Source of the DNA: Clostridium sp.
Lineage (GTDB): Bacteria; Bacillota; Clostridia; Lachnospirales; Lachnospiraceae
Direction: 5' to 3'
NCBI GenBank assembly: GCA_023664385.1
Contig: JAMPFU010000018.1
Location: forward strand, 1-51,476
Length of the DNA stretch: 51,476 nt
The first letter of the stretch is position 1. Every line of letters starts with the position of its first letter. Made by a program: the position numbers and the translations under genes. Positions 1-51,476 of the stretch are shown piece after piece. The notes under the pieces are model-generated. The model saw only the letters and a list, made by a program, of their open reading frames with translations, was not told where the DNA came from and ran no database searches.

Positions 1-55
1 GTAAGGCACTGGACTCTGACTCCAGCATTTCAAGGTTCGAATCCTTGTAGCCCAG
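1..55 (+). tRNA. tRNA-Gln (anticodon CTG), 5' part outside the window
   Basis: The anticodon stem CTGGA/TCCAG (9-13, 21-25) encloses a seven-base loop with anticodon CTG at 16-18, which reads CAG (Gln). The T arm CAAGG-TTCGAAT-CCTTG (31-47) and acceptor strand TAGCCCA (48-54) follow, with G55 as discriminator. CCA is not encoded. The acceptor 5' strand and D arm lie upstream of the window. Confidence 0.93.
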
Positions 56-60
56 CTAAA

Positions 61-90
61 AGCGGCTTCGGTGAAGTCGTTTTTTATTTT
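61..90 (+). terminator. Rho-independent terminator after tRNA-Gln
   Basis: Stem CGGCTTC-GGT-GAAGTCG (one G-T pair) is followed directly by a run of T. It sits six bases past the tRNA 3' end, so it most likely ends the tRNA transcript. Confidence 0.75.
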
Positions 91-102
91 AAAAGGCAAA
101 AC

Positions 103-159
103 AAAAAGAGGCTTGTCAGCATGATTTAAGTACACCTTAAATTCCGACAGCCTCTTTTT
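103..159. repeat. Dispersed hairpin repeat, copy 1 (possible terminator)
   Basis: Left arm AAAAAGAGGCTTGTC and right arm GACAGCCTCTTTTT are complementary apart from one extra T. The A/T runs on both sides would let it terminate in both directions, towards tRNA-Gln and towards the minus-strand tRNA-Arg. The core GGCTGTC/GACAGCC recurs at about 2252, 15028 and 20102, and in weaker form at 11024. Confidence 0.7.
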
Positions 160-161
160 CG

Positions 162-235
162 CGCGGCTGAGAAGATTCGAACTCCCGACACCTTGGTCCG
201 TAGCCAAGTGCTCTATCCAGCTGAGCTACAACCGC
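162..235 (-). tRNA. tRNA-Arg (anticodon ACG)
   Basis: Read on the minus strand the cloverleaf is complete: acceptor GCGGTTG/CAGCCGC, D arm GCTC...GAGC, anticodon arm CTTGG-CTACGGA-CCAAG with anticodon ACG, T arm GGGAG-TTCGAAT-CTTCT (G-T pair), discriminator G, no encoded CCA. A34 is expected to be deaminated to inosine so that it reads CGU/CGC/CGA. Confidence 0.95.
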
Positions 236-357
236 ATACGATTTCTTTTATGTTGCAACAGTGGTTATTTTACAATAAGCACAATTCTTTGTCAAGTGCA
301 ATTCAAATAACCACTGCAGTCAATACAATATTTATTTAAAAAATTATTTCCAGTCCC

Positions 358-2055
358 TTACTCCCATTCAACCGCCTTAAAGGAAGCAATCAGCACTTGT
401 GTTAAATCGTCCATGACAGCCTGCTTTGACGCATCCTCTGAGACGTCAAAATACAAAAAGCCCCAATCATTAATGTCATCCTCCGTAAGTCCTGAAAATC
501 TTATCAGGTTGTACGGAATCTCACGCGTAGTTATCTCATCCTCTGAACTGTATTCGTGCTTCTCCTCCACAGTCATGGTACCCTTCTCCAAGGTATAGGA
601 AAATCCAAAAGGATTGACCCCCTCATCTGTACTTGTAACATTCCGTGTCAGGCTCTCAATGTTGTGAAGCCGATACTCGCTGCTTCCGCTTGTCGTCTCG
701 TCAAGTCGGATGCTCAGGTCGTCATCGCCAAAAACCTCCTCCCACGGCTTGTACTCATCTGTATTTTCGATATATAAACCGATATCCAGAACCTCAGAAT
801 CCGGAAAATACTCGTAATCAGCATAAGACAATTGGTGTTGTATACCAAGCTGTACGTTTCTAATAGTCGTTACATCCTCCAGCTTGCGTGTGTGATAATC
901 CCATGCTTCATTATCCAGTCTTAACCCGTCAATCTCCAAGGGAACAAGGAAATTGTAAGCCCTTTTGTACCAAACCTGACTTTCAAGATAGCTGAGATTA
1001 TACCGTTTGAACATATCATCAGATACTGTTTCATCAAATTCACTTGATACCATGGTGTAATTATCATATTCAAAGGAAATACGGAAATCTCCTCCATTCA
1101 CCACGCTTTCAACCTGTGCTTTTCCAGTGTCCTCTTTCTTGTCATCCTTGTTATTATTTGCAATGATAAAGCCTGCTGCACCTCCTACTACGGCAAGTGC
1201 CGCTATACCTGCTATTATTTTTGTCTTTAAAGCCTTTGTCATGACATATCCTCCTATTTTCGCTGCCGTTCCTGCTGCCTGTCCTCCAACTGCTCCCACT
1301 GCCGCTGTCTGTCCAGCCATTGCCGAGCCCGTACCCACCGCTGCCTGTCCTGTCATTGCCGAACCCGTACCAGTTACCGAAGCTACGCTTCCCACAGCAG
1401 AGGCTGCCACAGCCGCCTTCGCCATAGGCAAAGTTCCGTATACCTGATAATGGAACAGCAACGCAAGAAATGGGATGCCTGCAGCAGAGTAGAGTTTCTC
1501 CCCGCTTTGCTGTTCATAGGCAAGTACACCCTGCTTTATTTTTCCACGGGCTGCATTCAGGCGGTATTTAACCGTACCAACCGGACACTCCATAAGCTCT
1601 GCAATTTCCTGTATTGTCATTTCATCAAAATAAAACAGGATAACCGTTCTGTACAGCGTTTCCGATAAAACATTGCTCATAATATGAAATACAAGCTGAC
1701 GTTTTTCCTGCTGCACCGCATAGCTTTCAGGCAGGAAATTTTCATTTTCCTCCTCACAGTCCACCATGGCATCCACATCATTCAGATAAAACATATTCGT
1801 TTGCTTTAAATAGTTTTTACACTTATTTACTGCAATTCTTATAAGCCATGCCTCAAACTGTTGCCGGTCCTGAAGCTCCCCCAAATGCTCCCACGCTGAG
1901 GTATATGCCTCTTGAACCATGTCAAGCGTCTCCTGCTCATTTTTAACAAAACACATACATGTATAATATATTTTTTGATAAGTCATCTGATAAAGACTGT
2001 TCCATGCATCCTGATTTCCTGAAAGCACCTGCTCCACAAGTGTCCCATAATCCAT
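358..2055 (-). CDS. ECF-type RNA polymerase sigma factor fused to a membrane anchor and C-terminal domain
   Basis: Residues 1-75 resemble sigma-70 region 2 (EAYTSAWEHL, FEAWLIRIAVNKCKNYL) and residues about 120-175 resemble region 4 (EMTIQEIAELMECPVGTVKYRL, a helix-turn-helix). A linker rich in Ala, Gly, Val and Thr follows. Then comes a single hydrophobic segment near residues 280-300 (IIAGIAALAVVGGAAGFII) and a charged domain of about 265 residues that I do not recognise. By the inside-positive pattern (KTK before the segment) the C-terminal part would be outside. Classic ECF sigma factors are under 200 residues, so this is a fusion. No anti-sigma gene is adjacent, which suggests that regulation is built into the same polypeptide. 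The start is set at ATG 2055, eight codons into the longest reading frame, because AGAGGAGG lies just upstream of it. Confidence 0.82.
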   Translation of the reverse strand: MDYGTLVEQVLSGNQDAWNSLYQMTYQKIYYTCMCFVKNEQETLDMVQEAYTSAWEHLGELQDRQQFEAWLIRIAVNKCKNYLKQTNMFYLNDVDAMVDCEEENENFLPESYAVQQEKRQLVFHIMSNVLSETLYRTVILFYFDEMTIQEIAELMECPVGTVKYRLNAARGKIKQGVLAYEQQSGEKLYSAAGIPFLALLFHYQVYGTLPMAKAAVAASAVGSVASVTGTGSAMTGQAAVGTGSAMAGQTAAVGAVGGQAAGTAAKIGGYVMTKALKTKIIAGIAALAVVGGAAGFIIANNNKDDKKEDTGKAQVESVVNGGDFRISFEYDNYTMVSSEFDETVSDDMFKRYNLSYLESQVWYKRAYNFLVPLEIDGLRLDNEAWDYHTRKLEDVTTIRNVQLGIQHQLSYADYEYFPDSEVLDIGLYIENTDEYKPWEEVFGDDDLSIRLDETTSGSSEYRLHNIESLTRNVTSTDEGVNPFGFSYTLEKGTMTVEEKHEYSSEDEITTREIPYNLIRFSGLTEDDINDWGFLYFDVSEDASKQAVMDDLTQVLIASFKAVEWE

Positions 2056-2076
2056 TTTATATCCTCCTCTCTTGAA

Positions 2077-2150
2077 CATCAGCCCATTCCAAATTTGCTT
2101 TCAGCATATGTTCCGATTTACTTTGTAAATCGAGAACTCATGGGCTGACG
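2077..2150 (-). promoter_or_regulatory. Nested inverted repeats in the leader of the sigma-factor gene
   Basis: Outer arms CATCAGCCCAT (2077-2087) and ATGGGCTGACG (2140-2150) enclose an inner palindrome CGATTTAC-TTT-GTAAATCG (2114-2132). The outer arm lies just upstream of the sigma gene's ribosome binding site (about 2063-2070). This could be an operator (inner palindrome), a leader structure that controls translation, or both. No function can be fixed from sequence alone. Confidence 0.5.
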
Positions 2151-2193
2151 CTACATTTTCCGCAGCATTTTGGCAAATCTATACATTATATAG

Positions 2194-2221
2194 ACAAAAA
2201 AGAGTGCCAAAAGGTTGGCTT
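2194..2221 (-). terminator. Terminator of the biosynthetic operon (after the PPTase gene)
   Basis: On the minus strand GCCAA-CCTT-TTGGC is followed by AC, TC and a run of six T. It lies about 120 bp downstream of the phosphopantetheinyl transferase stop codon and before the sigma-factor gene, which separates the two units. Confidence 0.55.
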
Positions 2222-2251
2222 TTAACAACAAAATTTTTATTAATTTTAAAA

Positions 2252-2352
2252 AAGGGAGCTGCCACATCAAGGATATTTATATCATAATAACAAAAATACA
2301 CCTTTAAACGATTTTTATATCATGATATAAATACGCTTAGTGCGACAGCCCC
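2252..2352. repeat. Dispersed hairpin repeat, copy 2, overlapping the PPTase 3' end
   Basis: Arms GGGAGCTGCCACA (about 2253) and TGCGACAGCCCC (2341-2352) match the core of the other copies, with about 75 AT-rich bases between them that include smaller palindromes such as ATATCATGATAT. The right arm lies inside the last codons of the PPTase gene, so the repeat supplies that protein's C-terminal residues and stop codon. Confidence 0.65.
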
Positions 2353-3047
2353 ACATCGGAAACATCTTTGGCACAAATTGCATATATATAATTATCCACT
2401 TCTCCAGTATAATATTTTACAGTCTTGCCCTTTACGCATTTATTAATTACATCAACCTCAAAGGATGACAGAGGAACGCTTATCCCTTTTCCACTCAGCT
2501 TTAAATACGCTTCCTTGAGTGTCCAGACTTCACAAAACCGTCTGCTCCTCTCAGCTCCTATTTCAGCTTCCGTCTCCCTGTCTGCTTCAGGAACTGTCTG
2601 CCCATGCTCATCATATGCCGATGCGTCGGCATCACTGGTTCCATTTAATACATACAAATACTCATCGGAGGTAAAACACCGCTTGGCAACCTTCGTATCC
2701 TTAACCTTAAGCTCCTCTATATCCACCCCAAGTGCCTGTCCGGAATATGCCATCATAACCATATCGCCCGAATGGGATATATTATACTGAAACTCAGGAT
2801 AGCCCTGTAAATACGGCTTGCCGTTTTCACCCTGTCCAATCACAATGTCCTTGGGCTTTAAGCCAAATTCCCGCTCCACAAGTTCCTGTAGCAGCAGCCC
2901 TGCCGTCATGGAAACATATGCAGCCTTTTTATTTTTAAGCTTTATGACCTTTTCCCGTCTGGCAGGGTGAAGCATGGTTATTATACTGTCAAAATTTTTT
3001 TCAAGGTATTCGGTGTCAACCTTTTGGAATACTACGTTTATTTTCAT
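2337..3047 (-). CDS. 4'-phosphopantetheinyl transferase (Sfp/AcpT type)
   Basis: The enzyme moves the phosphopantetheine arm of CoA to the serine of carrier proteins. The 236-residue protein has the family signatures LGVDIEELK (GxDIE, magnesium binding) and WTLKEAYLK (WxxKEaxxK). An acidic insert of about 35 residues between them (around DADASAYDEHGQ) is longer than usual. It is the last gene of the operon that contains two carrier proteins, which are its likely substrates. The Sfp-type length (over 220 residues) separates it from AcpS (about 120). Its final residues GLSH are encoded by the hairpin repeat at 2252-2352. Confidence 0.92.
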   Translation of the reverse strand: MKINVVFQKVDTEYLEKNFDSIITMLHPARREKVIKLKNKKAAYVSMTAGLLLQELVEREFGLKPKDIVIGQGENGKPYLQGYPEFQYNISHSGDMVMMAYSGQALGVDIEELKVKDTKVAKRCFTSDEYLYVLNGTSDADASAYDEHGQTVPEADRETEAEIGAERSRRFCEVWTLKEAYLKLSGKGISVPLSSFEVDVINKCVKGKTVKYYTGEVDNYIYAICAKDVSDVGLSH

Positions 3048-3104
3048 GTTTCGGCTCCACTATACTAAATGTCAAAAATACTATGTTTATTTTAACCGAT
3101 ACCC

Positions 3105-3551
3105 TTATTGATTGTAAATATCCTCCTTATTCATGGCAGTAAATGAAAGCATGCCTTTCGCCTTTACCTTGCCGTCAACCGTAACCTTTGCATTAAATTT
3201 CATAAGCCCTGCTCCGCCCATTTCCTTGGTAACCTCGATTTCAAGCATATCTCCCGGCAGCACAGGCTTCAGGAATTTAAAGTCATCACATTTTAACAGC
3301 ACATATATCTGGTTTTCGTCGGTTCCCTCACTCTCAATCGTGATGGAACAAAGTTGTGCTGCTGCCTCTATCACTAGTACACCGGGCATAATCGGTGCAT
3401 CGGGAAAATGTCCCGTAAAATACGGTTCATTGATGGAAACGCACTTAATTCCCTTTGCATACTCGCCTGCCCGCACCTCAACAACCTTTTCTATCATTTG
3501 AAACGGCGGTCTTTGTTTGATTCTTTTTTGAACCTCGTTTATATTCATCAT
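3105..3551 (-). CDS. fabZ: 3-hydroxyacyl-ACP dehydratase (FabZ family)
   Basis: FabZ-type hot-dog-fold enzymes remove water from 3-hydroxyacyl-ACP to give trans-2-enoyl-ACP. The family motif is clear: GHFPDAPIMPGVLVIEAAAQ carries the catalytic His and the downstream Glu on the central helix. Length (about 148 residues) is normal. The reading frame extends back into fabG, but the double ATG at 3551/3548, with GGAGG upstream inside the fabG end, is the credible start and lies immediately after the fabG stop. In this operon it probably serves the dedicated ketosynthase rather than housekeeping fatty-acid synthesis. Confidence 0.93.
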   Translation of the reverse strand: MMNINEVQKRIKQRPPFQMIEKVVEVRAGEYAKGIKCVSINEPYFTGHFPDAPIMPGVLVIEAAAQLCSITIESEGTDENQIYVLLKCDDFKFLKPVLPGDMLEIEVTKEMGGAGLMKFNAKVTVDGKVKAKGMLSFTAMNKEDIYNQ

Positions 3552-3553
3552 AA

Positions 3554-4291
3554 TTATAAGCTCAAGCCTCCATCCAATACAATCACCTGACCTGTCATAT
3601 AGGAGCATGCAGGTCCTGCCAGCATTGCAACCATGTCTGCAACCTCCTCTGCCGTTCCAAAGCGTTTCAGTGGAATATCCTTGAGATACTCCTCCTTCTT
3701 GTCCTCAGGAAGCTGGTCTACCATGTCAGTTGCAATAAATCCCGGTGCCACTGCATTCACCCTGATTCCGTAAGGTGCAAGCTCCTTTGCCATTGTCGCC
3801 GTCATGGAATTTACAGCTCCCTTTGTGGAGCTGTAAACAGACTGTCCGGGTACTGCAAGCTTCGAGCTTACGGAAGATACATTTATGATAACTCCCTGCT
3901 TTTTGGAAAACATTTTCAAGACTGCCTGCTGGGTGCAATACAAATATCCCTTTATGTTAAGGTCAAGGCATTTACTAATTGTCTCCTCGCTCATCATAAG
4001 GACAAATTCATCCTTTACAATGCCTGCGTTGTTTACAAGCACATCAAGCTGCCCATAGGTATTCACCGTCTCCCTTATGAGCGTCTTTACCTCATTGATA
4101 TCAGAGACATCCGCCTTAATGGCAGTTGCCTCGCCTCCTGCTTCTTTTATGAGAGTTACAACCTCATTTGCCGCTGCATCGTTGGAATTGTAATTGACAA
4201 CGACCTGATAGCCCTCTGCTCCAAGCTTTATGGCACAGGCACGTCCGATTCCCCTGGATGCTCCTGTTACAAGTGCTACTTTTCCTTCCAT
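3554..4291 (-). CDS. fabG: 3-oxoacyl-ACP reductase (FabG family SDR)
   Basis: A 245-residue classical short-chain dehydrogenase. It has the NADPH-binding motif GASRGIG near the N-terminus, NNAG in the middle, and the catalytic Ser and YSSTK (YxxxK) of the SDR active site. FabG reduces 3-oxoacyl-ACP to 3-hydroxyacyl-ACP, the step before the FabZ reaction encoded next. Spacing to the ketosynthase gene upstream is 10 bp, so the two are co-transcribed. As with all FabG-like SDRs, substrate range cannot be read from sequence; the operon context is the main argument for a carrier-bound polyketide or fatty acyl substrate. Confidence 0.92.
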   Translation of the reverse strand: MEGKVALVTGASRGIGRACAIKLGAEGYQVVVNYNSNDAAANEVVTLIKEAGGEATAIKADVSDINEVKTLIRETVNTYGQLDVLVNNAGIVKDEFVLMMSEETISKCLDLNIKGYLYCTQQAVLKMFSKKQGVIINVSSVSSKLAVPGQSVYSSTKGAVNSMTATMAKELAPYGIRVNAVAPGFIATDMVDQLPEDKKEEYLKDIPLKRFGTAEEVADMVAMLAGPACSYMTGQVIVLDGGLSL

Positions 4292-4301
4292 ACTACACTC
4301 C

Positions 4302-6698
4302 TTATTCTGCCTTTTTTAAAATAACTGCACTGTATGAACCGCCAACAGCATAGGAAGTTGCAAGCACATACTTGTATGCCCCTGTATCAACCATATCTGT
4401 CTTTGCTTCATCCTTGTTTACATAATACGCTTTTTGCTTTCCTGAAATATCTCCCGAAAGCACAAGGGCAGCATGTGCAACCGTAAGGGTGCTTGCCGCA
4501 GCTCTTGCCTCTCCTGTCACTTCCTTTATGCAGTGTACAGGTACCTTTCCTCCGAAAAGTGCTCCATATACATTCTTTTCTATATCGTCAACAGCCTTCA
4601 TGCCGTTTGCAAATCCGTATACTGCATCTATATCGGAAAGTGATATTCCTGCCATGCTTACCGCAGCGTTTATTGCAGCAGAAAGTCCCCTGTCAGAGCC
4701 TAAAACCTCGCCGTACGGTATATTTTCATGTGCCATGCCATAGCCTGCAACCTCGGCATATTTCTTTGCACCGCAGCTTTTGGCATATGCCCCGTCAGAA
4801 AGTGCAACCGTTGTACTTCCGTCAGAAAGCACAAAGCCAGCCCCCTCGGAAAATGCACCCTTGACATTATCCGCAATCATGCCAAGCTGTCCGTAAAGCT
4901 TGTTCATAACACGGCTGTTTTCATCTGTACCTGTTGCAAGCATAAATTTCGCCCGATTCTGCTTTATCTCATTGTAAGCGTAGCACACACTGCTCATTCC
5001 CGACTGGGCACCGTTTGTAACGGTTACGTTGTAGCCTCTCATTCCCGTTTTTATGGAAAGATAGCCGCCTGCCGCATTGTAAACCGTATTTGGGAAATTA
5101 AATGCCGAGCCTGCGATTGTTCCATTTGCAGAAATGTTTTCCTGAAACTCATAAACCGTTGTGAGCGGTCCATCGCCTGTACCGATAATCATTCCAAGCT
5201 GCTCAGCGTTTTCCTCAGTTACCTCAACGCCCGCCGAGGCAAGTGCCTCAAGTCCTGATATAACCTGCATAATGCTGAATTTGTCAAGCTTTCTGTAAAA
5301 TGCCATCTTAACGCCAAATTTATCGTAATCCTCCTTGCCTACATTTGCCTCAAGGCTTGTGGCATCAGGTGTATATCCCGCATTTACCTTTGCAATGTAA
5401 TTTTCAACACCATTTCCTACAGGGCTTACGATACCCATTCCTGTTATGTATATTTTTCCATCGGTTTCAGTCTCTGAAACTCCGCCTTCCTTTTTGCTGA
5501 AAATAACGCTGGCGTTGCTTCCCCCAAAGGCAAAGGAATTTGACATTACGGAGGTCATTTCCTTTTCCCTCATATCGTTTGGTCTGAAATCTATATTGCC
5601 TGCCTTCTCGGAAAGTGCCGCCACGTCCTCGTCAGAATATCCGATTGTAGGCGGTATTTTGTTTTCAGTAAGTGCCTTGATTGCAAAGACTGCCTCAATT
5701 GCACCTGCCGCACCGAGGCAGTGTCCCACCATCGCCTTCGTGGAGCTTACCGTAAGGTCGTCATTTTTATCATCAAATATTGTATGTATCGAAAGAAATT
5801 CTGCTTCGTCATTCTTAGGTGTTCCCGTACCATGTGCATTTATGTATGAAATATCCTGCGTGGCAAGTCCTGATTTTTCCATTGTGGTTCTAATTGCATA
5901 CATCTGTCCAAGTCCGTCAGGTCTTGGTGCGGTAATGTGGTGGGCGTCGCTGCTGATGCCTGCTGAAAGCACATCGCAGTATATTCTTGCATTTCTCTTT
6001 ACTGCATGCTCGTAGGACTCAACCACGATTGCACCTGAGCCTTCGCCTAATGTAATTCCATTGCTGTGATTAAACGGAGAGCAGGCTTCTTCAGAAAGGG
6101 CATGAAGTGCCAAAAATCCTGAAAACGGCACTGCCGCAAATGCATCGGCTCCACCTACCACAAATGCATCCGCAACACCTGCACGGATAAGCTCACATGC
6201 ATATGCAATACTGATTGCCCCTGCGGCACATGCATTTCCCACATTTGTTACAATACCCTTCGCCCCGATATAATTTGCAACATGGTTTGCAATTGAGGCA
6301 ATGGTCATCTTATTGATGTCCTCCGTCTTTTCGCCGTTGTTGATATAGTTTTCAACGCTGATTACGCCGCCGACACAGCTTCCCATTATAACGCCTATGC
6401 GTTCTGCACATTCCTCATCTATCGTAAGTCCTGCATCCTTCCATGCCTCAGCAGACGCCTTCAGACAAAGCTTTGAAACCCTGTCCACATTTTTTGCTTC
6501 CTCTATGTCATCCAGACTGTCACAAGCAACCTCTGCTCCGAGATTTGCATAACAGTCTGTCGTATCTACCGATTTTACTTTGTCAATTCCTGTTTTGCCA
6601 GCAAGTGCATTTGTCCAGCATTCATCAACGCTGTTTCCGATAGCACTTATCATTCCAAGTCCTGTCACGACACAACGTGTACTGATATCCTTTGCCAT
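4302..6698 (-). CDS. Fused ketosynthase and chain-length-factor-like protein (KSalpha-KSbeta in one chain)
   Basis: The 798-residue protein contains two thiolase-fold condensing domains in tandem. The first (about 1-405) has all catalytic features of a FabF-type ketosynthase: Cys157 in NACAAG, His289 in AHGTGT, Lys321 and His326 in KAMVGH. The second (about 414-798) restarts with KIYITGMGIVSPVGNGV, but the Cys position is Gln565 (GAQSG) and both His motifs are lost. A Cys-to-Gln change is the hallmark of the KSbeta or chain length factor in type II polyketide and aryl polyene synthases, where the two halves are normally separate proteins forming a heterodimer. The fusion would fix their 1:1 pairing. 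It probably performs the condensations for the carrier proteins in this operon. A frameshift-joined artefact is unlikely because the linker is short and in frame. Confidence 0.92.
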   Translation of the reverse strand: MAKDISTRCVVTGLGMISAIGNSVDECWTNALAGKTGIDKVKSVDTTDCYANLGAEVACDSLDDIEEAKNVDRVSKLCLKASAEAWKDAGLTIDEECAERIGVIMGSCVGGVISVENYINNGEKTEDINKMTIASIANHVANYIGAKGIVTNVGNACAAGAISIAYACELIRAGVADAFVVGGADAFAAVPFSGFLALHALSEEACSPFNHSNGITLGEGSGAIVVESYEHAVKRNARIYCDVLSAGISSDAHHITAPRPDGLGQMYAIRTTMEKSGLATQDISYINAHGTGTPKNDEAEFLSIHTIFDDKNDDLTVSSTKAMVGHCLGAAGAIEAVFAIKALTENKIPPTIGYSDEDVAALSEKAGNIDFRPNDMREKEMTSVMSNSFAFGGSNASVIFSKKEGGVSETETDGKIYITGMGIVSPVGNGVENYIAKVNAGYTPDATSLEANVGKEDYDKFGVKMAFYRKLDKFSIMQVISGLEALASAGVEVTEENAEQLGMIIGTGDGPLTTVYEFQENISANGTIAGSAFNFPNTVYNAAGGYLSIKTGMRGYNVTVTNGAQSGMSSVCYAYNEIKQNRAKFMLATGTDENSRVMNKLYGQLGMIADNVKGAFSEGAGFVLSDGSTTVALSDGAYAKSCGAKKYAEVAGYGMAHENIPYGEVLGSDRGLSAAINAAVSMAGISLSDIDAVYGFANGMKAVDDIEKNVYGALFGGKVPVHCIKEVTGEARAAASTLTVAHAALVLSGDISGKQKAYYVNKDEAKTDMVDTGAYKYVLATSYAVGGSYSAVILKKAE

Positions 6699-6726
6699 TT
6701 TGAATTACTCCTTTTTGTATTAGTTT

Positions 6727-6783
6727 GGCGGCAGGCGATTGCAGAAGCTCCGCAATCGCCTATTAACTTTATTGGACTGCCGC
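6727..6783 (-). repeat. Two-stem hairpin between the ACP and ketosynthase genes
   Basis: Inner stem GGCGATTGC (6734-6742)/GCAATCGCC (6752-6760) and outer stem GCGGCAG (6727-6733)/CTGCCGC (6777-6783). It fills the 86-bp gap between two co-directional genes and may set their relative expression by mRNA processing or partial termination. The GCGATTGC core also appears in the rplK-rplA gap. Confidence 0.55.
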
Positions 6784-6784
6784 A

Positions 6785-7033
6785 CTACATATTTTCTACT
6801 ACATATTTTGTAAGGCTTGTTATGTTGTAGAAATGCTCCTTTGCAACGCCTGTCATCGCAACGCCATAGGCAGAATCGATACATGCTATTATTTCAAGGG
6901 AATCTACCGAATCAAGTCCTATTCCGTCACCAAACAGAGCGATTTCATAATCAAGCTCCTCCTCAGGTATTCTTAAATTCTTTGAAAGCATACCTTTAAT
7001 GTTTTCTGCGATTTCTAATTCTTTTTCATTCAT
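6785..7033 (-). CDS. Acyl carrier protein (ACP 1)
   Basis: An 82-residue acidic helical protein with the carrier-protein attachment motif GLDSVDSLEII; the first Ser of DSVDS is the expected phosphopantetheine site. Length is typical (75-85). It lies between the acyltransferase and the fused ketosynthase, so it is the likely chain-carrying ACP of the pathway. GGAGA precedes the ATG at a normal distance. Confidence 0.92.
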   Translation of the reverse strand: MNEKELEIAENIKGMLSKNLRIPEEELDYEIALFGDGIGLDSVDSLEIIACIDSAYGVAMTGVAKEHFYNITSLTKYVVENM

Positions 7034-7131
7034 GGCAATTTCTCCTTTTTACTTTTGTTTTATTTTTAGGAGTTTGTGAAACTCCTTACTTACAAAATCC
7101 AGTCACACGATACCTGCTGCATCATACGCAG

Positions 7132-7767
7132 CTACTCTTTATGCCATCCAAACTGATTTTTAAGTTCTACCACAACATTCCTGCAAAACTCCGACCATTT
7201 TTTTAGTACAATGGACGGTCTGCCCTCCTCAAATTCTATGTCAAAGGGACTGCCGATGATAATATGTATTCTATGAAACGTCTTAAAGGTCCCATCTATG
7301 CATATAGGCACAAGCCTTGCATTCGTCTTTTTTGCAAGCATAAGAAAGCCCGGCTTAAATGTATCTATCTCTCCTGTTTTACTTGTCTTTCCCTCTGGAA
7401 ATATGTATACCGGCTTTCCGTCATTTATTTTTTCTTCTCCGAGAACAAGCCACGAGGTATCCATTTCCTTTCTGTCCATTGGTATGTACGGAAGGTTCCG
7501 GAACAGCCAGTTTATTTTTTTCTTCTCATACCAATCCCTCGCAACAAATGTATGAACATCATATCTGCCGAGTATTCTCGTCATATAAAGACCGTCCACA
7601 TGTCCCGTATGGTTGGAAAACAGTACGCAGCCTGATTGAAATGCCTTCACGGTTTCCTTTTTATCGACCCATGTAATTTTGAGGGGGTACATAATTCTCA
7701 CAACTACATTTGCAATGGCAAATGCACATTTTGCAGCACCACGTTTTATGCCTTCTAACAGCTTCAT
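7132..7767 (-). CDS. PlsC-type 1-acylglycerol-3-phosphate O-acyltransferase-like protein
   Basis: The 211-residue protein shows the acyltransferase block I NHTGHVD (Hx4D) and block III FPEGKTSKTG (EGxxS-like), in the order and spacing of the PlsC/LPLAT family. A weakly hydrophobic N-terminal segment suggests membrane association. PlsC enzymes move acyl groups from ACP or CoA to lysophosphatidate; inside biosynthetic operons, relatives often attach the finished chain to a lipid or sugar head group. Here it could transfer the product of the ketosynthase system to a membrane lipid. That role is inferred from context only. Confidence 0.86.
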   Translation of the reverse strand: MKLLEGIKRGAAKCAFAIANVVVRIMYPLKITWVDKKETVKAFQSGCVLFSNHTGHVDGLYMTRILGRYDVHTFVARDWYEKKKINWLFRNLPYIPMDRKEMDTSWLVLGEEKINDGKPVYIFPEGKTSKTGEIDTFKPGFLMLAKKTNARLVPICIDGTFKTFHRIHIIIGSPFDIEFEEGRPSIVLKKWSEFCRNVVVELKNQFGWHKE

Positions 7768-7830
7768 ATCTATCTCTCCTACAAGCTAACGCTTTTACAA
7801 CAATTTTTACCCAATCACATTAATCATCTA

Positions 7831-8565
7831 TCATTTTCCGTAAGGACCAACCTCCGGAGTATCCCAATTCATGTTAATTGCCGTCTCAAATGTATTATGT
7901 CCAAGCATAGGTATCTGAAGCTTATTCCATGTTTCCTCGGAAAGTTGCAGCTTACTGCCAAATTCATGTCCCGCCTCGGTAAACTTTTCCAAATATTTTT
8001 CCACCTTTTTGGCAAAGCCCTTTTCAGAAAGCATACCGCCCTGAGGTGCAAGCACCGTTGTGTATTTCCCCACGCCGCATATCCTGTCAAACTGTGCAAA
8101 TATTGCATCATAGCAATTATCAGTTGTCTCATACCCACAGGTAGATACAAGGACCAGCTTTTTCTTTTGCAGCTCAGGGTATCTCATATTGTGGAGAAAC
8201 CTGTGATTTTCCTCATCGCCCGGATTGCCCCTGTACTCCTTGACATAGGAAATCATCCTGTCCGTAAAGGCTTTTATCTTGGATGGCATCCCAAAAAAGT
8301 ATAAAGGAAAGCTCTCCACTATAATATCATGCTCCATCACAAGCTTTCTTAGCTCGTCCATATCATCATGTATCACACATTCCCCCGGTGTATTTTTCCA
8401 GCAGACAAAACAGCCGTGGCAATGGTCAATATTTTTATCCTTCAGGCTTACCTCCGTAAGCTCTGCATTTGTTTCCTCCACAAGCCCTTTTACAAAGGCT
8501 TTTGCAACTTTAAGCGACGAGCTTTCCCCGCCCCGTAAGCTGCCATTGATAAGTAAAACCTTCAA
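7831..8565 (-). CDS. Iron-sulfur flavoprotein / NAD(P)H-dependent FMN reductase family
   Basis: It begins KVLLINGSLRGGESSSLKVA, the FMN phosphate-binding start of the flavodoxin-like NAD(P)H-dependent reductases. It then carries CHGCFVC...C, i.e. C-x2-C-x2-C-x7-C, the compact [4Fe-4S] motif of Isf-type iron-sulfur flavoproteins. The start is taken as TTG 8565, which follows AGGAGG at good spacing; the upstream extension of the frame reads through a palindrome and is not protein-like. Length is 244 residues. In the operon it could oxidise or reduce the acyl product or maintain redox balance; the substrate is unknown. Confidence 0.82.
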   Translation of the reverse strand: MKVLLINGSLRGGESSSLKVAKAFVKGLVEETNAELTEVSLKDKNIDHCHGCFVCWKNTPGECVIHDDMDELRKLVMEHDIIVESFPLYFFGMPSKIKAFTDRMISYVKEYRGNPGDEENHRFLHNMRYPELQKKKLVLVSTCGYETTDNCYDAIFAQFDRICGVGKYTTVLAPQGGMLSEKGFAKKVEKYLEKFTEAGHEFGSKLQLSEETWNKLQIPMLGHNTFETAINMNWDTPEVGPYGK

Positions 8566-8588
8566 GGTGCTCCTCCTAAAAATACAAT

Positions 8589-8627
8589 GTGCCAAAACAT
8601 TCTTAAACAAAGAATATTTTGGCACAT
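8589..8627. promoter_or_regulatory. Long imperfect palindrome upstream of the flavoprotein gene
   Basis: Arms GTGCCAAAACATTCTT and AAGAATATTTTGGCAC differ at one position around a short centre. It lies between the TetR gene and the flavoprotein start, 24 bp before the TTG. Either the operator of the adjacent TetR-family regulator or an mRNA hairpin is possible; the symmetry and arm length fit an operator. Confidence 0.5.
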
Positions 8628-8670
8628 TAAAAATTATATAACAACAAGCAATTGTTGAAATTTGTCTGAT

Positions 8671-8702
8671 TTTTAGGCATTTTGTATCAATTGCCTAAAA
8701 AT
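8671..8702 (-). terminator. Hairpin downstream of the TetR gene
   Basis: TTTTTAGGCA and TGCCTAAAAA face each other across 12 bases. The A/T ends would allow termination in either direction. It lies about 95 bp after the TetR stop codon, so transcription of the upstream half of the operon may be partly ended here. A second operator is an alternative. Confidence 0.45.
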
Positions 8703-8794
8703 CTCTTTGTTATATTTTGGTATGCTAATTACTTGCCAACATTGGCGTACCTTTATAAAAAATATACTGTATGGAGTAACAGCTTTTATAAACG

Positions 8795-9358
8795 TTACCT
8801 TTTTGAAATATTTTTTATTATCATATCAGGAATGTTTCCCAACGTTTTTATGACAGCCTCCATAGTCTCAACAGGTGTGCTGTTTAATCTGCCACGTATC
8901 CATTCCACTGCCAGCTCCGCAAATGCCTTTGCAAACGCATACGCAACATTCTTTATATCCTCCTCAACAGCCTCCTGCCTATCAACATAATCCATCAAGG
9001 TTCTGCGTATTGGTTCCTCCACTATGCTTGTGAGCTTATCTCCAAATGCGTCACGGCCCATGGAATGATACAGCACCTTTATAAACTCCTCATTCTTTAC
9101 GGCATACTGCCCGATAAGTCGAAGGCTCGCCTTCCATGAGTCACCGTAATTATTCTCGTCAATCACAAAGAGCTTTTGCATTTTCGTGTATATAATTTCC
9201 TCTAAAAGGTCATACACATCATTGTAATAATAATAAAATGTATTGCGGTTTATTCCACATTCCTTTGTAATTTTGGTTACGGTAATCTTGTCAATCGGCA
9301 TCTGCTCCGACAGCCTGATAAAGCTGTCCATAATAGCCGGCTTGGTAAAATTAGACAT
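8795..9358 (-). CDS. TetR/AcrR-family transcriptional regulator
   Basis: The N-terminal 50 residues contain the TetR helix-turn-helix (ITVTKITKECGINRNTFYYYYNDVYDLLEEI). The C-terminal region (residues about 70-187) is helical and variable, as expected of a ligand-sensing domain, and resembles the DhaS-like subgroup. It is embedded in the biosynthetic operon in the same direction as the other genes, so it is a plausible local regulator that responds to a product or intermediate. Candidate operators are the palindromes at 8589 and 8671. Confidence 0.92.
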   Translation of the reverse strand: MSNFTKPAIMDSFIRLSEQMPIDKITVTKITKECGINRNTFYYYYNDVYDLLEEIIYTKMQKLFVIDENNYGDSWKASLRLIGQYAVKNEEFIKVLYHSMGRDAFGDKLTSIVEEPIRRTLMDYVDRQEAVEEDIKNVAYAFAKAFAELAVEWIRGRLNSTPVETMEAVIKTLGNIPDMIIKNISKR

Positions 9359-9403
9359 AAGCTACTCACTCTCTGCAATTAATTTAGGCAACAGCCTTTC
9401 ACT

Positions 9404-10459
9404 TTATTTTTCATCAAGCTCCGCAAGAATTTTAAATAATACGCATACCTCTTTTTCCTTGGCTGCATCAAAATATTTTTTAAATCTTGAAGCAGCCTCA
9501 ATCTCGCCTGTAATTGAAATTCTTACAAGAAGATTTCTTGCCGTAAGCATATTTGTAACAACCGTCTCATACTCGTCAATCGTATCCTGATTAAATTTCA
9601 GATAGCCATGCTCCATAAGGTATTTAATTCTCTCAAGCATAAGTACCTTATGATCGTACATAACATGAAGCGCCCTAATATCAAAATCCGGTTCCTCTGC
9701 ATGAACCTGTTTTTCAATCTGCGCAAGCGTCTTGTCATAAACCTTAATACCAAATGTAGTATCGTTAAATCTATTTCTCATCATACGGAAATGATTTTTT
9801 GTATCCATAGAGTTCAGATACTCTCTTAACGTAGTCTTAATCAGCTCCAAATCAACATCATAACAAACCGTATCGCTGTTCTTCATAACTACGTAAAGGC
9901 CTCTGCCACCCTTGTAGTCGTCCTTAAACACATGGTCATCCTTTTCTGTAATTACCTCGTAGCCTCTCTCAATATCCGAGAAGGAAACCGTATTGTATGA
10001 ATAATGATCTTGGAATGTAAAATCACCAACATAAAAAATTTCCTTGTCCCTGTCATAGCCATATATAAACAGCTCATGCGGGAATTTATAATCCACCTCT
10101 GCGTCGCAGAGAATCTTTGCCTCATCAAATACGCCGTATACATATCCGTTAAGGTCAATGGTCTTAATGATAAAGTCTATGATGTTTCCACAATAGCTCT
10201 CAATCTGAGCCTTTGTAAGAAGTGAGAATACAAGGTATGGACACTGCTTCAGGGAGCTGCTTCCAGGCATCATATCTGTAAGGAGCATCTCATCTCCCGT
10301 AAATATCTCCTGTATATTGTAGCAACGAAGCTGAATGTAGTTACTGAAAATCCACTTCTTTGCATTTTCATCATCTGAAAGAATAGAAAAAAGTGTTGCA
10401 TGCCACTGCCATGATGTAATAGTCGGGTAAGTTACAGGTAATTTTTTCATATCTGCCAT
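9404..10459 (-). CDS. BtrH-like / C39-like papain-fold protein (tentative)
   Basis: A 351-residue soluble protein. Its middle section (around residues 135-165), with HELFIYGYD then YVGDF, resembles the His-containing region of the butirosin BtrH N-terminal family and of C39-like folds. BtrH transfers an acyl group from a carrier protein, and this gene starts 25 bp after the gene for a carrier protein, which fits. The usual nucleophile region near the N-terminus reads SWQWHATLFSIL and has no Cys, so catalysis by a Cys-His pair is not supported. The C-terminal half is helical. The family call is a resemblance by eye only. Confidence 0.42.
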   Translation of the reverse strand: MADMKKLPVTYPTITSWQWHATLFSILSDDENAKKWIFSNYIQLRCYNIQEIFTGDEMLLTDMMPGSSSLKQCPYLVFSLLTKAQIESYCGNIIDFIIKTIDLNGYVYGVFDEAKILCDAEVDYKFPHELFIYGYDRDKEIFYVGDFTFQDHYSYNTVSFSDIERGYEVITEKDDHVFKDDYKGGRGLYVVMKNSDTVCYDVDLELIKTTLREYLNSMDTKNHFRMMRNRFNDTTFGIKVYDKTLAQIEKQVHAEEPDFDIRALHVMYDHKVLMLERIKYLMEHGYLKFNQDTIDEYETVVTNMLTARNLLVRISITGEIEAASRFKKYFDAAKEKEVCVLFKILAELDEK

Positions 10460-10483
10460 ATTATAATTCCTCCAATCATCAAA

Positions 10484-10732
10484 CTACTGCGCTAATTTTT
10501 CTGCTATAACAGCCGCTATATCTCCAAAAGTATCATAGGAAGAAAGAGCGAGCTCATAATCAGAAAATGATACGTCAAATTTACTCTCTGCCGCAACAAT
10601 AAGTCTTATGAGCGATACAGAATTTACCCCGTAAATATCTGTAATTGAAGATGTCATGTTTATATCTTCAATATCCGGCATAACATCGCTGATAACTTCT
10701 TCTAGCTTTTTATTAATCTGTTCTTTGTCCAT
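10484..10732 (-). CDS. Acyl carrier protein (ACP 2)
   Basis: An 82-residue carrier protein with attachment region GVNSVSLIRLI, in which the Ser of NSV is the expected phosphopantetheine site. It differs clearly from ACP 1 (DSVDS), so the two probably carry different substrates, for example starter against growing chain. It is the first gene of the operon and has GGGGG upstream of the ATG. Confidence 0.87.
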   Translation of the reverse strand: MDKEQINKKLEEVISDVMPDIEDINMTSSITDIYGVNSVSLIRLIVAAESKFDVSFSDYELALSSYDTFGDIAAVIAEKLAQ

Positions 10733-10827
10733 TCTATGTACCCCCTGACAATATTTTATAATAGAAAACCTTGTTTCCTAATAACCGAACCTCGGCGGCA
10801 AAACCACCTTGTTTCAATACAAGAAAT

Positions 10828-10856
10828 ATTTTACTATTTTTTATAATAAAAATCAA
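10828..10856 (-). promoter_or_regulatory. Predicted promoter of the biosynthetic operon
   Basis: On the minus strand TTGATT (10851-10856) and TAAAAT (10828-10833) are 17 bp apart, with an untranslated leader of about 90 bases before ACP 2. The leader holds CTTGTTTCAATACAAG, a small palindrome. This lies in the 354-bp gap 10733-11086; the rest of the gap (about 10860-11020) shows nothing I recognise. Confidence 0.5.
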
Positions 10857-11023
10857 GAATATTATACAATTTATACAAAAATAGGACTGATAGCCAATAT
10901 TTCCATAATCATTCCTTACCTTCCAATCATACTGACGGATTTAAAATTCCAATAGGTTTATACCCTTTTAAATTTCTATAAAAAAGAAGTTACGCATTAA
11001 TCACTTATCACAACAGCCCTAAA

Positions 11024-11075
11024 ATAAAAAGGGACTGTCATACCAAGGTTTTCCTTAGTGTGACAATCCCTTTTA
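11024..11075 (-). terminator. Terminator after rplA (variant of the dispersed hairpin, copy 3)
   Basis: TAAAAAGGGACTGTCA and TGTGACAATCCCTTTTA form a long stem with an inner CAAGG/CCTTAG pairing. It follows the rplA stop by about 12 bp and ends in a T-rich tract on the minus strand. The layout (stem core with GTC/GAC, inner AAGG/CCTT) matches the other hairpin copies. Confidence 0.75.
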
Positions 11076-11086
11076 TTTGTCTGTTA

Positions 11087-11776
11087 TTAGAACTTAGCAG
11101 TGTTAAGCTTTACGCCCGGTCCCATAGTAGAAGCGATTACCACGCTTCTTAAATACTGACCCTTAGCCGCTGACGGCTTAGCCTTAATAACAGCATCTAT
11201 TAAAGTCTGGAAGTTGTCTGATAACTGCTCCTCTGTAAAAGAAGCCTTGCCAATTGGCACATGGATAATATTTGACTTATCAAGTCTGTACTCAATCTTA
11301 CCTGCTTTAATATCATTGACAGCCTTAGTAACGTCCATTGTAACTGTACCTGCCTTTGGGTTTGGCATTAAGCCCTTAGGTCCAAGGACACGTCCAAGAC
11401 GTCCTACAACACCCATCATATCAGGTGTAGCAACAACAACATCAAAATCAAGCCAGCCCTCGTTCTGAATCTTAGGAACAAGCTCGTCTCCGCCTGCATA
11501 ATCAGCACCGGCAGCCAAAGCCTCATCAATCTTATCGCCCTTAGCGAAAACCAAAACCTTTACGGTTTTTCCTGTTCCATGAGGAAGAACTACCGCACCA
11601 CGAACCTGCTGGTCTGCATGACGTCCGTCAACGCCAAGTCTCAGGTGAGCCTCAATCGTCTCATCAAACTTTGCGCTTGCTGACTTTTTCACCAAAGCTA
11701 CAGCCTCGTTTAAGTCATAAACATTTGTTTTTTCAATAAGCTTTGCAGCCTCTGTATATCTTTTACCTTTTTTCAT
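11087..11776 (-). CDS. rplA: 50S ribosomal protein L1
   Basis: Full-length 229-residue L1. It has the typical N-terminal [15 protein letters not shown], the [23 protein letters not shown]-type strand, and the [16 protein letters not shown] signature of the family. L1 binds the L1 stalk of 23S rRNA and can repress its own mRNA. It is last in the rpmG-secE-nusG-rplK-rplA unit and is followed by a terminator; rplJ, rplL and rpoBC, which often follow, are not next to it here. Confidence 0.98.
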
Positions 11777-11792
11777 TTAATAAAAACCTCCT

Positions 11793-11820
11793 GTGGTATT
11801 ATCGGGAGCGACCCTCCCAC
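11793..11820 (-). promoter_or_regulatory. Putative L1-binding mRNA site before rplA
   Basis: The transcript has GUGGGAGGGU-CGC-UCCC followed by GAUAAUACCAC, then AGGAGG. Outer GUGG/CCAC and inner GGGA/UCCC pairing with an unpaired AU-rich bulge resembles the L1-binding element known from L11-L1 leaders. An almost identical structure precedes rplK. Confidence 0.65.
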
Positions 11821-11821
11821 T

Positions 11822-11900
11822 TCTTGTAATTAATTGCGTCAGCAATTAATTGCCTACGCAATCGCTCATTGCACGTAGTGCAATTTTAAATGCGATTGCC
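11822..11900. repeat. Nested short inverted repeats in the rplK-rplA gap
   Basis: The gap contains AATTGC/GCAATT, ATTGCAC/GTGCAAT and GCAATCGC/GCGATTGC pairs, which give several alternative stems. It is an intergenic repeat tract of unknown role; the GCGATTGC core also occurs in the ACP-ketosynthase gap. Confidence 0.5.
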
Positions 11901-11908
11901 TCCTTGTA

Positions 11909-12334
11909 CTACTCCTCAACAGTAATACCCATTGAGCGGGCAGTACCTGCTATCATGCTCATTGCAGCCTCAACTGAAGCAGCATTCAAATCAGGCATCT
12001 TAAGCTCAGCAATCTCCTGAAGCTTAGCCTTTGAAATCTTTGCAACCTTAGTCTTGTTCGGTACAGCAGAGCCTGACTTAATGCCGCACGCTTTCTTAAG
12101 CAGTACTGCTGCCGGAGGAGTCTTAGTTACAAAGCTGAAGCTCTTATCTGCATAAACCGTGATTACTACAGGAATAATTAAATCTCCCTGATCAGCAGTT
12201 CTCGCATTAAACTCCTTAGTGAACTGAACGATATTTACACCGTGCTGTCCAAGTGCAGGACCAACAGGTGGTGCAGGTGTTGCCTTGCCTGCAGGTATCT
12301 GTAATTTAATGTATCCTTCTACTTTCTTCGCCAT
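11909..12334 (-). CDS. rplK: 50S ribosomal protein L11
   Basis: Full-length 141-residue L11. It has [27 protein letters not shown] at the N-terminus (the proline-rich site bound by thiostrepton-class antibiotics in the family) and GTARSMGI near the C-terminus. It forms part of the GTPase-associated centre of the large subunit. Confidence 0.98.
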
Positions 12335-12358
12335 TATAGCGTACCTCCTAAAAATATT

Positions 12359-12386
12359 GTGGTAATAACGGGGGATACCCTTCCAC
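12359..12386 (-). promoter_or_regulatory. Putative L1-binding mRNA site before rplK
   Basis: The transcript reads GUGGAAGGGUAUCCCCC then GUUAUUACCAC, about 15 bases before AGGAGG. GUGG/CCAC and GGG/CCC pair around an AU-rich bulge, as at 11793-11820. This is the expected place for L1 feedback control of the L11-L1 genes. Confidence 0.65.
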
Positions 12387-12395
12387 TTAAATAAC

Positions 12396-12977
12396 TTACA
12401 TCTTTTGAATATCAGTGAAGCTTATCTCAACAGGTGTTGCCCTACCAAAGATATCAACCTCGATGGTAACAGTCTGTTTTCCTTCGTTGATAGCTTTGAT
12501 TTCGCCTCCATTGCCTTCCCATGCTCCTGTAACAACCTTTATTTCGTCGCCCACTTCCACATCAATCTGTATTTCCTTTACATTAATTCCAAGGGTTCTC
12601 ATCTCAGCCTCCGTAAGAGGAACCGGCTTGGATTCAGGTCCTACAAATCCCGTAACACCTCTTGTGTTACGGACGATGTACCATGTAGCGTCATTCATAA
12701 ACATATTTATAAGAACATATCCCGGAAAAAGCTTTCTGGAAACATTTTTCTTCACTCCGTTTTTCACTTCCATAACATCCCGAACCGGCACAGCCACTTC
12801 AAGTATCTGGTCGTGAAGCTTTCTGTTTTCGATTGTCTTCTCGATATCGCTTTTTACCTTATTTTCGTAACCTGAGTAGGTATGAACTACATACCACCTT
12901 GCTTCATTGCTGGTCGGTGTTCTCTCAGGACCGGCAGATCCGCTTGAAATAGTTTCATTTGCTACCATCTCTGACAT
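12396..12977 (-). CDS. nusG: Transcription termination/antitermination factor NusG
   Basis: A 193-residue protein. The N-terminal NGN domain starts at [21 protein letters not shown], with FPGYVLINM and [12 protein letters not shown] later. The C-terminal KOW domain has [21 protein letters not shown]. The first 25 residues are a short extension before the NGN domain. NusG binds RNA polymerase and links it to other factors; it is co-transcribed with secE as in most bacteria. Confidence 0.97.
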
Positions 12978-12990
12978 ATTTCCACCTACC

Positions 12991-13197
12991 TTAACCTATA
13001 ATCTGATCCAAGCCAAACTGTAACAATACATCTACACCTTTGATAAGGCAGCCCAAAATGATTGCCACAATAAATACAACCACAGACTGCTTGGCAAGTG
13101 AATCCTTCGTAGGCCAAACTATTTTAGCAAACTCAGCCTTGAGCTCCTGAAACCAGCTTCTCTTAAGGGCAGGTGACGTTTCATTGTTTTTTGACAT
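12991..13197 (-). CDS. secE: Preprotein translocase subunit SecE
   Basis: A short (68-residue) single-span SecE of the Gram-positive type: WFQELKAEFAKIVWPTKDSLAKQS is the conserved amphipathic segment, followed by the transmembrane helix VVVFIVAIILGCLIKGV. GAAGGAG is best spaced for the second ATG (13197) rather than the first (13203). It forms SecYEG in the cytoplasmic membrane. Confidence 0.95.
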   Translation of the reverse strand: MSKNNETSPALKRSWFQELKAEFAKIVWPTKDSLAKQSVVVFIVAIILGCLIKGVDVLLQFGLDQIIG

Positions 13198-13228
13198 ATA
13201 CATACTCCTTCACATCACTAAATGCCTA

Positions 13229-13378
13229 TTACTTGGTTTCTTTATGCATTGTATGAGTTCTGCAGAACTTACAATACTTTTTTGTTTCCATTCTGTCCGG
13301 ATGCGTTTTCTTATCCTTTGTCATATTGTAATTACGCTGTTTACAATCCTGACATGCCAATGTTATCTTAACACGCAC
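13229..13378 (-). CDS. rpmG: 50S ribosomal protein L33
   Basis: A 49-residue protein starting at [21 protein letters not shown]..., with [16 protein letters not shown] at the end. The two CxxC pairs make it the zinc-binding form of L33. AGGTGG precedes the GTG. It is too short to be found by a 60-residue ORF cutoff. It is the first gene of the secE-nusG operon, as in many Firmicutes. Confidence 0.95.
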
Positions 13379-13481
13379 AACTTTCCACCTCCATATTATT
13401 ATTTGCTTCGAACAACAGCGGAAAATCCACCTTGTTCATTTTAAGGCATAAAAAAAAAGACCTTCTTCCATCGCAAGCTAT

Positions 13482-13510
13482 AGAATAACAAATGCCCCTG
13501 TTAAAGTCAA
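13482..13510 (-). promoter_or_regulatory. Predicted promoter of rpmG-secE-nusG-rplK-rplA
   Basis: On the minus strand TTGACT (13505-13510) and TATTCT (13482-13487) are 17 bp apart, about 100 bp before the GTG of rpmG. In the same 365-bp gap a palindrome ATATAATTA-CAT-TAATTATAT (about 13615-13636) lies ahead of the divergent FliD-like gene and may be its regulatory site. Confidence 0.65.
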
Positions 13511-13743
13511 GAAAAATATTGCCGGACAAAGAAAAAAGTTCAAAAAATAATATCGTTTTAAAAAATTTCTGCAAAAAATGCCATTGTTTTTATGGACATA
13601 ATCTTCCAAATGGTATATAATTACATTAATTATATGTAGTATGATGTTATAGGTGTCTTTACATGACGCCAAAACATTTATCAGGCTATTAGGAAACGGA
13701 TTTTCCTATATTACGTCTTTAATCCATGGAAGGGAGTGATAAC

Positions 13744-15003
13744 ATGCGTATTAATCAGAATGTTTATAATTATTTAAGTACTGCACTTGTGCCTAAAAAG
13801 CGCAATGTCACTCACAAATCCTCTGAGCTCCGCGCCGTATACAACAACATGGCAAAGTACAATAAGAACTCACCACTCTATCTTTTGTCGCTTTCGGAGC
13901 AGAAGCAATCTTACATGATAAATATAAAGGAGGCTGCCATTACCCTTAAGGATGTTTCTGACAGCTTTTCAAATACCGACAGTGACATATATACAAAGAA
14001 GTCGCTCCAGTCTGCCGACGAGGACGCAGTGTCCGGCTTAATCAGGACCTCCAACTACGGAGATATTCCTGATACGCTTAACATTAAAATTGAAACCCTC
14101 GCCTCGGAACAGATTAATATAGGTAATTACCTAAATGCAAACGATCATGATTTTACACAGGGCGATTACAGATTTTCCTTGGAAACAATAAATGGCACGT
14201 CCCATTTTAATGTCCATGTAGGCAACGATTCCAACATGGAGGTTCAAAGCAGGCTTGCCCAATATATAAACAACAGAAGCATAGGCGTTCACGCATCAGT
14301 TATATCTGAGGGCAGCAACAGTGCTCTCATGCTCTCCTCCACCGATACCGGTAAGCCATCCAGTGATGACGGCTTGTATTTTTCATTTATTTCAGAGGGC
14401 AGCCGTGATATAGTTGATATGTTAGGCATTAACCATGTAGATACTGTTCCGTCCAACTCACATTTTTATATCAACGACTCGCCTCACAGCTCATCATCAA
14501 ACCACATATCCATAAATCAGGCGATTGAGCTTGACTTCCACAAGGTTACTGATGAGCCGGTTGCAATAAATCTTGTTCCCGACATTAACAATGCGAGAGG
14601 ACACATAGACATGTTTGTGGACGCATACAACAGCTTAGTTGACCTTTCAGGTACGGGCAGCAACAGAATCGGCACAAGAAATTTATTTAATGATATTTCG
14701 GGTTTGGTTTTCAAGCATAAGACTGAGCTTGAGGATGTAGGCTTAGATGTAGATGACACAAATCACATTGTACAAAATGAAAAAGTGCTCACAGAGAATA
14801 TCAGAAGCGGCGATTTTGCAAAGCTGTTTGGCAAGGTTTCCTCCTTTAAGGATGATGTTGAAAGTGCCACCAACAGACTTACCCTTGACCCTATGGCATA
14901 CATCAACAAGCTGATTGTCACATATCCGAATACGGCTAACAAGTCCAACACGCCGTACACACAATCCTTGTATAGCGGACTTATGTATAACAATTACGCA
15001 TAA
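13744..15003 (+). CDS. FliD-like (flagellar hook-associated protein 2-like) orphan
   Basis: A 419-residue protein whose middle (DTLNIKIETLASEQINIGNYL) and C-terminal section (LVDLSGTGSNRIGTRNLFNDISGLVFKHKTELEDVGL..., then FAKLFGKVSSFKDDVESATNRL) resemble the strand-rich D2/D3 region and helical C-terminus of FliD, the filament cap. FliD chaperones flagellin at the filament tip. No flagellar gene is near, so this may be a stand-alone paralogue or a relic. The start is set at ATG 13744, which has GGGAG upstream, rather than the ATG six codons earlier. No signal peptide is seen. A 3' fragment of this gene is repeated at 16385-16460. The family call is by general resemblance. Confidence 0.6.
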   Translation: MRINQNVYNYLSTALVPKKRNVTHKSSELRAVYNNMAKYNKNSPLYLLSLSEQKQSYMINIKEAAITLKDVSDSFSNTDSDIYTKKSLQSADEDAVSGLIRTSNYGDIPDTLNIKIETLASEQINIGNYLNANDHDFTQGDYRFSLETINGTSHFNVHVGNDSNMEVQSRLAQYINNRSIGVHASVISEGSNSALMLSSTDTGKPSSDDGLYFSFISEGSRDIVDMLGINHVDTVPSNSHFYINDSPHSSSSNHISINQAIELDFHKVTDEPVAINLVPDINNARGHIDMFVDAYNSLVDLSGTGSNRIGTRNLFNDISGLVFKHKTELEDVGLDVDDTNHIVQNEKVLTENIRSGDFAKLFGKVSSFKDDVESATNRLTLDPMAYINKLIVTYPNTANKSNTPYTQSLYSGLMYNNYA

Positions 15004-15027
15004 ACTTGTTAAAAACGAGGTTTTTAT

Positions 15028-15102
15028 TTAAAGAGGGCTGTCGCATGAAGGAATACCTGCACCGTTTGGTACAGGTATTTCCTAGTACGACAGCCTTTTG
15101 AT
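15028..15102. repeat. Dispersed hairpin repeat, copy 4 (terminator of the FliD-like gene)
   Basis: AGAGGGCTGTCGCATGAAGGAATACCT pairs with AGGTATTTCCTAGTACGACAGCCTTTTG around CGTTTGGTAC; each arm is cut short here where it would exceed the limit: the left arm spans about 15032-15058 and the right arm about 15073-15102. It is the cleanest copy of the family, with a stem of more than 20 bp. It sits between the convergent FliD-like and nuclease genes and can terminate both. Confidence 0.8.
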
Positions 15103-15116
15103 TGTAATATGAAAGC

Positions 15117-16169
15117 CTATTTAATTCCTTTTACATATTTTTCAGCTTCATCCGTTGTCATATCATACATATCACACAACCGACTAACCATGACTTCTTG
15201 TGAATCACCACGTTCCATACAGTCTTTCACAAAAACTTTAACAAATGAATTTATAAGCTCATCTTTCCTATCAATTTCTGCCTGTTGTTCGTCAATCATA
15301 AGCTGAACCGTATTCCTATCCAATATTCTTAACTCCTCAGAAAACATATTCATCACCCTTTCCACATTCTGACATATGTAATAGGCGTCCTCATACAGTT
15401 TCTTGAATTCTGGATATTCTGCAATCAGCTTTGCTATTATTACAGGGTCATCACAGGCAAGAAATGAGAGCCATGCGTCTAGCTTATTTTCTATTCCTTT
15501 AACATACAGTTTTCCCTTAAATATGTCAAGCGGTATGAATATATATTTCTGCAAAAGGTCAATTTCAAGCCCCGTATCTGTCTGCTGCATGGACTTATGT
15601 ATGTAATGGGAAGGATATTCGTGAAACAGCTCCGTGCTCTTTTCAAAAAGAACAATCGTGTATACCGTCTTAATATCCTTGTAATTAAAGAAACTGCTTC
15701 CCTTTTCATCACGGATTCTTTTATACTGGCGGAGCAAAAGGTCTGCGGAATAGCATGCGCTCCTCTGTCCCGGAAACTTGTAACCATGCTTTTGTATCTC
15801 TGCATTTACAATTTGTCCGTCCTCCAGTTCAACAACGATGTCCATAATTACAAGAGAGCTTTCGTCTGCAATCCGCGATGAATCGTTGGGAATGACACGC
15901 AGTATTTTTACAGGTCCCTCTCCCAGTATACAGGACAAAAAGTCCGCCAGCCTTTCAGGATGAATTTCAGGATTCATAATCTCCTTAAAAAAGCCGTCAT
16001 ATGTAAGCTTCATTCCACTTACACCGGAACAAAAGTCAAGAAATTCCTTTTGCCGTTCCTCCCGCCAGCCGTCATAAATCAACTTCAAATCCTGCCTTGA
16101 AGCAATGTAGTCAATCAGTTCCTGCCTTTCCCGAATCATGGGAAAATGCGTTTGAAGAATATTCGCCAT
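15117..16169 (-). CDS. PD-(D/E)XK nuclease-family 'Rpn/transposase' protein
   Basis: A 350-residue member of the Rpn / PDDEXK_2 group. It opens with MKLTYDGFFKEIM-like family text (after about 50 residues) and has the nuclease core VIMDIVVELEDGQIVNAEIQ, where the Asp and the ExQ pair are the expected metal ligands. YSADLLLRQY and TVYTIVLFEKS also follow the family pattern. The C-terminal part has a coiled, charged tail. Family members are annotated as recombination-promoting nucleases or transposases and are usually dispersed in several copies per genome. A predicted promoter lies at 16307-16336. Confidence 0.86.
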   Translation of the reverse strand: MANILQTHFPMIRERQELIDYIASRQDLKLIYDGWREERQKEFLDFCSGVSGMKLTYDGFFKEIMNPEIHPERLADFLSCILGEGPVKILRVIPNDSSRIADESSLVIMDIVVELEDGQIVNAEIQKHGYKFPGQRSACYSADLLLRQYKRIRDEKGSSFFNYKDIKTVYTIVLFEKSTELFHEYPSHYIHKSMQQTDTGLEIDLLQKYIFIPLDIFKGKLYVKGIENKLDAWLSFLACDDPVIIAKLIAEYPEFKKLYEDAYYICQNVERVMNMFSEELRILDRNTVQLMIDEQQAEIDRKDELINSFVKVFVKDCMERGDSQEVMVSRLCDMYDMTTDEAEKYVKGIK

Positions 16170-16252
16170 ATGCAGCCTCCTAATATTAAATAAGTAGTCA
16201 TGCGCAAAACTTCATTTTAGAAATCGTGTGTCTTGCACATTTTTAACATAAA

Positions 16253-16368
16253 AATAATCCTCTGCTTAAAAACAGAAGATTATTGGTGCATATGGTTTAC
16301 ATGTATATTATATGTGCGAAAAATAAAGCCTGTCAATGTCCAAATTGTATAGTTTCGTGTACAATTTG
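16253..16368 (-). promoter_or_regulatory. Promoter and palindromes upstream of the Rpn-family gene
   Basis: On the minus strand TTGACA (16331-16336) and TATAAT (16307-16312) are 18 bp apart, a near-consensus promoter. An inverted repeat CAAATTGTA/TACAATTTG (16341-16368) lies just upstream of the -35. A hairpin AATAATC...GATTATT (16253-16284) would form in the leader RNA. This accounts for most of the gap 16170-16479. Confidence 0.6.
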
Positions 16369-16384
16369 TACTATTCAACTATCT

Positions 16385-16460
16385 TATCCGAATACGGCTG
16401 ACAAGTCCAGCATATGTCAAACGCGATCATCATGCAATCCTTATATATAACAACTGCGCA
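16385..16460 (+). pseudogene. Duplicated 3' fragment of the FliD-like gene
   Basis: TATCCGAATACGGCT-ACAAGTCCA (one base differs at the dash) and, further on, TTATRTATAACAAYTRCGCA match the last 80 bases of the FliD-like gene (14923-15003). The middle is diverged and a few bases longer or shorter. The stop codon is lost (GAA instead of TAA). The two copies lie on either side of the nuclease gene in the same orientation. Confidence 0.72.
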
Positions 16461-16479
16461 GAACCTTTTGTTTCTGCTC

Positions 16480-16893
16480 TTAATGTATATACCAGCCGCC
16501 CGACACGTCCGTTCCCGATTCCTGGGACATTACAAGCTTTATCTCCTCAGGGTTTTCCTTCATTTTTAGCATTGTTTCAAACGCCACATATACAAGGCGG
16601 TCACTGTCATATCGGTATATGCTGTCAGGTCTGTTCATATGCGCCCTGAAATGATCCATCTGCCAAACTGCTATATCTGCTATTGTATAACCGTCTATAT
16701 TGTACCTGCACAAAAATTTTCCATTATCATGGTAATATGCAAATTCAGCCAAAAGCCCCATATCAGACGAAAGCTTTTCCCAAAATTCTTCAATCTCCTC
16801 GTCCGTCTTAAAGGAATACCTGCCTAAATTTATCGTCCACTGATGCAGAACCTCAAGCACTCTTTGAAATTGCTCCTCCCTGTTTTCCTCCAT
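16480..16893 (-). CDS. Conserved-looking hypothetical protein (137 residues)
   Basis: I do not recognise the family. It is a soluble, acidic protein with a helical N-terminal half (EEQFQRVLEVLHQWTINLGRYSF) and a stretch rich in aromatic and His residues (FAYYHDNGKFLCRYNIDGYTIADIAVWQMDHFRAHM). It may be a small enzyme-associated or immunity-type protein, but nothing in the sequence decides this. GGAGG lies before the ATG. It is followed by no close gene on its strand. Confidence 0.65.
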   Translation of the reverse strand: MEENREEQFQRVLEVLHQWTINLGRYSFKTDEEIEEFWEKLSSDMGLLAEFAYYHDNGKFLCRYNIDGYTIADIAVWQMDHFRAHMNRPDSIYRYDSDRLVYVAFETMLKMKENPEEIKLVMSQESGTDVSGGWYIH

Positions 16894-16952
16894 AAAGCCT
16901 CCCGATAATACACAACTATTTTTTATTAGTAAACAACCATAGATATGAAAAA

Positions 16953-17720
16953 CTACCTTGCCTTAAGCAGTGCAAGCTCGTCCTCACGAAGCCGTCTCCA
17001 TGCACCACATGGCAGGGTCACATCAAGCGCAAGTCCTCCCATGGAAAGACGTTTTAAATATACGACTTCCATACCCACAGCCTGAAACATTCTCTTTATC
17101 TGATGAAACCTGCCCTCCGTGATCGTAATTTCCACATGGCAAAGCTTATCACTCTCCATAGCATCCTTATCTAAATTCACGCCTGCCCCTTCGCTTATTA
17201 CAGACTGAATCACTTTAAGTCCTGCCGGCTTAGTCCTTCGATCATCGCCTATGTCAAGCCCTTCCTGAAACTGCAAAATAATATCGTCCGTAACAGCTCC
17301 ACGAACCACAGCATAATATGTTTTTTCCACATGCTTATTCGGTGCTAGAAGCCCATTTGCAAGCTTACCATCATTTGTGATGATAACAAGCCCCTCCGTA
17401 TCTTTGTCAAGCCTCCCCACTGGAAACAAATCACGTCTTTTTTCCGTGTCAATCAACTGCACTACCGTTTTATCCTTTTTATCGGTAACGGCAGAAACAA
17501 CTCCCGCAGGCTTATTCAGCATATAATACTCAAATTCCGAGTAACACACAGGCTGTCCGTCAACAAATACGCTGTCCTTATCAGTATCAACCCTTTCCTC
17601 AGGCTTTCTTACCACTTTGCCGCCTACCTTCACCCTGCCGTATTTTATGAGACGCTTTACCTCACTTCTTGTTCCCCTGCCTGCGTCGGCAAGAAATTTA
17701 TCCAATCTTAAAAAGCCCAT
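16953..17720 (-). CDS. rRNA pseudouridine synthase (RsuA/RluB/E/F family)
   Basis: A 255-residue protein with an N-terminal S4 RNA-binding domain (RLDKFLADAGRGTRSEVKRLIKYGRVKV) and the pseudouridine synthase core, including VGRLDKDTEGLVIITNDG, where the Asp of GRLD is catalytic. MLNKPAGVVSA and RFHQIKRMFQAVG are further family motifs. The closest types modify 16S U516 (RsuA) or 23S U2605 (RluB); the exact target is not decided. It starts 3 bp after the ABC permease stop, so it may be the tail of that operon. Confidence 0.95.
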   Translation of the reverse strand: MGFLRLDKFLADAGRGTRSEVKRLIKYGRVKVGGKVVRKPEERVDTDKDSVFVDGQPVCYSEFEYYMLNKPAGVVSAVTDKKDKTVVQLIDTEKRRDLFPVGRLDKDTEGLVIITNDGKLANGLLAPNKHVEKTYYAVVRGAVTDDIILQFQEGLDIGDDRRTKPAGLKVIQSVISEGAGVNLDKDAMESDKLCHVEITITEGRFHQIKRMFQAVGMEVVYLKRLSMGGLALDVTLPCGAWRRLREDELALLKAR

Positions 17721-17723
17721 GCA

Positions 17724-18485
17724 TTATCTTACATCCTTTTTCATTTTTCCCTGCATGACAAGTACTGCAAGTATATATATTACTGTAGCATAAGCAAGAG
17801 TAATAATCAATGGTTTTGCTATGTTTGACAGCTCACCGCTTACCGCCATCCTTGCCGCCTTCACGCCATGATAAAAGGGAAGCGCATGGCTCAAATCCTT
17901 TACTCCGCCACCCATTGAATCAACGTCCATCCAAATTCCACCAATCATACAGGAAAGCGTAATGACAATGGAGCATATTCCCGGTGACGCCTTATCATTT
18001 AACAGTGCTCCAAACAAAAGCCCAAAACCGATATACATAAGAGCAGAAGGCAAAAGGCACAATATGGCAAGCAGCACATTTACAATATGCAGTTCTCCCC
18101 CTATTACAGCCGCCACGATAAATGATGCCACAAATGTAACAACCATCTGAATAAGTGCAAGTATCATTGACGGAAGCGTGTAGCCAATAATATAATCGGC
18201 AGATTTCATCGGCGAAGCATAGAGCCTTGTGAGAAACGCCGTTGCACGATCCTTTGAAAGCTGTATGCAGGAAAAAAGCATGACAAATGTAAGTCCAAAT
18301 GCCGCCATGCCGGGTGCAAGATAATCAATCTTGAATATCGTAAGCTGAGCCTCCTTTGGTATGCTTCTGTCAACAATCGTCATGATAATCAGCATGATAA
18401 CCGGAAATCCAATACAAAATATGTAGCTTAACGGATCCCTTAATATTTCCTTTGTTGTTCTTTTGCTAAATTCTATACTTCTCAT
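17724..18485 (-). CDS. ABC-2 type transporter permease
   Basis: A 253-residue membrane protein with about six hydrophobic segments in ABC-2 layout: a first span near residue 25, a large outside loop (VDRSIPKEAQLTIFKIDYLAPGMAAFGL), then five spans. The start overlaps the end of the ATPase gene by 4 bp, which shows translational coupling. Together they make an exporter of unknown substrate (drug, peptide or lipid). Confidence 0.92.
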   Translation of the reverse strand: MRSIEFSKRTTKEILRDPLSYIFCIGFPVIMLIIMTIVDRSIPKEAQLTIFKIDYLAPGMAAFGLTFVMLFSCIQLSKDRATAFLTRLYASPMKSADYIIGYTLPSMILALIQMVVTFVASFIVAAVIGGELHIVNVLLAILCLLPSALMYIGFGLLFGALLNDKASPGICSIVITLSCMIGGIWMDVDSMGGGVKDLSHALPFYHGVKAARMAVSGELSNIAKPLIITLAYATVIYILAVLVMQGKMKKDVR

Positions 18486-19222
18486 TTTGTTACCTCCTGC
18501 TCAGCAATTGATATAAATGCGTCCTCTAAGCTGTCTTTACCCGTAAGCTTTTTTATTTCCTCAAGCGTTCCAAGCGCCTTTATCTCTCCGCCCACCATGA
18601 TGGCTATGCCGTCAGAAAGTTGCTCTGCCTCCTCCATGTAATGGGTTGTAAGAACAATCGTCATCTCCTTCTTCAGCCGTTCAATCACCTTCCAAAGCTC
18701 CCTCCTTGCCAGCACGTCAAGTCCAAGCGTCGGCTCATCAAGGAATAAAACCTGTGGCTTTGATATAATTGCCATTGCGATGCTAAGCTTCCGCTGCCAT
18801 CCGCCTGACAATGTTTTCGCCTTGCTTTCCGCAACCTCCTGTAACGAAAATTTTTCTATCATCTCATCAACAAGCTGATATGCCTGTTCCTTGTCTGCAC
18901 CATATATTTTTGCAAAAAACTCTAAATTTTCACGTACCGTAAGATTTGGCGCAACCGATGTTTCCTGCGGCGAAAAATTAGACACCTGCTTCACAGCCCC
19001 AAGGTCGCTTAAAATGCTGTGTCCCATAACCCATGCCTCACCTGACGTAGGCTTTGACAGCCCCATAAGCATTCGTATTGTTGTTGTCTTTCCTGCTCCG
19101 TTTACACCGAGAAGCGAGAAAAGCGTTCCTTTCTTAACATTGAAATTTATATCGTTTACTGCGACCTTACTGCCAAATTCCTTCCTTAAATCCTTTATTA
19201 CAATTGCAAATTCTTCTTCCAT
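18482..19222 (-). CDS. ABC transporter ATP-binding protein (ABC-2 exporter type)
   Basis: A 246-residue ATPase with Walker A GVNGAGKTTT, Q-loop FSPQETS, signature LSGGWQRKLS, Walker B VLFLDEPTLGLD and the switch His in LTTHYMEEAEQLSD. It pairs with the overlapping permease gene. It lies downstream of a LytTR regulator and a DUF3021 membrane protein, a combination often seen together in Firmicutes, where the regulator controls the exporter. Confidence 0.96.
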   Translation of the reverse strand: MEEEFAIVIKDLRKEFGSKVAVNDINFNVKKGTLFSLLGVNGAGKTTTIRMLMGLSKPTSGEAWVMGHSILSDLGAVKQVSNFSPQETSVAPNLTVRENLEFFAKIYGADKEQAYQLVDEMIEKFSLQEVAESKAKTLSGGWQRKLSIAMAIISKPQVLFLDEPTLGLDVLARRELWKVIERLKKEMTIVLTTHYMEEAEQLSDGIAIMVGGEIKALGTLEEIKKLTGKDSLEDAFISIAEQEVTK

Positions 19223-19321
19223 ACTGCCCTCCCGATTTTATATTTTATAGTTGTTTATCATTTTTAACTACTATTTTTGATACATATTCCCCTTATGTTA
19301 TATTTACAGTCATTTTTCATT

Positions 19322-19786
19322 TTATGCAGCCTGCTTTTCATGTTCAAGGTCTTGCAGATGCCTGTTTATTTCCTCAATATTCTTCTTACACAGCTTATAC
19401 TGTATTACCCAGCAGATAACATATGACACAGCATAGCTGATAAGCGTTGATGCAAGTGCCTGTGGATATTTATATATACACCAGCAGTAGCATCCCACAG
19501 AAATCCATACCACAGAGACAAGCACGAAATATATGATGCTCTGTGCCAAAAGGCTGAGCTTTTCTATTTCCATAATCACGGAGCCGCCGCCAAGTGCCGC
19601 ACTCATACAGCCGATAAGCATAAGCTGCACAATCAGCGCCTGTGTGTCATTGTCGAACCGCTCCCTGTACTCGGGCAGGAGCGGAACAAAATCCCTTCCT
19701 GCAGTTATGAAAAAATATATCACAGCCGTAATGCCGATGGCATACATAAAGCTGTTTACCATTCTGATTAATGTATTTTTTAGCAT
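19322..19786 (-). CDS. DUF3021-family four-span membrane protein
   Basis: A 154-residue protein with four hydrophobic helices (about 12-30, 50-72, 80-105, 112-132) and a charged helical C-terminus (KLCKKNIEEINRHLQDLEHE). This matches the DUF3021 family, which typically sits next to a stand-alone LytTR regulator and is thought to control its activity. Here the LytTR gene lies 384 bp upstream on the same strand. Confidence 0.75.
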   Translation of the reverse strand: MLKNTLIRMVNSFMYAIGITAVIYFFITAGRDFVPLLPEYRERFDNDTQALIVQLMLIGCMSAALGGGSVIMEIEKLSLLAQSIIYFVLVSVVWISVGCYCWCIYKYPQALASTLISYAVSYVICWVIQYKLCKKNIEEINRHLQDLEHEKQAA

Positions 19787-20170
19787 GTATTCGCCTCCTC
19801 CAATTTTTATTAAACATAAACAACATTATAAATTGCAAATAGTACTTTTTTTCGCCTCAGCTTTCGCATAAATTATTTATACAACAAATATTTTGAAAAT
19901 AAAAGAGCGTTCGGACATGTGGTAAAAAGCAAACGACAAGTGGTTTATTCATCCCAATAAAACAAGGCTGCCACAACAAGGACTTAAGGCACATACCGTT
20001 GGCAGCATAAGGCTGTGCACTCAGTAGACAGTCCGTGCCTGTATAATAGAACAGCAAAATATCAATATACTAAAGATAGCCGGTAACCATAAAAATACAA
20101 AACAAAAGAGGCTTGTCATCTGTGTGCCTTAAATATTACTGTGACAGCCTCTCATAAACATATTTTTATT
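19787..20170. repeat. Intergenic stretch with two hairpin repeats
   Basis: The 384-bp gap holds a degenerate copy of the dispersed hairpin (GGCTGCCACAACAAGGACTT at about 19965, with TGGCAGC at 20001-20007) and a clear copy at 20102-20158 (AAAGAGGCTTGTCATC...TGACAGCCTCT). No gene was found. The second hairpin lies just after the LytTR stop codon and may act as its terminator. Confidence 0.6.
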
Positions 20171-20611
20171 TTATATTCCCAATGCCTTTTTTATTTTGGA
20201 GACATATCTTCTTGACACATATGTCTCCTGATTGCCCTTCAGGTACATTTTGATTGTGCCTGTAAGGCTTGTATCCAGCTTTATCAGCTTTTGTACATTT
20301 ATTATCTCTGAATTAGAAATGCGCACATACCGTTTTGCGTCAAGCCTTTCCTCCATCTCGTAAAGTCTTTCCCTTATGCGGTACTGTCCCTCCTCTGTAG
20401 ATGCATACACATTTTTATTTGCCGAGAAAATTCTTACAATATCGGCATATCTTAACAACACAGAGCTATCGCCGTCATATGCAACAACATTTCCATCAAC
20501 AAGCTCACTGACAGCCTGCTTAAGCTGCATCGTCTCCTCGTCGCATATATGGTTGCACACATGTATCTCAGGCTCAGTATATTTTTTATCTATCTCTAAT
20601 TCAACCTTCAT
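20171..20611 (-). CDS. LytTR-domain DNA-binding regulator (no receiver domain)
   Basis: A 146-residue protein. The C-terminal about 95 residues are a LytTR domain (VLLRYADIVRIFSANKNVYASTEEGQYRIRERLYEMEERL, then RYVRISNSEIINVQKL and YVSRRYVSKIKKAL). The first 45 residues are not a receiver. Stand-alone LytTR proteins of this kind normally regulate a neighbouring DUF3021 and ABC exporter set, which is what lies downstream (17724-19786). It follows the LemA gene by 1 bp. Confidence 0.92.
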   Translation of the reverse strand: MKVELEIDKKYTEPEIHVCNHICDEETMQLKQAVSELVDGNVVAYDGDSSVLLRYADIVRIFSANKNVYASTEEGQYRIRERLYEMEERLDAKRYVRISNSEIINVQKLIKLDTSLTGTIKMYLKGNQETYVSRRYVSKIKKALGI

Positions 20612-20612
20612 T

Positions 20613-21152
20613 TTAGAAACTCATCTGTACATCGGAACGCTTAACTTCCTCCGCCTCAAAGAACTCCTTTTCCTTTGCTCCCATTGCGCCTGCAACTATA
20701 GTATTCGGGAACATGACTATCTTCGTGTTGTAGGCTGATACGTTTGAATTATATAAACGTCTTGCAGCCTGAAGATGCTCCTCAACATCAGCGATTGAAC
20801 TTTGAAGCTGAATAAAATTGTTGCTCGACTTAAGCTCCGGATATGCCTCAGCAAGAAGCTTAATCTGATTGGCAGCCTGATCCATCTGCGTATTTGCAGC
20901 ATTTCTCTCTGCCATGGACATGCCGCTTCTCAGCTTTATTACCTCAAGCAGGATTTCCTTTTCATGCTTCTGGTAGCCCTTTACAACATCAAGAAGCTTT
21001 GTGAGCGTGTCATATCTTTTTGTAAGTGCAACATCAATTCCTGAAAGTCCCTCATCAACCTTAATTCCCAGTGCTTTTATTCCATTATAGGTTGATACAT
21101 ACCATATAACGATAATAAAAACAACCACCAAAACTCCAATTAAAATCGGCAT
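20613..21152 (-). CDS. lemA: LemA family protein
   Basis: A 179-residue protein with one N-terminal transmembrane helix (PILIGVLVVVFIIVIWYVSTYNGI) and a helical bundle domain with VDEGLSGIDVALTKRYDTLTKLLDVVKGYQKHE, typical of LemA. Length is normal. Its function is not established; family members are small membrane-anchored proteins with the helical domain either inside or outside. Its gene runs directly into the LytTR gene. Confidence 0.94.
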   Translation of the reverse strand: MPILIGVLVVVFIIVIWYVSTYNGIKALGIKVDEGLSGIDVALTKRYDTLTKLLDVVKGYQKHEKEILLEVIKLRSGMSMAERNAANTQMDQAANQIKLLAEAYPELKSSNNFIQLQSSIADVEEHLQAARRLYNSNVSAYNTKIVMFPNTIVAGAMGAKEKEFFEAEEVKRSDVQMSF

Positions 21153-21217
21153 ATAAATTCCTCCTTTAAATCACGCTATGCAGATTAACATTTCAGCAGG
21201 CTTACATACAGCCGTCT

Positions 21218-21445
21218 CTAATTTTTCATAGTCTCCGAGAGCTGTCTTACAAGCTCCATGTCGTCAGCAGTCACCTTCATATTTGTACATAAGCTTTTAC
21301 CCTCGGCAGTCGTTATGTTTATCTCGATTATGCTGTCAACATCGACACTCTTTGACGCTGCTGTGAAGAACATCGGAACCTTTGGGTGATTTTCCTTAAA
21401 TCGTTCCACAAGTCCCTTTATCTTCATAAACCCCATAGGATTCAT
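21218..21445 (-). CDS. Small hypothetical protein (75 residues)
   Basis: The family is not recognised. The sequence FFTAASKSVDVDSIIEINITTAEGKSLCTNMKV suggests a small beta-rich domain followed by a helix. It lies 17 bp after the HTH gene and before lemA, so the four genes XRE, this one, lemA and lytTR are probably one transcript. Confidence 0.7.
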   Translation of the reverse strand: MNPMGFMKIKGLVERFKENHPKVPMFFTAASKSVDVDSIIEINITTAEGKSLCTNMKVTADDMELVRQLSETMKN

Positions 21446-21462
21446 TATCCTAAGCCTCCTCG

Positions 21463-21666
21463 TTACTTCTTTACCTTATCAAGCTTTTCTGCTTTTATCT
21501 TATATGCCATAAGACGCAGCAGATAGTCAGGCATTCTTCTGTTGCCAAGCTCCCAATCCTGAACAGTACGATATGGAATACCAAAATAATCACAGAATTC
21601 CCTTCTGTTCATACCTGTGGATTCCCTTAAATCAATTAATTCTTCCTTACCTGTTGTTCTTGCCAT
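21463..21666 (-). CDS. Small XRE-like helix-turn-helix protein
   Basis: A 67-residue protein with GMNRREFCDYFGIPYRTVQDWELGNRRMPDYLLRLMAYKI, a phage-repressor-like helix-turn-helix (positions about 15-55). It has no other domain. A near-consensus promoter precedes it, so it is first in the XRE-lemA-lytTR operon. Confidence 0.88.
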   Translation of the reverse strand: MARTTGKEELIDLRESTGMNRREFCDYFGIPYRTVQDWELGNRRMPDYLLRLMAYKIKAEKLDKVKK

Positions 21667-21707
21667 AATAAATAACCTCCCTCTTTAGCAAACGGTTTTA
21701 TTCCTTA

Positions 21708-21736
21708 ATATTATTACATTGTGGCAATTATGTCAA
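21708..21736 (-). promoter_or_regulatory. Predicted promoter of the XRE-lemA-lytTR operon
   Basis: On the minus strand TTGACA (21731-21736) and TAATAT (21708-21713) are 17 bp apart, about 42 bp before the ATG. The rest of the divergent gap to 22028 (362 bp in all) is AT-rich; AGAGAGGA at its end is the ribosome binding site of the DUF1846 gene. No further element is clear. Confidence 0.7.
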
Positions 21737-22028
21737 ATTGTTGTTTAGAAAATAAATTTTTATTATCCCTTTCTCCGTTCACATTACACCAATTATATAT
21801 CAGGCTGCACGCTTAATAAAGCAGCATAAACCTACGATAAACGGCATTCACATATGTTTTTTGACCGAAGCCCTGATTTTTAACTTCTTTTTCCCGATAA
21901 TTTATGATATATTATTTAGAGCTAAGCAAACTATATTATTTCACGCAGTTGTCCATATTGTACAATGAAAATTTGAAAAGATAGCGTTTTGCTTATGGGT
22001 ATTATTTTACTAAGAGAGGAATTTAAAA

Positions 22029-23507
22029 TTGAAAATAGGGTTCGATAATGACAAATATCTTGCAACACAGTCAAGTCACATAAAGGAAAGAATTGGCAAA
22101 TTCGGGGACAAGCTCTATTTGGAGTTTGGCGGAAAGCTTTTTGACGATTACCATGCGTCCAGGGTTCTTCCGGGATTTCATCCTGACTCAAAGCTTCAGC
22201 TTCTCATGCAGCTTTCAGATCAGACTGAGCTTGTCATAGTCATAAATGCAGCGGACATTGAAAAGAACAAAATACGCGGGGATTTAGGCATCACCTACGA
22301 TACCGATGTGCTCCGTCTTATCAGCGAATTTGAAGCAAAGGGACTCTTTGTAGGCAGTGTGTGTATTACGCAATACACCGGGCAGGCAAGTGCCGATTTA
22401 TTTAAGCTGCGTTTAGGAAAGCTTGGCATAAAGGTTTACACCCACTATGTTATTCCGGGTTATCCAAACAATGTCTCGCAAATTGTAAGTGACGAGGGCT
22501 TTGGAAAAAATGACTATATAGAAACCTCAAGACCCCTTATCGTCATTACTGCGCCCGGTCCCGGAAGTGGAAAAATGGCGACCTGCCTTTCACAGCTCTA
22601 CCATGAAAACAAACGCGGAATCAAGGCAGGCTACGCAAAATTTGAGACTTTTCCTATATGGAACATACCACTCAAGCACCCTATCAATCTTGCCTACGAG
22701 GCGGCGACTGCCGACCTAAACGACATAAATATGATTGACCCGTTTCATTTGGAGGCTTATGGTCTTACGACGGTAAATTACAACCGTGATGTGGAGATTT
22801 TCCCTGTACTCAAAGCAATGTTTGAAAAAATATACGGGGAAAGCCCATACCAGTCACCAACTGACATGGGCGTAAATATGGCAGGAAATTGTATCTGCGA
22901 CGACGAGGTTTGCAAGGAGGCTTCCAAGCAGGAAATTATACGAAGATATTTCAACACATTAAATAGATTGTTAGAAGGACACAATGCAGAGGCTGAAATA
23001 TTTAAGCTTGAGCTTATTATGAAGCAGGCGAGAATAGAGCCTACCGACAGAGCAGTCGTTCCTGCCGCAAGAAGAAAGGCAGAGCTTACAAATGGTCCCG
23101 CAGCGGCAATAGAGCTTCCTGACGGACGAATTATCACAGGAAAAACCACCTCCATGCTAGGCGCTACCTCCTCCATGCTCCTGAATGCGCTGAAAGCACT
23201 TGCAGGACTTGACGATGATTTATATATACTTGCACCGGAATCCCTTGAGCCGATACAACGGCTTAAGACGGCATACTTAGGCAGCCGCAATCCAAGGCTT
23301 CACACAGATGAGGTTCTTGTCGCCCTGTCCATAAGTGCCGCCAACCACGAGGATGCAGCCCTTGCACTGGAGCAGCTTCCAAAGCTTGCCGGCTGTCAGG
23401 TTCACACATCGGTTATGCTGTCTTTGGTTGATATAAAGCAACTAAAGAGGCTTTCCATACAGCTTACAATGGAGTCAAACTACGAAAATAACAGGATACA
23501 TTATTAG
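22029..23507 (+). CDS. DUF1846 (UPF0371) family protein
   Basis: A full-length 492-residue member: KIGFDNDKYLATQSSHIKERI at the start, APGPGSGKMATCLSQLYHEN in the middle and a C-terminal domain with TGKTTSMLGATSSMLLNALKAL. The central GPGSGK resembles a nucleotide-binding loop but the family's function is unknown. It starts at TTG with AGAGAGGA upstream. It is a single gene, transcribed opposite to its neighbours on both sides. Confidence 0.95.
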   Translation: MKIGFDNDKYLATQSSHIKERIGKFGDKLYLEFGGKLFDDYHASRVLPGFHPDSKLQLLMQLSDQTELVIVINAADIEKNKIRGDLGITYDTDVLRLISEFEAKGLFVGSVCITQYTGQASADLFKLRLGKLGIKVYTHYVIPGYPNNVSQIVSDEGFGKNDYIETSRPLIVITAPGPGSGKMATCLSQLYHENKRGIKAGYAKFETFPIWNIPLKHPINLAYEAATADLNDINMIDPFHLEAYGLTTVNYNRDVEIFPVLKAMFEKIYGESPYQSPTDMGVNMAGNCICDDEVCKEASKQEIIRRYFNTLNRLLEGHNAEAEIFKLELIMKQARIEPTDRAVVPAARRKAELTNGPAAAIELPDGRIITGKTTSMLGATSSMLLNALKALAGLDDDLYILAPESLEPIQRLKTAYLGSRNPRLHTDEVLVALSISAANHEDAALALEQLPKLAGCQVHTSVMLSLVDIKQLKRLSIQLTMESNYENNRIHY

Positions 23508-23543
23508 GTAGATGAATGGAATTTTCCTATAATAATAAGGAAG

Positions 23544-23582
23544 CGGACACTATCAGATTATATATCTGCGAGTGTCCGTTTT
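23544..23582 (+). terminator. Terminator after the DUF1846 gene
   Basis: CGGACACT/AGTGTCCG with an inner CAGAT/ATCTG stem, followed by TTTT. It lies 37 bp after the stop codon, between two convergent genes. Confidence 0.85.
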
Positions 23583-23658
23583 GATGTTTATAAAATTCAT
23601 TTCAAGCAGGGAGCCATAACAGCATTCCCAAAATCAAAAGGCATCCTTTCCATACATT

Positions 23659-25218
23659 TTACTGTGGAATTTGATAATCTACAACCTTGCCATTTTCTAC
23701 CCCAATTCCAATATACCATGTTCCTGTTATTCCTCGATAAAGATTGGAATTTCCTTCTTCCACTCCATAAGAAACTATGCCATCATCGCTTTCAATGGTA
23801 ATTACTATCCCTGCATCAGCCAAATTATTATCCTCCGGGTTTGCTATCTCAATGTCATACCTTCCTGATATACTGGGCAGCCTGACGCTTCTCCTGCCCT
23901 TTGCTCCCATAGTATTTTCCACATATGTGCCTGCTGTTTCCGTATCATCGGAATAAAAACAATCATTAATTACAGTTTCCAAGCCTCCATCGGAAGTTTT
24001 TTTATTAATAATCATATCCAAGGCATCAACTGTGCCGAATTGCTCCCATCCAGTCCATTCTATGGTAACAATAACATCTCCGGTTCTTCTTTCAGTAATT
24101 TTATTTTCTGCATGCTTTCCTTCATTTCCTATATAATGATATTCATGCCATTGGTCTTCCATATTGTTACAGGAAAACACCATAAACATTTCATAATTAT
24201 CTTCCAATGGAGAAATGTGCAGCTCCTCAAAATATTCGTCGGAATCGTAATACAAATAAAAATGTCCGTTTTTCCACTCATATTTTCCAGTCGCCTTTTT
24301 ATCGCCAAAAGAAGCTTCCTTTGTTTCTGTCAATTCAAATGTACCATTTTTATTAAATGTTATATAATTTTCCACTGCATTACCGTCTGCATCAAATATT
24401 GCGAGTATTCCGTTATATAAGCCGCAATGCATCTTATACTTACCACAGGTAAAATATTCGCTTTCCGCCGGCTGAACATTCCACTCCAATTTCCCGTTTT
24501 CCAATGCCATAACATTTGCGTTGGACAAATCATAAGCTTTATATATCGATTTAAATATTTTTTTCTGCTTCTGTAATTCTGCTTCGGTAACCTTTATTTT
24601 ATTCCCATTTACATCAAAAACATAATATTCCAACTCATAATCATATGTGTTAATTGGAATTACCACACTCGAATATTTAAAGACTTCCTCCAATTCATTA
24701 TTTTCATTAAGACGCACATTCATTGCGATAGCTTCGCCTGTATCGTCCGATGTCTCATCGGAAACCCAATATTGAAAAAATCCATCATACATTTCCATAT
24801 CAGATTCCAATTCAATTTCTGTATCAATATCCACATACATCTTATATACACAAAAATCGTCTTCATATTCATGGTTTCCTTCCCCTATGTACAACTCAGG
24901 AATTTTGTCGTCGTTCAAATCACAAATTAAAAAATGCGGTTTAACATACATGTTATCACAATAATAATTTTTCAGACATTCACCATAAAATTTATATAAA
25001 TCCTGTAAATATTGCTGCCTTTCCAATTCTGCCTGCTGTTCGGCATCCTCTGTCGTTATTTCCGTAAAAGCCTCCGTAGTCGTTTCAGCTTCTGTTACTA
25101 TTACTTCGGAGGCTTGCTCCGTTTTATCTTCTTTTGTATCTTCCTCATTTGAAGAACAGCCAACAAGGGCTAAAAGTGTAATTGTAGTTATAATAAATGC
25201 GTAAAGTTTTCGTTTCAT
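23659..25218 (-). CDS. Putative lipoprotein (519 residues)
   Basis: The N-terminus KRKLYAFIITTITLLALVGCSS is a lipoprotein signal with lipobox LVGC, followed by a Thr/Glu-rich linker (to about residue 70). The rest is a secreted, acidic protein. Residues about 75-120 (YKFYGECLKNYYC... FLICDLNDDKIPELYIGEGNH) resemble the FG-GAP-like 'DLNDDKIPELYI' segment common in Clostridial lipoproteins. The C-terminal half is beta-rich and unassigned. It starts 83 bp after the TPR gene and could be the last gene of the export locus, though it could also be independent. Confidence 0.82.
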   Translation of the reverse strand: MKRKLYAFIITTITLLALVGCSSNEEDTKEDKTEQASEVIVTEAETTTEAFTEITTEDAEQQAELERQQYLQDLYKFYGECLKNYYCDNMYVKPHFLICDLNDDKIPELYIGEGNHEYEDDFCVYKMYVDIDTEIELESDMEMYDGFFQYWVSDETSDDTGEAIAMNVRLNENNELEEVFKYSSVVIPINTYDYELEYYVFDVNGNKIKVTEAELQKQKKIFKSIYKAYDLSNANVMALENGKLEWNVQPAESEYFTCGKYKMHCGLYNGILAIFDADGNAVENYITFNKNGTFELTETKEASFGDKKATGKYEWKNGHFYLYYDSDEYFEELHISPLEDNYEMFMVFSCNNMEDQWHEYHYIGNEGKHAENKITERRTGDVIVTIEWTGWEQFGTVDALDMIINKKTSDGGLETVINDCFYSDDTETAGTYVENTMGAKGRRSVRLPSISGRYDIEIANPEDNNLADAGIVITIESDDGIVSYGVEEGNSNLYRGITGTWYIGIGVENGKVVDYQIPQ

Positions 25219-25301
25219 ATGTTCTTCTCCTTGTGGTTATTCGCATAAGTTATAAATCATATGCCAATCCATAAGACACCTCTTTAAAAATTAATGTGCT
25301 C

Positions 25302-26516
25302 TTAATGGAAATCATCCGAAACCGATGCTGTGATGTCTATCAATTGAAAATCTGATTTCCATTGTTTTATTTTATTAACGTCCCTATCTACATCTTTCTT
25401 GCTACCTAGGACATTAGCTATTGATGCCCTTAAAATATATAGAAAAACATATTCAACATCTTCTCCATCAACTTCATTCATTATCTCTAATGCAGTACTA
25501 CATTCTTTTAAATACACACTCTTATCCTCTGAAACAATTGAAGCAAAACACTTAAAAAACAACGAATAATAATAAATATTATCTCTCACGGATATTGCAA
25601 TCAACTCCTCAGCTAAAGCCATAGAGATGGAAAAATCTGATTTTTTTAAGTATATCATTTGCAATGCAAAAATTGCCTCCCTATTAGCATATCTGATACG
25701 CAGGTCATCGTAAATTAATTGTGCTTCCTCAACCTTATCAAGAAGTGACAAAATATTTGCTTTTTCTAAAAAATATAGTTCTTCAAGATGTTTAATCTTT
25801 TCATAATTTTCTTCTAGCACAGAAAAAGCCTCGTCAAAGCGTTTCTCTTGCTTTTTTAGCCTTATAACGTCAAATATATACTCTGGTGTATTCTCAAAAT
25901 ACATTTTTGCCTGTTCCAAAGTTTCGTTAGCTAAATCGAATTTTTGCAAATCTTCCAAAAGACTCAGCTTCAAAGTATATCCATCATAAATTTGAGCATT
26001 TACACCGATAAATTCAGAACATATCTCGACTGCTTTCATAAATTCACCATTCCTATATAATATATCCACTATTTTTCTAAAAACAGCAATATTATCTGGT
26101 TCCATAAAAAGGGCTCTGTCATAAACTTCTAATGCCACATCATAATTTTCTATTTCTTCTGCAATTAAACCGATATTTAAATATAATGATATATCTTCAA
26201 TACCTAATTCAATTGCATAAGAATACAATCCATATGCATTTTCAAAGTTACCTCGTGAATGTTCGACATTTCCAAGGCATGCATAGATTTCTCCATTTTG
26301 ATTATTGATTGTAAAAGCTTTTAATAAAAATCTTTCGGCTACATCATATAAATTTAATCTAATACTAACTTGTCCCATCAAAACCAATGCAGCTTCACAA
26401 TCAGAATTCACTTCCAAAATTTCCTTTAAAACACGTATACACTCCACATTCTCTTGATTTTGAAACAAAGATATGGCATTGTTTAGTTTTATCTGCAATT
26501 CTTCATTCAAACCCAT
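25302..26516 (-). CDS. Tetratricopeptide-repeat protein
   Basis: A 404-residue soluble protein made of TPR-like helical pairs, for example YDVAERFLLKAFTINNQNGEIYACLGNVEHSRGNF and YDVALEVYDRALFMEPDNIAVF. No signal peptide or other domain is seen. The start is ATG 26516, five bases after AGGAG; two codons further upstream is a GTG with no site of its own. It follows the WXG100 cluster by 124 bp on the same strand. TPR proteins often act as scaffolds, so an adaptor or chaperone for the exported proteins is plausible but unproven. Confidence 0.83.
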   Translation of the reverse strand: MGLNEELQIKLNNAISLFQNQENVECIRVLKEILEVNSDCEAALVLMGQVSIRLNLYDVAERFLLKAFTINNQNGEIYACLGNVEHSRGNFENAYGLYSYAIELGIEDISLYLNIGLIAEEIENYDVALEVYDRALFMEPDNIAVFRKIVDILYRNGEFMKAVEICSEFIGVNAQIYDGYTLKLSLLEDLQKFDLANETLEQAKMYFENTPEYIFDVIRLKKQEKRFDEAFSVLEENYEKIKHLEELYFLEKANILSLLDKVEEAQLIYDDLRIRYANREAIFALQMIYLKKSDFSISMALAEELIAISVRDNIYYYSLFFKCFASIVSEDKSVYLKECSTALEIMNEVDGEDVEYVFLYILRASIANVLGSKKDVDRDVNKIKQWKSDFQLIDITASVSDDFH

Positions 26517-26646
26517 TACCACTCCTTTATATTATATGTATATGGCATAAGCATAGCTTTCTTGAGATTATTTTATCTAATGCCACCTCCCATTTCGCTG
26601 TCAAAGACACAATTTTCTCTTTTTTGCGAACATGCGATTTTTGCAA

Positions 26647-27843
26647 TTATTCATAGCCACCAAAAATATCCCGGTCGCCCACACTATCATTTCGAGCAAA
26701 ATTATCAACGCTAAAAGTACTATATTTTCTAGAATGCACATTATCATCTGACATCTTTTCAAAAGAAATATCAGACCTTAAGTCATCTATAAATTCTTTT
26801 GTATCCTTGAATTCGCCTCCTATAAGTGTTGTTTCAAACATTGTCTGTCCTAAATTCTTTCCTTTAGCAACTGAGCCGACGGTTTTCCCATATTTAATAA
26901 AATTTTGATATGCAGCCATTTTTTTAGAAACTCTTGAAATATCATCGCCTTTTGTGAGATTTTCAAGTATTTGCCCTTGTAATCTTTTTTTAGCAATTTT
27001 TTCAGTTATATTTTTTTGTATTTTCTCCGATGTTTTCAATTTAAGACCTTTTGTAACAGCTTCACTATTTGCATATTTTACATACTTTCCTTCTTTGTAA
27101 TCACCTACAAAAAGTTTTGCTACATCTTCACCATTATCAAAAATGTCTTTGATATCTTTGGCATAATCACATGCCTTTAATACTGACGAAAGTCCATCCG
27201 CCCCTGCTGTTTTTGCTAAATCAGCCGCATCATCAATTTTATATACTTTATCGTTTTCTCGTTGAATAGAATGAAATATATCATCATCATAATATCCTTT
27301 ACTGTGCATATAATTATTTGATACACAAGCAGACATAGCCCATATATCAGCCCCAAATGCAATTCCATCGTTAACCAAATCATATACGTTACCACTCATA
27401 ATATCCCCTAAAATTTTGGCCATATTACTCGTCATATCCCAAGATATGCGATACCATTGGTTTTCGTTATAAAACTTTTGATAAAAATTTGCAGCACTGT
27501 TTATTTTCCCTCCAACGTACTTTTGCGCATGGCTTATTTCCCGATCTATATTCTTAAACCAAGGACCATAAAGTTTATTTTTTGCACTATTATCTTTTTC
27601 TGCTATACACCTCTTTATGTCATTATAAAGTATTTTTAATATACAAATATCATTTTTGTAATATCCTATTTTTTTCTTTAATGAATATAAATCATCATAC
27701 GCATTATATTGCTTAGAAACCCCTTTGTAAGAACATGATGTGTAATTCTTTAATTGTTTATTTACACAATTTTCTGCATTTTGCAAAGCCGTTATCGCCC
27801 TATCAAAAATGGTATCAATTGAGGAATTTATCTTAAAATCCAT
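26647..27843 (-). CDS. Candidate exported substrate of the WXG100/EssC system
   Basis: A protein of about 398 residues with no family I recognise. The first 110 residues are helical and charged (SSIDTIFDRAITALQNAENCVNKQL...), a size and profile like the LXG or WXG-type targeting domains of T7SS substrates. A central, more hydrophobic stretch (MAKILGDIMSGNVYDLVNDGIAFGADIWAMSA) follows. The rest is Lys-rich. It directly follows five WXG100 genes (25-bp gap). ATG 27843 has GGTGG at good spacing; an ATG four codons earlier is the alternative. No signal peptide is present, as expected of a T7-type substrate. No toxin motif is evident. Confidence 0.6.
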   Translation of the reverse strand: MDFKINSSIDTIFDRAITALQNAENCVNKQLKNYTSCSYKGVSKQYNAYDDLYSLKKKIGYYKNDICILKILYNDIKRCIAEKDNSAKNKLYGPWFKNIDREISHAQKYVGGKINSAANFYQKFYNENQWYRISWDMTSNMAKILGDIMSGNVYDLVNDGIAFGADIWAMSACVSNNYMHSKGYYDDDIFHSIQRENDKVYKIDDAADLAKTAGADGLSSVLKACDYAKDIKDIFDNGEDVAKLFVGDYKEGKYVKYANSEAVTKGLKLKTSEKIQKNITEKIAKKRLQGQILENLTKGDDISRVSKKMAAYQNFIKYGKTVGSVAKGKNLGQTMFETTLIGGEFKDTKEFIDDLRSDISFEKMSDDNVHSRKYSTFSVDNFARNDSVGDRDIFGGYE

Positions 27844-27867
27844 TGTTGCCACCATCCTTTCTGCGAA

Positions 27868-28188
27868 TTAAAAAATATTATCAGTACTTAAACTATTTAC
27901 CTGACTATTTGTATTATCTAAATATGTAGTATACCCTTGCGCAATTTCTTTTAGCTTTTCAACATGTTCGGTTAATCTACTTAGGGAATTTATAATATTT
28001 TTATCTACATTATTGTATTTGTCCAAATAATTTTCTTGTGCCTTTGTTCTCCACACTTCTTCTAAGCTAATAATACAGTCTTTCATAGTTTGTTTCGTAT
28101 CCTGCATACTGGATATAATCCCTTCTATCACTCTTGCCTGTCTTTCTATTTCGCTAGGATCAACTAGTAATTCTAATTTATCTGCCAT
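27868..28188 (-). CDS. WXG100-like protein 5 (W-R-T variant)
   Basis: A 106-residue helical hairpin protein. The turn that normally carries W-x-G reads EEVWRTKAQENYLDKY, so the Gly is replaced by Thr. Helices before and after have the heptad pattern of the family. The gene is the last of five WXG100 genes in tandem. It probably forms a dimer with a sibling and is exported by the EssC ATPase. Confidence 0.82.
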   Translation of the reverse strand: MADKLELLVDPSEIERQARVIEGIISSMQDTKQTMKDCIISLEEVWRTKAQENYLDKYNNVDKNIINSLSRLTEHVEKLKEIAQGYTTYLDNTNSQVNSLSTDNIF

Positions 28189-28200
28189 AACATATCCCTC

Positions 28201-28497
28201 CTATTTTTTTGCAATTCCTGCTATTTCGTTTTCCTTATCAATTGTTGCATTAGCTATTGTTATAATCGCATTCCGATATTCTTGCATCACGGAAACAAGT
28301 TGCTCCATTTTTTTTAAATCGTTTGCATAACTATTATTAAACTCATCATTTGCAGCACCTTGCCACATTTCTCCCATTGCTTTAATAGCTTGCGTAATAT
28401 TTGTTGTGTCATCTGTCCATCGTTCCATTAAATCAGTTATTTTTTGTGCGACCGAAATCATTTCTTCAGGCCGTATAATATTTACTCCATTGCTCAT
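28201..28497 (-). CDS. WXG100 family protein 4
   Basis: A 98-residue protein with the central W-x-G turn in MGEMWQGAANDEFNNSY and two flanking amphipathic helices. It is closest of the five to the canonical EsxA length and pattern. Gaps to the neighbours are 12 and 18 bp, so the genes are one transcript. Confidence 0.93.
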   Translation of the reverse strand: MSNGVNIIRPEEMISVAQKITDLMERWTDDTTNITQAIKAMGEMWQGAANDEFNNSYANDLKKMEQLVSVMQEYRNAIITIANATIDKENEIAGIAKK

Positions 28498-28515
28498 AGT
28501 TATTCCTCCCTAAAT

Positions 28516-28806
28516 TTATTTTTTTGCAATTTCAATATTGTTTTTTTCTATTTGTTCCACTCTGAAAGCCTCCTTTTTTAATTTTTTTGAAATTGAATTG
28601 CATTGAGTGGTTAACGCATCTAATTTTTTATTTAATTTTACCAGAATACCCACATACTCACTTTGCCCTGTTCCTTTCCATGTGTCACTAATATTATTCT
28701 CAACATCTCCAACACGATTTTTCGCTACATGAATATAACCTGAAATTTCATACATAGAATCAGCAATATTTCTAAGACATTGCGTATCAACTTTAATTTC
28801 ACTCAT
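28516..28806 (-). CDS. WXG100 family protein 3
   Basis: A 96-residue helical hairpin with NISDTWKGTGQSEYVGIL as the W-x-G turn. The C-terminal helix is Lys-rich (SISKKLKKEAFRVEQIEKNN) and ends ...IEIAKK. It is in tandem with the other small Esx-like genes. Confidence 0.92.
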   Translation of the reverse strand: MSEIKVDTQCLRNIADSMYEISGYIHVAKNRVGDVENNISDTWKGTGQSEYVGILVKLNKKLDALTTQCNSISKKLKKEAFRVEQIEKNNIEIAKK

Positions 28807-28820
28807 GAATATTTCACCTC

Positions 28821-29144
28821 TTAACTAAAAATATGTTCATCCGATAACATTGAAACAACCTTTTCAGACTGTTCTTCAAGTTGTTGGTATCTGTCAATTG
28901 CTCCCAATAACTTTACATAATCATCTTTGTATAACTCCTTTGTTTCTTTTATATTTTTCAACAAGTCTCGACTTTTAAACAAATATTCCTCACACGCTAA
29001 TCCTGCCCAAATTTTATTATTTTCCTTTGCTATTTTACCTCCAAGTTTTTCATATTCCTGCATAATTGTGTCCAAAGAAGAATAAATTTTTTTTAATGAT
29101 ACTGCCATATCATTCAAGCCACTTAATCTATACAATATCTCCAT
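28821..29144 (-). CDS. WXG100 family protein 2
   Basis: A 107-residue protein with NNKIWAGLACEEYLFKS at the turn (W-A-G). It starts MEILYRLSGLNDMAVSLKKI and differs well from its siblings, so the tandem is an old, diverged array rather than a recent duplication. Confidence 0.9.
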   Translation of the reverse strand: MEILYRLSGLNDMAVSLKKIYSSLDTIMQEYEKLGGKIAKENNKIWAGLACEEYLFKSRDLLKNIKETKELYKDDYVKLLGAIDRYQQLEEQSEKVVSMLSDEHIFS

Positions 29145-29153
29145 CTCATATCC

Positions 29154-29477
29154 TCACCACTTCATAATACTTTGTTTTTTTATAATTTTTTGCTTTACTT
29201 CTTTATCACAAGGTTCATAATACTTTTCTATGATTGTTGATAAATCATTTATCTGTTTATCTAACCCATTTATAATTTCCTTAATTCGTTCCAAATCAAA
29301 GACAAGCAACTTCCCATACTCATCAGCAGCATATCCTTTCCAATCATCTAATAACTTTATTCTGGCATTAACAAGTTTTGTGACTTCCTCACTTAAAAGC
29401 TTTTTCTGTTTCTTCAGATTTGCATGCATAGTCCACATCTCATCTATATCCCAAATCCATCGGTTTACCTTTGCCAT
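29154..29477 (-). CDS. WXG100 family protein 1
   Basis: A 107-residue protein with LLDDWKGYAADEYGKLL at the W-x-G turn. It is first of the five in transcription order, 11 bp after the YukD-like gene. Confidence 0.9.
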   Translation of the reverse strand: MAKVNRWIWDIDEMWTMHANLKKQKKLLSEEVTKLVNARIKLLDDWKGYAADEYGKLLVFDLERIKEIINGLDKQINDLSTIIEKYYEPCDKEVKQKIIKKQSIMKW

Positions 29478-29488
29478 AACTTATCCCC

Positions 29489-29743
29489 CTAAACAAGCAT
29501 CAATCGATCGCCACTTTTTACGCCTGCAATTTCAAAAGTCATCTGTTCACATAAAAGTCCGTCAACATCCTCTTTATATAGTGATACAGTTTCTTCATTA
29601 ATTAAGTCCGTGCAACCATCTACATTTGTAATTTGCTCTATAATTCTTTTTTTTGCATCTTGTATCAGCAGTTTCCTTGATACCCAAAAATCATAAGTTT
29701 TAAATGTCATCGGACATTTCACATCAATAAGAATCTTGTCCAT
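29489..29743 (-). CDS. YukD/EsaB-like ubiquitin-fold protein
   Basis: An 84-residue protein of the size of EsaB/YukD. It begins MDKILIDVKCPMTFKTYDFW and ends VKSGDRLMLV, the last strand typical of the ubiquitin-like fold (…G-D-x-L-x-L/V). YukD-like proteins are cytosolic parts or regulators of Firmicute T7 systems. It lies between essC and the WXG100 genes, as expected. Sequence similarity is low, so position counts as part of the evidence. Confidence 0.72.
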   Translation of the reverse strand: MDKILIDVKCPMTFKTYDFWVSRKLLIQDAKKRIIEQITNVDGCTDLINEETVSLYKEDVDGLLCEQMTFEIAGVKSGDRLMLV

Positions 29744-29754
29744 AACAACCTCCT

Positions 29755-32700
29755 TTACCTAGGCATATAGCCATGCACATACCTATCACGTTCATAATGA
29801 TAGAAAATATTATTATCTTCTAATATATCTTGAACCTTATCCGGCATCTCAAATTTATGCATTTTCTGTTCATTTAGATTTCCACCAAAATGCAGCCCTG
29901 TTTGATAATCTTTAAATATTTTTGCAAACTCATATGTAACAGTTTGGTAGTAAGACGCCCTATCTACATAAGCTATAAAATGCACTCCCAATCCTTTTCC
30001 TTTTTTGCAAAAAGTTTCCATAATAGGATATAAATTTTCCAGATGCTTTCCCTCGTATATGCTCTCGCAAAATTGCATCAAATCATCAATTAAAATAATT
30101 ATATGATTATTATTTTGAAAAAAAGTATCTTGTTCACCTATTTCTCTTAACCGCTTCATCTCCTTATTTCTATATGTAAAAACTTCCTTTAAATACAATG
30201 CCAAATCAAACATATCAGAAAACTCCGAGCTAAGATTTATAAACCTCATTCCTTCGCATTGCTTTGATATATCATTAGATAAATTGTATCCTTCATACCC
30301 CATAAATTTTGTCGCATAACACAAATTATCAAATACCATTTGTTTGCTATCCACTGCATTACTTGTAATCGAATAGCAATATATATCTTTTAAATCAACG
30401 CAAATTTTAGATATATCTTCCATATTGTAACCTATAGGTAAAGTATGACATTCATAATTTCTCGATATATATTCATAATACTCTTCTTCAGGAATTGTCT
30501 TAACAATATCTGCCATCTCATACCCTGAATATCTCTCAGCAATATTCTCAAGCTCATTCTTAAGTATCAATATTCTCTCAGATTCGTCATGTGAGTTTAC
30601 AGCAATTAATGTTTGATACTCGCATATCATTCCTCCTGTTTCAATAAGCCCTCTGCCTTTCATATTCTGAGGAACAAATTCTACTGAATGCCCTATAAAA
30701 TCATAATATTTACTCTTATCACCATAATACAATGTTATAACATCTGAAAAATTCTGTCTCAGTTTATATCCCATATCATTTTCACTATTCACCGTTACAA
30801 TAATTTGAATACCGTACTTCACACCCTCTCGAGCTATAATTACCATTTCCTCATCAATTTCAGGGTACAGTTGTTTAAACAATGCATAGTTGTCAATAAA
30901 AACTAAAATTAACGGCATCATGCTTATTTTTCTTGCCTCGTTGAAGTTCCCGACACCAATATCATCAAAAGCCTTTTGTCTTACTATCATAGTATCTTGA
31001 ATAAGTTTTATGTTACGTTCAACTTTTTCCTGTTCTTCAGAAAAACATATGTTACCAAAATGTGGCATATTTTGAAAAACTTTCATTGTTCGACTTGAAA
31101 AATCAAAGCAATACATATTAACCATATTAGGTCCATAACTGTTTACTAACGAATATAGTAATGTCTGTACTAAAGTTGATTTACCTGTTCCAATGGCACC
31201 CGCAACAATAACATTTGCAGTATTTAAAAAATCTATCGTAGCTGGAAACTGTTTTTGACCTTCTGGATAGTCTGTAAGTCCGTACATTGCAACTAATCCG
31301 GCTGAAAAATCCACATTATATAATGACAACACCTCATTATATGTAATATATTTTTTAAGTGTAGGTAACCACAACTGTCTAGCGCCATGAATGCCATTCT
31401 TTTTTGTTACATTTTTCACATAATCAACACATGCATCAAGCTGTGAAATTTGTTTTGAATTTCCTCTCACTGTAGGTTTGCTGTAAAGGTCAATCCCATC
31501 AATCGATATCATAGAAACTATATTATGTTGTGGCAATTCAAGTTTTTCTCTTGGCATGTATGGAGCACCCGCATACCCTGATTGAAACATTTCAAATATT
31601 TCATCATTTCCAATTTGAATATATGCTCGTCCAACACCTGTAATATAGGCCGCTTCTGGTCGTTTCAACATTCCTTGGCTATCTTGTTTATCCTGAACCC
31701 TTAAACATACTTTAAATCTTGAATTACTCCAAATTTCATCATCCACAACCCCAGCAGGTTTCTGTGTCGCCAAAATCAAATGAATACCCAAGCTTCTTCC
31801 CACTCGAGCAGCACTCACCAATTCCTTTATAAACTCTGGCTGTTCCTTTTTCAATTCTGCAAATTCATCTGAAATAATAATCAAATGAGGTAAAGCTTCA
31901 ACTGTTTCGCCATTTCGATACAATTTTATATATGTGTCGATGTGATTCAAATTATATTTATTAAATATCCTTTGCCTTCTCTTTATTTCGCTCTTAATAG
32001 AAATAAGTGCACGACGGGCTTGATTCTCATCTAAATTTTCACCATCATCTGAATCAATATTAGTTATTGTACCAACAATATGCGGCAAACCCATAAATGG
32101 GACAGCCATTCCACCACCCTTATAATCAATTAGCACAAATGCAACCTCGTCCGGTGGATAATTCATTACTAGCGACAGTATAAATGTCATAATCAATTCA
32201 CTTTTACCAGAACCGGTTGTACCTGCAATCAACCCATGAGGTCCCGCCTTTTTCTCATGAATATCCAAATATAAAGGTCTGTTTCCGTTCGTTATTCCAA
32301 TCAATGCAGTAAGACCTTCATATGCCCTATTTTCCTTATAGTGTCTTATCAAATCCCATTGCTCAAGATTAGCTATATTGTACATTTCCATAAAACTGAT
32401 TTCTGTGGGAATCTCGCCACCTGCCGATTCTTTAACATGTATTCCACTTATTGTCCTTGCAAACATTTCACAACTTTCAACAGATATCTGTGGAAATACA
32501 ATACGACTTGTGGCATCACGATTTTTATCCAAAACATAATAACCACTGAATTCCTTATCCCACTGAATTATATGTTTGCATTCATTTGGAAGCTTATTAA
32601 TTTCATCGTAAAGCAATACAAAAGTAAAGTCATAATTTTTGTTTGATGTAATATATGAATAAATATTACTACCTTCAATTAGTCCAGCTCCTGTACAAAA

Positions 32701-34335
32701 AACAACATAATGAACATTTTCATTTTGCTCACTCTGTTCAGTTTTCTCTTCTCTTGTTCGCAACACATTTGTAAGCTCATATAGGACATTTTCATGTGAC
32801 ATTTTTTCATTTGCAACATATCTTATCTTCCTATCATTAGAAAACACATGAGGCAACCATTTAATCCACTGTAGCTTATCGTTGTCACTGTAATCATACA
32901 AAAAAGCAATTTTTACATCGGTATAACAGTGCAACGCGGCAATTTGAATAACTACATTTCTAGCAATTGACAAAACGTTTTCATGTTTTCCTATGACTCC
33001 CAATATTTTCATTTCCTTCAACGATATTAGTGACGGCACATCATTCATGTACTTATATCGCTCGTACAGTTCACGTGGTTTTTCAACAAGATCATCTTCC
33101 AAAAGTGAAAATCTTTTTTTCGGTACATTAATATCCGATGGAAAAGCTGCCTTACCTATTCCAATACGTAATGTAAGAAAATCACTATGATTAATATTAC
33201 GATTCCATAAAAGATTCTTATTATTAAACCAAACATATGCTAAATCCAACGAATTAACATATTGTCTTTCCATTATTTTCTTTGTTTCTTCATGTTTATC
33301 TGTTAATAATTTTTCATTTTTCTTAATATAATTTAAATATCCCTTCGTTCTTTCTTCCTCACTAATACGATTTTGTTTTTTTGTGTATTTATTATTTATC
33401 AATGTCCACACCAATCCAATTAATGCTGATGCAATTACTGAAACAAATGTACCTACATATAACATAATGTTATTATTAGAATTAACTGTTGCATTAAACA
33501 TAACAGACAACATTATTGGCAACGGCATAGTTATAGCAGGACCAATTGTTAAAATTAGCGGTTGTTTCTTTTCTGTACTTTTTTGAGGCGGACCCTCTAT
33601 CTCAACTTTTTCATCATCAAACGGTTCCATTTCTCTTGGAGAACGAGAAAAATAGCTTTCATCAACTATATTTTCTGCATCTGCTACTTTTATGAGCTCT
33701 GCATCATCAATTTTCTTTACAGGCGCCAACTTCAATCTTGTTTGTATTTTATCGCAATTATTAATCGCAATAACATTTCCTAAAAAAATAAGTTTGGTTC
33801 CCATAAAATATAGTTCATCAAAAACTCTCAATTTGACATCCGAATTTAATCGATTGTTATTAATAAAAGTACCATTTGTACTTGAATCACTTATATACCA
33901 TGCACCATTTTTTACATAAAGAGTTGCATGTTCTGAACTGACAAAATCATCATAAATAACAATATCGTTGTTTTCGCCACTTCCAATTGTTATTTTTTCT
34001 TTGTCTTCAAGAGAGAGTTTATAATATTTTGCAGTATTAACATCATATTCGGATATTATCAAAGCAAATTTTTCTTTCGTTTTATTGATAAATGCCTGCA
34101 AGGTTAATCCTGAATACACACCATATTCATTTTTTTGTCTCTCTCCATCATAAATCGTTACAGTATCATTGTTTTTTATTTTCCAGTGATTATCCCATAC
34201 CTCAAAACTTATAATGCATTCCTCTGACACACATATATTTGTTAAATTCAAATCAAACCTGCGATTATTTATAAGTGGCAGACAAAACCCATATATTGTA
34301 TCTTTAAAATTGAAATAAATACATAAATTATCCAA
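29755..34335 (-). CDS. essC: EssC-type FtsK/SpoIIIE ATPase with N-terminal FHA domain
   Basis: The motor of the export system. Counting from the upstream GTG (7 more than the chosen TTG start at 34335, which has GGAGGGG): residues 1-110 are an FHA-like fold, 120-195 a clear FHA domain (GSGENNDIVI, SSEHATLYV, STNGTFINN), about 266-320 two transmembrane segments. ATPase 1 has Walker A GTTGSGKS (712-719) and Walker B LIIISDE (825-831). ATPase 2 has GAIGTGKS (1053-1060) and LVFIDN (1151-1156), with Asn in place of the catalytic Glu. ATPase 3 has no Walker A but keeps IILIDD (1420-1425). This matches EssC of T7SSb in order, with active D1 and weakened D2 and D3. The FHA domain would bind phospho-Thr made by the kinases encoded next door. 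Confidence 0.95.
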   Translation of the reverse strand: MDNLCIYFNFKDTIYGFCLPLINNRRFDLNLTNICVSEECIISFEVWDNHWKIKNNDTVTIYDGERQKNEYGVYSGLTLQAFINKTKEKFALIISEYDVNTAKYYKLSLEDKEKITIGSGENNDIVIYDDFVSSEHATLYVKNGAWYISDSSTNGTFINNNRLNSDVKLRVFDELYFMGTKLIFLGNVIAINNCDKIQTRLKLAPVKKIDDAELIKVADAENIVDESYFSRSPREMEPFDDEKVEIEGPPQKSTEKKQPLILTIGPAITMPLPIMLSVMFNATVNSNNNIMLYVGTFVSVIASALIGLVWTLINNKYTKKQNRISEEERTKGYLNYIKKNEKLLTDKHEETKKIMERQYVNSLDLAYVWFNNKNLLWNRNINHSDFLTLRIGIGKAAFPSDINVPKKRFSLLEDDLVEKPRELYERYKYMNDVPSLISLKEMKILGVIGKHENVLSIARNVVIQIAALHCYTDVKIAFLYDYSDNDKLQWIKWLPHVFSNDRKIRYVANEKMSHENVLYELTNVLRTREEKTEQSEQNENVHYVVFCTGAGLIEGSNIYSYITSNKNYDFTFVLLYDEINKLPNECKHIIQWDKEFSGYYVLDKNRDATSRIVFPQISVESCEMFARTISGIHVKESAGGEIPTEISFMEMYNIANLEQWDLIRHYKENRAYEGLTALIGITNGNRPLYLDIHEKKAGPHGLIAGTTGSGKSELIMTFILSLVMNYPPDEVAFVLIDYKGGGMAVPFMGLPHIVGTITNIDSDDGENLDENQARRALISIKSEIKRRQRIFNKYNLNHIDTYIKLYRNGETVEALPHLIIISDEFAELKKEQPEFIKELVSAARVGRSLGIHLILATQKPAGVVDDEIWSNSRFKVCLRVQDKQDSQGMLKRPEAAYITGVGRAYIQIGNDEIFEMFQSGYAGAPYMPREKLELPQHNIVSMISIDGIDLYSKPTVRGNSKQISQLDACVDYVKNVTKKNGIHGARQLWLPTLKKYITYNEVLSLYNVDFSAGLVAMYGLTDYPEGQKQFPATIDFLNTANVIVAGAIGTGKSTLVQTLLYSLVNSYGPNMVNMYCFDFSSRTMKVFQNMPHFGNICFSEEQEKVERNIKLIQDTMIVRQKAFDDIGVGNFNEARKISMMPLILVFIDNYALFKQLYPEIDEEMVIIAREGVKYGIQIIVTVNSENDMGYKLRQNFSDVITLYYGDKSKYYDFIGHSVEFVPQNMKGRGLIETGGMICEYQTLIAVNSHDESERILILKNELENIAERYSGYEMADIVKTIPEEEYYEYISRNYECHTLPIGYNMEDISKICVDLKDIYCYSITSNAVDSKQMVFDNLCYATKFMGYEGYNLSNDISKQCEGMRFINLSSEFSDMFDLALYLKEVFTYRNKEMKRLREIGEQDTFFQNNNHIIILIDDLMQFCESIYEGKHLENLYPIMETFCKKGKGLGVHFIAYVDRASYYQTVTYEFAKIFKDYQTGLHFGGNLNEQKMHKFEMPDKVQDILEDNNIFYHYERDRYVHGYMPR

Positions 34336-34365
34336 ATTTCCCCTCCATACAATCACTACAATTTC

Positions 34366-37300
34366 TTAGTATATATACACCTCTTGTGTTCTTACATCAG
34401 TTTTTGCATCAGCAGCAACAGGCGTATCAGTCCATGCGCTCCATTCACCATAAACTGTCCGTTTATAGTTATATGTGTATATTTTATCTCTGTCTCTGTA
34501 ACGATATAAAACTCTCGTTTCTGTCGCATTCGTCTTAGTATCAGACCATTGGTAGTAATAATACGTCGTTGAATCCACAACCTGCTCCTCGTAAGTATAT
34601 GTGGTTGATGTTCCCTTTAAATACCAATAATTAAAACCATTTGTCCTGCACAAATGATTGCCATAAGCTTGTTTTCCACCAACATCCGGAAAATTAACAG
34701 CACCCAAGGCTGTATTCGTTGTGTATTCGCAATATTTATAATTGCTCTTTATTGCTCCCCCTGATTTTACGGAATCTATGCCAAGTCCTGACTCATTTGT
34801 GTAATAATTTTCATAGTGAAAATAATAATATGTTGTAGCTGCCGACTTATTTCTTATATTGCTTCCCGAACCTGGATCTGAGTTGCTTGTCTTTTTGTCC
34901 CATCTATAATTATAGGTCGGACTGCCATACTGCGTCCAGCCACCCAAAGAGCTTGACGTAGAAGACGTCGTATTTTTATACTGTGTTTTTGTTTCCACAT
35001 TCCTTGCCTCAGTTGCAGATACAGATGTGCCTGACCATTCACTCCAACCACCATAGTTACCCCATACGTATGTGCTTCCCGTCTGCTCCCAGCCTGACAA
35101 TGCCGGGTCTGATGACGTTGTCGTTTCATTGGTAATGGTTCTTGAACTATACTGTGTTTTTTTTGCATTATTGCATACACTGATAGTTATACTGCTGCCA
35201 GGCTCTACAACCGTTCCACCGTTTATGCTTTGCGATAAAACGGTTCCGTCTGCTACACCTTCTTTATGTGCATATTCCACATATACAACAAGTCCTGCCG
35301 ATGACAGCGTACTTTCCGCACTTTCTCTTGATGAATTTACCACATTGGGCACTGCTATATCTTTCGCAACTATAATCGTATCAACATTTGGCTTTACCAC
35401 TTCCGTTGTAGCCTCAGTATGAACATTCGTTGATTGATTTTGTGACGGACTTATTGCAGCTGTTTCGGTCGTAGCAATCGGCTGTGGTACAGCAGTTTGT
35501 TCATATGCCGCCTGCGTTTGCGTAGTTACAACAGCGTCTGCCATTGTAAGCGTGTTATCCGCATTATCATTTCCCAAGCTTACATACACAGTTATAACCG
35601 TCCCCGCATCAACCTCAGTATCAGCTGCTATTTCCTGTCTTATAACATTATTTTTTGCAACGGTATCACTTTCTTCATATTCAATAGATATAACTAAATT
35701 TAATTCTTCTATTACTGCTTTCGCCTGATCTACATTCATATACTGCAGATCCGGAACGTGTACAGTTTCTTTTCCCAAGCTTACAACCACGCCTATTTCT
35801 GTTCCTTGTGAAACTGTCAAACCAGGTTCTATTGTCTGTGATATAACTGTACCGGCAGGTACTTCCAAACTATATTCCCCCGATACCTTGTATGCATAAA
35901 CTTTATTATCTGCTGCCAACGCGACTGCATTTTCAAAGGATTGACCTACAAAGTCAGGAACAGTTGCCTGAAAAGAAGCATCATAGTCCATACCTGTTGA
36001 AATAACCAAATTGACAATATCTCCTGCCTGTACCTTTTCCCCACCGATAGGATTTTGGCTTATAACAGTGTCAGGTGCATAAATACTTTTTTCCTCGGTT
36101 ACGTCAATATCAAGCTTTGCCATATCTATTGCGTATTCTGCACTTTCCCTTTTAAAACCTATTACATCCGGAACAAAAACCTCCTCTGCTCCTGCACTTA
36201 TTACAACTCCTAAAGTGAATTTTTCATCTACTATAACCCCGCCATATTCAGTTTGTGCCAAAACCAAATCAGCATCCATATCATCCGAATGTGTTTTACC
36301 TAAAATCTGAATAATAACCGCTTGAGAAACGCATGTTTCCTCCGCCTTTTCAACATTCGTATTTATAAGATTCGGAACTCTTGTTTTTCCTTCAGGAATA
36401 ACGCTATCTCCCGCCTGTTTCATATTAAAATGAATTACACCTGTCACAAGCAGCAGAACAAATGCTACTGCCGCAGATATTGCAACACCTGCTGTCGCCT
36501 TTACCCACGCAGGAATTTTACCTGTGTCAAATTTTCTTTGTTTTATTTTTATTCGTTTTACCTCTTCAGCTTCAAGGTCATCATAAAATTTCTTTGCAGA
36601 CTGCGTTCGCTTGTCAAATTCAACATTCAAAGCATTCATAATCGCATTTTCCATGCTTGAAGATATTTTGACCCCAAGCTTTGAAGGTTCTTTTAACTTA
36701 TCATTTAAGGAACGATCCATAGCATCATCTACAGTAATTCCTGTTATGCATTTATAAAAGGTTGCCGCAGTTGCATATACATCCGTCCATGGTCCCTGTT
36801 CACCCCTGCTGCGATATTGCTCCACGGGAGAATAGCCTGTTTTAAGTATGACAGACAAGCTTTTGCTATGTGTAGTTGTTGCAAATCTTGCCGCTCCAAA
36901 ATCAAGCAGCTTAACAGTTCCTTCATTCGTAATGAATATATTGTCAGGCGCTATGTCCCGATGTAAAACGCCTTCCCCGTGCACCTCTTCCAATGCAAGT
37001 AAAATTGGTTTAAGCAGTTTAATCGTTTCATCTACAGACAATTTTCCTTCACGTTTCAGTTTTTCCTTTAGCGACTCCCCTTCTAAATATTCCATGACAA
37101 TGTATGCTGTGCTATTTTCTTCAAAGCTATCATACACATTTACAATACCCTCTGATTTTTGAAATAAGGCAAGACGCTTTGCTTCCTCGACAAATTTAGC
37201 TTTTCCTGAATCAAACTGTTCTTCACGTTCGCCATCATAAATCGTGAGTCCTTTCTGCTCCGGCATTCTTGTAGCAAATTCACTTGGGAAATATTCCTTG

Positions 37301-37521
37301 ATGGCAATTTTTTTCTGCAGCAAATAATCCCAGCCTATGTATGTAATACCAAAGCCTCCAAAACCAATAACCTTGCCTACAATATATCTTTCCTGAAGTA
37401 TGGTTTCCGGCTGAAGATGATATGCCTCATTTGCTATTTCGCCTAAAACAAATCCACAATTTGGACATACTCCATATTCTTCATCATATTCCTCCATACA
37501 GCCCATGCATCTTACCTGCAT
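34366..37521 (-). CDS. Membrane Ser/Thr protein kinase with five PASTA repeats and aromatic-rich C-terminal domain
   Basis: Numbering from the upstream GTG (4 more than the chosen ATG): a Cys4 zinc ribbon (residues 9-26, CMGC...CPNC), kinase domain about 50-320 with glycine loop GFGGFG (57-62), Lys79, HRD (191-193) and DFG (211-213). One transmembrane helix lies at about 343-370. Five PASTA units span about 385-655 and 725-792 (VPNLINTNVEKAEE, VPDVIGFKRESAEY, VPDFVGQSFENAVA, VPDLQYMNVDQAKA, VPNVVNSSRESAES), split by a Thr/Gln-rich linker. The last 260 residues are rich in Trp, Tyr, Ser and Thr, with GWSEWSGTSVSATEARNVET repeated as GEWSAWTDTPVAADAKTDVR. PASTA domains of PknB/PrkC bind muropeptides or wall polymers. 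It probably phosphorylates FHA partners or EssC. Confidence 0.94.
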   Translation of the reverse strand: MQVRCMGCMEEYDEEYGVCPNCGFVLGEIANEAYHLQPETILQERYIVGKVIGFGGFGITYIGWDYLLQKKIAIKEYFPSEFATRMPEQKGLTIYDGEREEQFDSGKAKFVEEAKRLALFQKSEGIVNVYDSFEENSTAYIVMEYLEGESLKEKLKREGKLSVDETIKLLKPILLALEEVHGEGVLHRDIAPDNIFITNEGTVKLLDFGAARFATTTHSKSLSVILKTGYSPVEQYRSRGEQGPWTDVYATAATFYKCITGITVDDAMDRSLNDKLKEPSKLGVKISSSMENAIMNALNVEFDKRTQSAKKFYDDLEAEEVKRIKIKQRKFDTGKIPAWVKATAGVAISAAVAFVLLLVTGVIHFNMKQAGDSVIPEGKTRVPNLINTNVEKAEETCVSQAVIIQILGKTHSDDMDADLVLAQTEYGGVIVDEKFTLGVVISAGAEEVFVPDVIGFKRESAEYAIDMAKLDIDVTEEKSIYAPDTVISQNPIGGEKVQAGDIVNLVISTGMDYDASFQATVPDFVGQSFENAVALAADNKVYAYKVSGEYSLEVPAGTVISQTIEPGLTVSQGTEIGVVVSLGKETVHVPDLQYMNVDQAKAVIEELNLVISIEYEESDTVAKNNVIRQEIAADTEVDAGTVITVYVSLGNDNADNTLTMADAVVTTQTQAAYEQTAVPQPIATTETAAISPSQNQSTNVHTEATTEVVKPNVDTIIVAKDIAVPNVVNSSRESAESTLSSAGLVVYVEYAHKEGVADGTVLSQSINGGTVVEPGSSITISVCNNAKKTQYSSRTITNETTTSSDPALSGWEQTGSTYVWGNYGGWSEWSGTSVSATEARNVETKTQYKNTTSSTSSSLGGWTQYGSPTYNYRWDKKTSNSDPGSGSNIRNKSAATTYYYFHYENYYTNESGLGIDSVKSGGAIKSNYKYCEYTTNTALGAVNFPDVGGKQAYGNHLCRTNGFNYWYLKGTSTTYTYEEQVVDSTTYYYYQWSDTKTNATETRVLYRYRDRDKIYTYNYKRTVYGEWSAWTDTPVAADAKTDVRTQEVYIY

Positions 37522-37543
37522 ATTATCATTCACCTCACGTAAT

Positions 37544-39442
37544 CTAATTTTGTTTCTGCAATTCGTTTAAATATGTATCTTCAATATAATTTTTATCAGG
37601 TGCCGCTTTTAACTCAGAAATATAGGAATTTACTTCTGACAATTCACCATTTACGTTTAAATACTCCTCAAAAATAGCTTTATTAACCGGAACACCATTA
37701 GAAATTTTAATGCTTTGCAAATAATATATATCCTGTACCTTTTCATTTAAAAAGTAATACAAAATCCTTTTAGCTGCCAAAATTTCATCTTTTTCAGAAT
37801 TCTTCAGCACTGCATAAGAAACATCACTCCAACAGTAATTTGCTTTTCCCTCAATCAAAGCGAGTGTTGTTACCTCGTACAATCCCGGAAAATCCGTTTG
37901 AATATCTTTGTACTTGCTTATAGGGTACACAACGGTTGTCAGTTCTTCATTAACTGCCCCTAACTGCAATTCACTCGTATTAATTGCAAAAGGAAAATCC
38001 ATTCCTATCGGTATAATGTATTTTGCATAGTCTAATTTCTGATATTCCTCAAGCATATAAAAATTATTCATATCCACAGAATCGTATACAGAAGATATAT
38101 TTTCCAATTCAATTTCTGGATTATGTACATCTCCCATAAACTCAAGCATTGTTGGTTTTCCTTTTCCTTCAAGTATTTCTTTTATTGCGGTTTCATAGCT
38201 TTCTTTCACTTCAATATTTACGGTTATATGAGGATAATCCTCTCTAAATTCTGCCAGCATGGCTTCATATGTCTGTTTCATCAATTCGTTATCCCTGCCA
38301 TCAGAAATACACCAAATTACTACTGTAGCTTCATTTAACTTTACATCACGTTCCATGCTCTTGTATCTGTAAATCCCTATACCTCCCAATAAAAGCACAA
38401 TCAGGCTTGCTGCCAAAATAATCATTTTTCTTCTTTTTTTGCGTCGTTTCAGTTCTCGTTCAACAGATAAAACTCTTTTTTTATCAGTTATTGCCTCCTC
38501 AAAATCTTCTATTGTTTTAAAACGCAAATCTTCATTCAATGCCATCGCAACTGACAATGCGTTGCTAATGTGTTCTGGAATATCGGGTTTTATTGTATTT
38601 GCGGGCTTTACTGTGTCCTCAATTGTTCTATTGACGGATTCCTCTGGCAAAACACCTGTCAGGGCTCTGTACATAGTTGCCCCTAAAGCATACACGTCCG
38701 TCCATGCTCCTTGTTTTCCTTTTGACCGATACTGTTCCGGTGGAGCAAATCCCGGTTTTAAAATAATGGATTTACTTGTATCGTCCTCCTCACTGCTAAA
38801 CCTTGCAGCACCAAAATCAATCAGCTTTATTTTTGTACCTTCACATATAAAAATATTGTCCGGGCTTATGTCACGATGTAAAATTTTATTTCTATGAAGT
38901 TCCTTAAGTGCATTTGCCACTGCCAAAAACACATTAAGCATTGTATCTGTATCTACACTCCCGCCCTGCTGATTTATGTATTCTTTAAATGAAATACCAT
39001 CAAGATATTCCATTACAATATATGCGGTATTATTTTCCTCAAAAAAATCGTATACATTTACAATATTTTCATGCTCACTGAATTTTGCCATGTTGTGCGT
39101 TTCATCAAGAAAACGGCTTAAGCCTTTTTTGTACTCGTCTTTTCCTCTGCCTGTATATAAAATTACATCCGAAGTTCCTGGTACACGGTTTACAATTCCT
39201 GCCGGATAGTATTCCTTAATTGCAACTACCATTTCAAGCTTATAGTCCCATGCCTTATATGTAATGCCAAATCCTCCAAAGCCAAGCACGGTACCTATTA
39301 TGTACCTGCCGTTTAATACGGTTTCCGGATAAAGATGATAAGGTTCTTCGGGCGGTTGTCCCAATTTATACCCACAATGTGGGCATCCTGCATCAATGTG
39401 TTTTTCATCATATTCCTGCATACAGTACATACATCTAATCAT
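37544..39442 (-). CDS. Membrane Ser/Thr protein kinase with extracellular solute-binding-protein-like domain
   Basis: 632 residues from ATG 39442, which overlaps the FHA gene stop (ATGA) and has AAAGGA upstream. A zinc ribbon (CMYC...CPHC, 4-23) precedes a kinase domain with GFGGFG (54-59), Lys76, HRD (189-191) and DFG (209-211). A basic stretch (ELKRRKKRRKM) and one transmembrane helix (340-360) follow. The outside part (about 373-632) starts ATVVIWCISDGRDNELMKQTYE and continues with FREDYPHITVNIEV, which is the start of a type 1 extracellular solute-binding protein; VPVNKAIFEEYLN near the end is also typical of that fold. A bacterial receptor kinase with a substrate-binding-protein sensor is unusual. 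It probably links an outside ligand to phosphorylation of the FHA proteins. Confidence 0.92.
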   Translation of the reverse strand: MIRCMYCMQEYDEKHIDAGCPHCGYKLGQPPEEPYHLYPETVLNGRYIIGTVLGFGGFGITYKAWDYKLEMVVAIKEYYPAGIVNRVPGTSDVILYTGRGKDEYKKGLSRFLDETHNMAKFSEHENIVNVYDFFEENNTAYIVMEYLDGISFKEYINQQGGSVDTDTMLNVFLAVANALKELHRNKILHRDISPDNIFICEGTKIKLIDFGAARFSSEEDDTSKSIILKPGFAPPEQYRSKGKQGAWTDVYALGATMYRALTGVLPEESVNRTIEDTVKPANTIKPDIPEHISNALSVAMALNEDLRFKTIEDFEEAITDKKRVLSVERELKRRKKRRKMIILAASLIVLLLGGIGIYRYKSMERDVKLNEATVVIWCISDGRDNELMKQTYEAMLAEFREDYPHITVNIEVKESYETAIKEILEGKGKPTMLEFMGDVHNPEIELENISSVYDSVDMNNFYMLEEYQKLDYAKYIIPIGMDFPFAINTSELQLGAVNEELTTVVYPISKYKDIQTDFPGLYEVTTLALIEGKANYCWSDVSYAVLKNSEKDEILAAKRILYYFLNEKVQDIYYLQSIKISNGVPVNKAIFEEYLNVNGELSEVNSYISELKAAPDKNYIEDTYLNELQKQN

Positions 39443-40383
39443 TTTTGTAAATCCTTTCCACATTGTTCGCAATATGATGCGTTAGCAATATTAGCTTTCC
39501 CACATATCGGGCATATAAAATTTTCATATGATGCCTCATAAAGCACCGTTGTTTCCCCATCATCATTTTCTGTATGCAAATTCTCATATGTTTCCTCATA
39601 TTGTATGTAATTGTAATCCACATCATAATTTATAATGCCTTTTCCCTTTTGCCATGTAAAATATGGCCCACATAACGGCATAAACATAAGTATTGTATTG
39701 CCTGCGGATATCAGATCGTAAGCATTTAGCGTCCTTTGAGCCAACACTAACTCATTGTTACAATATGTCAGCTTGTTTTTTTCATTTGGATATAAAATAA
39801 ATTGCACATTTCTAGCGTCATAAATAACTTTAAAATGCTCCTCTCTCGAAACACTGTCATCTTTATCAATACGAACATCCATGTTAATCGATCTTCCCAC
39901 AGTATTAACATTTTCATGCAATGGATAACAGCATCCTGAATTGGGACCATCTATACAAATAAGCCATCCAACTGCAAACATTATCTGCCTTTCCCTATCA
40001 GCCATACTACTGCCATAGGGAAAATCAACATTTCCACAAAGAGTTTGTGTCAATCCCATGTCAGAATTAATATATTTAGTGCTTTTTTCAATTTCATTAT
40101 TCCATTCATCCTGAACCTTGCTGCTTACCTCAAAAGGCACTTCCTCTTTTTCTCCAAAAATATGCCTTGTCGAATTTTTCATATTTTCTTTTTCTCTTGT
40201 AGAGAATGCAAATTTACCCGGGGCTTTTTTCTCAGATTTTCCTTCAGATATTACTTTATCCTCATTTTCTGTTTGTAATGTTGCATTTTTATTACTTTTT
40301 TCTTTAGCTTCACCACATTTAGGACACTGCGAAAATTTATCGCTATCATAAAAATGATGATTTTTACACTTTATTACCTTCAC
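39439..40383 (-). CDS. FHA-domain protein with zinc ribbons at both ends
   Basis: 314 residues from GTG 40383, chosen because AGGAGG lies 5 bases before it; the longer frame starts at a TTG inside that site. Zinc ribbon 1: CKNHHFYDSDKFSQCPKC (residues 5-22). A disordered, Lys/Glu/Thr-rich linker follows (residues about 25-125). The FHA domain is about 150-240 (NTVGRSINMDVRI, SVSREEHFKV, NNELVL). Zinc ribbon 2: CPICGKANIANASYCEQC at the C-terminus. FHA domains bind phospho-Thr; the Thr-rich segments around TKYINSDMGLTQTL could be kinase targets. It is an adaptor candidate between the kinases and EssC. Confidence 0.9.
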   Translation of the reverse strand: MKVIKCKNHHFYDSDKFSQCPKCGEAKEKSNKNATLQTENEDKVISEGKSEKKAPGKFAFSTREKENMKNSTRHIFGEKEEVPFEVSSKVQDEWNNEIEKSTKYINSDMGLTQTLCGNVDFPYGSSMADRERQIMFAVGWLICIDGPNSGCCYPLHENVNTVGRSINMDVRIDKDDSVSREEHFKVIYDARNVQFILYPNEKNKLTYCNNELVLAQRTLNAYDLISAGNTILMFMPLCGPYFTWQKGKGIINYDVDYNYIQYEETYENLHTENDDGETTVLYEASYENFICPICGKANIANASYCEQCGKDLQK

Positions 40384-40406
40384 CTTTTCCTCCTGCAAAG
40401 TAAAAC

Positions 40407-41183
40407 TTATCTCAATTTTGTTGTTTTTTCTGCGTCTTTTAAATATTTAATAACAATTGCGCTCGCATTATCCTGATACGGACTATTTTTATCCTTTAAT
40501 ACCCCGAGAAATATATTGGCAATCCTCTCTGCCGACTGTTCTTTGGTTAAAATTTCTACTATCTGCTCCTCTGGCATGCTTCTGTATAAGCCGTCGCTAC
40601 ACACCAAAATTTTATCGTTTTCCAAAAGCTTAAAAACATCCGTATTTATATCCATGAGAGATACATTTCCATATCCTACAAAGCTTATTAAATACTCTGC
40701 TTTTTCCAAATTTCTCTCATAAGCTTCTCTTGAAATCTGCCCCAGCCTTAATTGCTCATCCAAATACAATTGATAATTATGTTTTCTCGTAACGCTGGCA
40801 ACCATTCCATTTCGCTCTATATATATTCTGCTGTCTCCAATTGAAAGCCAATGTAGTTCATTTTCATCAATTATAATTCCGGCAAGCGTTGTCCCAGCAC
40901 CTAATCTTTCGCCTTTATTTCCCCTCAAGTCATATACTTCTTTATCAATTTCCATAGCTATACTTTTTAAGCACAGCCATATATTTCGCATGGGATATGC
41001 CTCTCTTGTATATTCAACAAAATGCTTCGCCGCCAAATCACTTGCTACAGCACCACCATTGCTTCCTCCCATACCATCACAGACAACTGCTATAGTAAAG
41101 TCATTGAAGCTGTACACTTCGACACTATCCTGTTGTTCATCACGCATTCCTATCCATGACATAATTCCGTATTCAACTGACAT
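40407..41183 (-). CDS. PP2C-family Ser/Thr protein phosphatase (second copy)
   Basis: 258 residues from ATG 41183, which overlaps the end of the first phosphatase gene by 11 bp. Motifs: RDEQQDSV, VVCDGMGGSNGGAVAS (metal-binding Asp and Gly-Gly), LSIGDSRIYIE and VCSDGLYR. PP2C enzymes remove phosphate from Ser/Thr with Mn or Mg and would reverse the two kinases encoded downstream. The hydrophobic N-terminal extension of the longer frame (MEKKAIWIIILQLG) lies inside the upstream gene and is not used. Confidence 0.94.
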   Translation of the reverse strand: MSVEYGIMSWIGMRDEQQDSVEVYSFNDFTIAVVCDGMGGSNGGAVASDLAAKHFVEYTREAYPMRNIWLCLKSIAMEIDKEVYDLRGNKGERLGAGTTLAGIIIDENELHWLSIGDSRIYIERNGMVASVTRKHNYQLYLDEQLRLGQISREAYERNLEKAEYLISFVGYGNVSLMDINTDVFKLLENDKILVCSDGLYRSMPEEQIVEILTKEQSAERIANIFLGVLKDKNSPYQDNASAIVIKYLKDAEKTTKLR

Positions 41184-41913
41184 CAGCAAACACCCCAATT
41201 GCAGAATAATTATCCATATTGCTTTCTTTTCCATTCTCCTGAATTATTTTTTTCATTTCATTCATCCATGTTTCAACATCATTCGCCTGCTTTAGGCATT
41301 TCGTCATTTCCTTTTCAGTAATCAGTTCCCAAAATCCATCTGTACAAAGTAAAAAAGCGTTTCTTTTGTTTGCTGATAACTTTATTTTTTCAGATATATC
41401 ATATTCAGGTTCATCCCACTCAGTTCCTATAACCCTAAGTAACCTATTTCTATCTTCATGATGCCTTATATCCTTTTCTTTTATTTTTTTTGATAAATAC
41501 ATCATATATGGCACGGAATGATCCTTTGACTGTTCCTTTAATTTGCCATCCTTAAAATAATACAATCTGCTGTCACCAACATAACCATATTGCATGCTTT
41601 CATCGTCAAGCATCATTGCAACAACCGTAGTTTTCATATCATAATTTTTTCTGTCTTTTTGTTGCATGGCAAGTACATTATTTTGTGCAAGACTGATTGC
41701 AGAAGCCAAAAAATCTTCTGCGTAATTACCCTTTTTAAATTCTTCCATGATTGAATTTACGACAGTTTTAGAAGCTACCTCTCCCGAGCTATGTCCACCC
41801 AAGCCATCGGCAACCACAAAAATTCCGATATTGTTGGCGCAGTAAAACCCTACGCTATCCTCGTTATTTGATCTATTACCAATTTCATTGCATATGCTAT
41901 ATGTAACCTTCAT
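41173..41913 (-). CDS. PP2C-family Ser/Thr protein phosphatase (first copy)
   Basis: A 246-residue phosphatase with RSNNEDSVGF, VVADGLGGHSSGEVAS, GYVGDSRLYYF, LCTDGFWE and MDNYSAIGVF, all family motifs in order. It is the first gene of the export operon and is preceded by a predicted promoter. The two copies differ enough to have distinct targets, for example one per kinase. Confidence 0.95.
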   Translation of the reverse strand: MKVTYSICNEIGNRSNNEDSVGFYCANNIGIFVVADGLGGHSSGEVASKTVVNSIMEEFKKGNYAEDFLASAISLAQNNVLAMQQKDRKNYDMKTTVVAMMLDDESMQYGYVGDSRLYYFKDGKLKEQSKDHSVPYMMYLSKKIKEKDIRHHEDRNRLLRVIGTEWDEPEYDISEKIKLSANKRNAFLLCTDGFWELITEKEMTKCLKQANDVETWMNEMKKIIQENGKESNMDNYSAIGVFADVS

Positions 41914-41943
41914 GTGCTTTCCTCTGCTTATTTTTTCTTTTTC

Positions 41944-41971
41944 AGTATATCATCTCAATATTTCAAAACAA
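41944..41971 (-). promoter_or_regulatory. Predicted promoter of the WXG100/EssC/kinase operon
   Basis: On the minus strand TTGTTT (41966-41971) and TATACT (41944-41949) are 16 bp apart, about 30 bp before the first phosphatase ATG. The -35 lies inside repeat R1, which continues upstream of it. Confidence 0.6.
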
Positions 41972-42016
41972 TATATCCGTCGAACTCGGTACAATATCGT
42001 GCACAGATTACATTTT
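41956..42016 (-). repeat. Shared upstream element R1 (61 bp)
   Basis: This 61-bp segment is 55/61 identical by eye to 48567-48627, upstream of the LRR-protein gene and in the same orientation relative to the gene. Both contain the predicted -35 box at one end and GTACCGAG / TGCACAG-type sequences further upstream. It may be a shared operator. In the same gap (41914-42293) the stretch 42017-42293 may be the decayed 5' part of the next reading frame. Confidence 0.7.
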
Positions 42017-42293
42017 TTGTAGCAGCTTTCCCATTTTGTGTTATAATAGGATAAAAACGCACGCAAAAACAGGGCGTCACTTTTGTCTTACAAATTTTGT
42101 ACCACAAAATTCACGCCTGATATGGTTCTTATTTTCAGCTGGTAGTCTACATTTTTATCCGATTACTTTTTCAGAAGTCCCGGCAGGAGTTGATGTGATT
42201 CAAATGGGAAAGGGAATAAATTTTGCAGCCCACAATGTAAGAACTAGTTTAATGTCTACAAATCAAGGGAAAAGAAGAAAGGAAACAAAAGAG

Positions 42294-42839
42294 ATGATTG
42301 AAAACAGGAATGTAACCATCATAACCGATGCGGATGGTAAAAAGCTGGCCTTGATTAACGATATCCGGTTTAAGGTAAAAGTGCGGGACGACTGGAATAC
42401 TGTCGAAGAATATTTGAAAGGATATATCGGAGATTGTTATGGGATCTGGGAAACTTCAGAAAAAATATATATTCCGTCAGATTTCCCCGATGAATATGCA
42501 AGCTCAGAAAGCCGTATCGCCTTAAAGGGCGCAGTGGCAAAGGCGAAAGCCAATGCTGCACAGGCGATTCCTGAACTTATAGGGATAGCCACCAACCCAA
42601 AACACGAAGCAAACCGAAAACAAAAACATAAGACGGATGCACTGTACGGCTGGTACAGATACGACATCAGGTTTGCCTTGCCTGCGTATGATGATAAGAC
42701 GGGCAAAATAGCAAGGCATAACATTTATTCAGCAAATATGTTAGTCCGTCATGCAGACAATGGGAAAAAATATCTGTATGATATTTTGGCAGTAAAAAAG
42801 AAACGAGCAGCCCGCTTGAGTGAAAGCACTGTACGGTAA
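42294..42839 (+). CDS. Polyvalent-protein C-terminal domain fragment (possible nuclease-toxin-like fold)
   Basis: A 181-residue protein from ATG 42294 (AAAGGA upstream); the frame stays open back to 42036 and may be a remnant. The C-terminal section YGWYRYDIRFALPAYDDKTGKIARHNIYSANMLVRHADNGKKYLYDILAVKKK resembles the terminal domains of large polyvalent proteins of phages and conjugative elements, which include barnase/EndoU/RelE-like toxin folds; this segment is quoted by position (about residues 122-173, key residues H149, Y167 and the final KKK) rather than certain in family. It is alone here, next to other toxin remnants. Either a decayed piece of a mobile element or a free-standing domain is possible. 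Confidence 0.45.
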   Translation: MIENRNVTIITDADGKKLALINDIRFKVKVRDDWNTVEEYLKGYIGDCYGIWETSEKIYIPSDFPDEYASSESRIALKGAVAKAKANAAQAIPELIGIATNPKHEANRKQKHKTDALYGWYRYDIRFALPAYDDKTGKIARHNIYSANMLVRHADNGKKYLYDILAVKKKRAARLSESTVR

Positions 42840-42871
42840 AAACCCATTTCTTCTTTAACGTCAATAATAAG

Positions 42872-43015
42872 CTATTTTTCCTGCCCTGTCAATCCACAAT
42901 TTTTGGAAAACCTTTCATAAAGAAACTCCTTCAGTGCGATTGTCGGAGCGGACTTATAACGGTATCCACTCTGCCCACAAACCTTCATATTTCTGTATTT
43001 CTTAATTTTTTGCAT
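42872..43015 (-). CDS. SymE-like small protein, probably truncated
   Basis: A 47-residue frame with GAAGGAGG upstream of ATG 43015. MKVCGQSGYRYKSAPTIALK resembles the N-terminal strand pair of the SymE toxin family (…SGYxYKxxPTIxLKGKWL…). After ALK the expected GKWL..GF segment is missing and the rest (EFLYERFSKNCGLTGQEK) does not fit, so it is probably decayed. It follows the LRR remnant on the same strand. Confidence 0.45.
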   Translation of the reverse strand: MQKIKKYRNMKVCGQSGYRYKSAPTIALKEFLYERFSKNCGLTGQEK

Positions 43016-43039
43016 ATAACATCCTCCTTCGATTGTCTG

Positions 43040-43135
43040 AATAATCTATGTCTTCAAGTGCTGTGCAATTACTTAAATCAAGAGTGTCAATTGATTGTTG
43101 CTCACACCAAGACTTATAAGTTGGTTATTTGAACA
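43040..43135 (-). pseudogene. Remnant of an LRR-protein gene
   Basis: Read on the minus strand it gives NNQLISLGVSNNQLTLL, then a frame change and DLSNCTALEDIDYSDN. This is the 'NNQLTSLDVSNNTAL' repeat of the LRR protein at 44558-48445, with a frameshift and no start. It shows that a second LRR gene, or a part of the present one, once lay here. Confidence 0.72.
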
Positions 43136-43137
43136 TC

Positions 43138-43162
43138 AAAGCAAATGTATATAAAAACGCTT
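43138..43162. repeat. 25-bp repeat shared with 48731-48755
   Basis: AAAGCAAATGTATATAAAAA followed by CGCTT; the second copy reads AGCTT at the end. It directly adjoins the LRR remnant here and lies between the LRR gene and relB at the other site. Confidence 0.6.
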
Positions 43163-43237
43163 ACAATAAATCCTTTACAAGTAAAAAACAGCCTCTATTT
43201 ACAAGCCTTTTAAAGGACACGATACCTCTTTCACACA

Positions 43238-43552
43238 TCACAAGTTTTGTTTTATTACTTCGTTGTCGTTCAGTGCATTTTCCAATATCCTGCTCAATAC
43301 AGACGTATAGCCTTTTCCTAACGACTTCGCTTTTTCCAATGCCTGTGGAGATAAGCGAATTGTAACCGTCTGCTTATTCTGCAACCTCTGCCGCCTTTCT
43401 CTTGCAGCTTCAGCAAGCTTCGCCATTTGTCCGTCGGTAAGCTCAGGACTATCCTCATCAGGAACAGCAGGAGAAACCTCAAGCTCCCTTAACATCTTGA
43501 GCTGTTCCTCAGTCAGCTTATCGTTTGGGTGCAATTCTTCATAAACCATCAT
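43238..43552 (-). CDS. brnA: BrnA-like antitoxin
   Basis: A 104-residue protein. Residues about 60-95 (QTVTIRLSPQALEKAKSLGKGYTSVLSRILENAL) form a ribbon-helix-helix DNA-binding domain of the BrnA type; the N-terminal part (DEDSPELTDGQMAKLAEAARERRQ) would contact the toxin. The gene overlaps the end of brnT by 14 bp, the usual toxin-first order of this system. BrnA neutralises BrnT and represses the shared promoter. Confidence 0.85.
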   Translation of the reverse strand: MMVYEELHPNDKLTEEQLKMLRELEVSPAVPDEDSPELTDGQMAKLAEAARERRQRLQNKQTVTIRLSPQALEKAKSLGKGYTSVLSRILENALNDNEVIKQNL

Positions 43553-43817
43553 AATACATCTTCCTTTCTCTGTTTGTCGCCTTTCGTGCCGAAATAAGTC
43601 TTATTCTATGTCCTCTCTCAGTATATACAACATTTATAACAACTGGCTCTTGCTGTATTATCCCAATCGTTATGTACCGTTCTTCATCTGTCGAGTTTTC
43701 TTCATCATAAATTTCCAAACGGTTTTCATCATTGAAAACGAATTTAGCAATCGAAAAGCTCAATTTATGCTTTTTTATATTTATTTTTTCTTTTTCATCA
43801 TCCCACTCGAATTGCAT
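43539..43817 (-). CDS. brnT: BrnT-family RelE-fold ribonuclease toxin
   Basis: 92 residues from ATG 43817 (TAGGAG upstream). It starts MQFEWDDEKEKINIKKHKLSF and has EERYITIGIIQQEPVVINVVYTERGHRIRLISARKATNRERKMYY, i.e. the WD-KxxxNxxKH entry and the RIRLISAR-A-xxE-R-xYY core of BrnT, all intact; the second segment is identified by its R-IRLISAR and ERKMYY ends. BrnT cleaves mRNA and blocks translation. The operon looks functional. Confidence 0.92.
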   Translation of the reverse strand: MQFEWDDEKEKINIKKHKLSFSIAKFVFNDENRLEIYDEENSTDEERYITIGIIQQEPVVINVVYTERGHRIRLISARKATNRERKMYYDGL

Positions 43818-43841
43818 ATTATCAACTCCTATTTTACTTTT

Positions 43842-43870
43842 ATTATATTGCAAAACAACACATTTTACAA
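43842..43870 (-). promoter_or_regulatory. Predicted promoter of brnT-brnA
   Basis: On the minus strand TTGTAA (43865-43870) and TATAAT (43842-43847) are 17 bp apart, 25 bp before the brnT ATG. The rest of the 43818-44226 gap is AT-rich, with the start of the type I toxin-like locus at 44111. Confidence 0.7.
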
Positions 43871-44110
43871 TACTTTTTGTATTACTTTTTTTTTCAACAT
43901 TAAAACACTTTTATTATGTCCCATACAGACATTAAATATAGTTATCCCATAACCTGTATTCCCAGCATTCTTATATCTCACTTCTATTGTATAATACAAT
44001 AAAAACAGCTTCTATTTGTAGTTTGATATACTGTAAATAAAGGCTATAAATAATCAAGGGAAAAGAAAAAGTGGAAAAGATAAGTTTTTGAAAATATTTG
44101 TTGTCGCATC

Positions 44111-44138
44111 TTGCAAAACTTTGTCGCTATGATAGAAT
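44111..44138 (+). promoter_or_regulatory. Predicted promoter of the small membrane-peptide locus
   Basis: TTGCAA (44111-44116) and TAGAAT (44133-44138) are 16 bp apart. The expected transcript start (about 44145) coincides with the left arm of the long-range inverted repeat. Confidence 0.5.
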
Positions 44139-44226
44139 ATTATGGGTGTTACCAAAACGGGTAGTGGTTCGCCTTTTGCCAAATTAGTACATTTGAGAGC
44201 TTCCAGTATCATGGGAGGTGGTACAT

Positions 44227-44271
44227 ATGGAAAATAAAGTGAAAGGTAAGCACTATTGGTGTTCGGAATGA
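44227..44271 (+). CDS. 14-residue leader peptide coupled to the toxin-like gene
   Basis: GGGAGG stands seven bases before ATG 44227. The frame MENKVKGKHYWCSE ends in TGA that overlaps the ATG of the next frame (ATGA, 44268-44271). The downstream frame has no good ribosome binding site of its own, so translation is probably coupled. Confidence 0.6.
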   Translation: MENKVKGKHYWCSE

Positions 44272-44387
44272 TTTTGGAGCTTGTCGGTATTGTAGTGACA
44301 GTTATCAGCATCATCGTCACGGTAATCAGTATTCGGCAAACCATAAGAAAAAAACATCAAAAAAGCAACCGCCCTGACCAAAGTTAG
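44268..44387 (+). CDS. 39-residue hydrophobic peptide, putative type I (holin-like/TxpA-like) toxin
   Basis: MILELVGIVVTVISIIVTVISIRQTIRKKH... is one transmembrane helix followed by a basic tail, the usual layout of small membrane toxins from Firmicute type I systems. Its last codons and stop lie inside the terminator hairpin, and CCGCCCTGACCAAAG near the 3' end is a sequence I associate with annotated 'putative holin-like toxin' genes. A role in membrane depolarisation is inferred. Confidence 0.6.
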   Translation: MILELVGIVVTVISIIVTVISIRQTIRKKHQKSNRPDQS

Positions 44388-44398
44388 GTTGCTTTTTT
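44359..44398. terminator. Bidirectional terminator overlapping the toxin-like gene
   Basis: AAAAAAGCAACC (44359-44370) and GGTTGCTTTTTT (44387-44398) form a perfect 12-bp stem with A/T runs on both sides, so it can end transcripts from either strand. A shared terminator is typical of convergent toxin and antisense RNA pairs. Confidence 0.8.
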
Positions 44399-44557
44399 GA
44401 TAACCATATAACTGAGGCGAACCGTTGCTTCACAGTAACACCTTTTTCTATAAAATATTTTAGCACTTATCAGCATTTCCGTCAACAAATTTTTCTTGCT
44501 TTTTGTCAACATGCTTCTCCATCATGCATATATGATAAGCACACCCCAAGCCTTAAA

Positions 44558-47500
44558 TTATCTGCTTGTGCCTTTCCGCCTTACTGTAATTATTCCTGCA
44601 AGGGAAATGAACAGCATACAAGCAATAGGAATTATCGGTGCTGTATCCCCCGTTTTTGGCGAAGCTCCTTTTACCATTGCCTGATTTTTAGCAGGCTGCG
44701 GCTTAATAATGACTGCATCAGGCGCTTTAAACGGATTGTTTGAATAATCTACGTCTATAAGCTCCGTGTTATTGCTTAAATCTAGGCTTGTCAGTTGATT
44801 GTTTGAGCAATCCAAATAGTAAAGAACCGTATTGTTGCTTAAATCTAGGCTTGTCAGTTGGTTATTCCCACAATCCAAGTCCATTAGGGCTGTGTTTTTG
44901 CTCACGTCTAAGCTTGTAAGCTGGTTGTTTGAGCAATATAAATACGCAAGTGCTGTATTCTTGCTCACATCTAGGCTTGTAAGCTGGTTGTTTGAGCAAT
45001 ATAAATAGTAAAGAACCTTATTATTACTTACATTGAGGCTTGCCAGTTGGTTATTCCCACAATCCAAGTTCATTAGGGCTGTATTCTTGCTCACATCTAG
45101 GCTTGTAAGCTGATTGTTGTCGCAATATAAATACACAAGTGCTGTATTCTTGCTTACATCTAGGCTTGTAAGCTGATTGTTATAGCAATATAATTCCACA
45201 AGAGCTGCATTATTGCTCATGTCTAAACTTGTCAACTGATTGTCATCACAAACTAACATTTCAAGAGCTACATTTTTGCTCACATCTAAGCTTGTAAGCT
45301 GATTGTTATAGCAATCTAGGCTTTCAAGGGCTGTACTCCTGCTCACATCTAGGCTTGTAAGCTGATTGTTTGAGCAATCTAGGTTTTCAAGGGCTGTACT
45401 CCTGCTCACATCTAAGCTTGTAAGCTGATTGTTTGAACAACATAAGCTTTCGAGTGCTGTATTCTTGCTCACATCTAAGCTTGTAAGTTCATTCCCATTA
45501 CAATACAAGGTTTTAAGGGCAGTAAAATACTCTACTCCTTTCAGACTTTCAATATTTCTAAAGCTTACATTAATCTCTGTCACAGCCAAAAGCTCCTCAC
45601 TTGAAAAACTGCCGTTTCCATCAGTATCAAATTTCGTTACATAGCTGCGGAAATTACTATCAGGGAAATTTGTTTCATTGATGGCAACTTCGGTTACCTC
45701 CTCAGATGGTTTCTCTGTGTCTTCCTCAGACGGCTTCTCCGTGTCTTCAACCTTCTCAATCGGATTATTTGAATAATCCAATTCCGTAAGGGCACTATTG
45801 TTGCTTACATCAAGACTTGTTATCTGATTATCTGAACAATCTAAGGCTTCAAGTGCCGGATTGCTGCTTAAATCAAGCTCTGTCAACTGATTTTCTGAAC
45901 AATTTAAGCTTGTAAGGGCTGCATTGCTGCTTAAATCAAGCTCTGTCAACTGATTTTCTGAACAATTCAAGCTTGTAAGGGCTGCATTGCCGCTTAAATC
46001 AAGCTCCGTCAGCTGATTTTCTGAACAATCCAAGCTTGTAAGGGCTACATTGCTGCTTACGTCAAGGGCTGTCAGCTGATTGCCGCTGCAATTTAAGGTT
46101 GCAAGTGCTGTGCTGTCGCTTACATCAAGGCTTGTCAATTGATTTTCTGAACAATCTAAATATTCAAGACCTGCACTGCCGCCTGCATCACGACCTGTCA
46201 GCTGACTTTCAAAGCTTGCCAAAAGCAGAAGAACCGTAGTGTTGCTTAAATTAAGATTTGTCAGCTTGTTATTTGAACAATCTAAGTATGCAAGGGCTTC
46301 ATTGTTACTTACATTAAGGCTTGTAAGCTGGTTATTGTCGCATAACAACTGTTCAAGTGCTGTATTATTTCTTACATCAAGGCTTGTAAGTTTGTTATTT
46401 GAGCAATATAACCAACCAAGTGCTATATTGTTACTTACATCAAGACTTGTCAGCTCATTATCTTCGCAAAACAATTGATATAAAGCTATATTGTTGCTCA
46501 CATTAAGACTTGTCAGTTGGTTACTGCCACAACTTATACCTATGAGAGCTGTATTTTTACTTACGTCAAGACTTGTTAGTTTGTTATTATCACAAGATAA
46601 AGATGTAAGAGCTATATTATTGCTTACATCAAGACTCGTCAACTGATTATAACTACAAAACAGAAAATCAAGTGCCGTATTACTGCTTATATCAAGGCTT
46701 GTTAGTTGATTTTCATAGCAGCTTAAGCTTGTAAGGGCAGTGAAATACTCCACGCCTTCTAAGCTTGTAATTGATCTATTGTGTACATCAATACTTGTCA
46801 CTGCCGCAAGCTCCCCACTTGAAAAGCTGCCGTTTCCGTTCGTATCAAACTGCATTACATAGACACGGAAGTTACTATCAGGGAAATTTGTTTCATTAAT
46901 GGCAACTTCCGAGCCCATAAACAGATTTCCTGTGGAATCTAAATTTACAAGGGCTGTATTGTTACTTACGTCAAGGCTTGTCAATTTGTTATTTGAGCAA
47001 TTTAAGTCTGTAAGGGCTGTACTGTTGCTGACGTCAAGGCTTGTCAATTTGTTATTTGAGCAATCCAAATTTGTAAGGGCTGTACTGTTGCTGACATCTA
47101 GGGTTGCCAATTTGTTATATGAGCAATCCAAATTTGTAAGGGCTGTATTGCTGCTGACATTAAGACCTGTTATTTGATTACTTGAGCAATGCAAGTCTGT
47201 AAGTGCTGTATTCTTGCTGACATCTAGGCTTGTCAGCCCATTATGTGAGCACCATAAGTCTGTAAGGGCTATATCATTGCTGACATCTAGATTTGTCAGC
47301 TGATTACTGAAGCACATTAGGGTTTTAAGTGCTGTATTATTGTTTACCTCAAGACTTGTTAGCCAATTATATGAGCACTGTAATTCTGTAAGGGCTGTAT
47401 TGTTGCTGACATCTAGGCTTGTTATTTGATTTTCAACGCACCTTAAGTTTGTAAGGGCTGTGTTTTTGCTGACATCAAGACTTATGAGTTGATTAAAGTC

Positions 47501-48445
47501 GCAATCCAAGGTTGTAAGACCAGTATTGTTACTTACGTCAAGACTTGTCAGCTGATTATTTGAGCAATATAAGCCTGTAAGGGCTGTATTGTTGCTGACA
47601 TCAAGACTTGTCAGCTGATTTTTTGAACATTCTAAATGTGTAAGAGCTACATTGTTACTTACATCAAGATTTGGCAGCTGATTATTGTAACACTGCAAGA
47701 ATGTAAGACCTGTATTGTTACTTACATCAAGGCTTGTTATTTGATTGTCATAGCACCATAAGTATTCAAGTGCAGTGTTTTTACTAATATCAAGACTTGT
47801 TATTTGATTTCTATTTGTCGCCTGACTATTTGAGCAGTCTAAGCTTGTAATAGCAGTAAAATACTCTACACCCTTTAAGCTTGTAATTGATTTACTGCTT
47901 ACATAAATCCCTGTTACCGCCGCAAGCTCCTCACTTGAAAAGCTACCGCTTTTATCAGTGTCAAACTGCTTTACATAGTCACGGAAATTATTGTCAGGGA
48001 AATTTGTTTCATCAATTGCAACTTCACCAGCGACGGCTGTAATTAATTCCATAGATGCACCTACTACTGCCTCTCTGGTAGTCGTTTTCTCTGCCTCGGT
48101 GGATGCATCCTCTGTTGTCACTGTCTCCTCAATAGTCGTTTCCTCTGTTGTCGCCATCTCCTCAGCAGTTGTTTCCTCCGTTGTCGCCTCCTCGGTAGTT
48201 GTTTCCTCCGTTGCCGACACAACCCCAGTAGTCATTTCCTCGGTAGCCGTTTCCTCGGTTGTCATTGCCTCCTCGGTAAACGTTTCCTCAGATGCTGTTA
48301 CATTCTCCTCTGTAGTTACTGTTTCCTCCAGCTCTGCCGCCTTTACTGTGGGCAGCATATCTGTCCCTGCCGAAAACAGACTTACTCCCATAGCGGCAAC
48401 TAGAGAAAATCCCGTAATGCTACGTTTCATTTTTCTCAGTTTCAT
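44558..48445 (-). CDS. Sortase-anchored leucine-rich-repeat surface protein (1295 residues)
   Basis: Order of parts: signal peptide (SITGFSLVAAMGVSLFSAG, cleavage after VKAA near residue 36), a Thr/Glu-rich stalk (about 38-135), then three modules that each begin with INETNFPDSNFR-like text and an EF-hand-like loop (DTDKSGSFSSEE, DTNGNGSFSSGE, DTDGNGSFSSEE) at about residues 142, 515 and 918. Each is followed by 10-16 LRRs of 21 residues on the pattern LTSLDVSNNTALTxLxCSNNQ. A short EKPSEE linker separates modules two and three. The end is SPKTGD, a hydrophobic helix and RRKGTSR, a sorting signal of the SPxTG variant. The repeats form a 63-bp tandem DNA array over about 44740-47880. Such BspA-like/LRR proteins often bind host or bacterial surfaces. 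The gene shares an upstream element with the export operon. Confidence 0.94.
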   Translation of the reverse strand: MKLRKMKRSITGFSLVAAMGVSLFSAGTDMLPTVKAAELEETVTTEENVTASEETFTEEAMTTEETATEEMTTGVVSATEETTTEEATTEETTAEEMATTEETTIEETVTTEDASTEAEKTTTREAVVGASMELITAVAGEVAIDETNFPDNNFRDYVKQFDTDKSGSFSSEELAAVTGIYVSSKSITSLKGVEYFTAITSLDCSNSQATNRNQITSLDISKNTALEYLWCYDNQITSLDVSNNTGLTFLQCYNNQLPNLDVSNNVALTHLECSKNQLTSLDVSNNTALTGLYCSNNQLTSLDVSNNTGLTTLDCDFNQLISLDVSKNTALTNLRCVENQITSLDVSNNTALTELQCSYNWLTSLEVNNNTALKTLMCFSNQLTNLDVSNDIALTDLWCSHNGLTSLDVSKNTALTDLHCSSNQITGLNVSSNTALTNLDCSYNKLATLDVSNSTALTNLDCSNNKLTSLDVSNSTALTDLNCSNNKLTSLDVSNNTALVNLDSTGNLFMGSEVAINETNFPDSNFRVYVMQFDTNGNGSFSSGELAAVTSIDVHNRSITSLEGVEYFTALTSLSCYENQLTSLDISSNTALDFLFCSYNQLTSLDVSNNIALTSLSCDNNKLTSLDVSKNTALIGISCGSNQLTSLNVSNNIALYQLFCEDNELTSLDVSNNIALGWLYCSNNKLTSLDVRNNTALEQLLCDNNQLTSLNVSNNEALAYLDCSNNKLTNLNLSNTTVLLLLASFESQLTGRDAGGSAGLEYLDCSENQLTSLDVSDSTALATLNCSGNQLTALDVSSNVALTSLDCSENQLTELDLSGNAALTSLNCSENQLTELDLSSNAALTSLNCSENQLTELDLSSNPALEALDCSDNQITSLDVSNNSALTELDYSNNPIEKVEDTEKPSEEDTEKPSEEVTEVAINETNFPDSNFRSYVTKFDTDGNGSFSSEELLAVTEINVSFRNIESLKGVEYFTALKTLYCNGNELTSLDVSKNTALESLCCSNNQLTSLDVSRSTALENLDCSNNQLTSLDVSRSTALESLDCYNNQLTSLDVSKNVALEMLVCDDNQLTSLDMSNNAALVELYCYNNQLTSLDVSKNTALVYLYCDNNQLTSLDVSKNTALMNLDCGNNQLASLNVSNNKVLYYLYCSNNQLTSLDVSKNTALAYLYCSNNQLTSLDVSKNTALMDLDCGNNQLTSLDLSNNTVLYYLDCSNNQLTSLDLSNNTELIDVDYSNNPFKAPDAVIIKPQPAKNQAMVKGASPKTGDTAPIIPIACMLFISLAGIITVRRKGTSR

Positions 48446-48553
48446 TTTTAGAATATCCTCCTATCCTCTCCTTAACCAACCGTAATTTCTTTTGATTTTT
48501 GGAGGTTAAAAAGTTTTGTCGTCAGACTAGGTCTGAACATATACCCAATACAC

Positions 48554-48582
48554 AGTTTAATATATTCAATATTCCAAAACAA
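48554..48582 (-). promoter_or_regulatory. Predicted promoter of the LRR-protein gene
   Basis: On the minus strand TTGTTT (48577-48582) and TAAACT (48554-48559) are 17 bp apart, about 110 bp before the ATG. The -35 box is the same hexamer, in the same place within the shared element, as at the export operon. A palindrome TCAGAC-TAG-GTCTGA (about 48522-48536) lies in the leader. Confidence 0.5.
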
Positions 48583-48627
48583 TATATCCGTAACACTCGG
48601 TACGATATCATGCACAGATTACATTTT
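48567..48627 (-). repeat. Shared upstream element R2 (61 bp)
   Basis: The second copy of the element at 41956-42016: CAATATT-CAAAACAATATAT..., with ACTCGGTAC and TGCACAGATTACATTTT conserved. Six mismatches by eye. The gap 48446-48805 also holds the AAAACGC heptamer run and the relB promoter. Confidence 0.7.
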
Positions 48628-48708
48628 CGTTCCATCTTGCAGGGGCGGCAAAATTGGAAGTTTTCCAAAATTCCAATAAAAACAACTTGCAACATTGACT
48701 ACTGACTT

Positions 48709-48755
48709 CAAACGCAAAACGCAAAACGCAAAAGCAAATGTATATAAAAAAGCTT
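48709..48755. repeat. AAAACGC heptamer run and 25-bp repeat
   Basis: Three near-perfect AAAACGC units (48709-48729) run into AAAGCAAATGTATATAAAAA (48731-48750), the sequence also present at 43138. Short tandem runs like this can change in length by slippage; it ends at the relB -35 box. Confidence 0.6.
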
Positions 48756-48783
48756 GCATATATATGTCAAAATGCTATATAAT
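48754..48783 (+). promoter_or_regulatory. Predicted promoter of relB
   Basis: TTGCAT (48754-48759) and TATAAT (48778-48783) are 18 bp apart, 23 bp before the ATG, with AAAGGAG between. Confidence 0.6.
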
Positions 48784-48805
48784 AAAATAAAAAAGGAGTG
48801 ATATT

Positions 48806-49063
48806 ATGGCACAGATTAGTTTACGTGTAGATGATGAAGTAAAACGCAATGCTGAAAGAACCCTTGATGAAATTGGTTTAAGCATGTCTACTGCAATTAA
48901 TATTTTTTTAAAAACAGTTGTGCGGGAAAACCGTATTCCGTTTGAATTGTCTGCCGACCCTTTTTACAGCAATGAAAATATATCAGAGCTGGAAAGACGT
49001 GCAGCAGATATACGCTCTGGAAAAAGCACCTTGAAAGAACATGAACTAATAGAGGTAGAATAA
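48806..49063 (+). CDS. RelB/DinJ-family antitoxin
   Basis: An 85-residue antitoxin. Residues 1-45 (AQISLRVDDEVKRNAERTLDEIGLSMSTAINIFLKTVVRENRIPF) are the ribbon-helix-helix DinJ-type DNA-binding domain; the C-terminal part (SELERRAADIRSGKSTLKEHEL) is the toxin-binding segment. It overlaps the toxin start by one base (TAATG). Confidence 0.93.
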   Translation: MAQISLRVDDEVKRNAERTLDEIGLSMSTAINIFLKTVVRENRIPFELSADPFYSNENISELERRAADIRSGKSTLKEHELIEVE

Positions 49064-49245
49064 TGAAAAGGTTATGGCTGGATGAAGCATGGGAAGAATA
49101 TCTTTATTGGCAGACACAAGATAAAAAAACCTTAAAGAAAATCAACAGGCTTTTGGCAGATATCGACCGAAATGGATATCAAAGCATAGGAAAAAAAAAA
49201 CTAACCATTAATTTTTATTGCTTTTTTCCAAAGAATTTGATATAA
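49063..49245 (+). pseudogene. YoeB/Txe-family toxin, truncated
   Basis: The first 45 residues (KRLWLDEAWEEYLYWQTQDKKTLKKINRLLADIDRNGYQSIGK) are typical of YoeB. At a run of ten A (49191-49200) the frame leaves the family: the expected E-x-L-K, SRRI..E.R.VY core and the catalytic Glu, Arg, His and Tyr are missing, and the frame ends at 60 residues. The partner RelB is intact, so this leaves an orphan antitoxin. Confidence 0.85.
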
Positions 49246-49288
49246 GTAAAATTAAAAAAAACAAGACTACAACATATAGGACTTAAAA

Positions 49289-49969
49289 ATGTTATACATA
49301 TTATTTATTTTTTTCGTGGCAGCCCTTCTTTTAATGGTTGCTCTACTCATTAGCAGTAAAATGTTACAAACGAGAGCAAAACATTTAGAAAAGGAGCAAC
49401 AGGAGTTAGACGCACATCTTCTTAAAATGAAGGAAAACAAGGAATTGCTTTCCCATATACAAAAAGAGTATAGCAAGCAGGAAGCGAACCTGATGCGGCT
49501 TAAAGCATCTGATTGTGATAAAAAGTCTGTCTCCGACACAGGAAGCCTAATTTTCGATTCCATCATAGAGGATATTGGAAAACAGTGTCTGCGTGAGTCC
49601 ATTCACTTTACCGTTTTATGTGAGCATTTTTCTTCTCCTTTTTCAAAGATTGATACAATCAGCTTATTTTATAATATACTTGATAATGCGGTAGAGGCAT
49701 GCCTTTTCGTTATCAAGGACCGCTTTATTGCACTGCATGTTTTTTCTGAGCGTAATAATATTTGCATTATGTGTGAAAACTCAAAAACCAAAAAAAGCAA
49801 TCCGATTGCAGATAATTTTCAGACAGTAAAGGCAGATAAAATAAACCATGGAAAAGGCACAGCTGTCATACGGGATATTGTAGAAAAATATGACGGCAAC
49901 GTGACCTATACAGACAAGTCATCCACGCTCAAGCTTTCTATCACAGTGCCTATAAACACCGCAAAATAA
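49289..49969 (+). CDS. Short AgrC-like sensor kinase (one membrane span and GHKL ATPase)
   Basis: A 226-residue protein: one N-terminal transmembrane helix (LYILFIFFVAALLLMVALLIS), a coiled-coil linker (AKHLEKEQQELDAHLLKMKENKELL) and a GHKL ATP-binding domain with N-box FYNILDNAVEAC and G-box HGKGTAVIRDIVEKYDG. The multi-span sensor of AgrC is missing, and no RHDYKN-type phospho-acceptor His is seen in the linker. It may be a truncated kinase, or a partner that modulates the full-length kinase encoded at 50738. It lies 43 bp before the regulator gene. Confidence 0.8.
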   Translation: MLYILFIFFVAALLLMVALLISSKMLQTRAKHLEKEQQELDAHLLKMKENKELLSHIQKEYSKQEANLMRLKASDCDKKSVSDTGSLIFDSIIEDIGKQCLRESIHFTVLCEHFSSPFSKIDTISLFYNILDNAVEACLFVIKDRFIALHVFSERNNICIMCENSKTKKSNPIADNFQTVKADKINHGKGTAVIRDIVEKYDGNVTYTDKSSTLKLSITVPINTAK

Positions 49970-50012
49970 TAAATAAAACAATCAGCTAAATGGAAGGGAG
50001 TATAAAAAGAAG

Positions 50013-50726
50013 ATGAAAATAGGAATCTGCGATGACATCAAAAGCGAACTCACAAGAATCAAGCAATTTTTTACGGAAAAGAACGCCTATGAGAATACAG
50101 AGGTACTGATATTTCTGCCGGAGGAGCTTGTGCAGGCAATAGAAACGGATAACTTTGCATGCGATATTATGATAATGGATATCGAATTTGAAATGGAGCA
50201 TTTAAACGGAATTACGATAAGTAAAATGCTGAACCAAAGGTTTCCCAAATGCCAAATTGTATATCTGACGAGTATTTTAGAATTTGCACCGGATGTATAT
50301 GAATCGGAGCACTGCTATTTTGTTATGAAAAATAATATGGACGCCATGCTGCCCCTTGCAATGGAAAAGGCAATCCATATTTATAATAAGATTTTGAAGC
50401 AGGCAAGCATTGAGGTCATAAGCAACAGCCACAAGGTATTTATCAGGCAGGAGGATATCTATTATATTGAAAAGAATAACCGTCAGACAGTTATTCACAG
50501 CAAGACAGGCAACTTTATATGTTACCAGTCCCTTAGGAAAATTGAAGCTATGTTAAATGATGATATGGTCCGCTGTCATATCGGTTATATCATAAATCTT
50601 AACTATGTAAGCTATTTAGACAATGACGAAGTCAGGCTGTCCTGTGGCGACAGTATTCCTATCGGCAGAACATATAAAACTCCGGTCAAGGAAGCATATA
50701 TGAAGCACTGGCTGGAACTGGTATAG
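50013..50726 (+). CDS. LytTR-family response regulator (AgrA-like)
   Basis: A 237-residue regulator. The receiver domain has KIGICDDIKSEL, the phospho-acceptor Asp in MIMDIEFE, YLTS (Thr/Ser switch) and the conserved Lys in VMKNN. The C-terminal LytTR domain (about 140-230) has VISNSHKVFIRQEDIYYIEK and RCHIGYIINLNYVSYL. It follows the short kinase and precedes a second kinase by 11 bp, the layout of an agr/quorum-type locus. Its direct targets may include nearby promoters. Confidence 0.94.
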   Translation: MKIGICDDIKSELTRIKQFFTEKNAYENTEVLIFLPEELVQAIETDNFACDIMIMDIEFEMEHLNGITISKMLNQRFPKCQIVYLTSILEFAPDVYESEHCYFVMKNNMDAMLPLAMEKAIHIYNKILKQASIEVISNSHKVFIRQEDIYYIEKNNRQTVIHSKTGNFICYQSLRKIEAMLNDDMVRCHIGYIINLNYVSYLDNDEVRLSCGDSIPIGRTYKTPVKEAYMKHWLELV

Positions 50727-50737
50727 GAGAATTTTTT

Positions 50738-51476
50738 ATGAATACGTTACTTGGCTTAGAAGCATATTGTGCCCTTTTTGCATTATCTTGCATGGTCTGT
50801 CCTTTTCTTACTTACTATTGCATATTTCGGTTAAATATAAGCAAACTGCAAAATATTATTTTTATGGTAGTCAGCTATGCCATTTATTTTTTATTGCAAT
50901 ATTTACCATATAAATTTAATTCATCCCTCGTTTATCTTGCTGTATCGGTAATGGATGCAGTCTATGCCTTGTTTATTATAAAAAATATTGTGGAGCACGA
51001 ATCGGTTTTAGCCGAATTTTTTTCCCTGCTTGTCATCAACCGACTAATATCAACCATATATGCTTATTCATGTGCTCTCATACTTCCTGAAAAAGCATCT
51101 ATATTTTGGAGCTTTAAGTATGAGAAGGGCAGCGTTTCCGTATTTGATATGGCGTGCTTTCTTTTACTTTATATAATTCTTACGGTTTTATACTGGCTTC
51201 CGGCACGCTTCTTAAAACGTATGCTAGATAAACTGTTTTCCTACATACGACATATAGGCTTAGATTATATGATTACTGTCATAACAGTTGTCACATGTGG
51301 CATTGTAGCTGTTTCAATGCGAAAAAACCACTTAGGAAACTTTGATTATATCACGCCCTTGCTGGCATGTATCATTGCAGTTTCATTTATTGTATTAATC
51401 TATCTGTACATTAAGAGGCTCACCTACAAACTGGAATTAAAACAGCTTCAAAACAAGTGTGCGCTTACCGAAAAAC
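50738..51476 (+). CDS. AgrC-like multi-span histidine kinase, cut by the window end
   Basis: The frame opens at ATG 50738 (AGGAG upstream) and stays open to the last base, 246 codons. It has six or seven transmembrane segments (for example LEAYCALFALSCMVCPFL, IIFMVVSYAIYFLLQYL, YMITVITVVTCGIVAV), followed by RLTYKLELKQLQNKCALTEK, the start of a coiled dimerisation helix. This matches the sensor half of AgrC-type kinases; the kinase half lies beyond the window. No AgrD/AgrB pheromone gene is visible in the window. Confidence 0.85.
   Translation, partial: MNTLLGLEAYCALFALSCMVCPFLTYYCIFRLNISKLQNIIFMVVSYAIYFLLQYLPYKFNSSLVYLAVSVMDAVYALFIIKNIVEHESVLAEFFSLLVINRLISTIYAYSCALILPEKASIFWSFKYEKGSVSVFDMACFLLLYIILTVLYWLPARFLKRMLDKLFSYIRHIGLDYMITVITVVTCGIVAVSMRKNHLGNFDYITPLLACIIAVSFIVLIYLYIKRLTYKLELKQLQNKCALTEK

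Follow-up and report, generated by a model that had tools for sequence, protein, structure and literature searches.

Among described T7SS, those nearest to the locus treated here come from the T7SSc-T7SSj series, some members of which lack EssB and carry genes for kinases, phosphatases and FHA proteins (Garrett, Higginson and Palmer 2024, PMC11217815). As far as the part of that paper cited here goes, our locus resembles T7SSe in its FHA-EssC, at least two WXG100 proteins, ubiquitin-like protein (TseB), membrane kinase (TseD), PPM phosphatase (TseF) and separate FHA protein. It resembles T7SSj, found in Clostridium, in its FHA-EssC, WXG100 proteins, ubiquitin-like protein, kinase, phosphatase and FHA protein, and T7SSf, found in Clostridia, in its EssC with FHA and its YukD-like protein (PMC11217815, same part). 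Phospho-control of the new subtypes was also raised there, from gene co-occurrence and FHA motifs. With T7SSb of Staphylococcus and Bacillus the locus shares an EssC above the TIGR03928 cut-off, a YukD-like protein and WXG100 proteins. A further parallel is Rv1747 with PknF, a kinase-regulated FHA-ABC transporter, which likewise joins a kinase to an FHA-bearing transport ATPase, although the ATPase there is an ABC transporter and here an EssC.

The locus lies in a window of 51,476 nucleotides from a Clostridium sp. (contig JAMPFU010000018.1). The source genome, G000, consists of 80 contigs with a completeness of 100; other G-numbers denote compared genomes, L-numbers loci, and C-numbers contigs of the source genome. 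Its genes form a single run on the minus strand (25302-41913): two for PP2C phosphatases, one for an FHA/zinc-ribbon protein, two for membrane kinases, one each for an FHA-EssC and a YukD-like protein, five for WXG100-like proteins, and one each for a candidate substrate and a TPR protein. This gene content had been read from the letters in an earlier note, and it holds: every gene named there is an open reading frame at its given place, with Pfam or NCBIfam support for most. The tight packing claimed there (gaps under 35 bp or overlaps) is likewise found from the first PP2C gene to the candidate substrate, with gaps of 8-18 bp and, at two places, overlaps (62 and 34 bp), so that this stretch has no space for an additional gene, such as one for TseH or TseK, the single-TM proteins of T7SSe. 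A gap of 124 bp then precedes the TPR gene, and one of 83 bp separates the latter from the gene for a lipoprotein-like protein (519 aa, 23659..25218, minus strand), whose membership is uncertain: it has no Pfam match, and it belongs to a flank kept in G169, with 97% identity. Promoter-like sites in a scan were uninformative (76 vs 90.1 expected), and of 12 terminator-like sites (6.8 expected) none was used.

Judged by its predicted products, the run falls into two units. The first, a putative regulatory module (34366-41913), comprises two PP2Cs, J, D1 and D2. F1 (246 aa, 41173..41913; PF13672 5.5e-17) shows the metal-site motifs by eye; F2 (275 aa, 40407..41234; PF13672 7.7e-13), which accounts for the 62 bp overlap, is 25% identical to F1 and probably starts inside its reading frame, the hydrophobic beginning of which is doubtful. 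J (319 aa, 39439..40398) carries an FHA domain (PF16697 1.1e-07 and FHA 9.2e-04, both just under cut-off) flanked by zinc-ribbon-like ends that also find Pfam/NCBIfam matches, and has no transmembrane segment by hydropathy. D1 (642 aa, 37544..39472; Pkinase 8.3e-38) is a Ser/Thr kinase with one transmembrane segment (350-368) and a solute-binding-protein-like (SBP-like) ectodomain; D2 (1055 aa, 34366..37533; Pkinase 5.7e-32, PASTA 3.2e-50) is a PASTA Ser/Thr kinase with a transmembrane segment at 349-367, four PASTA stretches and an extra C-terminal tail. Catalytic motifs are intact in both (VAIK/HRD/DFG and IAIK/HRD/DFG). The D1 ectodomain matches SBP_bac_1 below cut-off (8.1e-4), and those of two relatives match SBP_bac_8 at 1.6e-11 and 2.6e-12; its predicted structure, with a mean pLDDT of 46.4, was too poor for use. 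SBP-kinases at T7SS loci appeared in none of the titles and abstract openings listed in searches of open-licence PMC papers. D2 was also considered as the housekeeping PrkC and rejected, because C44 of the source genome holds a separate PASTA kinase beside PP2C, RsgA and ribulose-phosphate epimerase genes, which we take to be the usual PrkC neighbourhood.

The second unit (25242-34365), the predicted secretion core, contains EssC, B, five WXG100-like proteins, the candidate substrate and the TPR protein. EssC (29755..34356) scores 1047.7 bits against TIGR03928 (cut-off 778.4), has an N-terminal FHA domain (1.6e-16) and two transmembrane segments, and probably starts at a TTG at 34335, behind GGAGGGG. 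It falls into clade I of a tree of 71 rows (one of the 72 extracted, G095, with fewer than 900 aa, was dropped, a contig-end fragment in G006 was left out, and L057 and L070, one place in G167, were counted once). B (84 aa, 29489..29743) has no Pfam match alone; its alignment has 12 members, of which 10 match YukD, the window member being among the two that do not, and hhalign pairs it with the YukD-like proteins of C50 and C22 at a probability of 79. W3 (28516..28806), W4 (28201..28497) and W5 (27868..28188) each match PF06013 individually (1.3e-09, 1e-08 and 1.1e-08), W5 with W-R-T in place of WxG. W1 (29154..29477; TIGR03930 E 0.018, far below cut-off) and W2 (28821..29144) lack a Pfam WXG100 match, but WKG and WAG motifs are visible by eye, and HMMs seeded from them match WXG100-like genes at related loci. 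An EccC/EssC ATPase above cut-off thus stands beside three WXG100 proteins with Pfam matches above cut-off and two weaker relatives, as in T7SS in the broad sense. The candidate substrate (402 aa, 26647..27855) has no Pfam match and is 25% identical over residues 45-235 to a relative in the corresponding position of G167, and the TPR protein (406 aa, 25302..26522; TPR families from 2e-10) is 28% identical to its G167 counterpart.

Unlike T7SSb, which has the pseudokinase EssB, the window has catalytic-type kinases, and EssB, EsaA and EssA were not found. Their apparent absence, first reported for the locus, now extends to the whole genome, where profile searches found no true homologue: neither EssB/YukC nor the EsaA N-terminal model TIGR03929 matched anything at E 0.1 (the latter did match controls, B. 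subtilis among them). The EssA profile gave a single match, below cut-off, which was rejected as a stretch of a DUF1385 protein. EssB exceeds its cut-off in 7 of 53 EssC-bearing genomes and in none of the remaining 46, and those seven are exactly the genomes behind a single EssC clade of 8 rows.

The earlier note knew of no experimental description of this layout and supposed that some such loci might already be noted in comparative genomics. Its kind had been published, with phospho-control suggested; yet by the descriptions in the cited part of PMC11217815, the locus fits no subtype from T7SSc to T7SSj. T7SSf combines the TsfV ATPase with TsfJ and lacks a kinase (PMC11217815, same part), whereas the window has two kinases and no gene labelled as a TsfV relative. 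The other two EssC loci of the source genome, on C50 and C22, look T7SSf-like. Could the window nevertheless hold an ordinary T7SSe or T7SSj that has lost its TsxI gene, and whose TsxH and TsxK are lost or have escaped recognition? TsxA, B, C, D, F and J are common to T7SSe, T7SSj and the window (PMC11217815, same part), which contains, by domain, two each of the kinase and PPM phosphatase. Moreover, some kinase is seen in 8 of the 11 clade I loci, and an Ig protein is matched at L059, L061 and L069, whose EssCs are relatives in clade I. Against this, the Ig protein of the same-genus G179 gave no match in G000 at 1e-5, where divergent forms could be missed, and neither a TseI-type nor a TsjI-type protein was found. 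The SBP-like ectodomain and the doubled kinases and phosphatases also differ from T7SSe; TsjD of T7SSj has a C-terminal TPR domain, whereas the window TPR protein is separate and the kinase C-terminal parts are SBP-like and PASTA (PMC11217815, same part). J has zinc-ribbon matches and no DUF6382 at E 0.001, a domain that is weak (0.0032) even in the TsfJ-like protein of the same genome. Since the window regulators group, in addition, with those of clade II loci, we consider such a reduced T7SSe or T7SSj unlikely.

The new aspect of the locus is its modularity, that is, an exchangeable core under kept regulators. In G169, of the same genus, the flanking DNA runs colinear with that of the window at 95-97% identity, and the block from EssC to TPR alone is replaced by a different core of 7.6 kb at the place of the window cassette (25242..34365), which has no counterpart there. 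The GC content of this cassette is 0.316, against 0.39 and 0.37 in the flanks. Between the window and G169 the regulators are 93-98% identical, EssC 34% and B 28%, and the G169 EssC falls into another deep clade, II. The reverse pairing is seen with G167, whose EssC and B are 58% and 55% identical to those of the window and its regulators 29-50%; between G163 and G167 the regulators reach 51-67%, EssC 33% and B 22%. Regulator and core trees conflict, all four inner forks being starred, and p-AU values for the conflicting topologies are 1.4e-49 and 5.1e-6 on regulators and 1.2e-35 and 2.8e-44 on cores. A whole core has been replaced between near-identical flanks, and parsimony asks for at least two core replacements. 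No T7SS core exchanged while its kinases stayed the same was met in the titles and abstract openings listed in searches of open-licence PMC papers.

The kinase, phosphatase and FHA genes, whose conservation beside essC in relatives the earlier note had left to be checked, are conserved on neighbourhood comparison. By sequence, neither of the two findings that the note had named as refuting its reading, homologues of EssA, EssB or EsaA elsewhere and a lack of conservation next to essC, was made. In the neighbourhood tables gene labels come from HMMs built on the window and neighbour genes, not curated models, and ORFs overlapping longer ones were removed, so that one PP2C, B and one W are missing from the window row of one table. 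The module of PP2C, J, SBP-kinase and PASTA kinase lies near EssC at 6 of 8 clade II loci (G163, G169, G172, G012, G017 and G109, from four genera); of the 11 clade I loci only two have it, the window and G167. No C. acetobutylicum locus is among the 12 matches listed in the genome-collection scan. T7SS loci are not the only setting of the module: of 150 genomes of the family, 9 have the SBP-kinase ectodomain, four of them with EssC no more than about 15 kb away and five not, and C66 of the source genome carries a second kinase/FHA/PP2C cluster, with an FHA-ABC transporter (the make-up of Rv1747/PknF) and without EssC. These occurrences, and the separate histories of module and core, could be taken to mean that the two are chance neighbours and that the module is a cell-envelope sensor with an unrelated job. 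We regard this as quite improbable, since the module is found near EssC at eight loci, in four genera and in differing gene orders, following the two or more core replacements that parsimony requires, and since the D2 and EssC ORFs of the window are only 9 bp apart. Although G167 is a metagenome-assembled genome and G000 and G169 are draft assemblies, it is very improbable that the replacement arose from errors of assembly or binning, as both junctions lie between genes and mid-contig, both cores are complete with independent relatives (G167 for the window core, G163 for that of G169), and a second mismatch exists between G167 and G163.

How, then, might module and core communicate? The canonical FHA motif reads G-R, S, H, N-G, and its Arg binds phosphothreonine. 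An alignment of the first 450 EssC residues, in which L062 (FHA region missing) stays outside the count, shows the canonical Arg in 8 of 8 clade II EssCs, with which the module is usually paired, and its loss from 9 of 10 readable clade I EssCs. The window EssC is among the latter, reading GS, S, H, NG, and the phospho-switch on EssC, as first proposed, is weakened because G-S stands at its Arg site. J retains the GR and is 93% identical in G169. In G167 the Arg is missing from both EssC (G-N) and J (G-S), and canonical phosphothreonine reading is therefore not kept in every member. Kinase activity itself may not persist in every module, since the SBP-kinase of G012 has no HRD match and reads DLG, and that of G109 reads DLG. 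With an EssC lacking the Arg, a J keeping it, and a module that also occurs without EssC, phospho-gating of the export core is unproven.

On balance, we judge it probable, with moderate confidence, that the locus is an EssB-less, kinase-bearing T7SS of two separable units, with D1 and D2 in the EssB seat and a phospho-switched core; we picture it as a kinase module, itself portable, that docks onto an exchangeable T7SS core. D1 and D2 would occupy the membrane place held by EssB in T7SSb. That phosphorylation replaces the missing T7SSb components, one of the two roles that the earlier note supposed, is plausible by analogy, a cytoplasmic kinase domain, one transmembrane segment and an ectodomain being arranged as in EssB; and in the cited part of PMC9600267 the pseudokinase domain of B. 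subtilis YukC copurifies with the FHA region of YukB, which supports the analogy. The cytoplasmic kinase domains would meet the N-terminal FHA region of EssC, and because related modules pair with different cores, the contact is probably made by a generic FHA/kinase interface rather than by closely fitted surfaces. Solute on D1 and cell-wall fragments on the D2 PASTA repeats may set kinase activity; phosphorylated module proteins (J, the kinase tails, possibly EssC) would then switch core assembly or activity, and the two PP2Cs would reset the switch. More tentatively, the same portable phospho-module may serve different FHA transport ATPases, namely two anciently diverged T7SS cores and the FHA-ABC transporter of C66, the sensor being kept and the engine swapped with its cargo as a cassette.

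A core that is naturally swapped while its regulators stay the same speaks more strongly for joint module-core function than do gene co-occurrence and FHA motifs, and near-identical kinases with two different EssC partners offer a direct test system. In S. aureus, exchange is known for effector genes or the EssC C-terminus; here, whole T7SS engines are exchangeable between close relatives. The locus further suggests that export in this bacterial family may be gated by solutes and wall fragments.

Fourteen genes run on the minus strand of the window from 41913 to 25302, followed by a lipoprotein-like gene, and their domain matches bear out the kinase/PP2C/FHA/EssC/WXG100 run reported in the earlier note. 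The order begins with a regulatory module, namely two PP2C phosphatases (F1, F2), an FHA/zinc-ribbon protein (J), an SBP-like kinase (D1) and a PASTA kinase (D2), and continues with a core made of EssC, the YukD-like protein B, five WXG100-like proteins (W1-W5), a candidate substrate and a TPR protein. Neighbouring genes between F1 and the substrate gene are 8-18 bp apart or overlap, by 62 and 34 bp. Both kinases carry intact lysine (VAIK, IAIK), HRD and DFG motifs and a single transmembrane segment near residue ~350 (crude hydropathy); metal motifs are present in both phosphatases, as judged by eye, and EssC lies above the TIGR03928 cut-off. The locus is real and well defined, its function being proposed throughout from sequence. 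The window also holds a BrnA antitoxin gene (43238-43552; PF14384, 1.8e-11), an overlapping 104-aa ORF that is perhaps its BrnT partner (43539-43853), and a protein of 1295 aa in which leucine-rich repeats are numerous and EF-hand-like matches occur (44558-48445).

Comparison with contig C19 of G169, a genome of the same genus, points to a core exchange. This contig is colinear with window 359-25241 (pieces at 93-99%, the longest at 94.7%, with minor rearrangements below 3.1 kb) and with 34366-42037 (97.3%). Between these flanks the window has 9.1 kb, from EssC to the TPR gene; the G169 counterpart of 7.6 kb encodes a different EssC and B, four WXG100-like proteins and a candidate substrate of 424 aa. 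The exchange borders fall at the D2 stop codon on the right and 23 bp before the lipoprotein start on the left. The window block is poorer in GC (0.316) than its flanks (0.39 and 0.37); the G169 block has 0.347. Taking the best copy pair for F, identities for F/J/D1/D2 and for EssC/B are 98/93/98/98 and 34/28 between window and G169, 35/29/46/50 and 58/55 between window and genome G167, and 61/51/64/67 and 33/22 between genomes G163 and G167.

The J+D1+D2 tree, ((window,G169),(G172,(G163,G167))), conflicts with the EssC+B tree, ((window,G167),(G172,(G163,G169))), the forks being supported at 97-100. Constraining the regulators to the core grouping gave p-AU 1.4e-49 (window+G167) and 5.1e-6 (G163+G169), and constraining the cores to the regulator grouping gave 1.2e-35 (window+G169) and 2.8e-44 (G163+G167); these groups were chosen once identities were known, a circumstance of which the test warns, but the gaps in likelihood amount to 977-1153 units. 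The most parsimonious account would need the core to have been exchanged at least twice.

In an EssC tree of 71 rows (quick method, SH-aLRT support only), the window EssC falls in clade I (11 rows) and that of G169 in clade II (8 rows), each with support 100. Conservation of the kinases and phosphatases beside essC in relatives was confirmed: the full module lies near six of the eight clade II EssC genes (G163, G169, G172, G012, G017 and, some 10 kb off, G109), versus two of 11 in clade I (window, G167), so clade II looks like the home of the module. On this reading, which fits the low GC of the window core, that clade I core would be the newcomer. In the remaining clade II loci, G002 has a PASTA kinase alone and nothing was seen on the 8.1-kb contig of G181. 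Kinases in which no SBP domain was detected occur at six other clade I loci; at L060, L062 and L067, where no more than 1.8 kb is available upstream of EssC, no kinase was found. The window and G167 cores have the same gene order, EssC-B-five W-substrate-TPR, but lie in different positions with respect to the regulators, which would suit a transferable cassette. Two clade II candidate substrates (L072 5207-6481, L071 5775-7034) have a helical-looking N-terminal half and, by eye, a cysteine-peptidase/amidase-like C-terminal half, with no Pfam match over cut-off.

The lack of T7SSb partners described earlier also held: at E 0.1, profiles for EssB and the EsaA N-terminus, with B. subtilis among the positive controls, found no match in the window genome. 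Its sole EssA match was rejected as a DUF1385 protein. Among 53 EssC-bearing genomes (40/150 in one set and 14/37 in another, the window genome being common to both), EssB passes the cut-off in seven, precisely those of one eight-row EssC clade (G025, G038, G056 twice, G060, G072, G085, G086), and in 0/46 others; sub-cut-off matches in G002, G082 and G147 lie on contigs other than their EssC contigs. Since EssB thus tracks EssC clade, the window clade is, on these profiles, not T7SSb.

Phosphothreonine binding by FHA domains requires an arginine. Clade II EssC keeps G-R, S/T, H and N-G in 8/8; all ten readable clade I rows preserve S, H and N-G, while the arginine survives in one and is replaced by Ser in seven (window included), Asn in one and Lys in one. 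These motifs weaken the case for a simple EssC phospho-switch: the window EssC may dock through another contact, in the way that EssB meets its FHA partner in B. subtilis (PMC9600267), or read phosphate weakly. In the T7SSf-like EssC clade, Arg and His are each absent from all 19 readable rows (20 total). The G-R pair of J is intact in the window, G169, G012, G017 and G109 and missing from G163, G172 and G167; the SBP kinase of G012 gives no HRD match and, like that of G109, has DLG for DFG.

Garrett, Higginson and Palmer (2024) define T7SSc-T7SSj; in the sections consulted (PMC11217815), T7SSe and T7SSj comprise FHA-EssC, WXG100, ubiquitin-like protein, membrane kinase, PPM phosphatase and FHA protein, and phospho-control is put forward. 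The main idea of the earlier note is thus already in print as a proposal. The window departs from those text descriptions: a TsxI-type Ig protein gave no match in its genome, J has no detected DUF6382, and the kinase ectodomains are SBP-like and PASTA. The locus is of a published kind in outline, with a domain set outside the descriptions consulted. The window genome has two further EssC genes, L032 and L033 (contigs C50 and C22), in loci resembling T7SSf. The C50 locus encodes an AAA_31 protein, a YukD by Pfam and an FHA protein in which DUF6382 is weak, and C22 encodes relatives detected with HMMs built from window or neighbour genes; no kinase was seen in the stretches examined around either. 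A kinase gene lies near EssC in 4/20 T7SSf-like rows (L074, L126, L136, L146), whereas the text consulted describes T7SSf as lacking one.

The D1 ectodomain is taken as a diverged solute-binding domain. It matches SBP_bac_1 at 8.1e-4, below cut-off, and the G017 kinase does so at 2.9e-9; two relatives, with 29% identity over the ectodomain, match SBP_bac_8 at 1.6e-11 and 2.6e-12. A four-row profile weakly retrieved sugar-binding proteins from the PDB (best 2.8e-4), and the structure model was poor.

This ectodomain occurs in 9/150 family genomes, four with EssC within ~15 kb (the window genome, G012, G017, G109) and five without: G040 and G075 have no EssC match at 1e-40, and G101, G111 and G143 carry EssC on other contigs. 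Contig C66 of the window genome (~62-89 kb; L103, L110) bears a second large cluster with kinases (one PASTA), PP2Cs, a J-like protein, VWA-FHA and CHAP-domain proteins and an FHA-FHA-ABC transporter, EssC being absent from the 45-101 kb examined. Such occurrences limit the module's standing as a T7SS part, and gene content suggests a wider role as a sensor module for FHA-tagged transporters. Runs in G111 (C3, L192) and G143 (C120, L193) hold PP2C, J-like, VWA-FHA, SBP kinase and PASTA kinase genes with EssC not near, and no FHA transporter was demonstrated there. In G040 (C61, L189), SBP kinase, FHA and PP2C genes adjoin two ChW-repeat/LRR surface proteins. As for the T7SS itself, its proposed coupling to the kinases is rendered testable by the natural exchange of cores.
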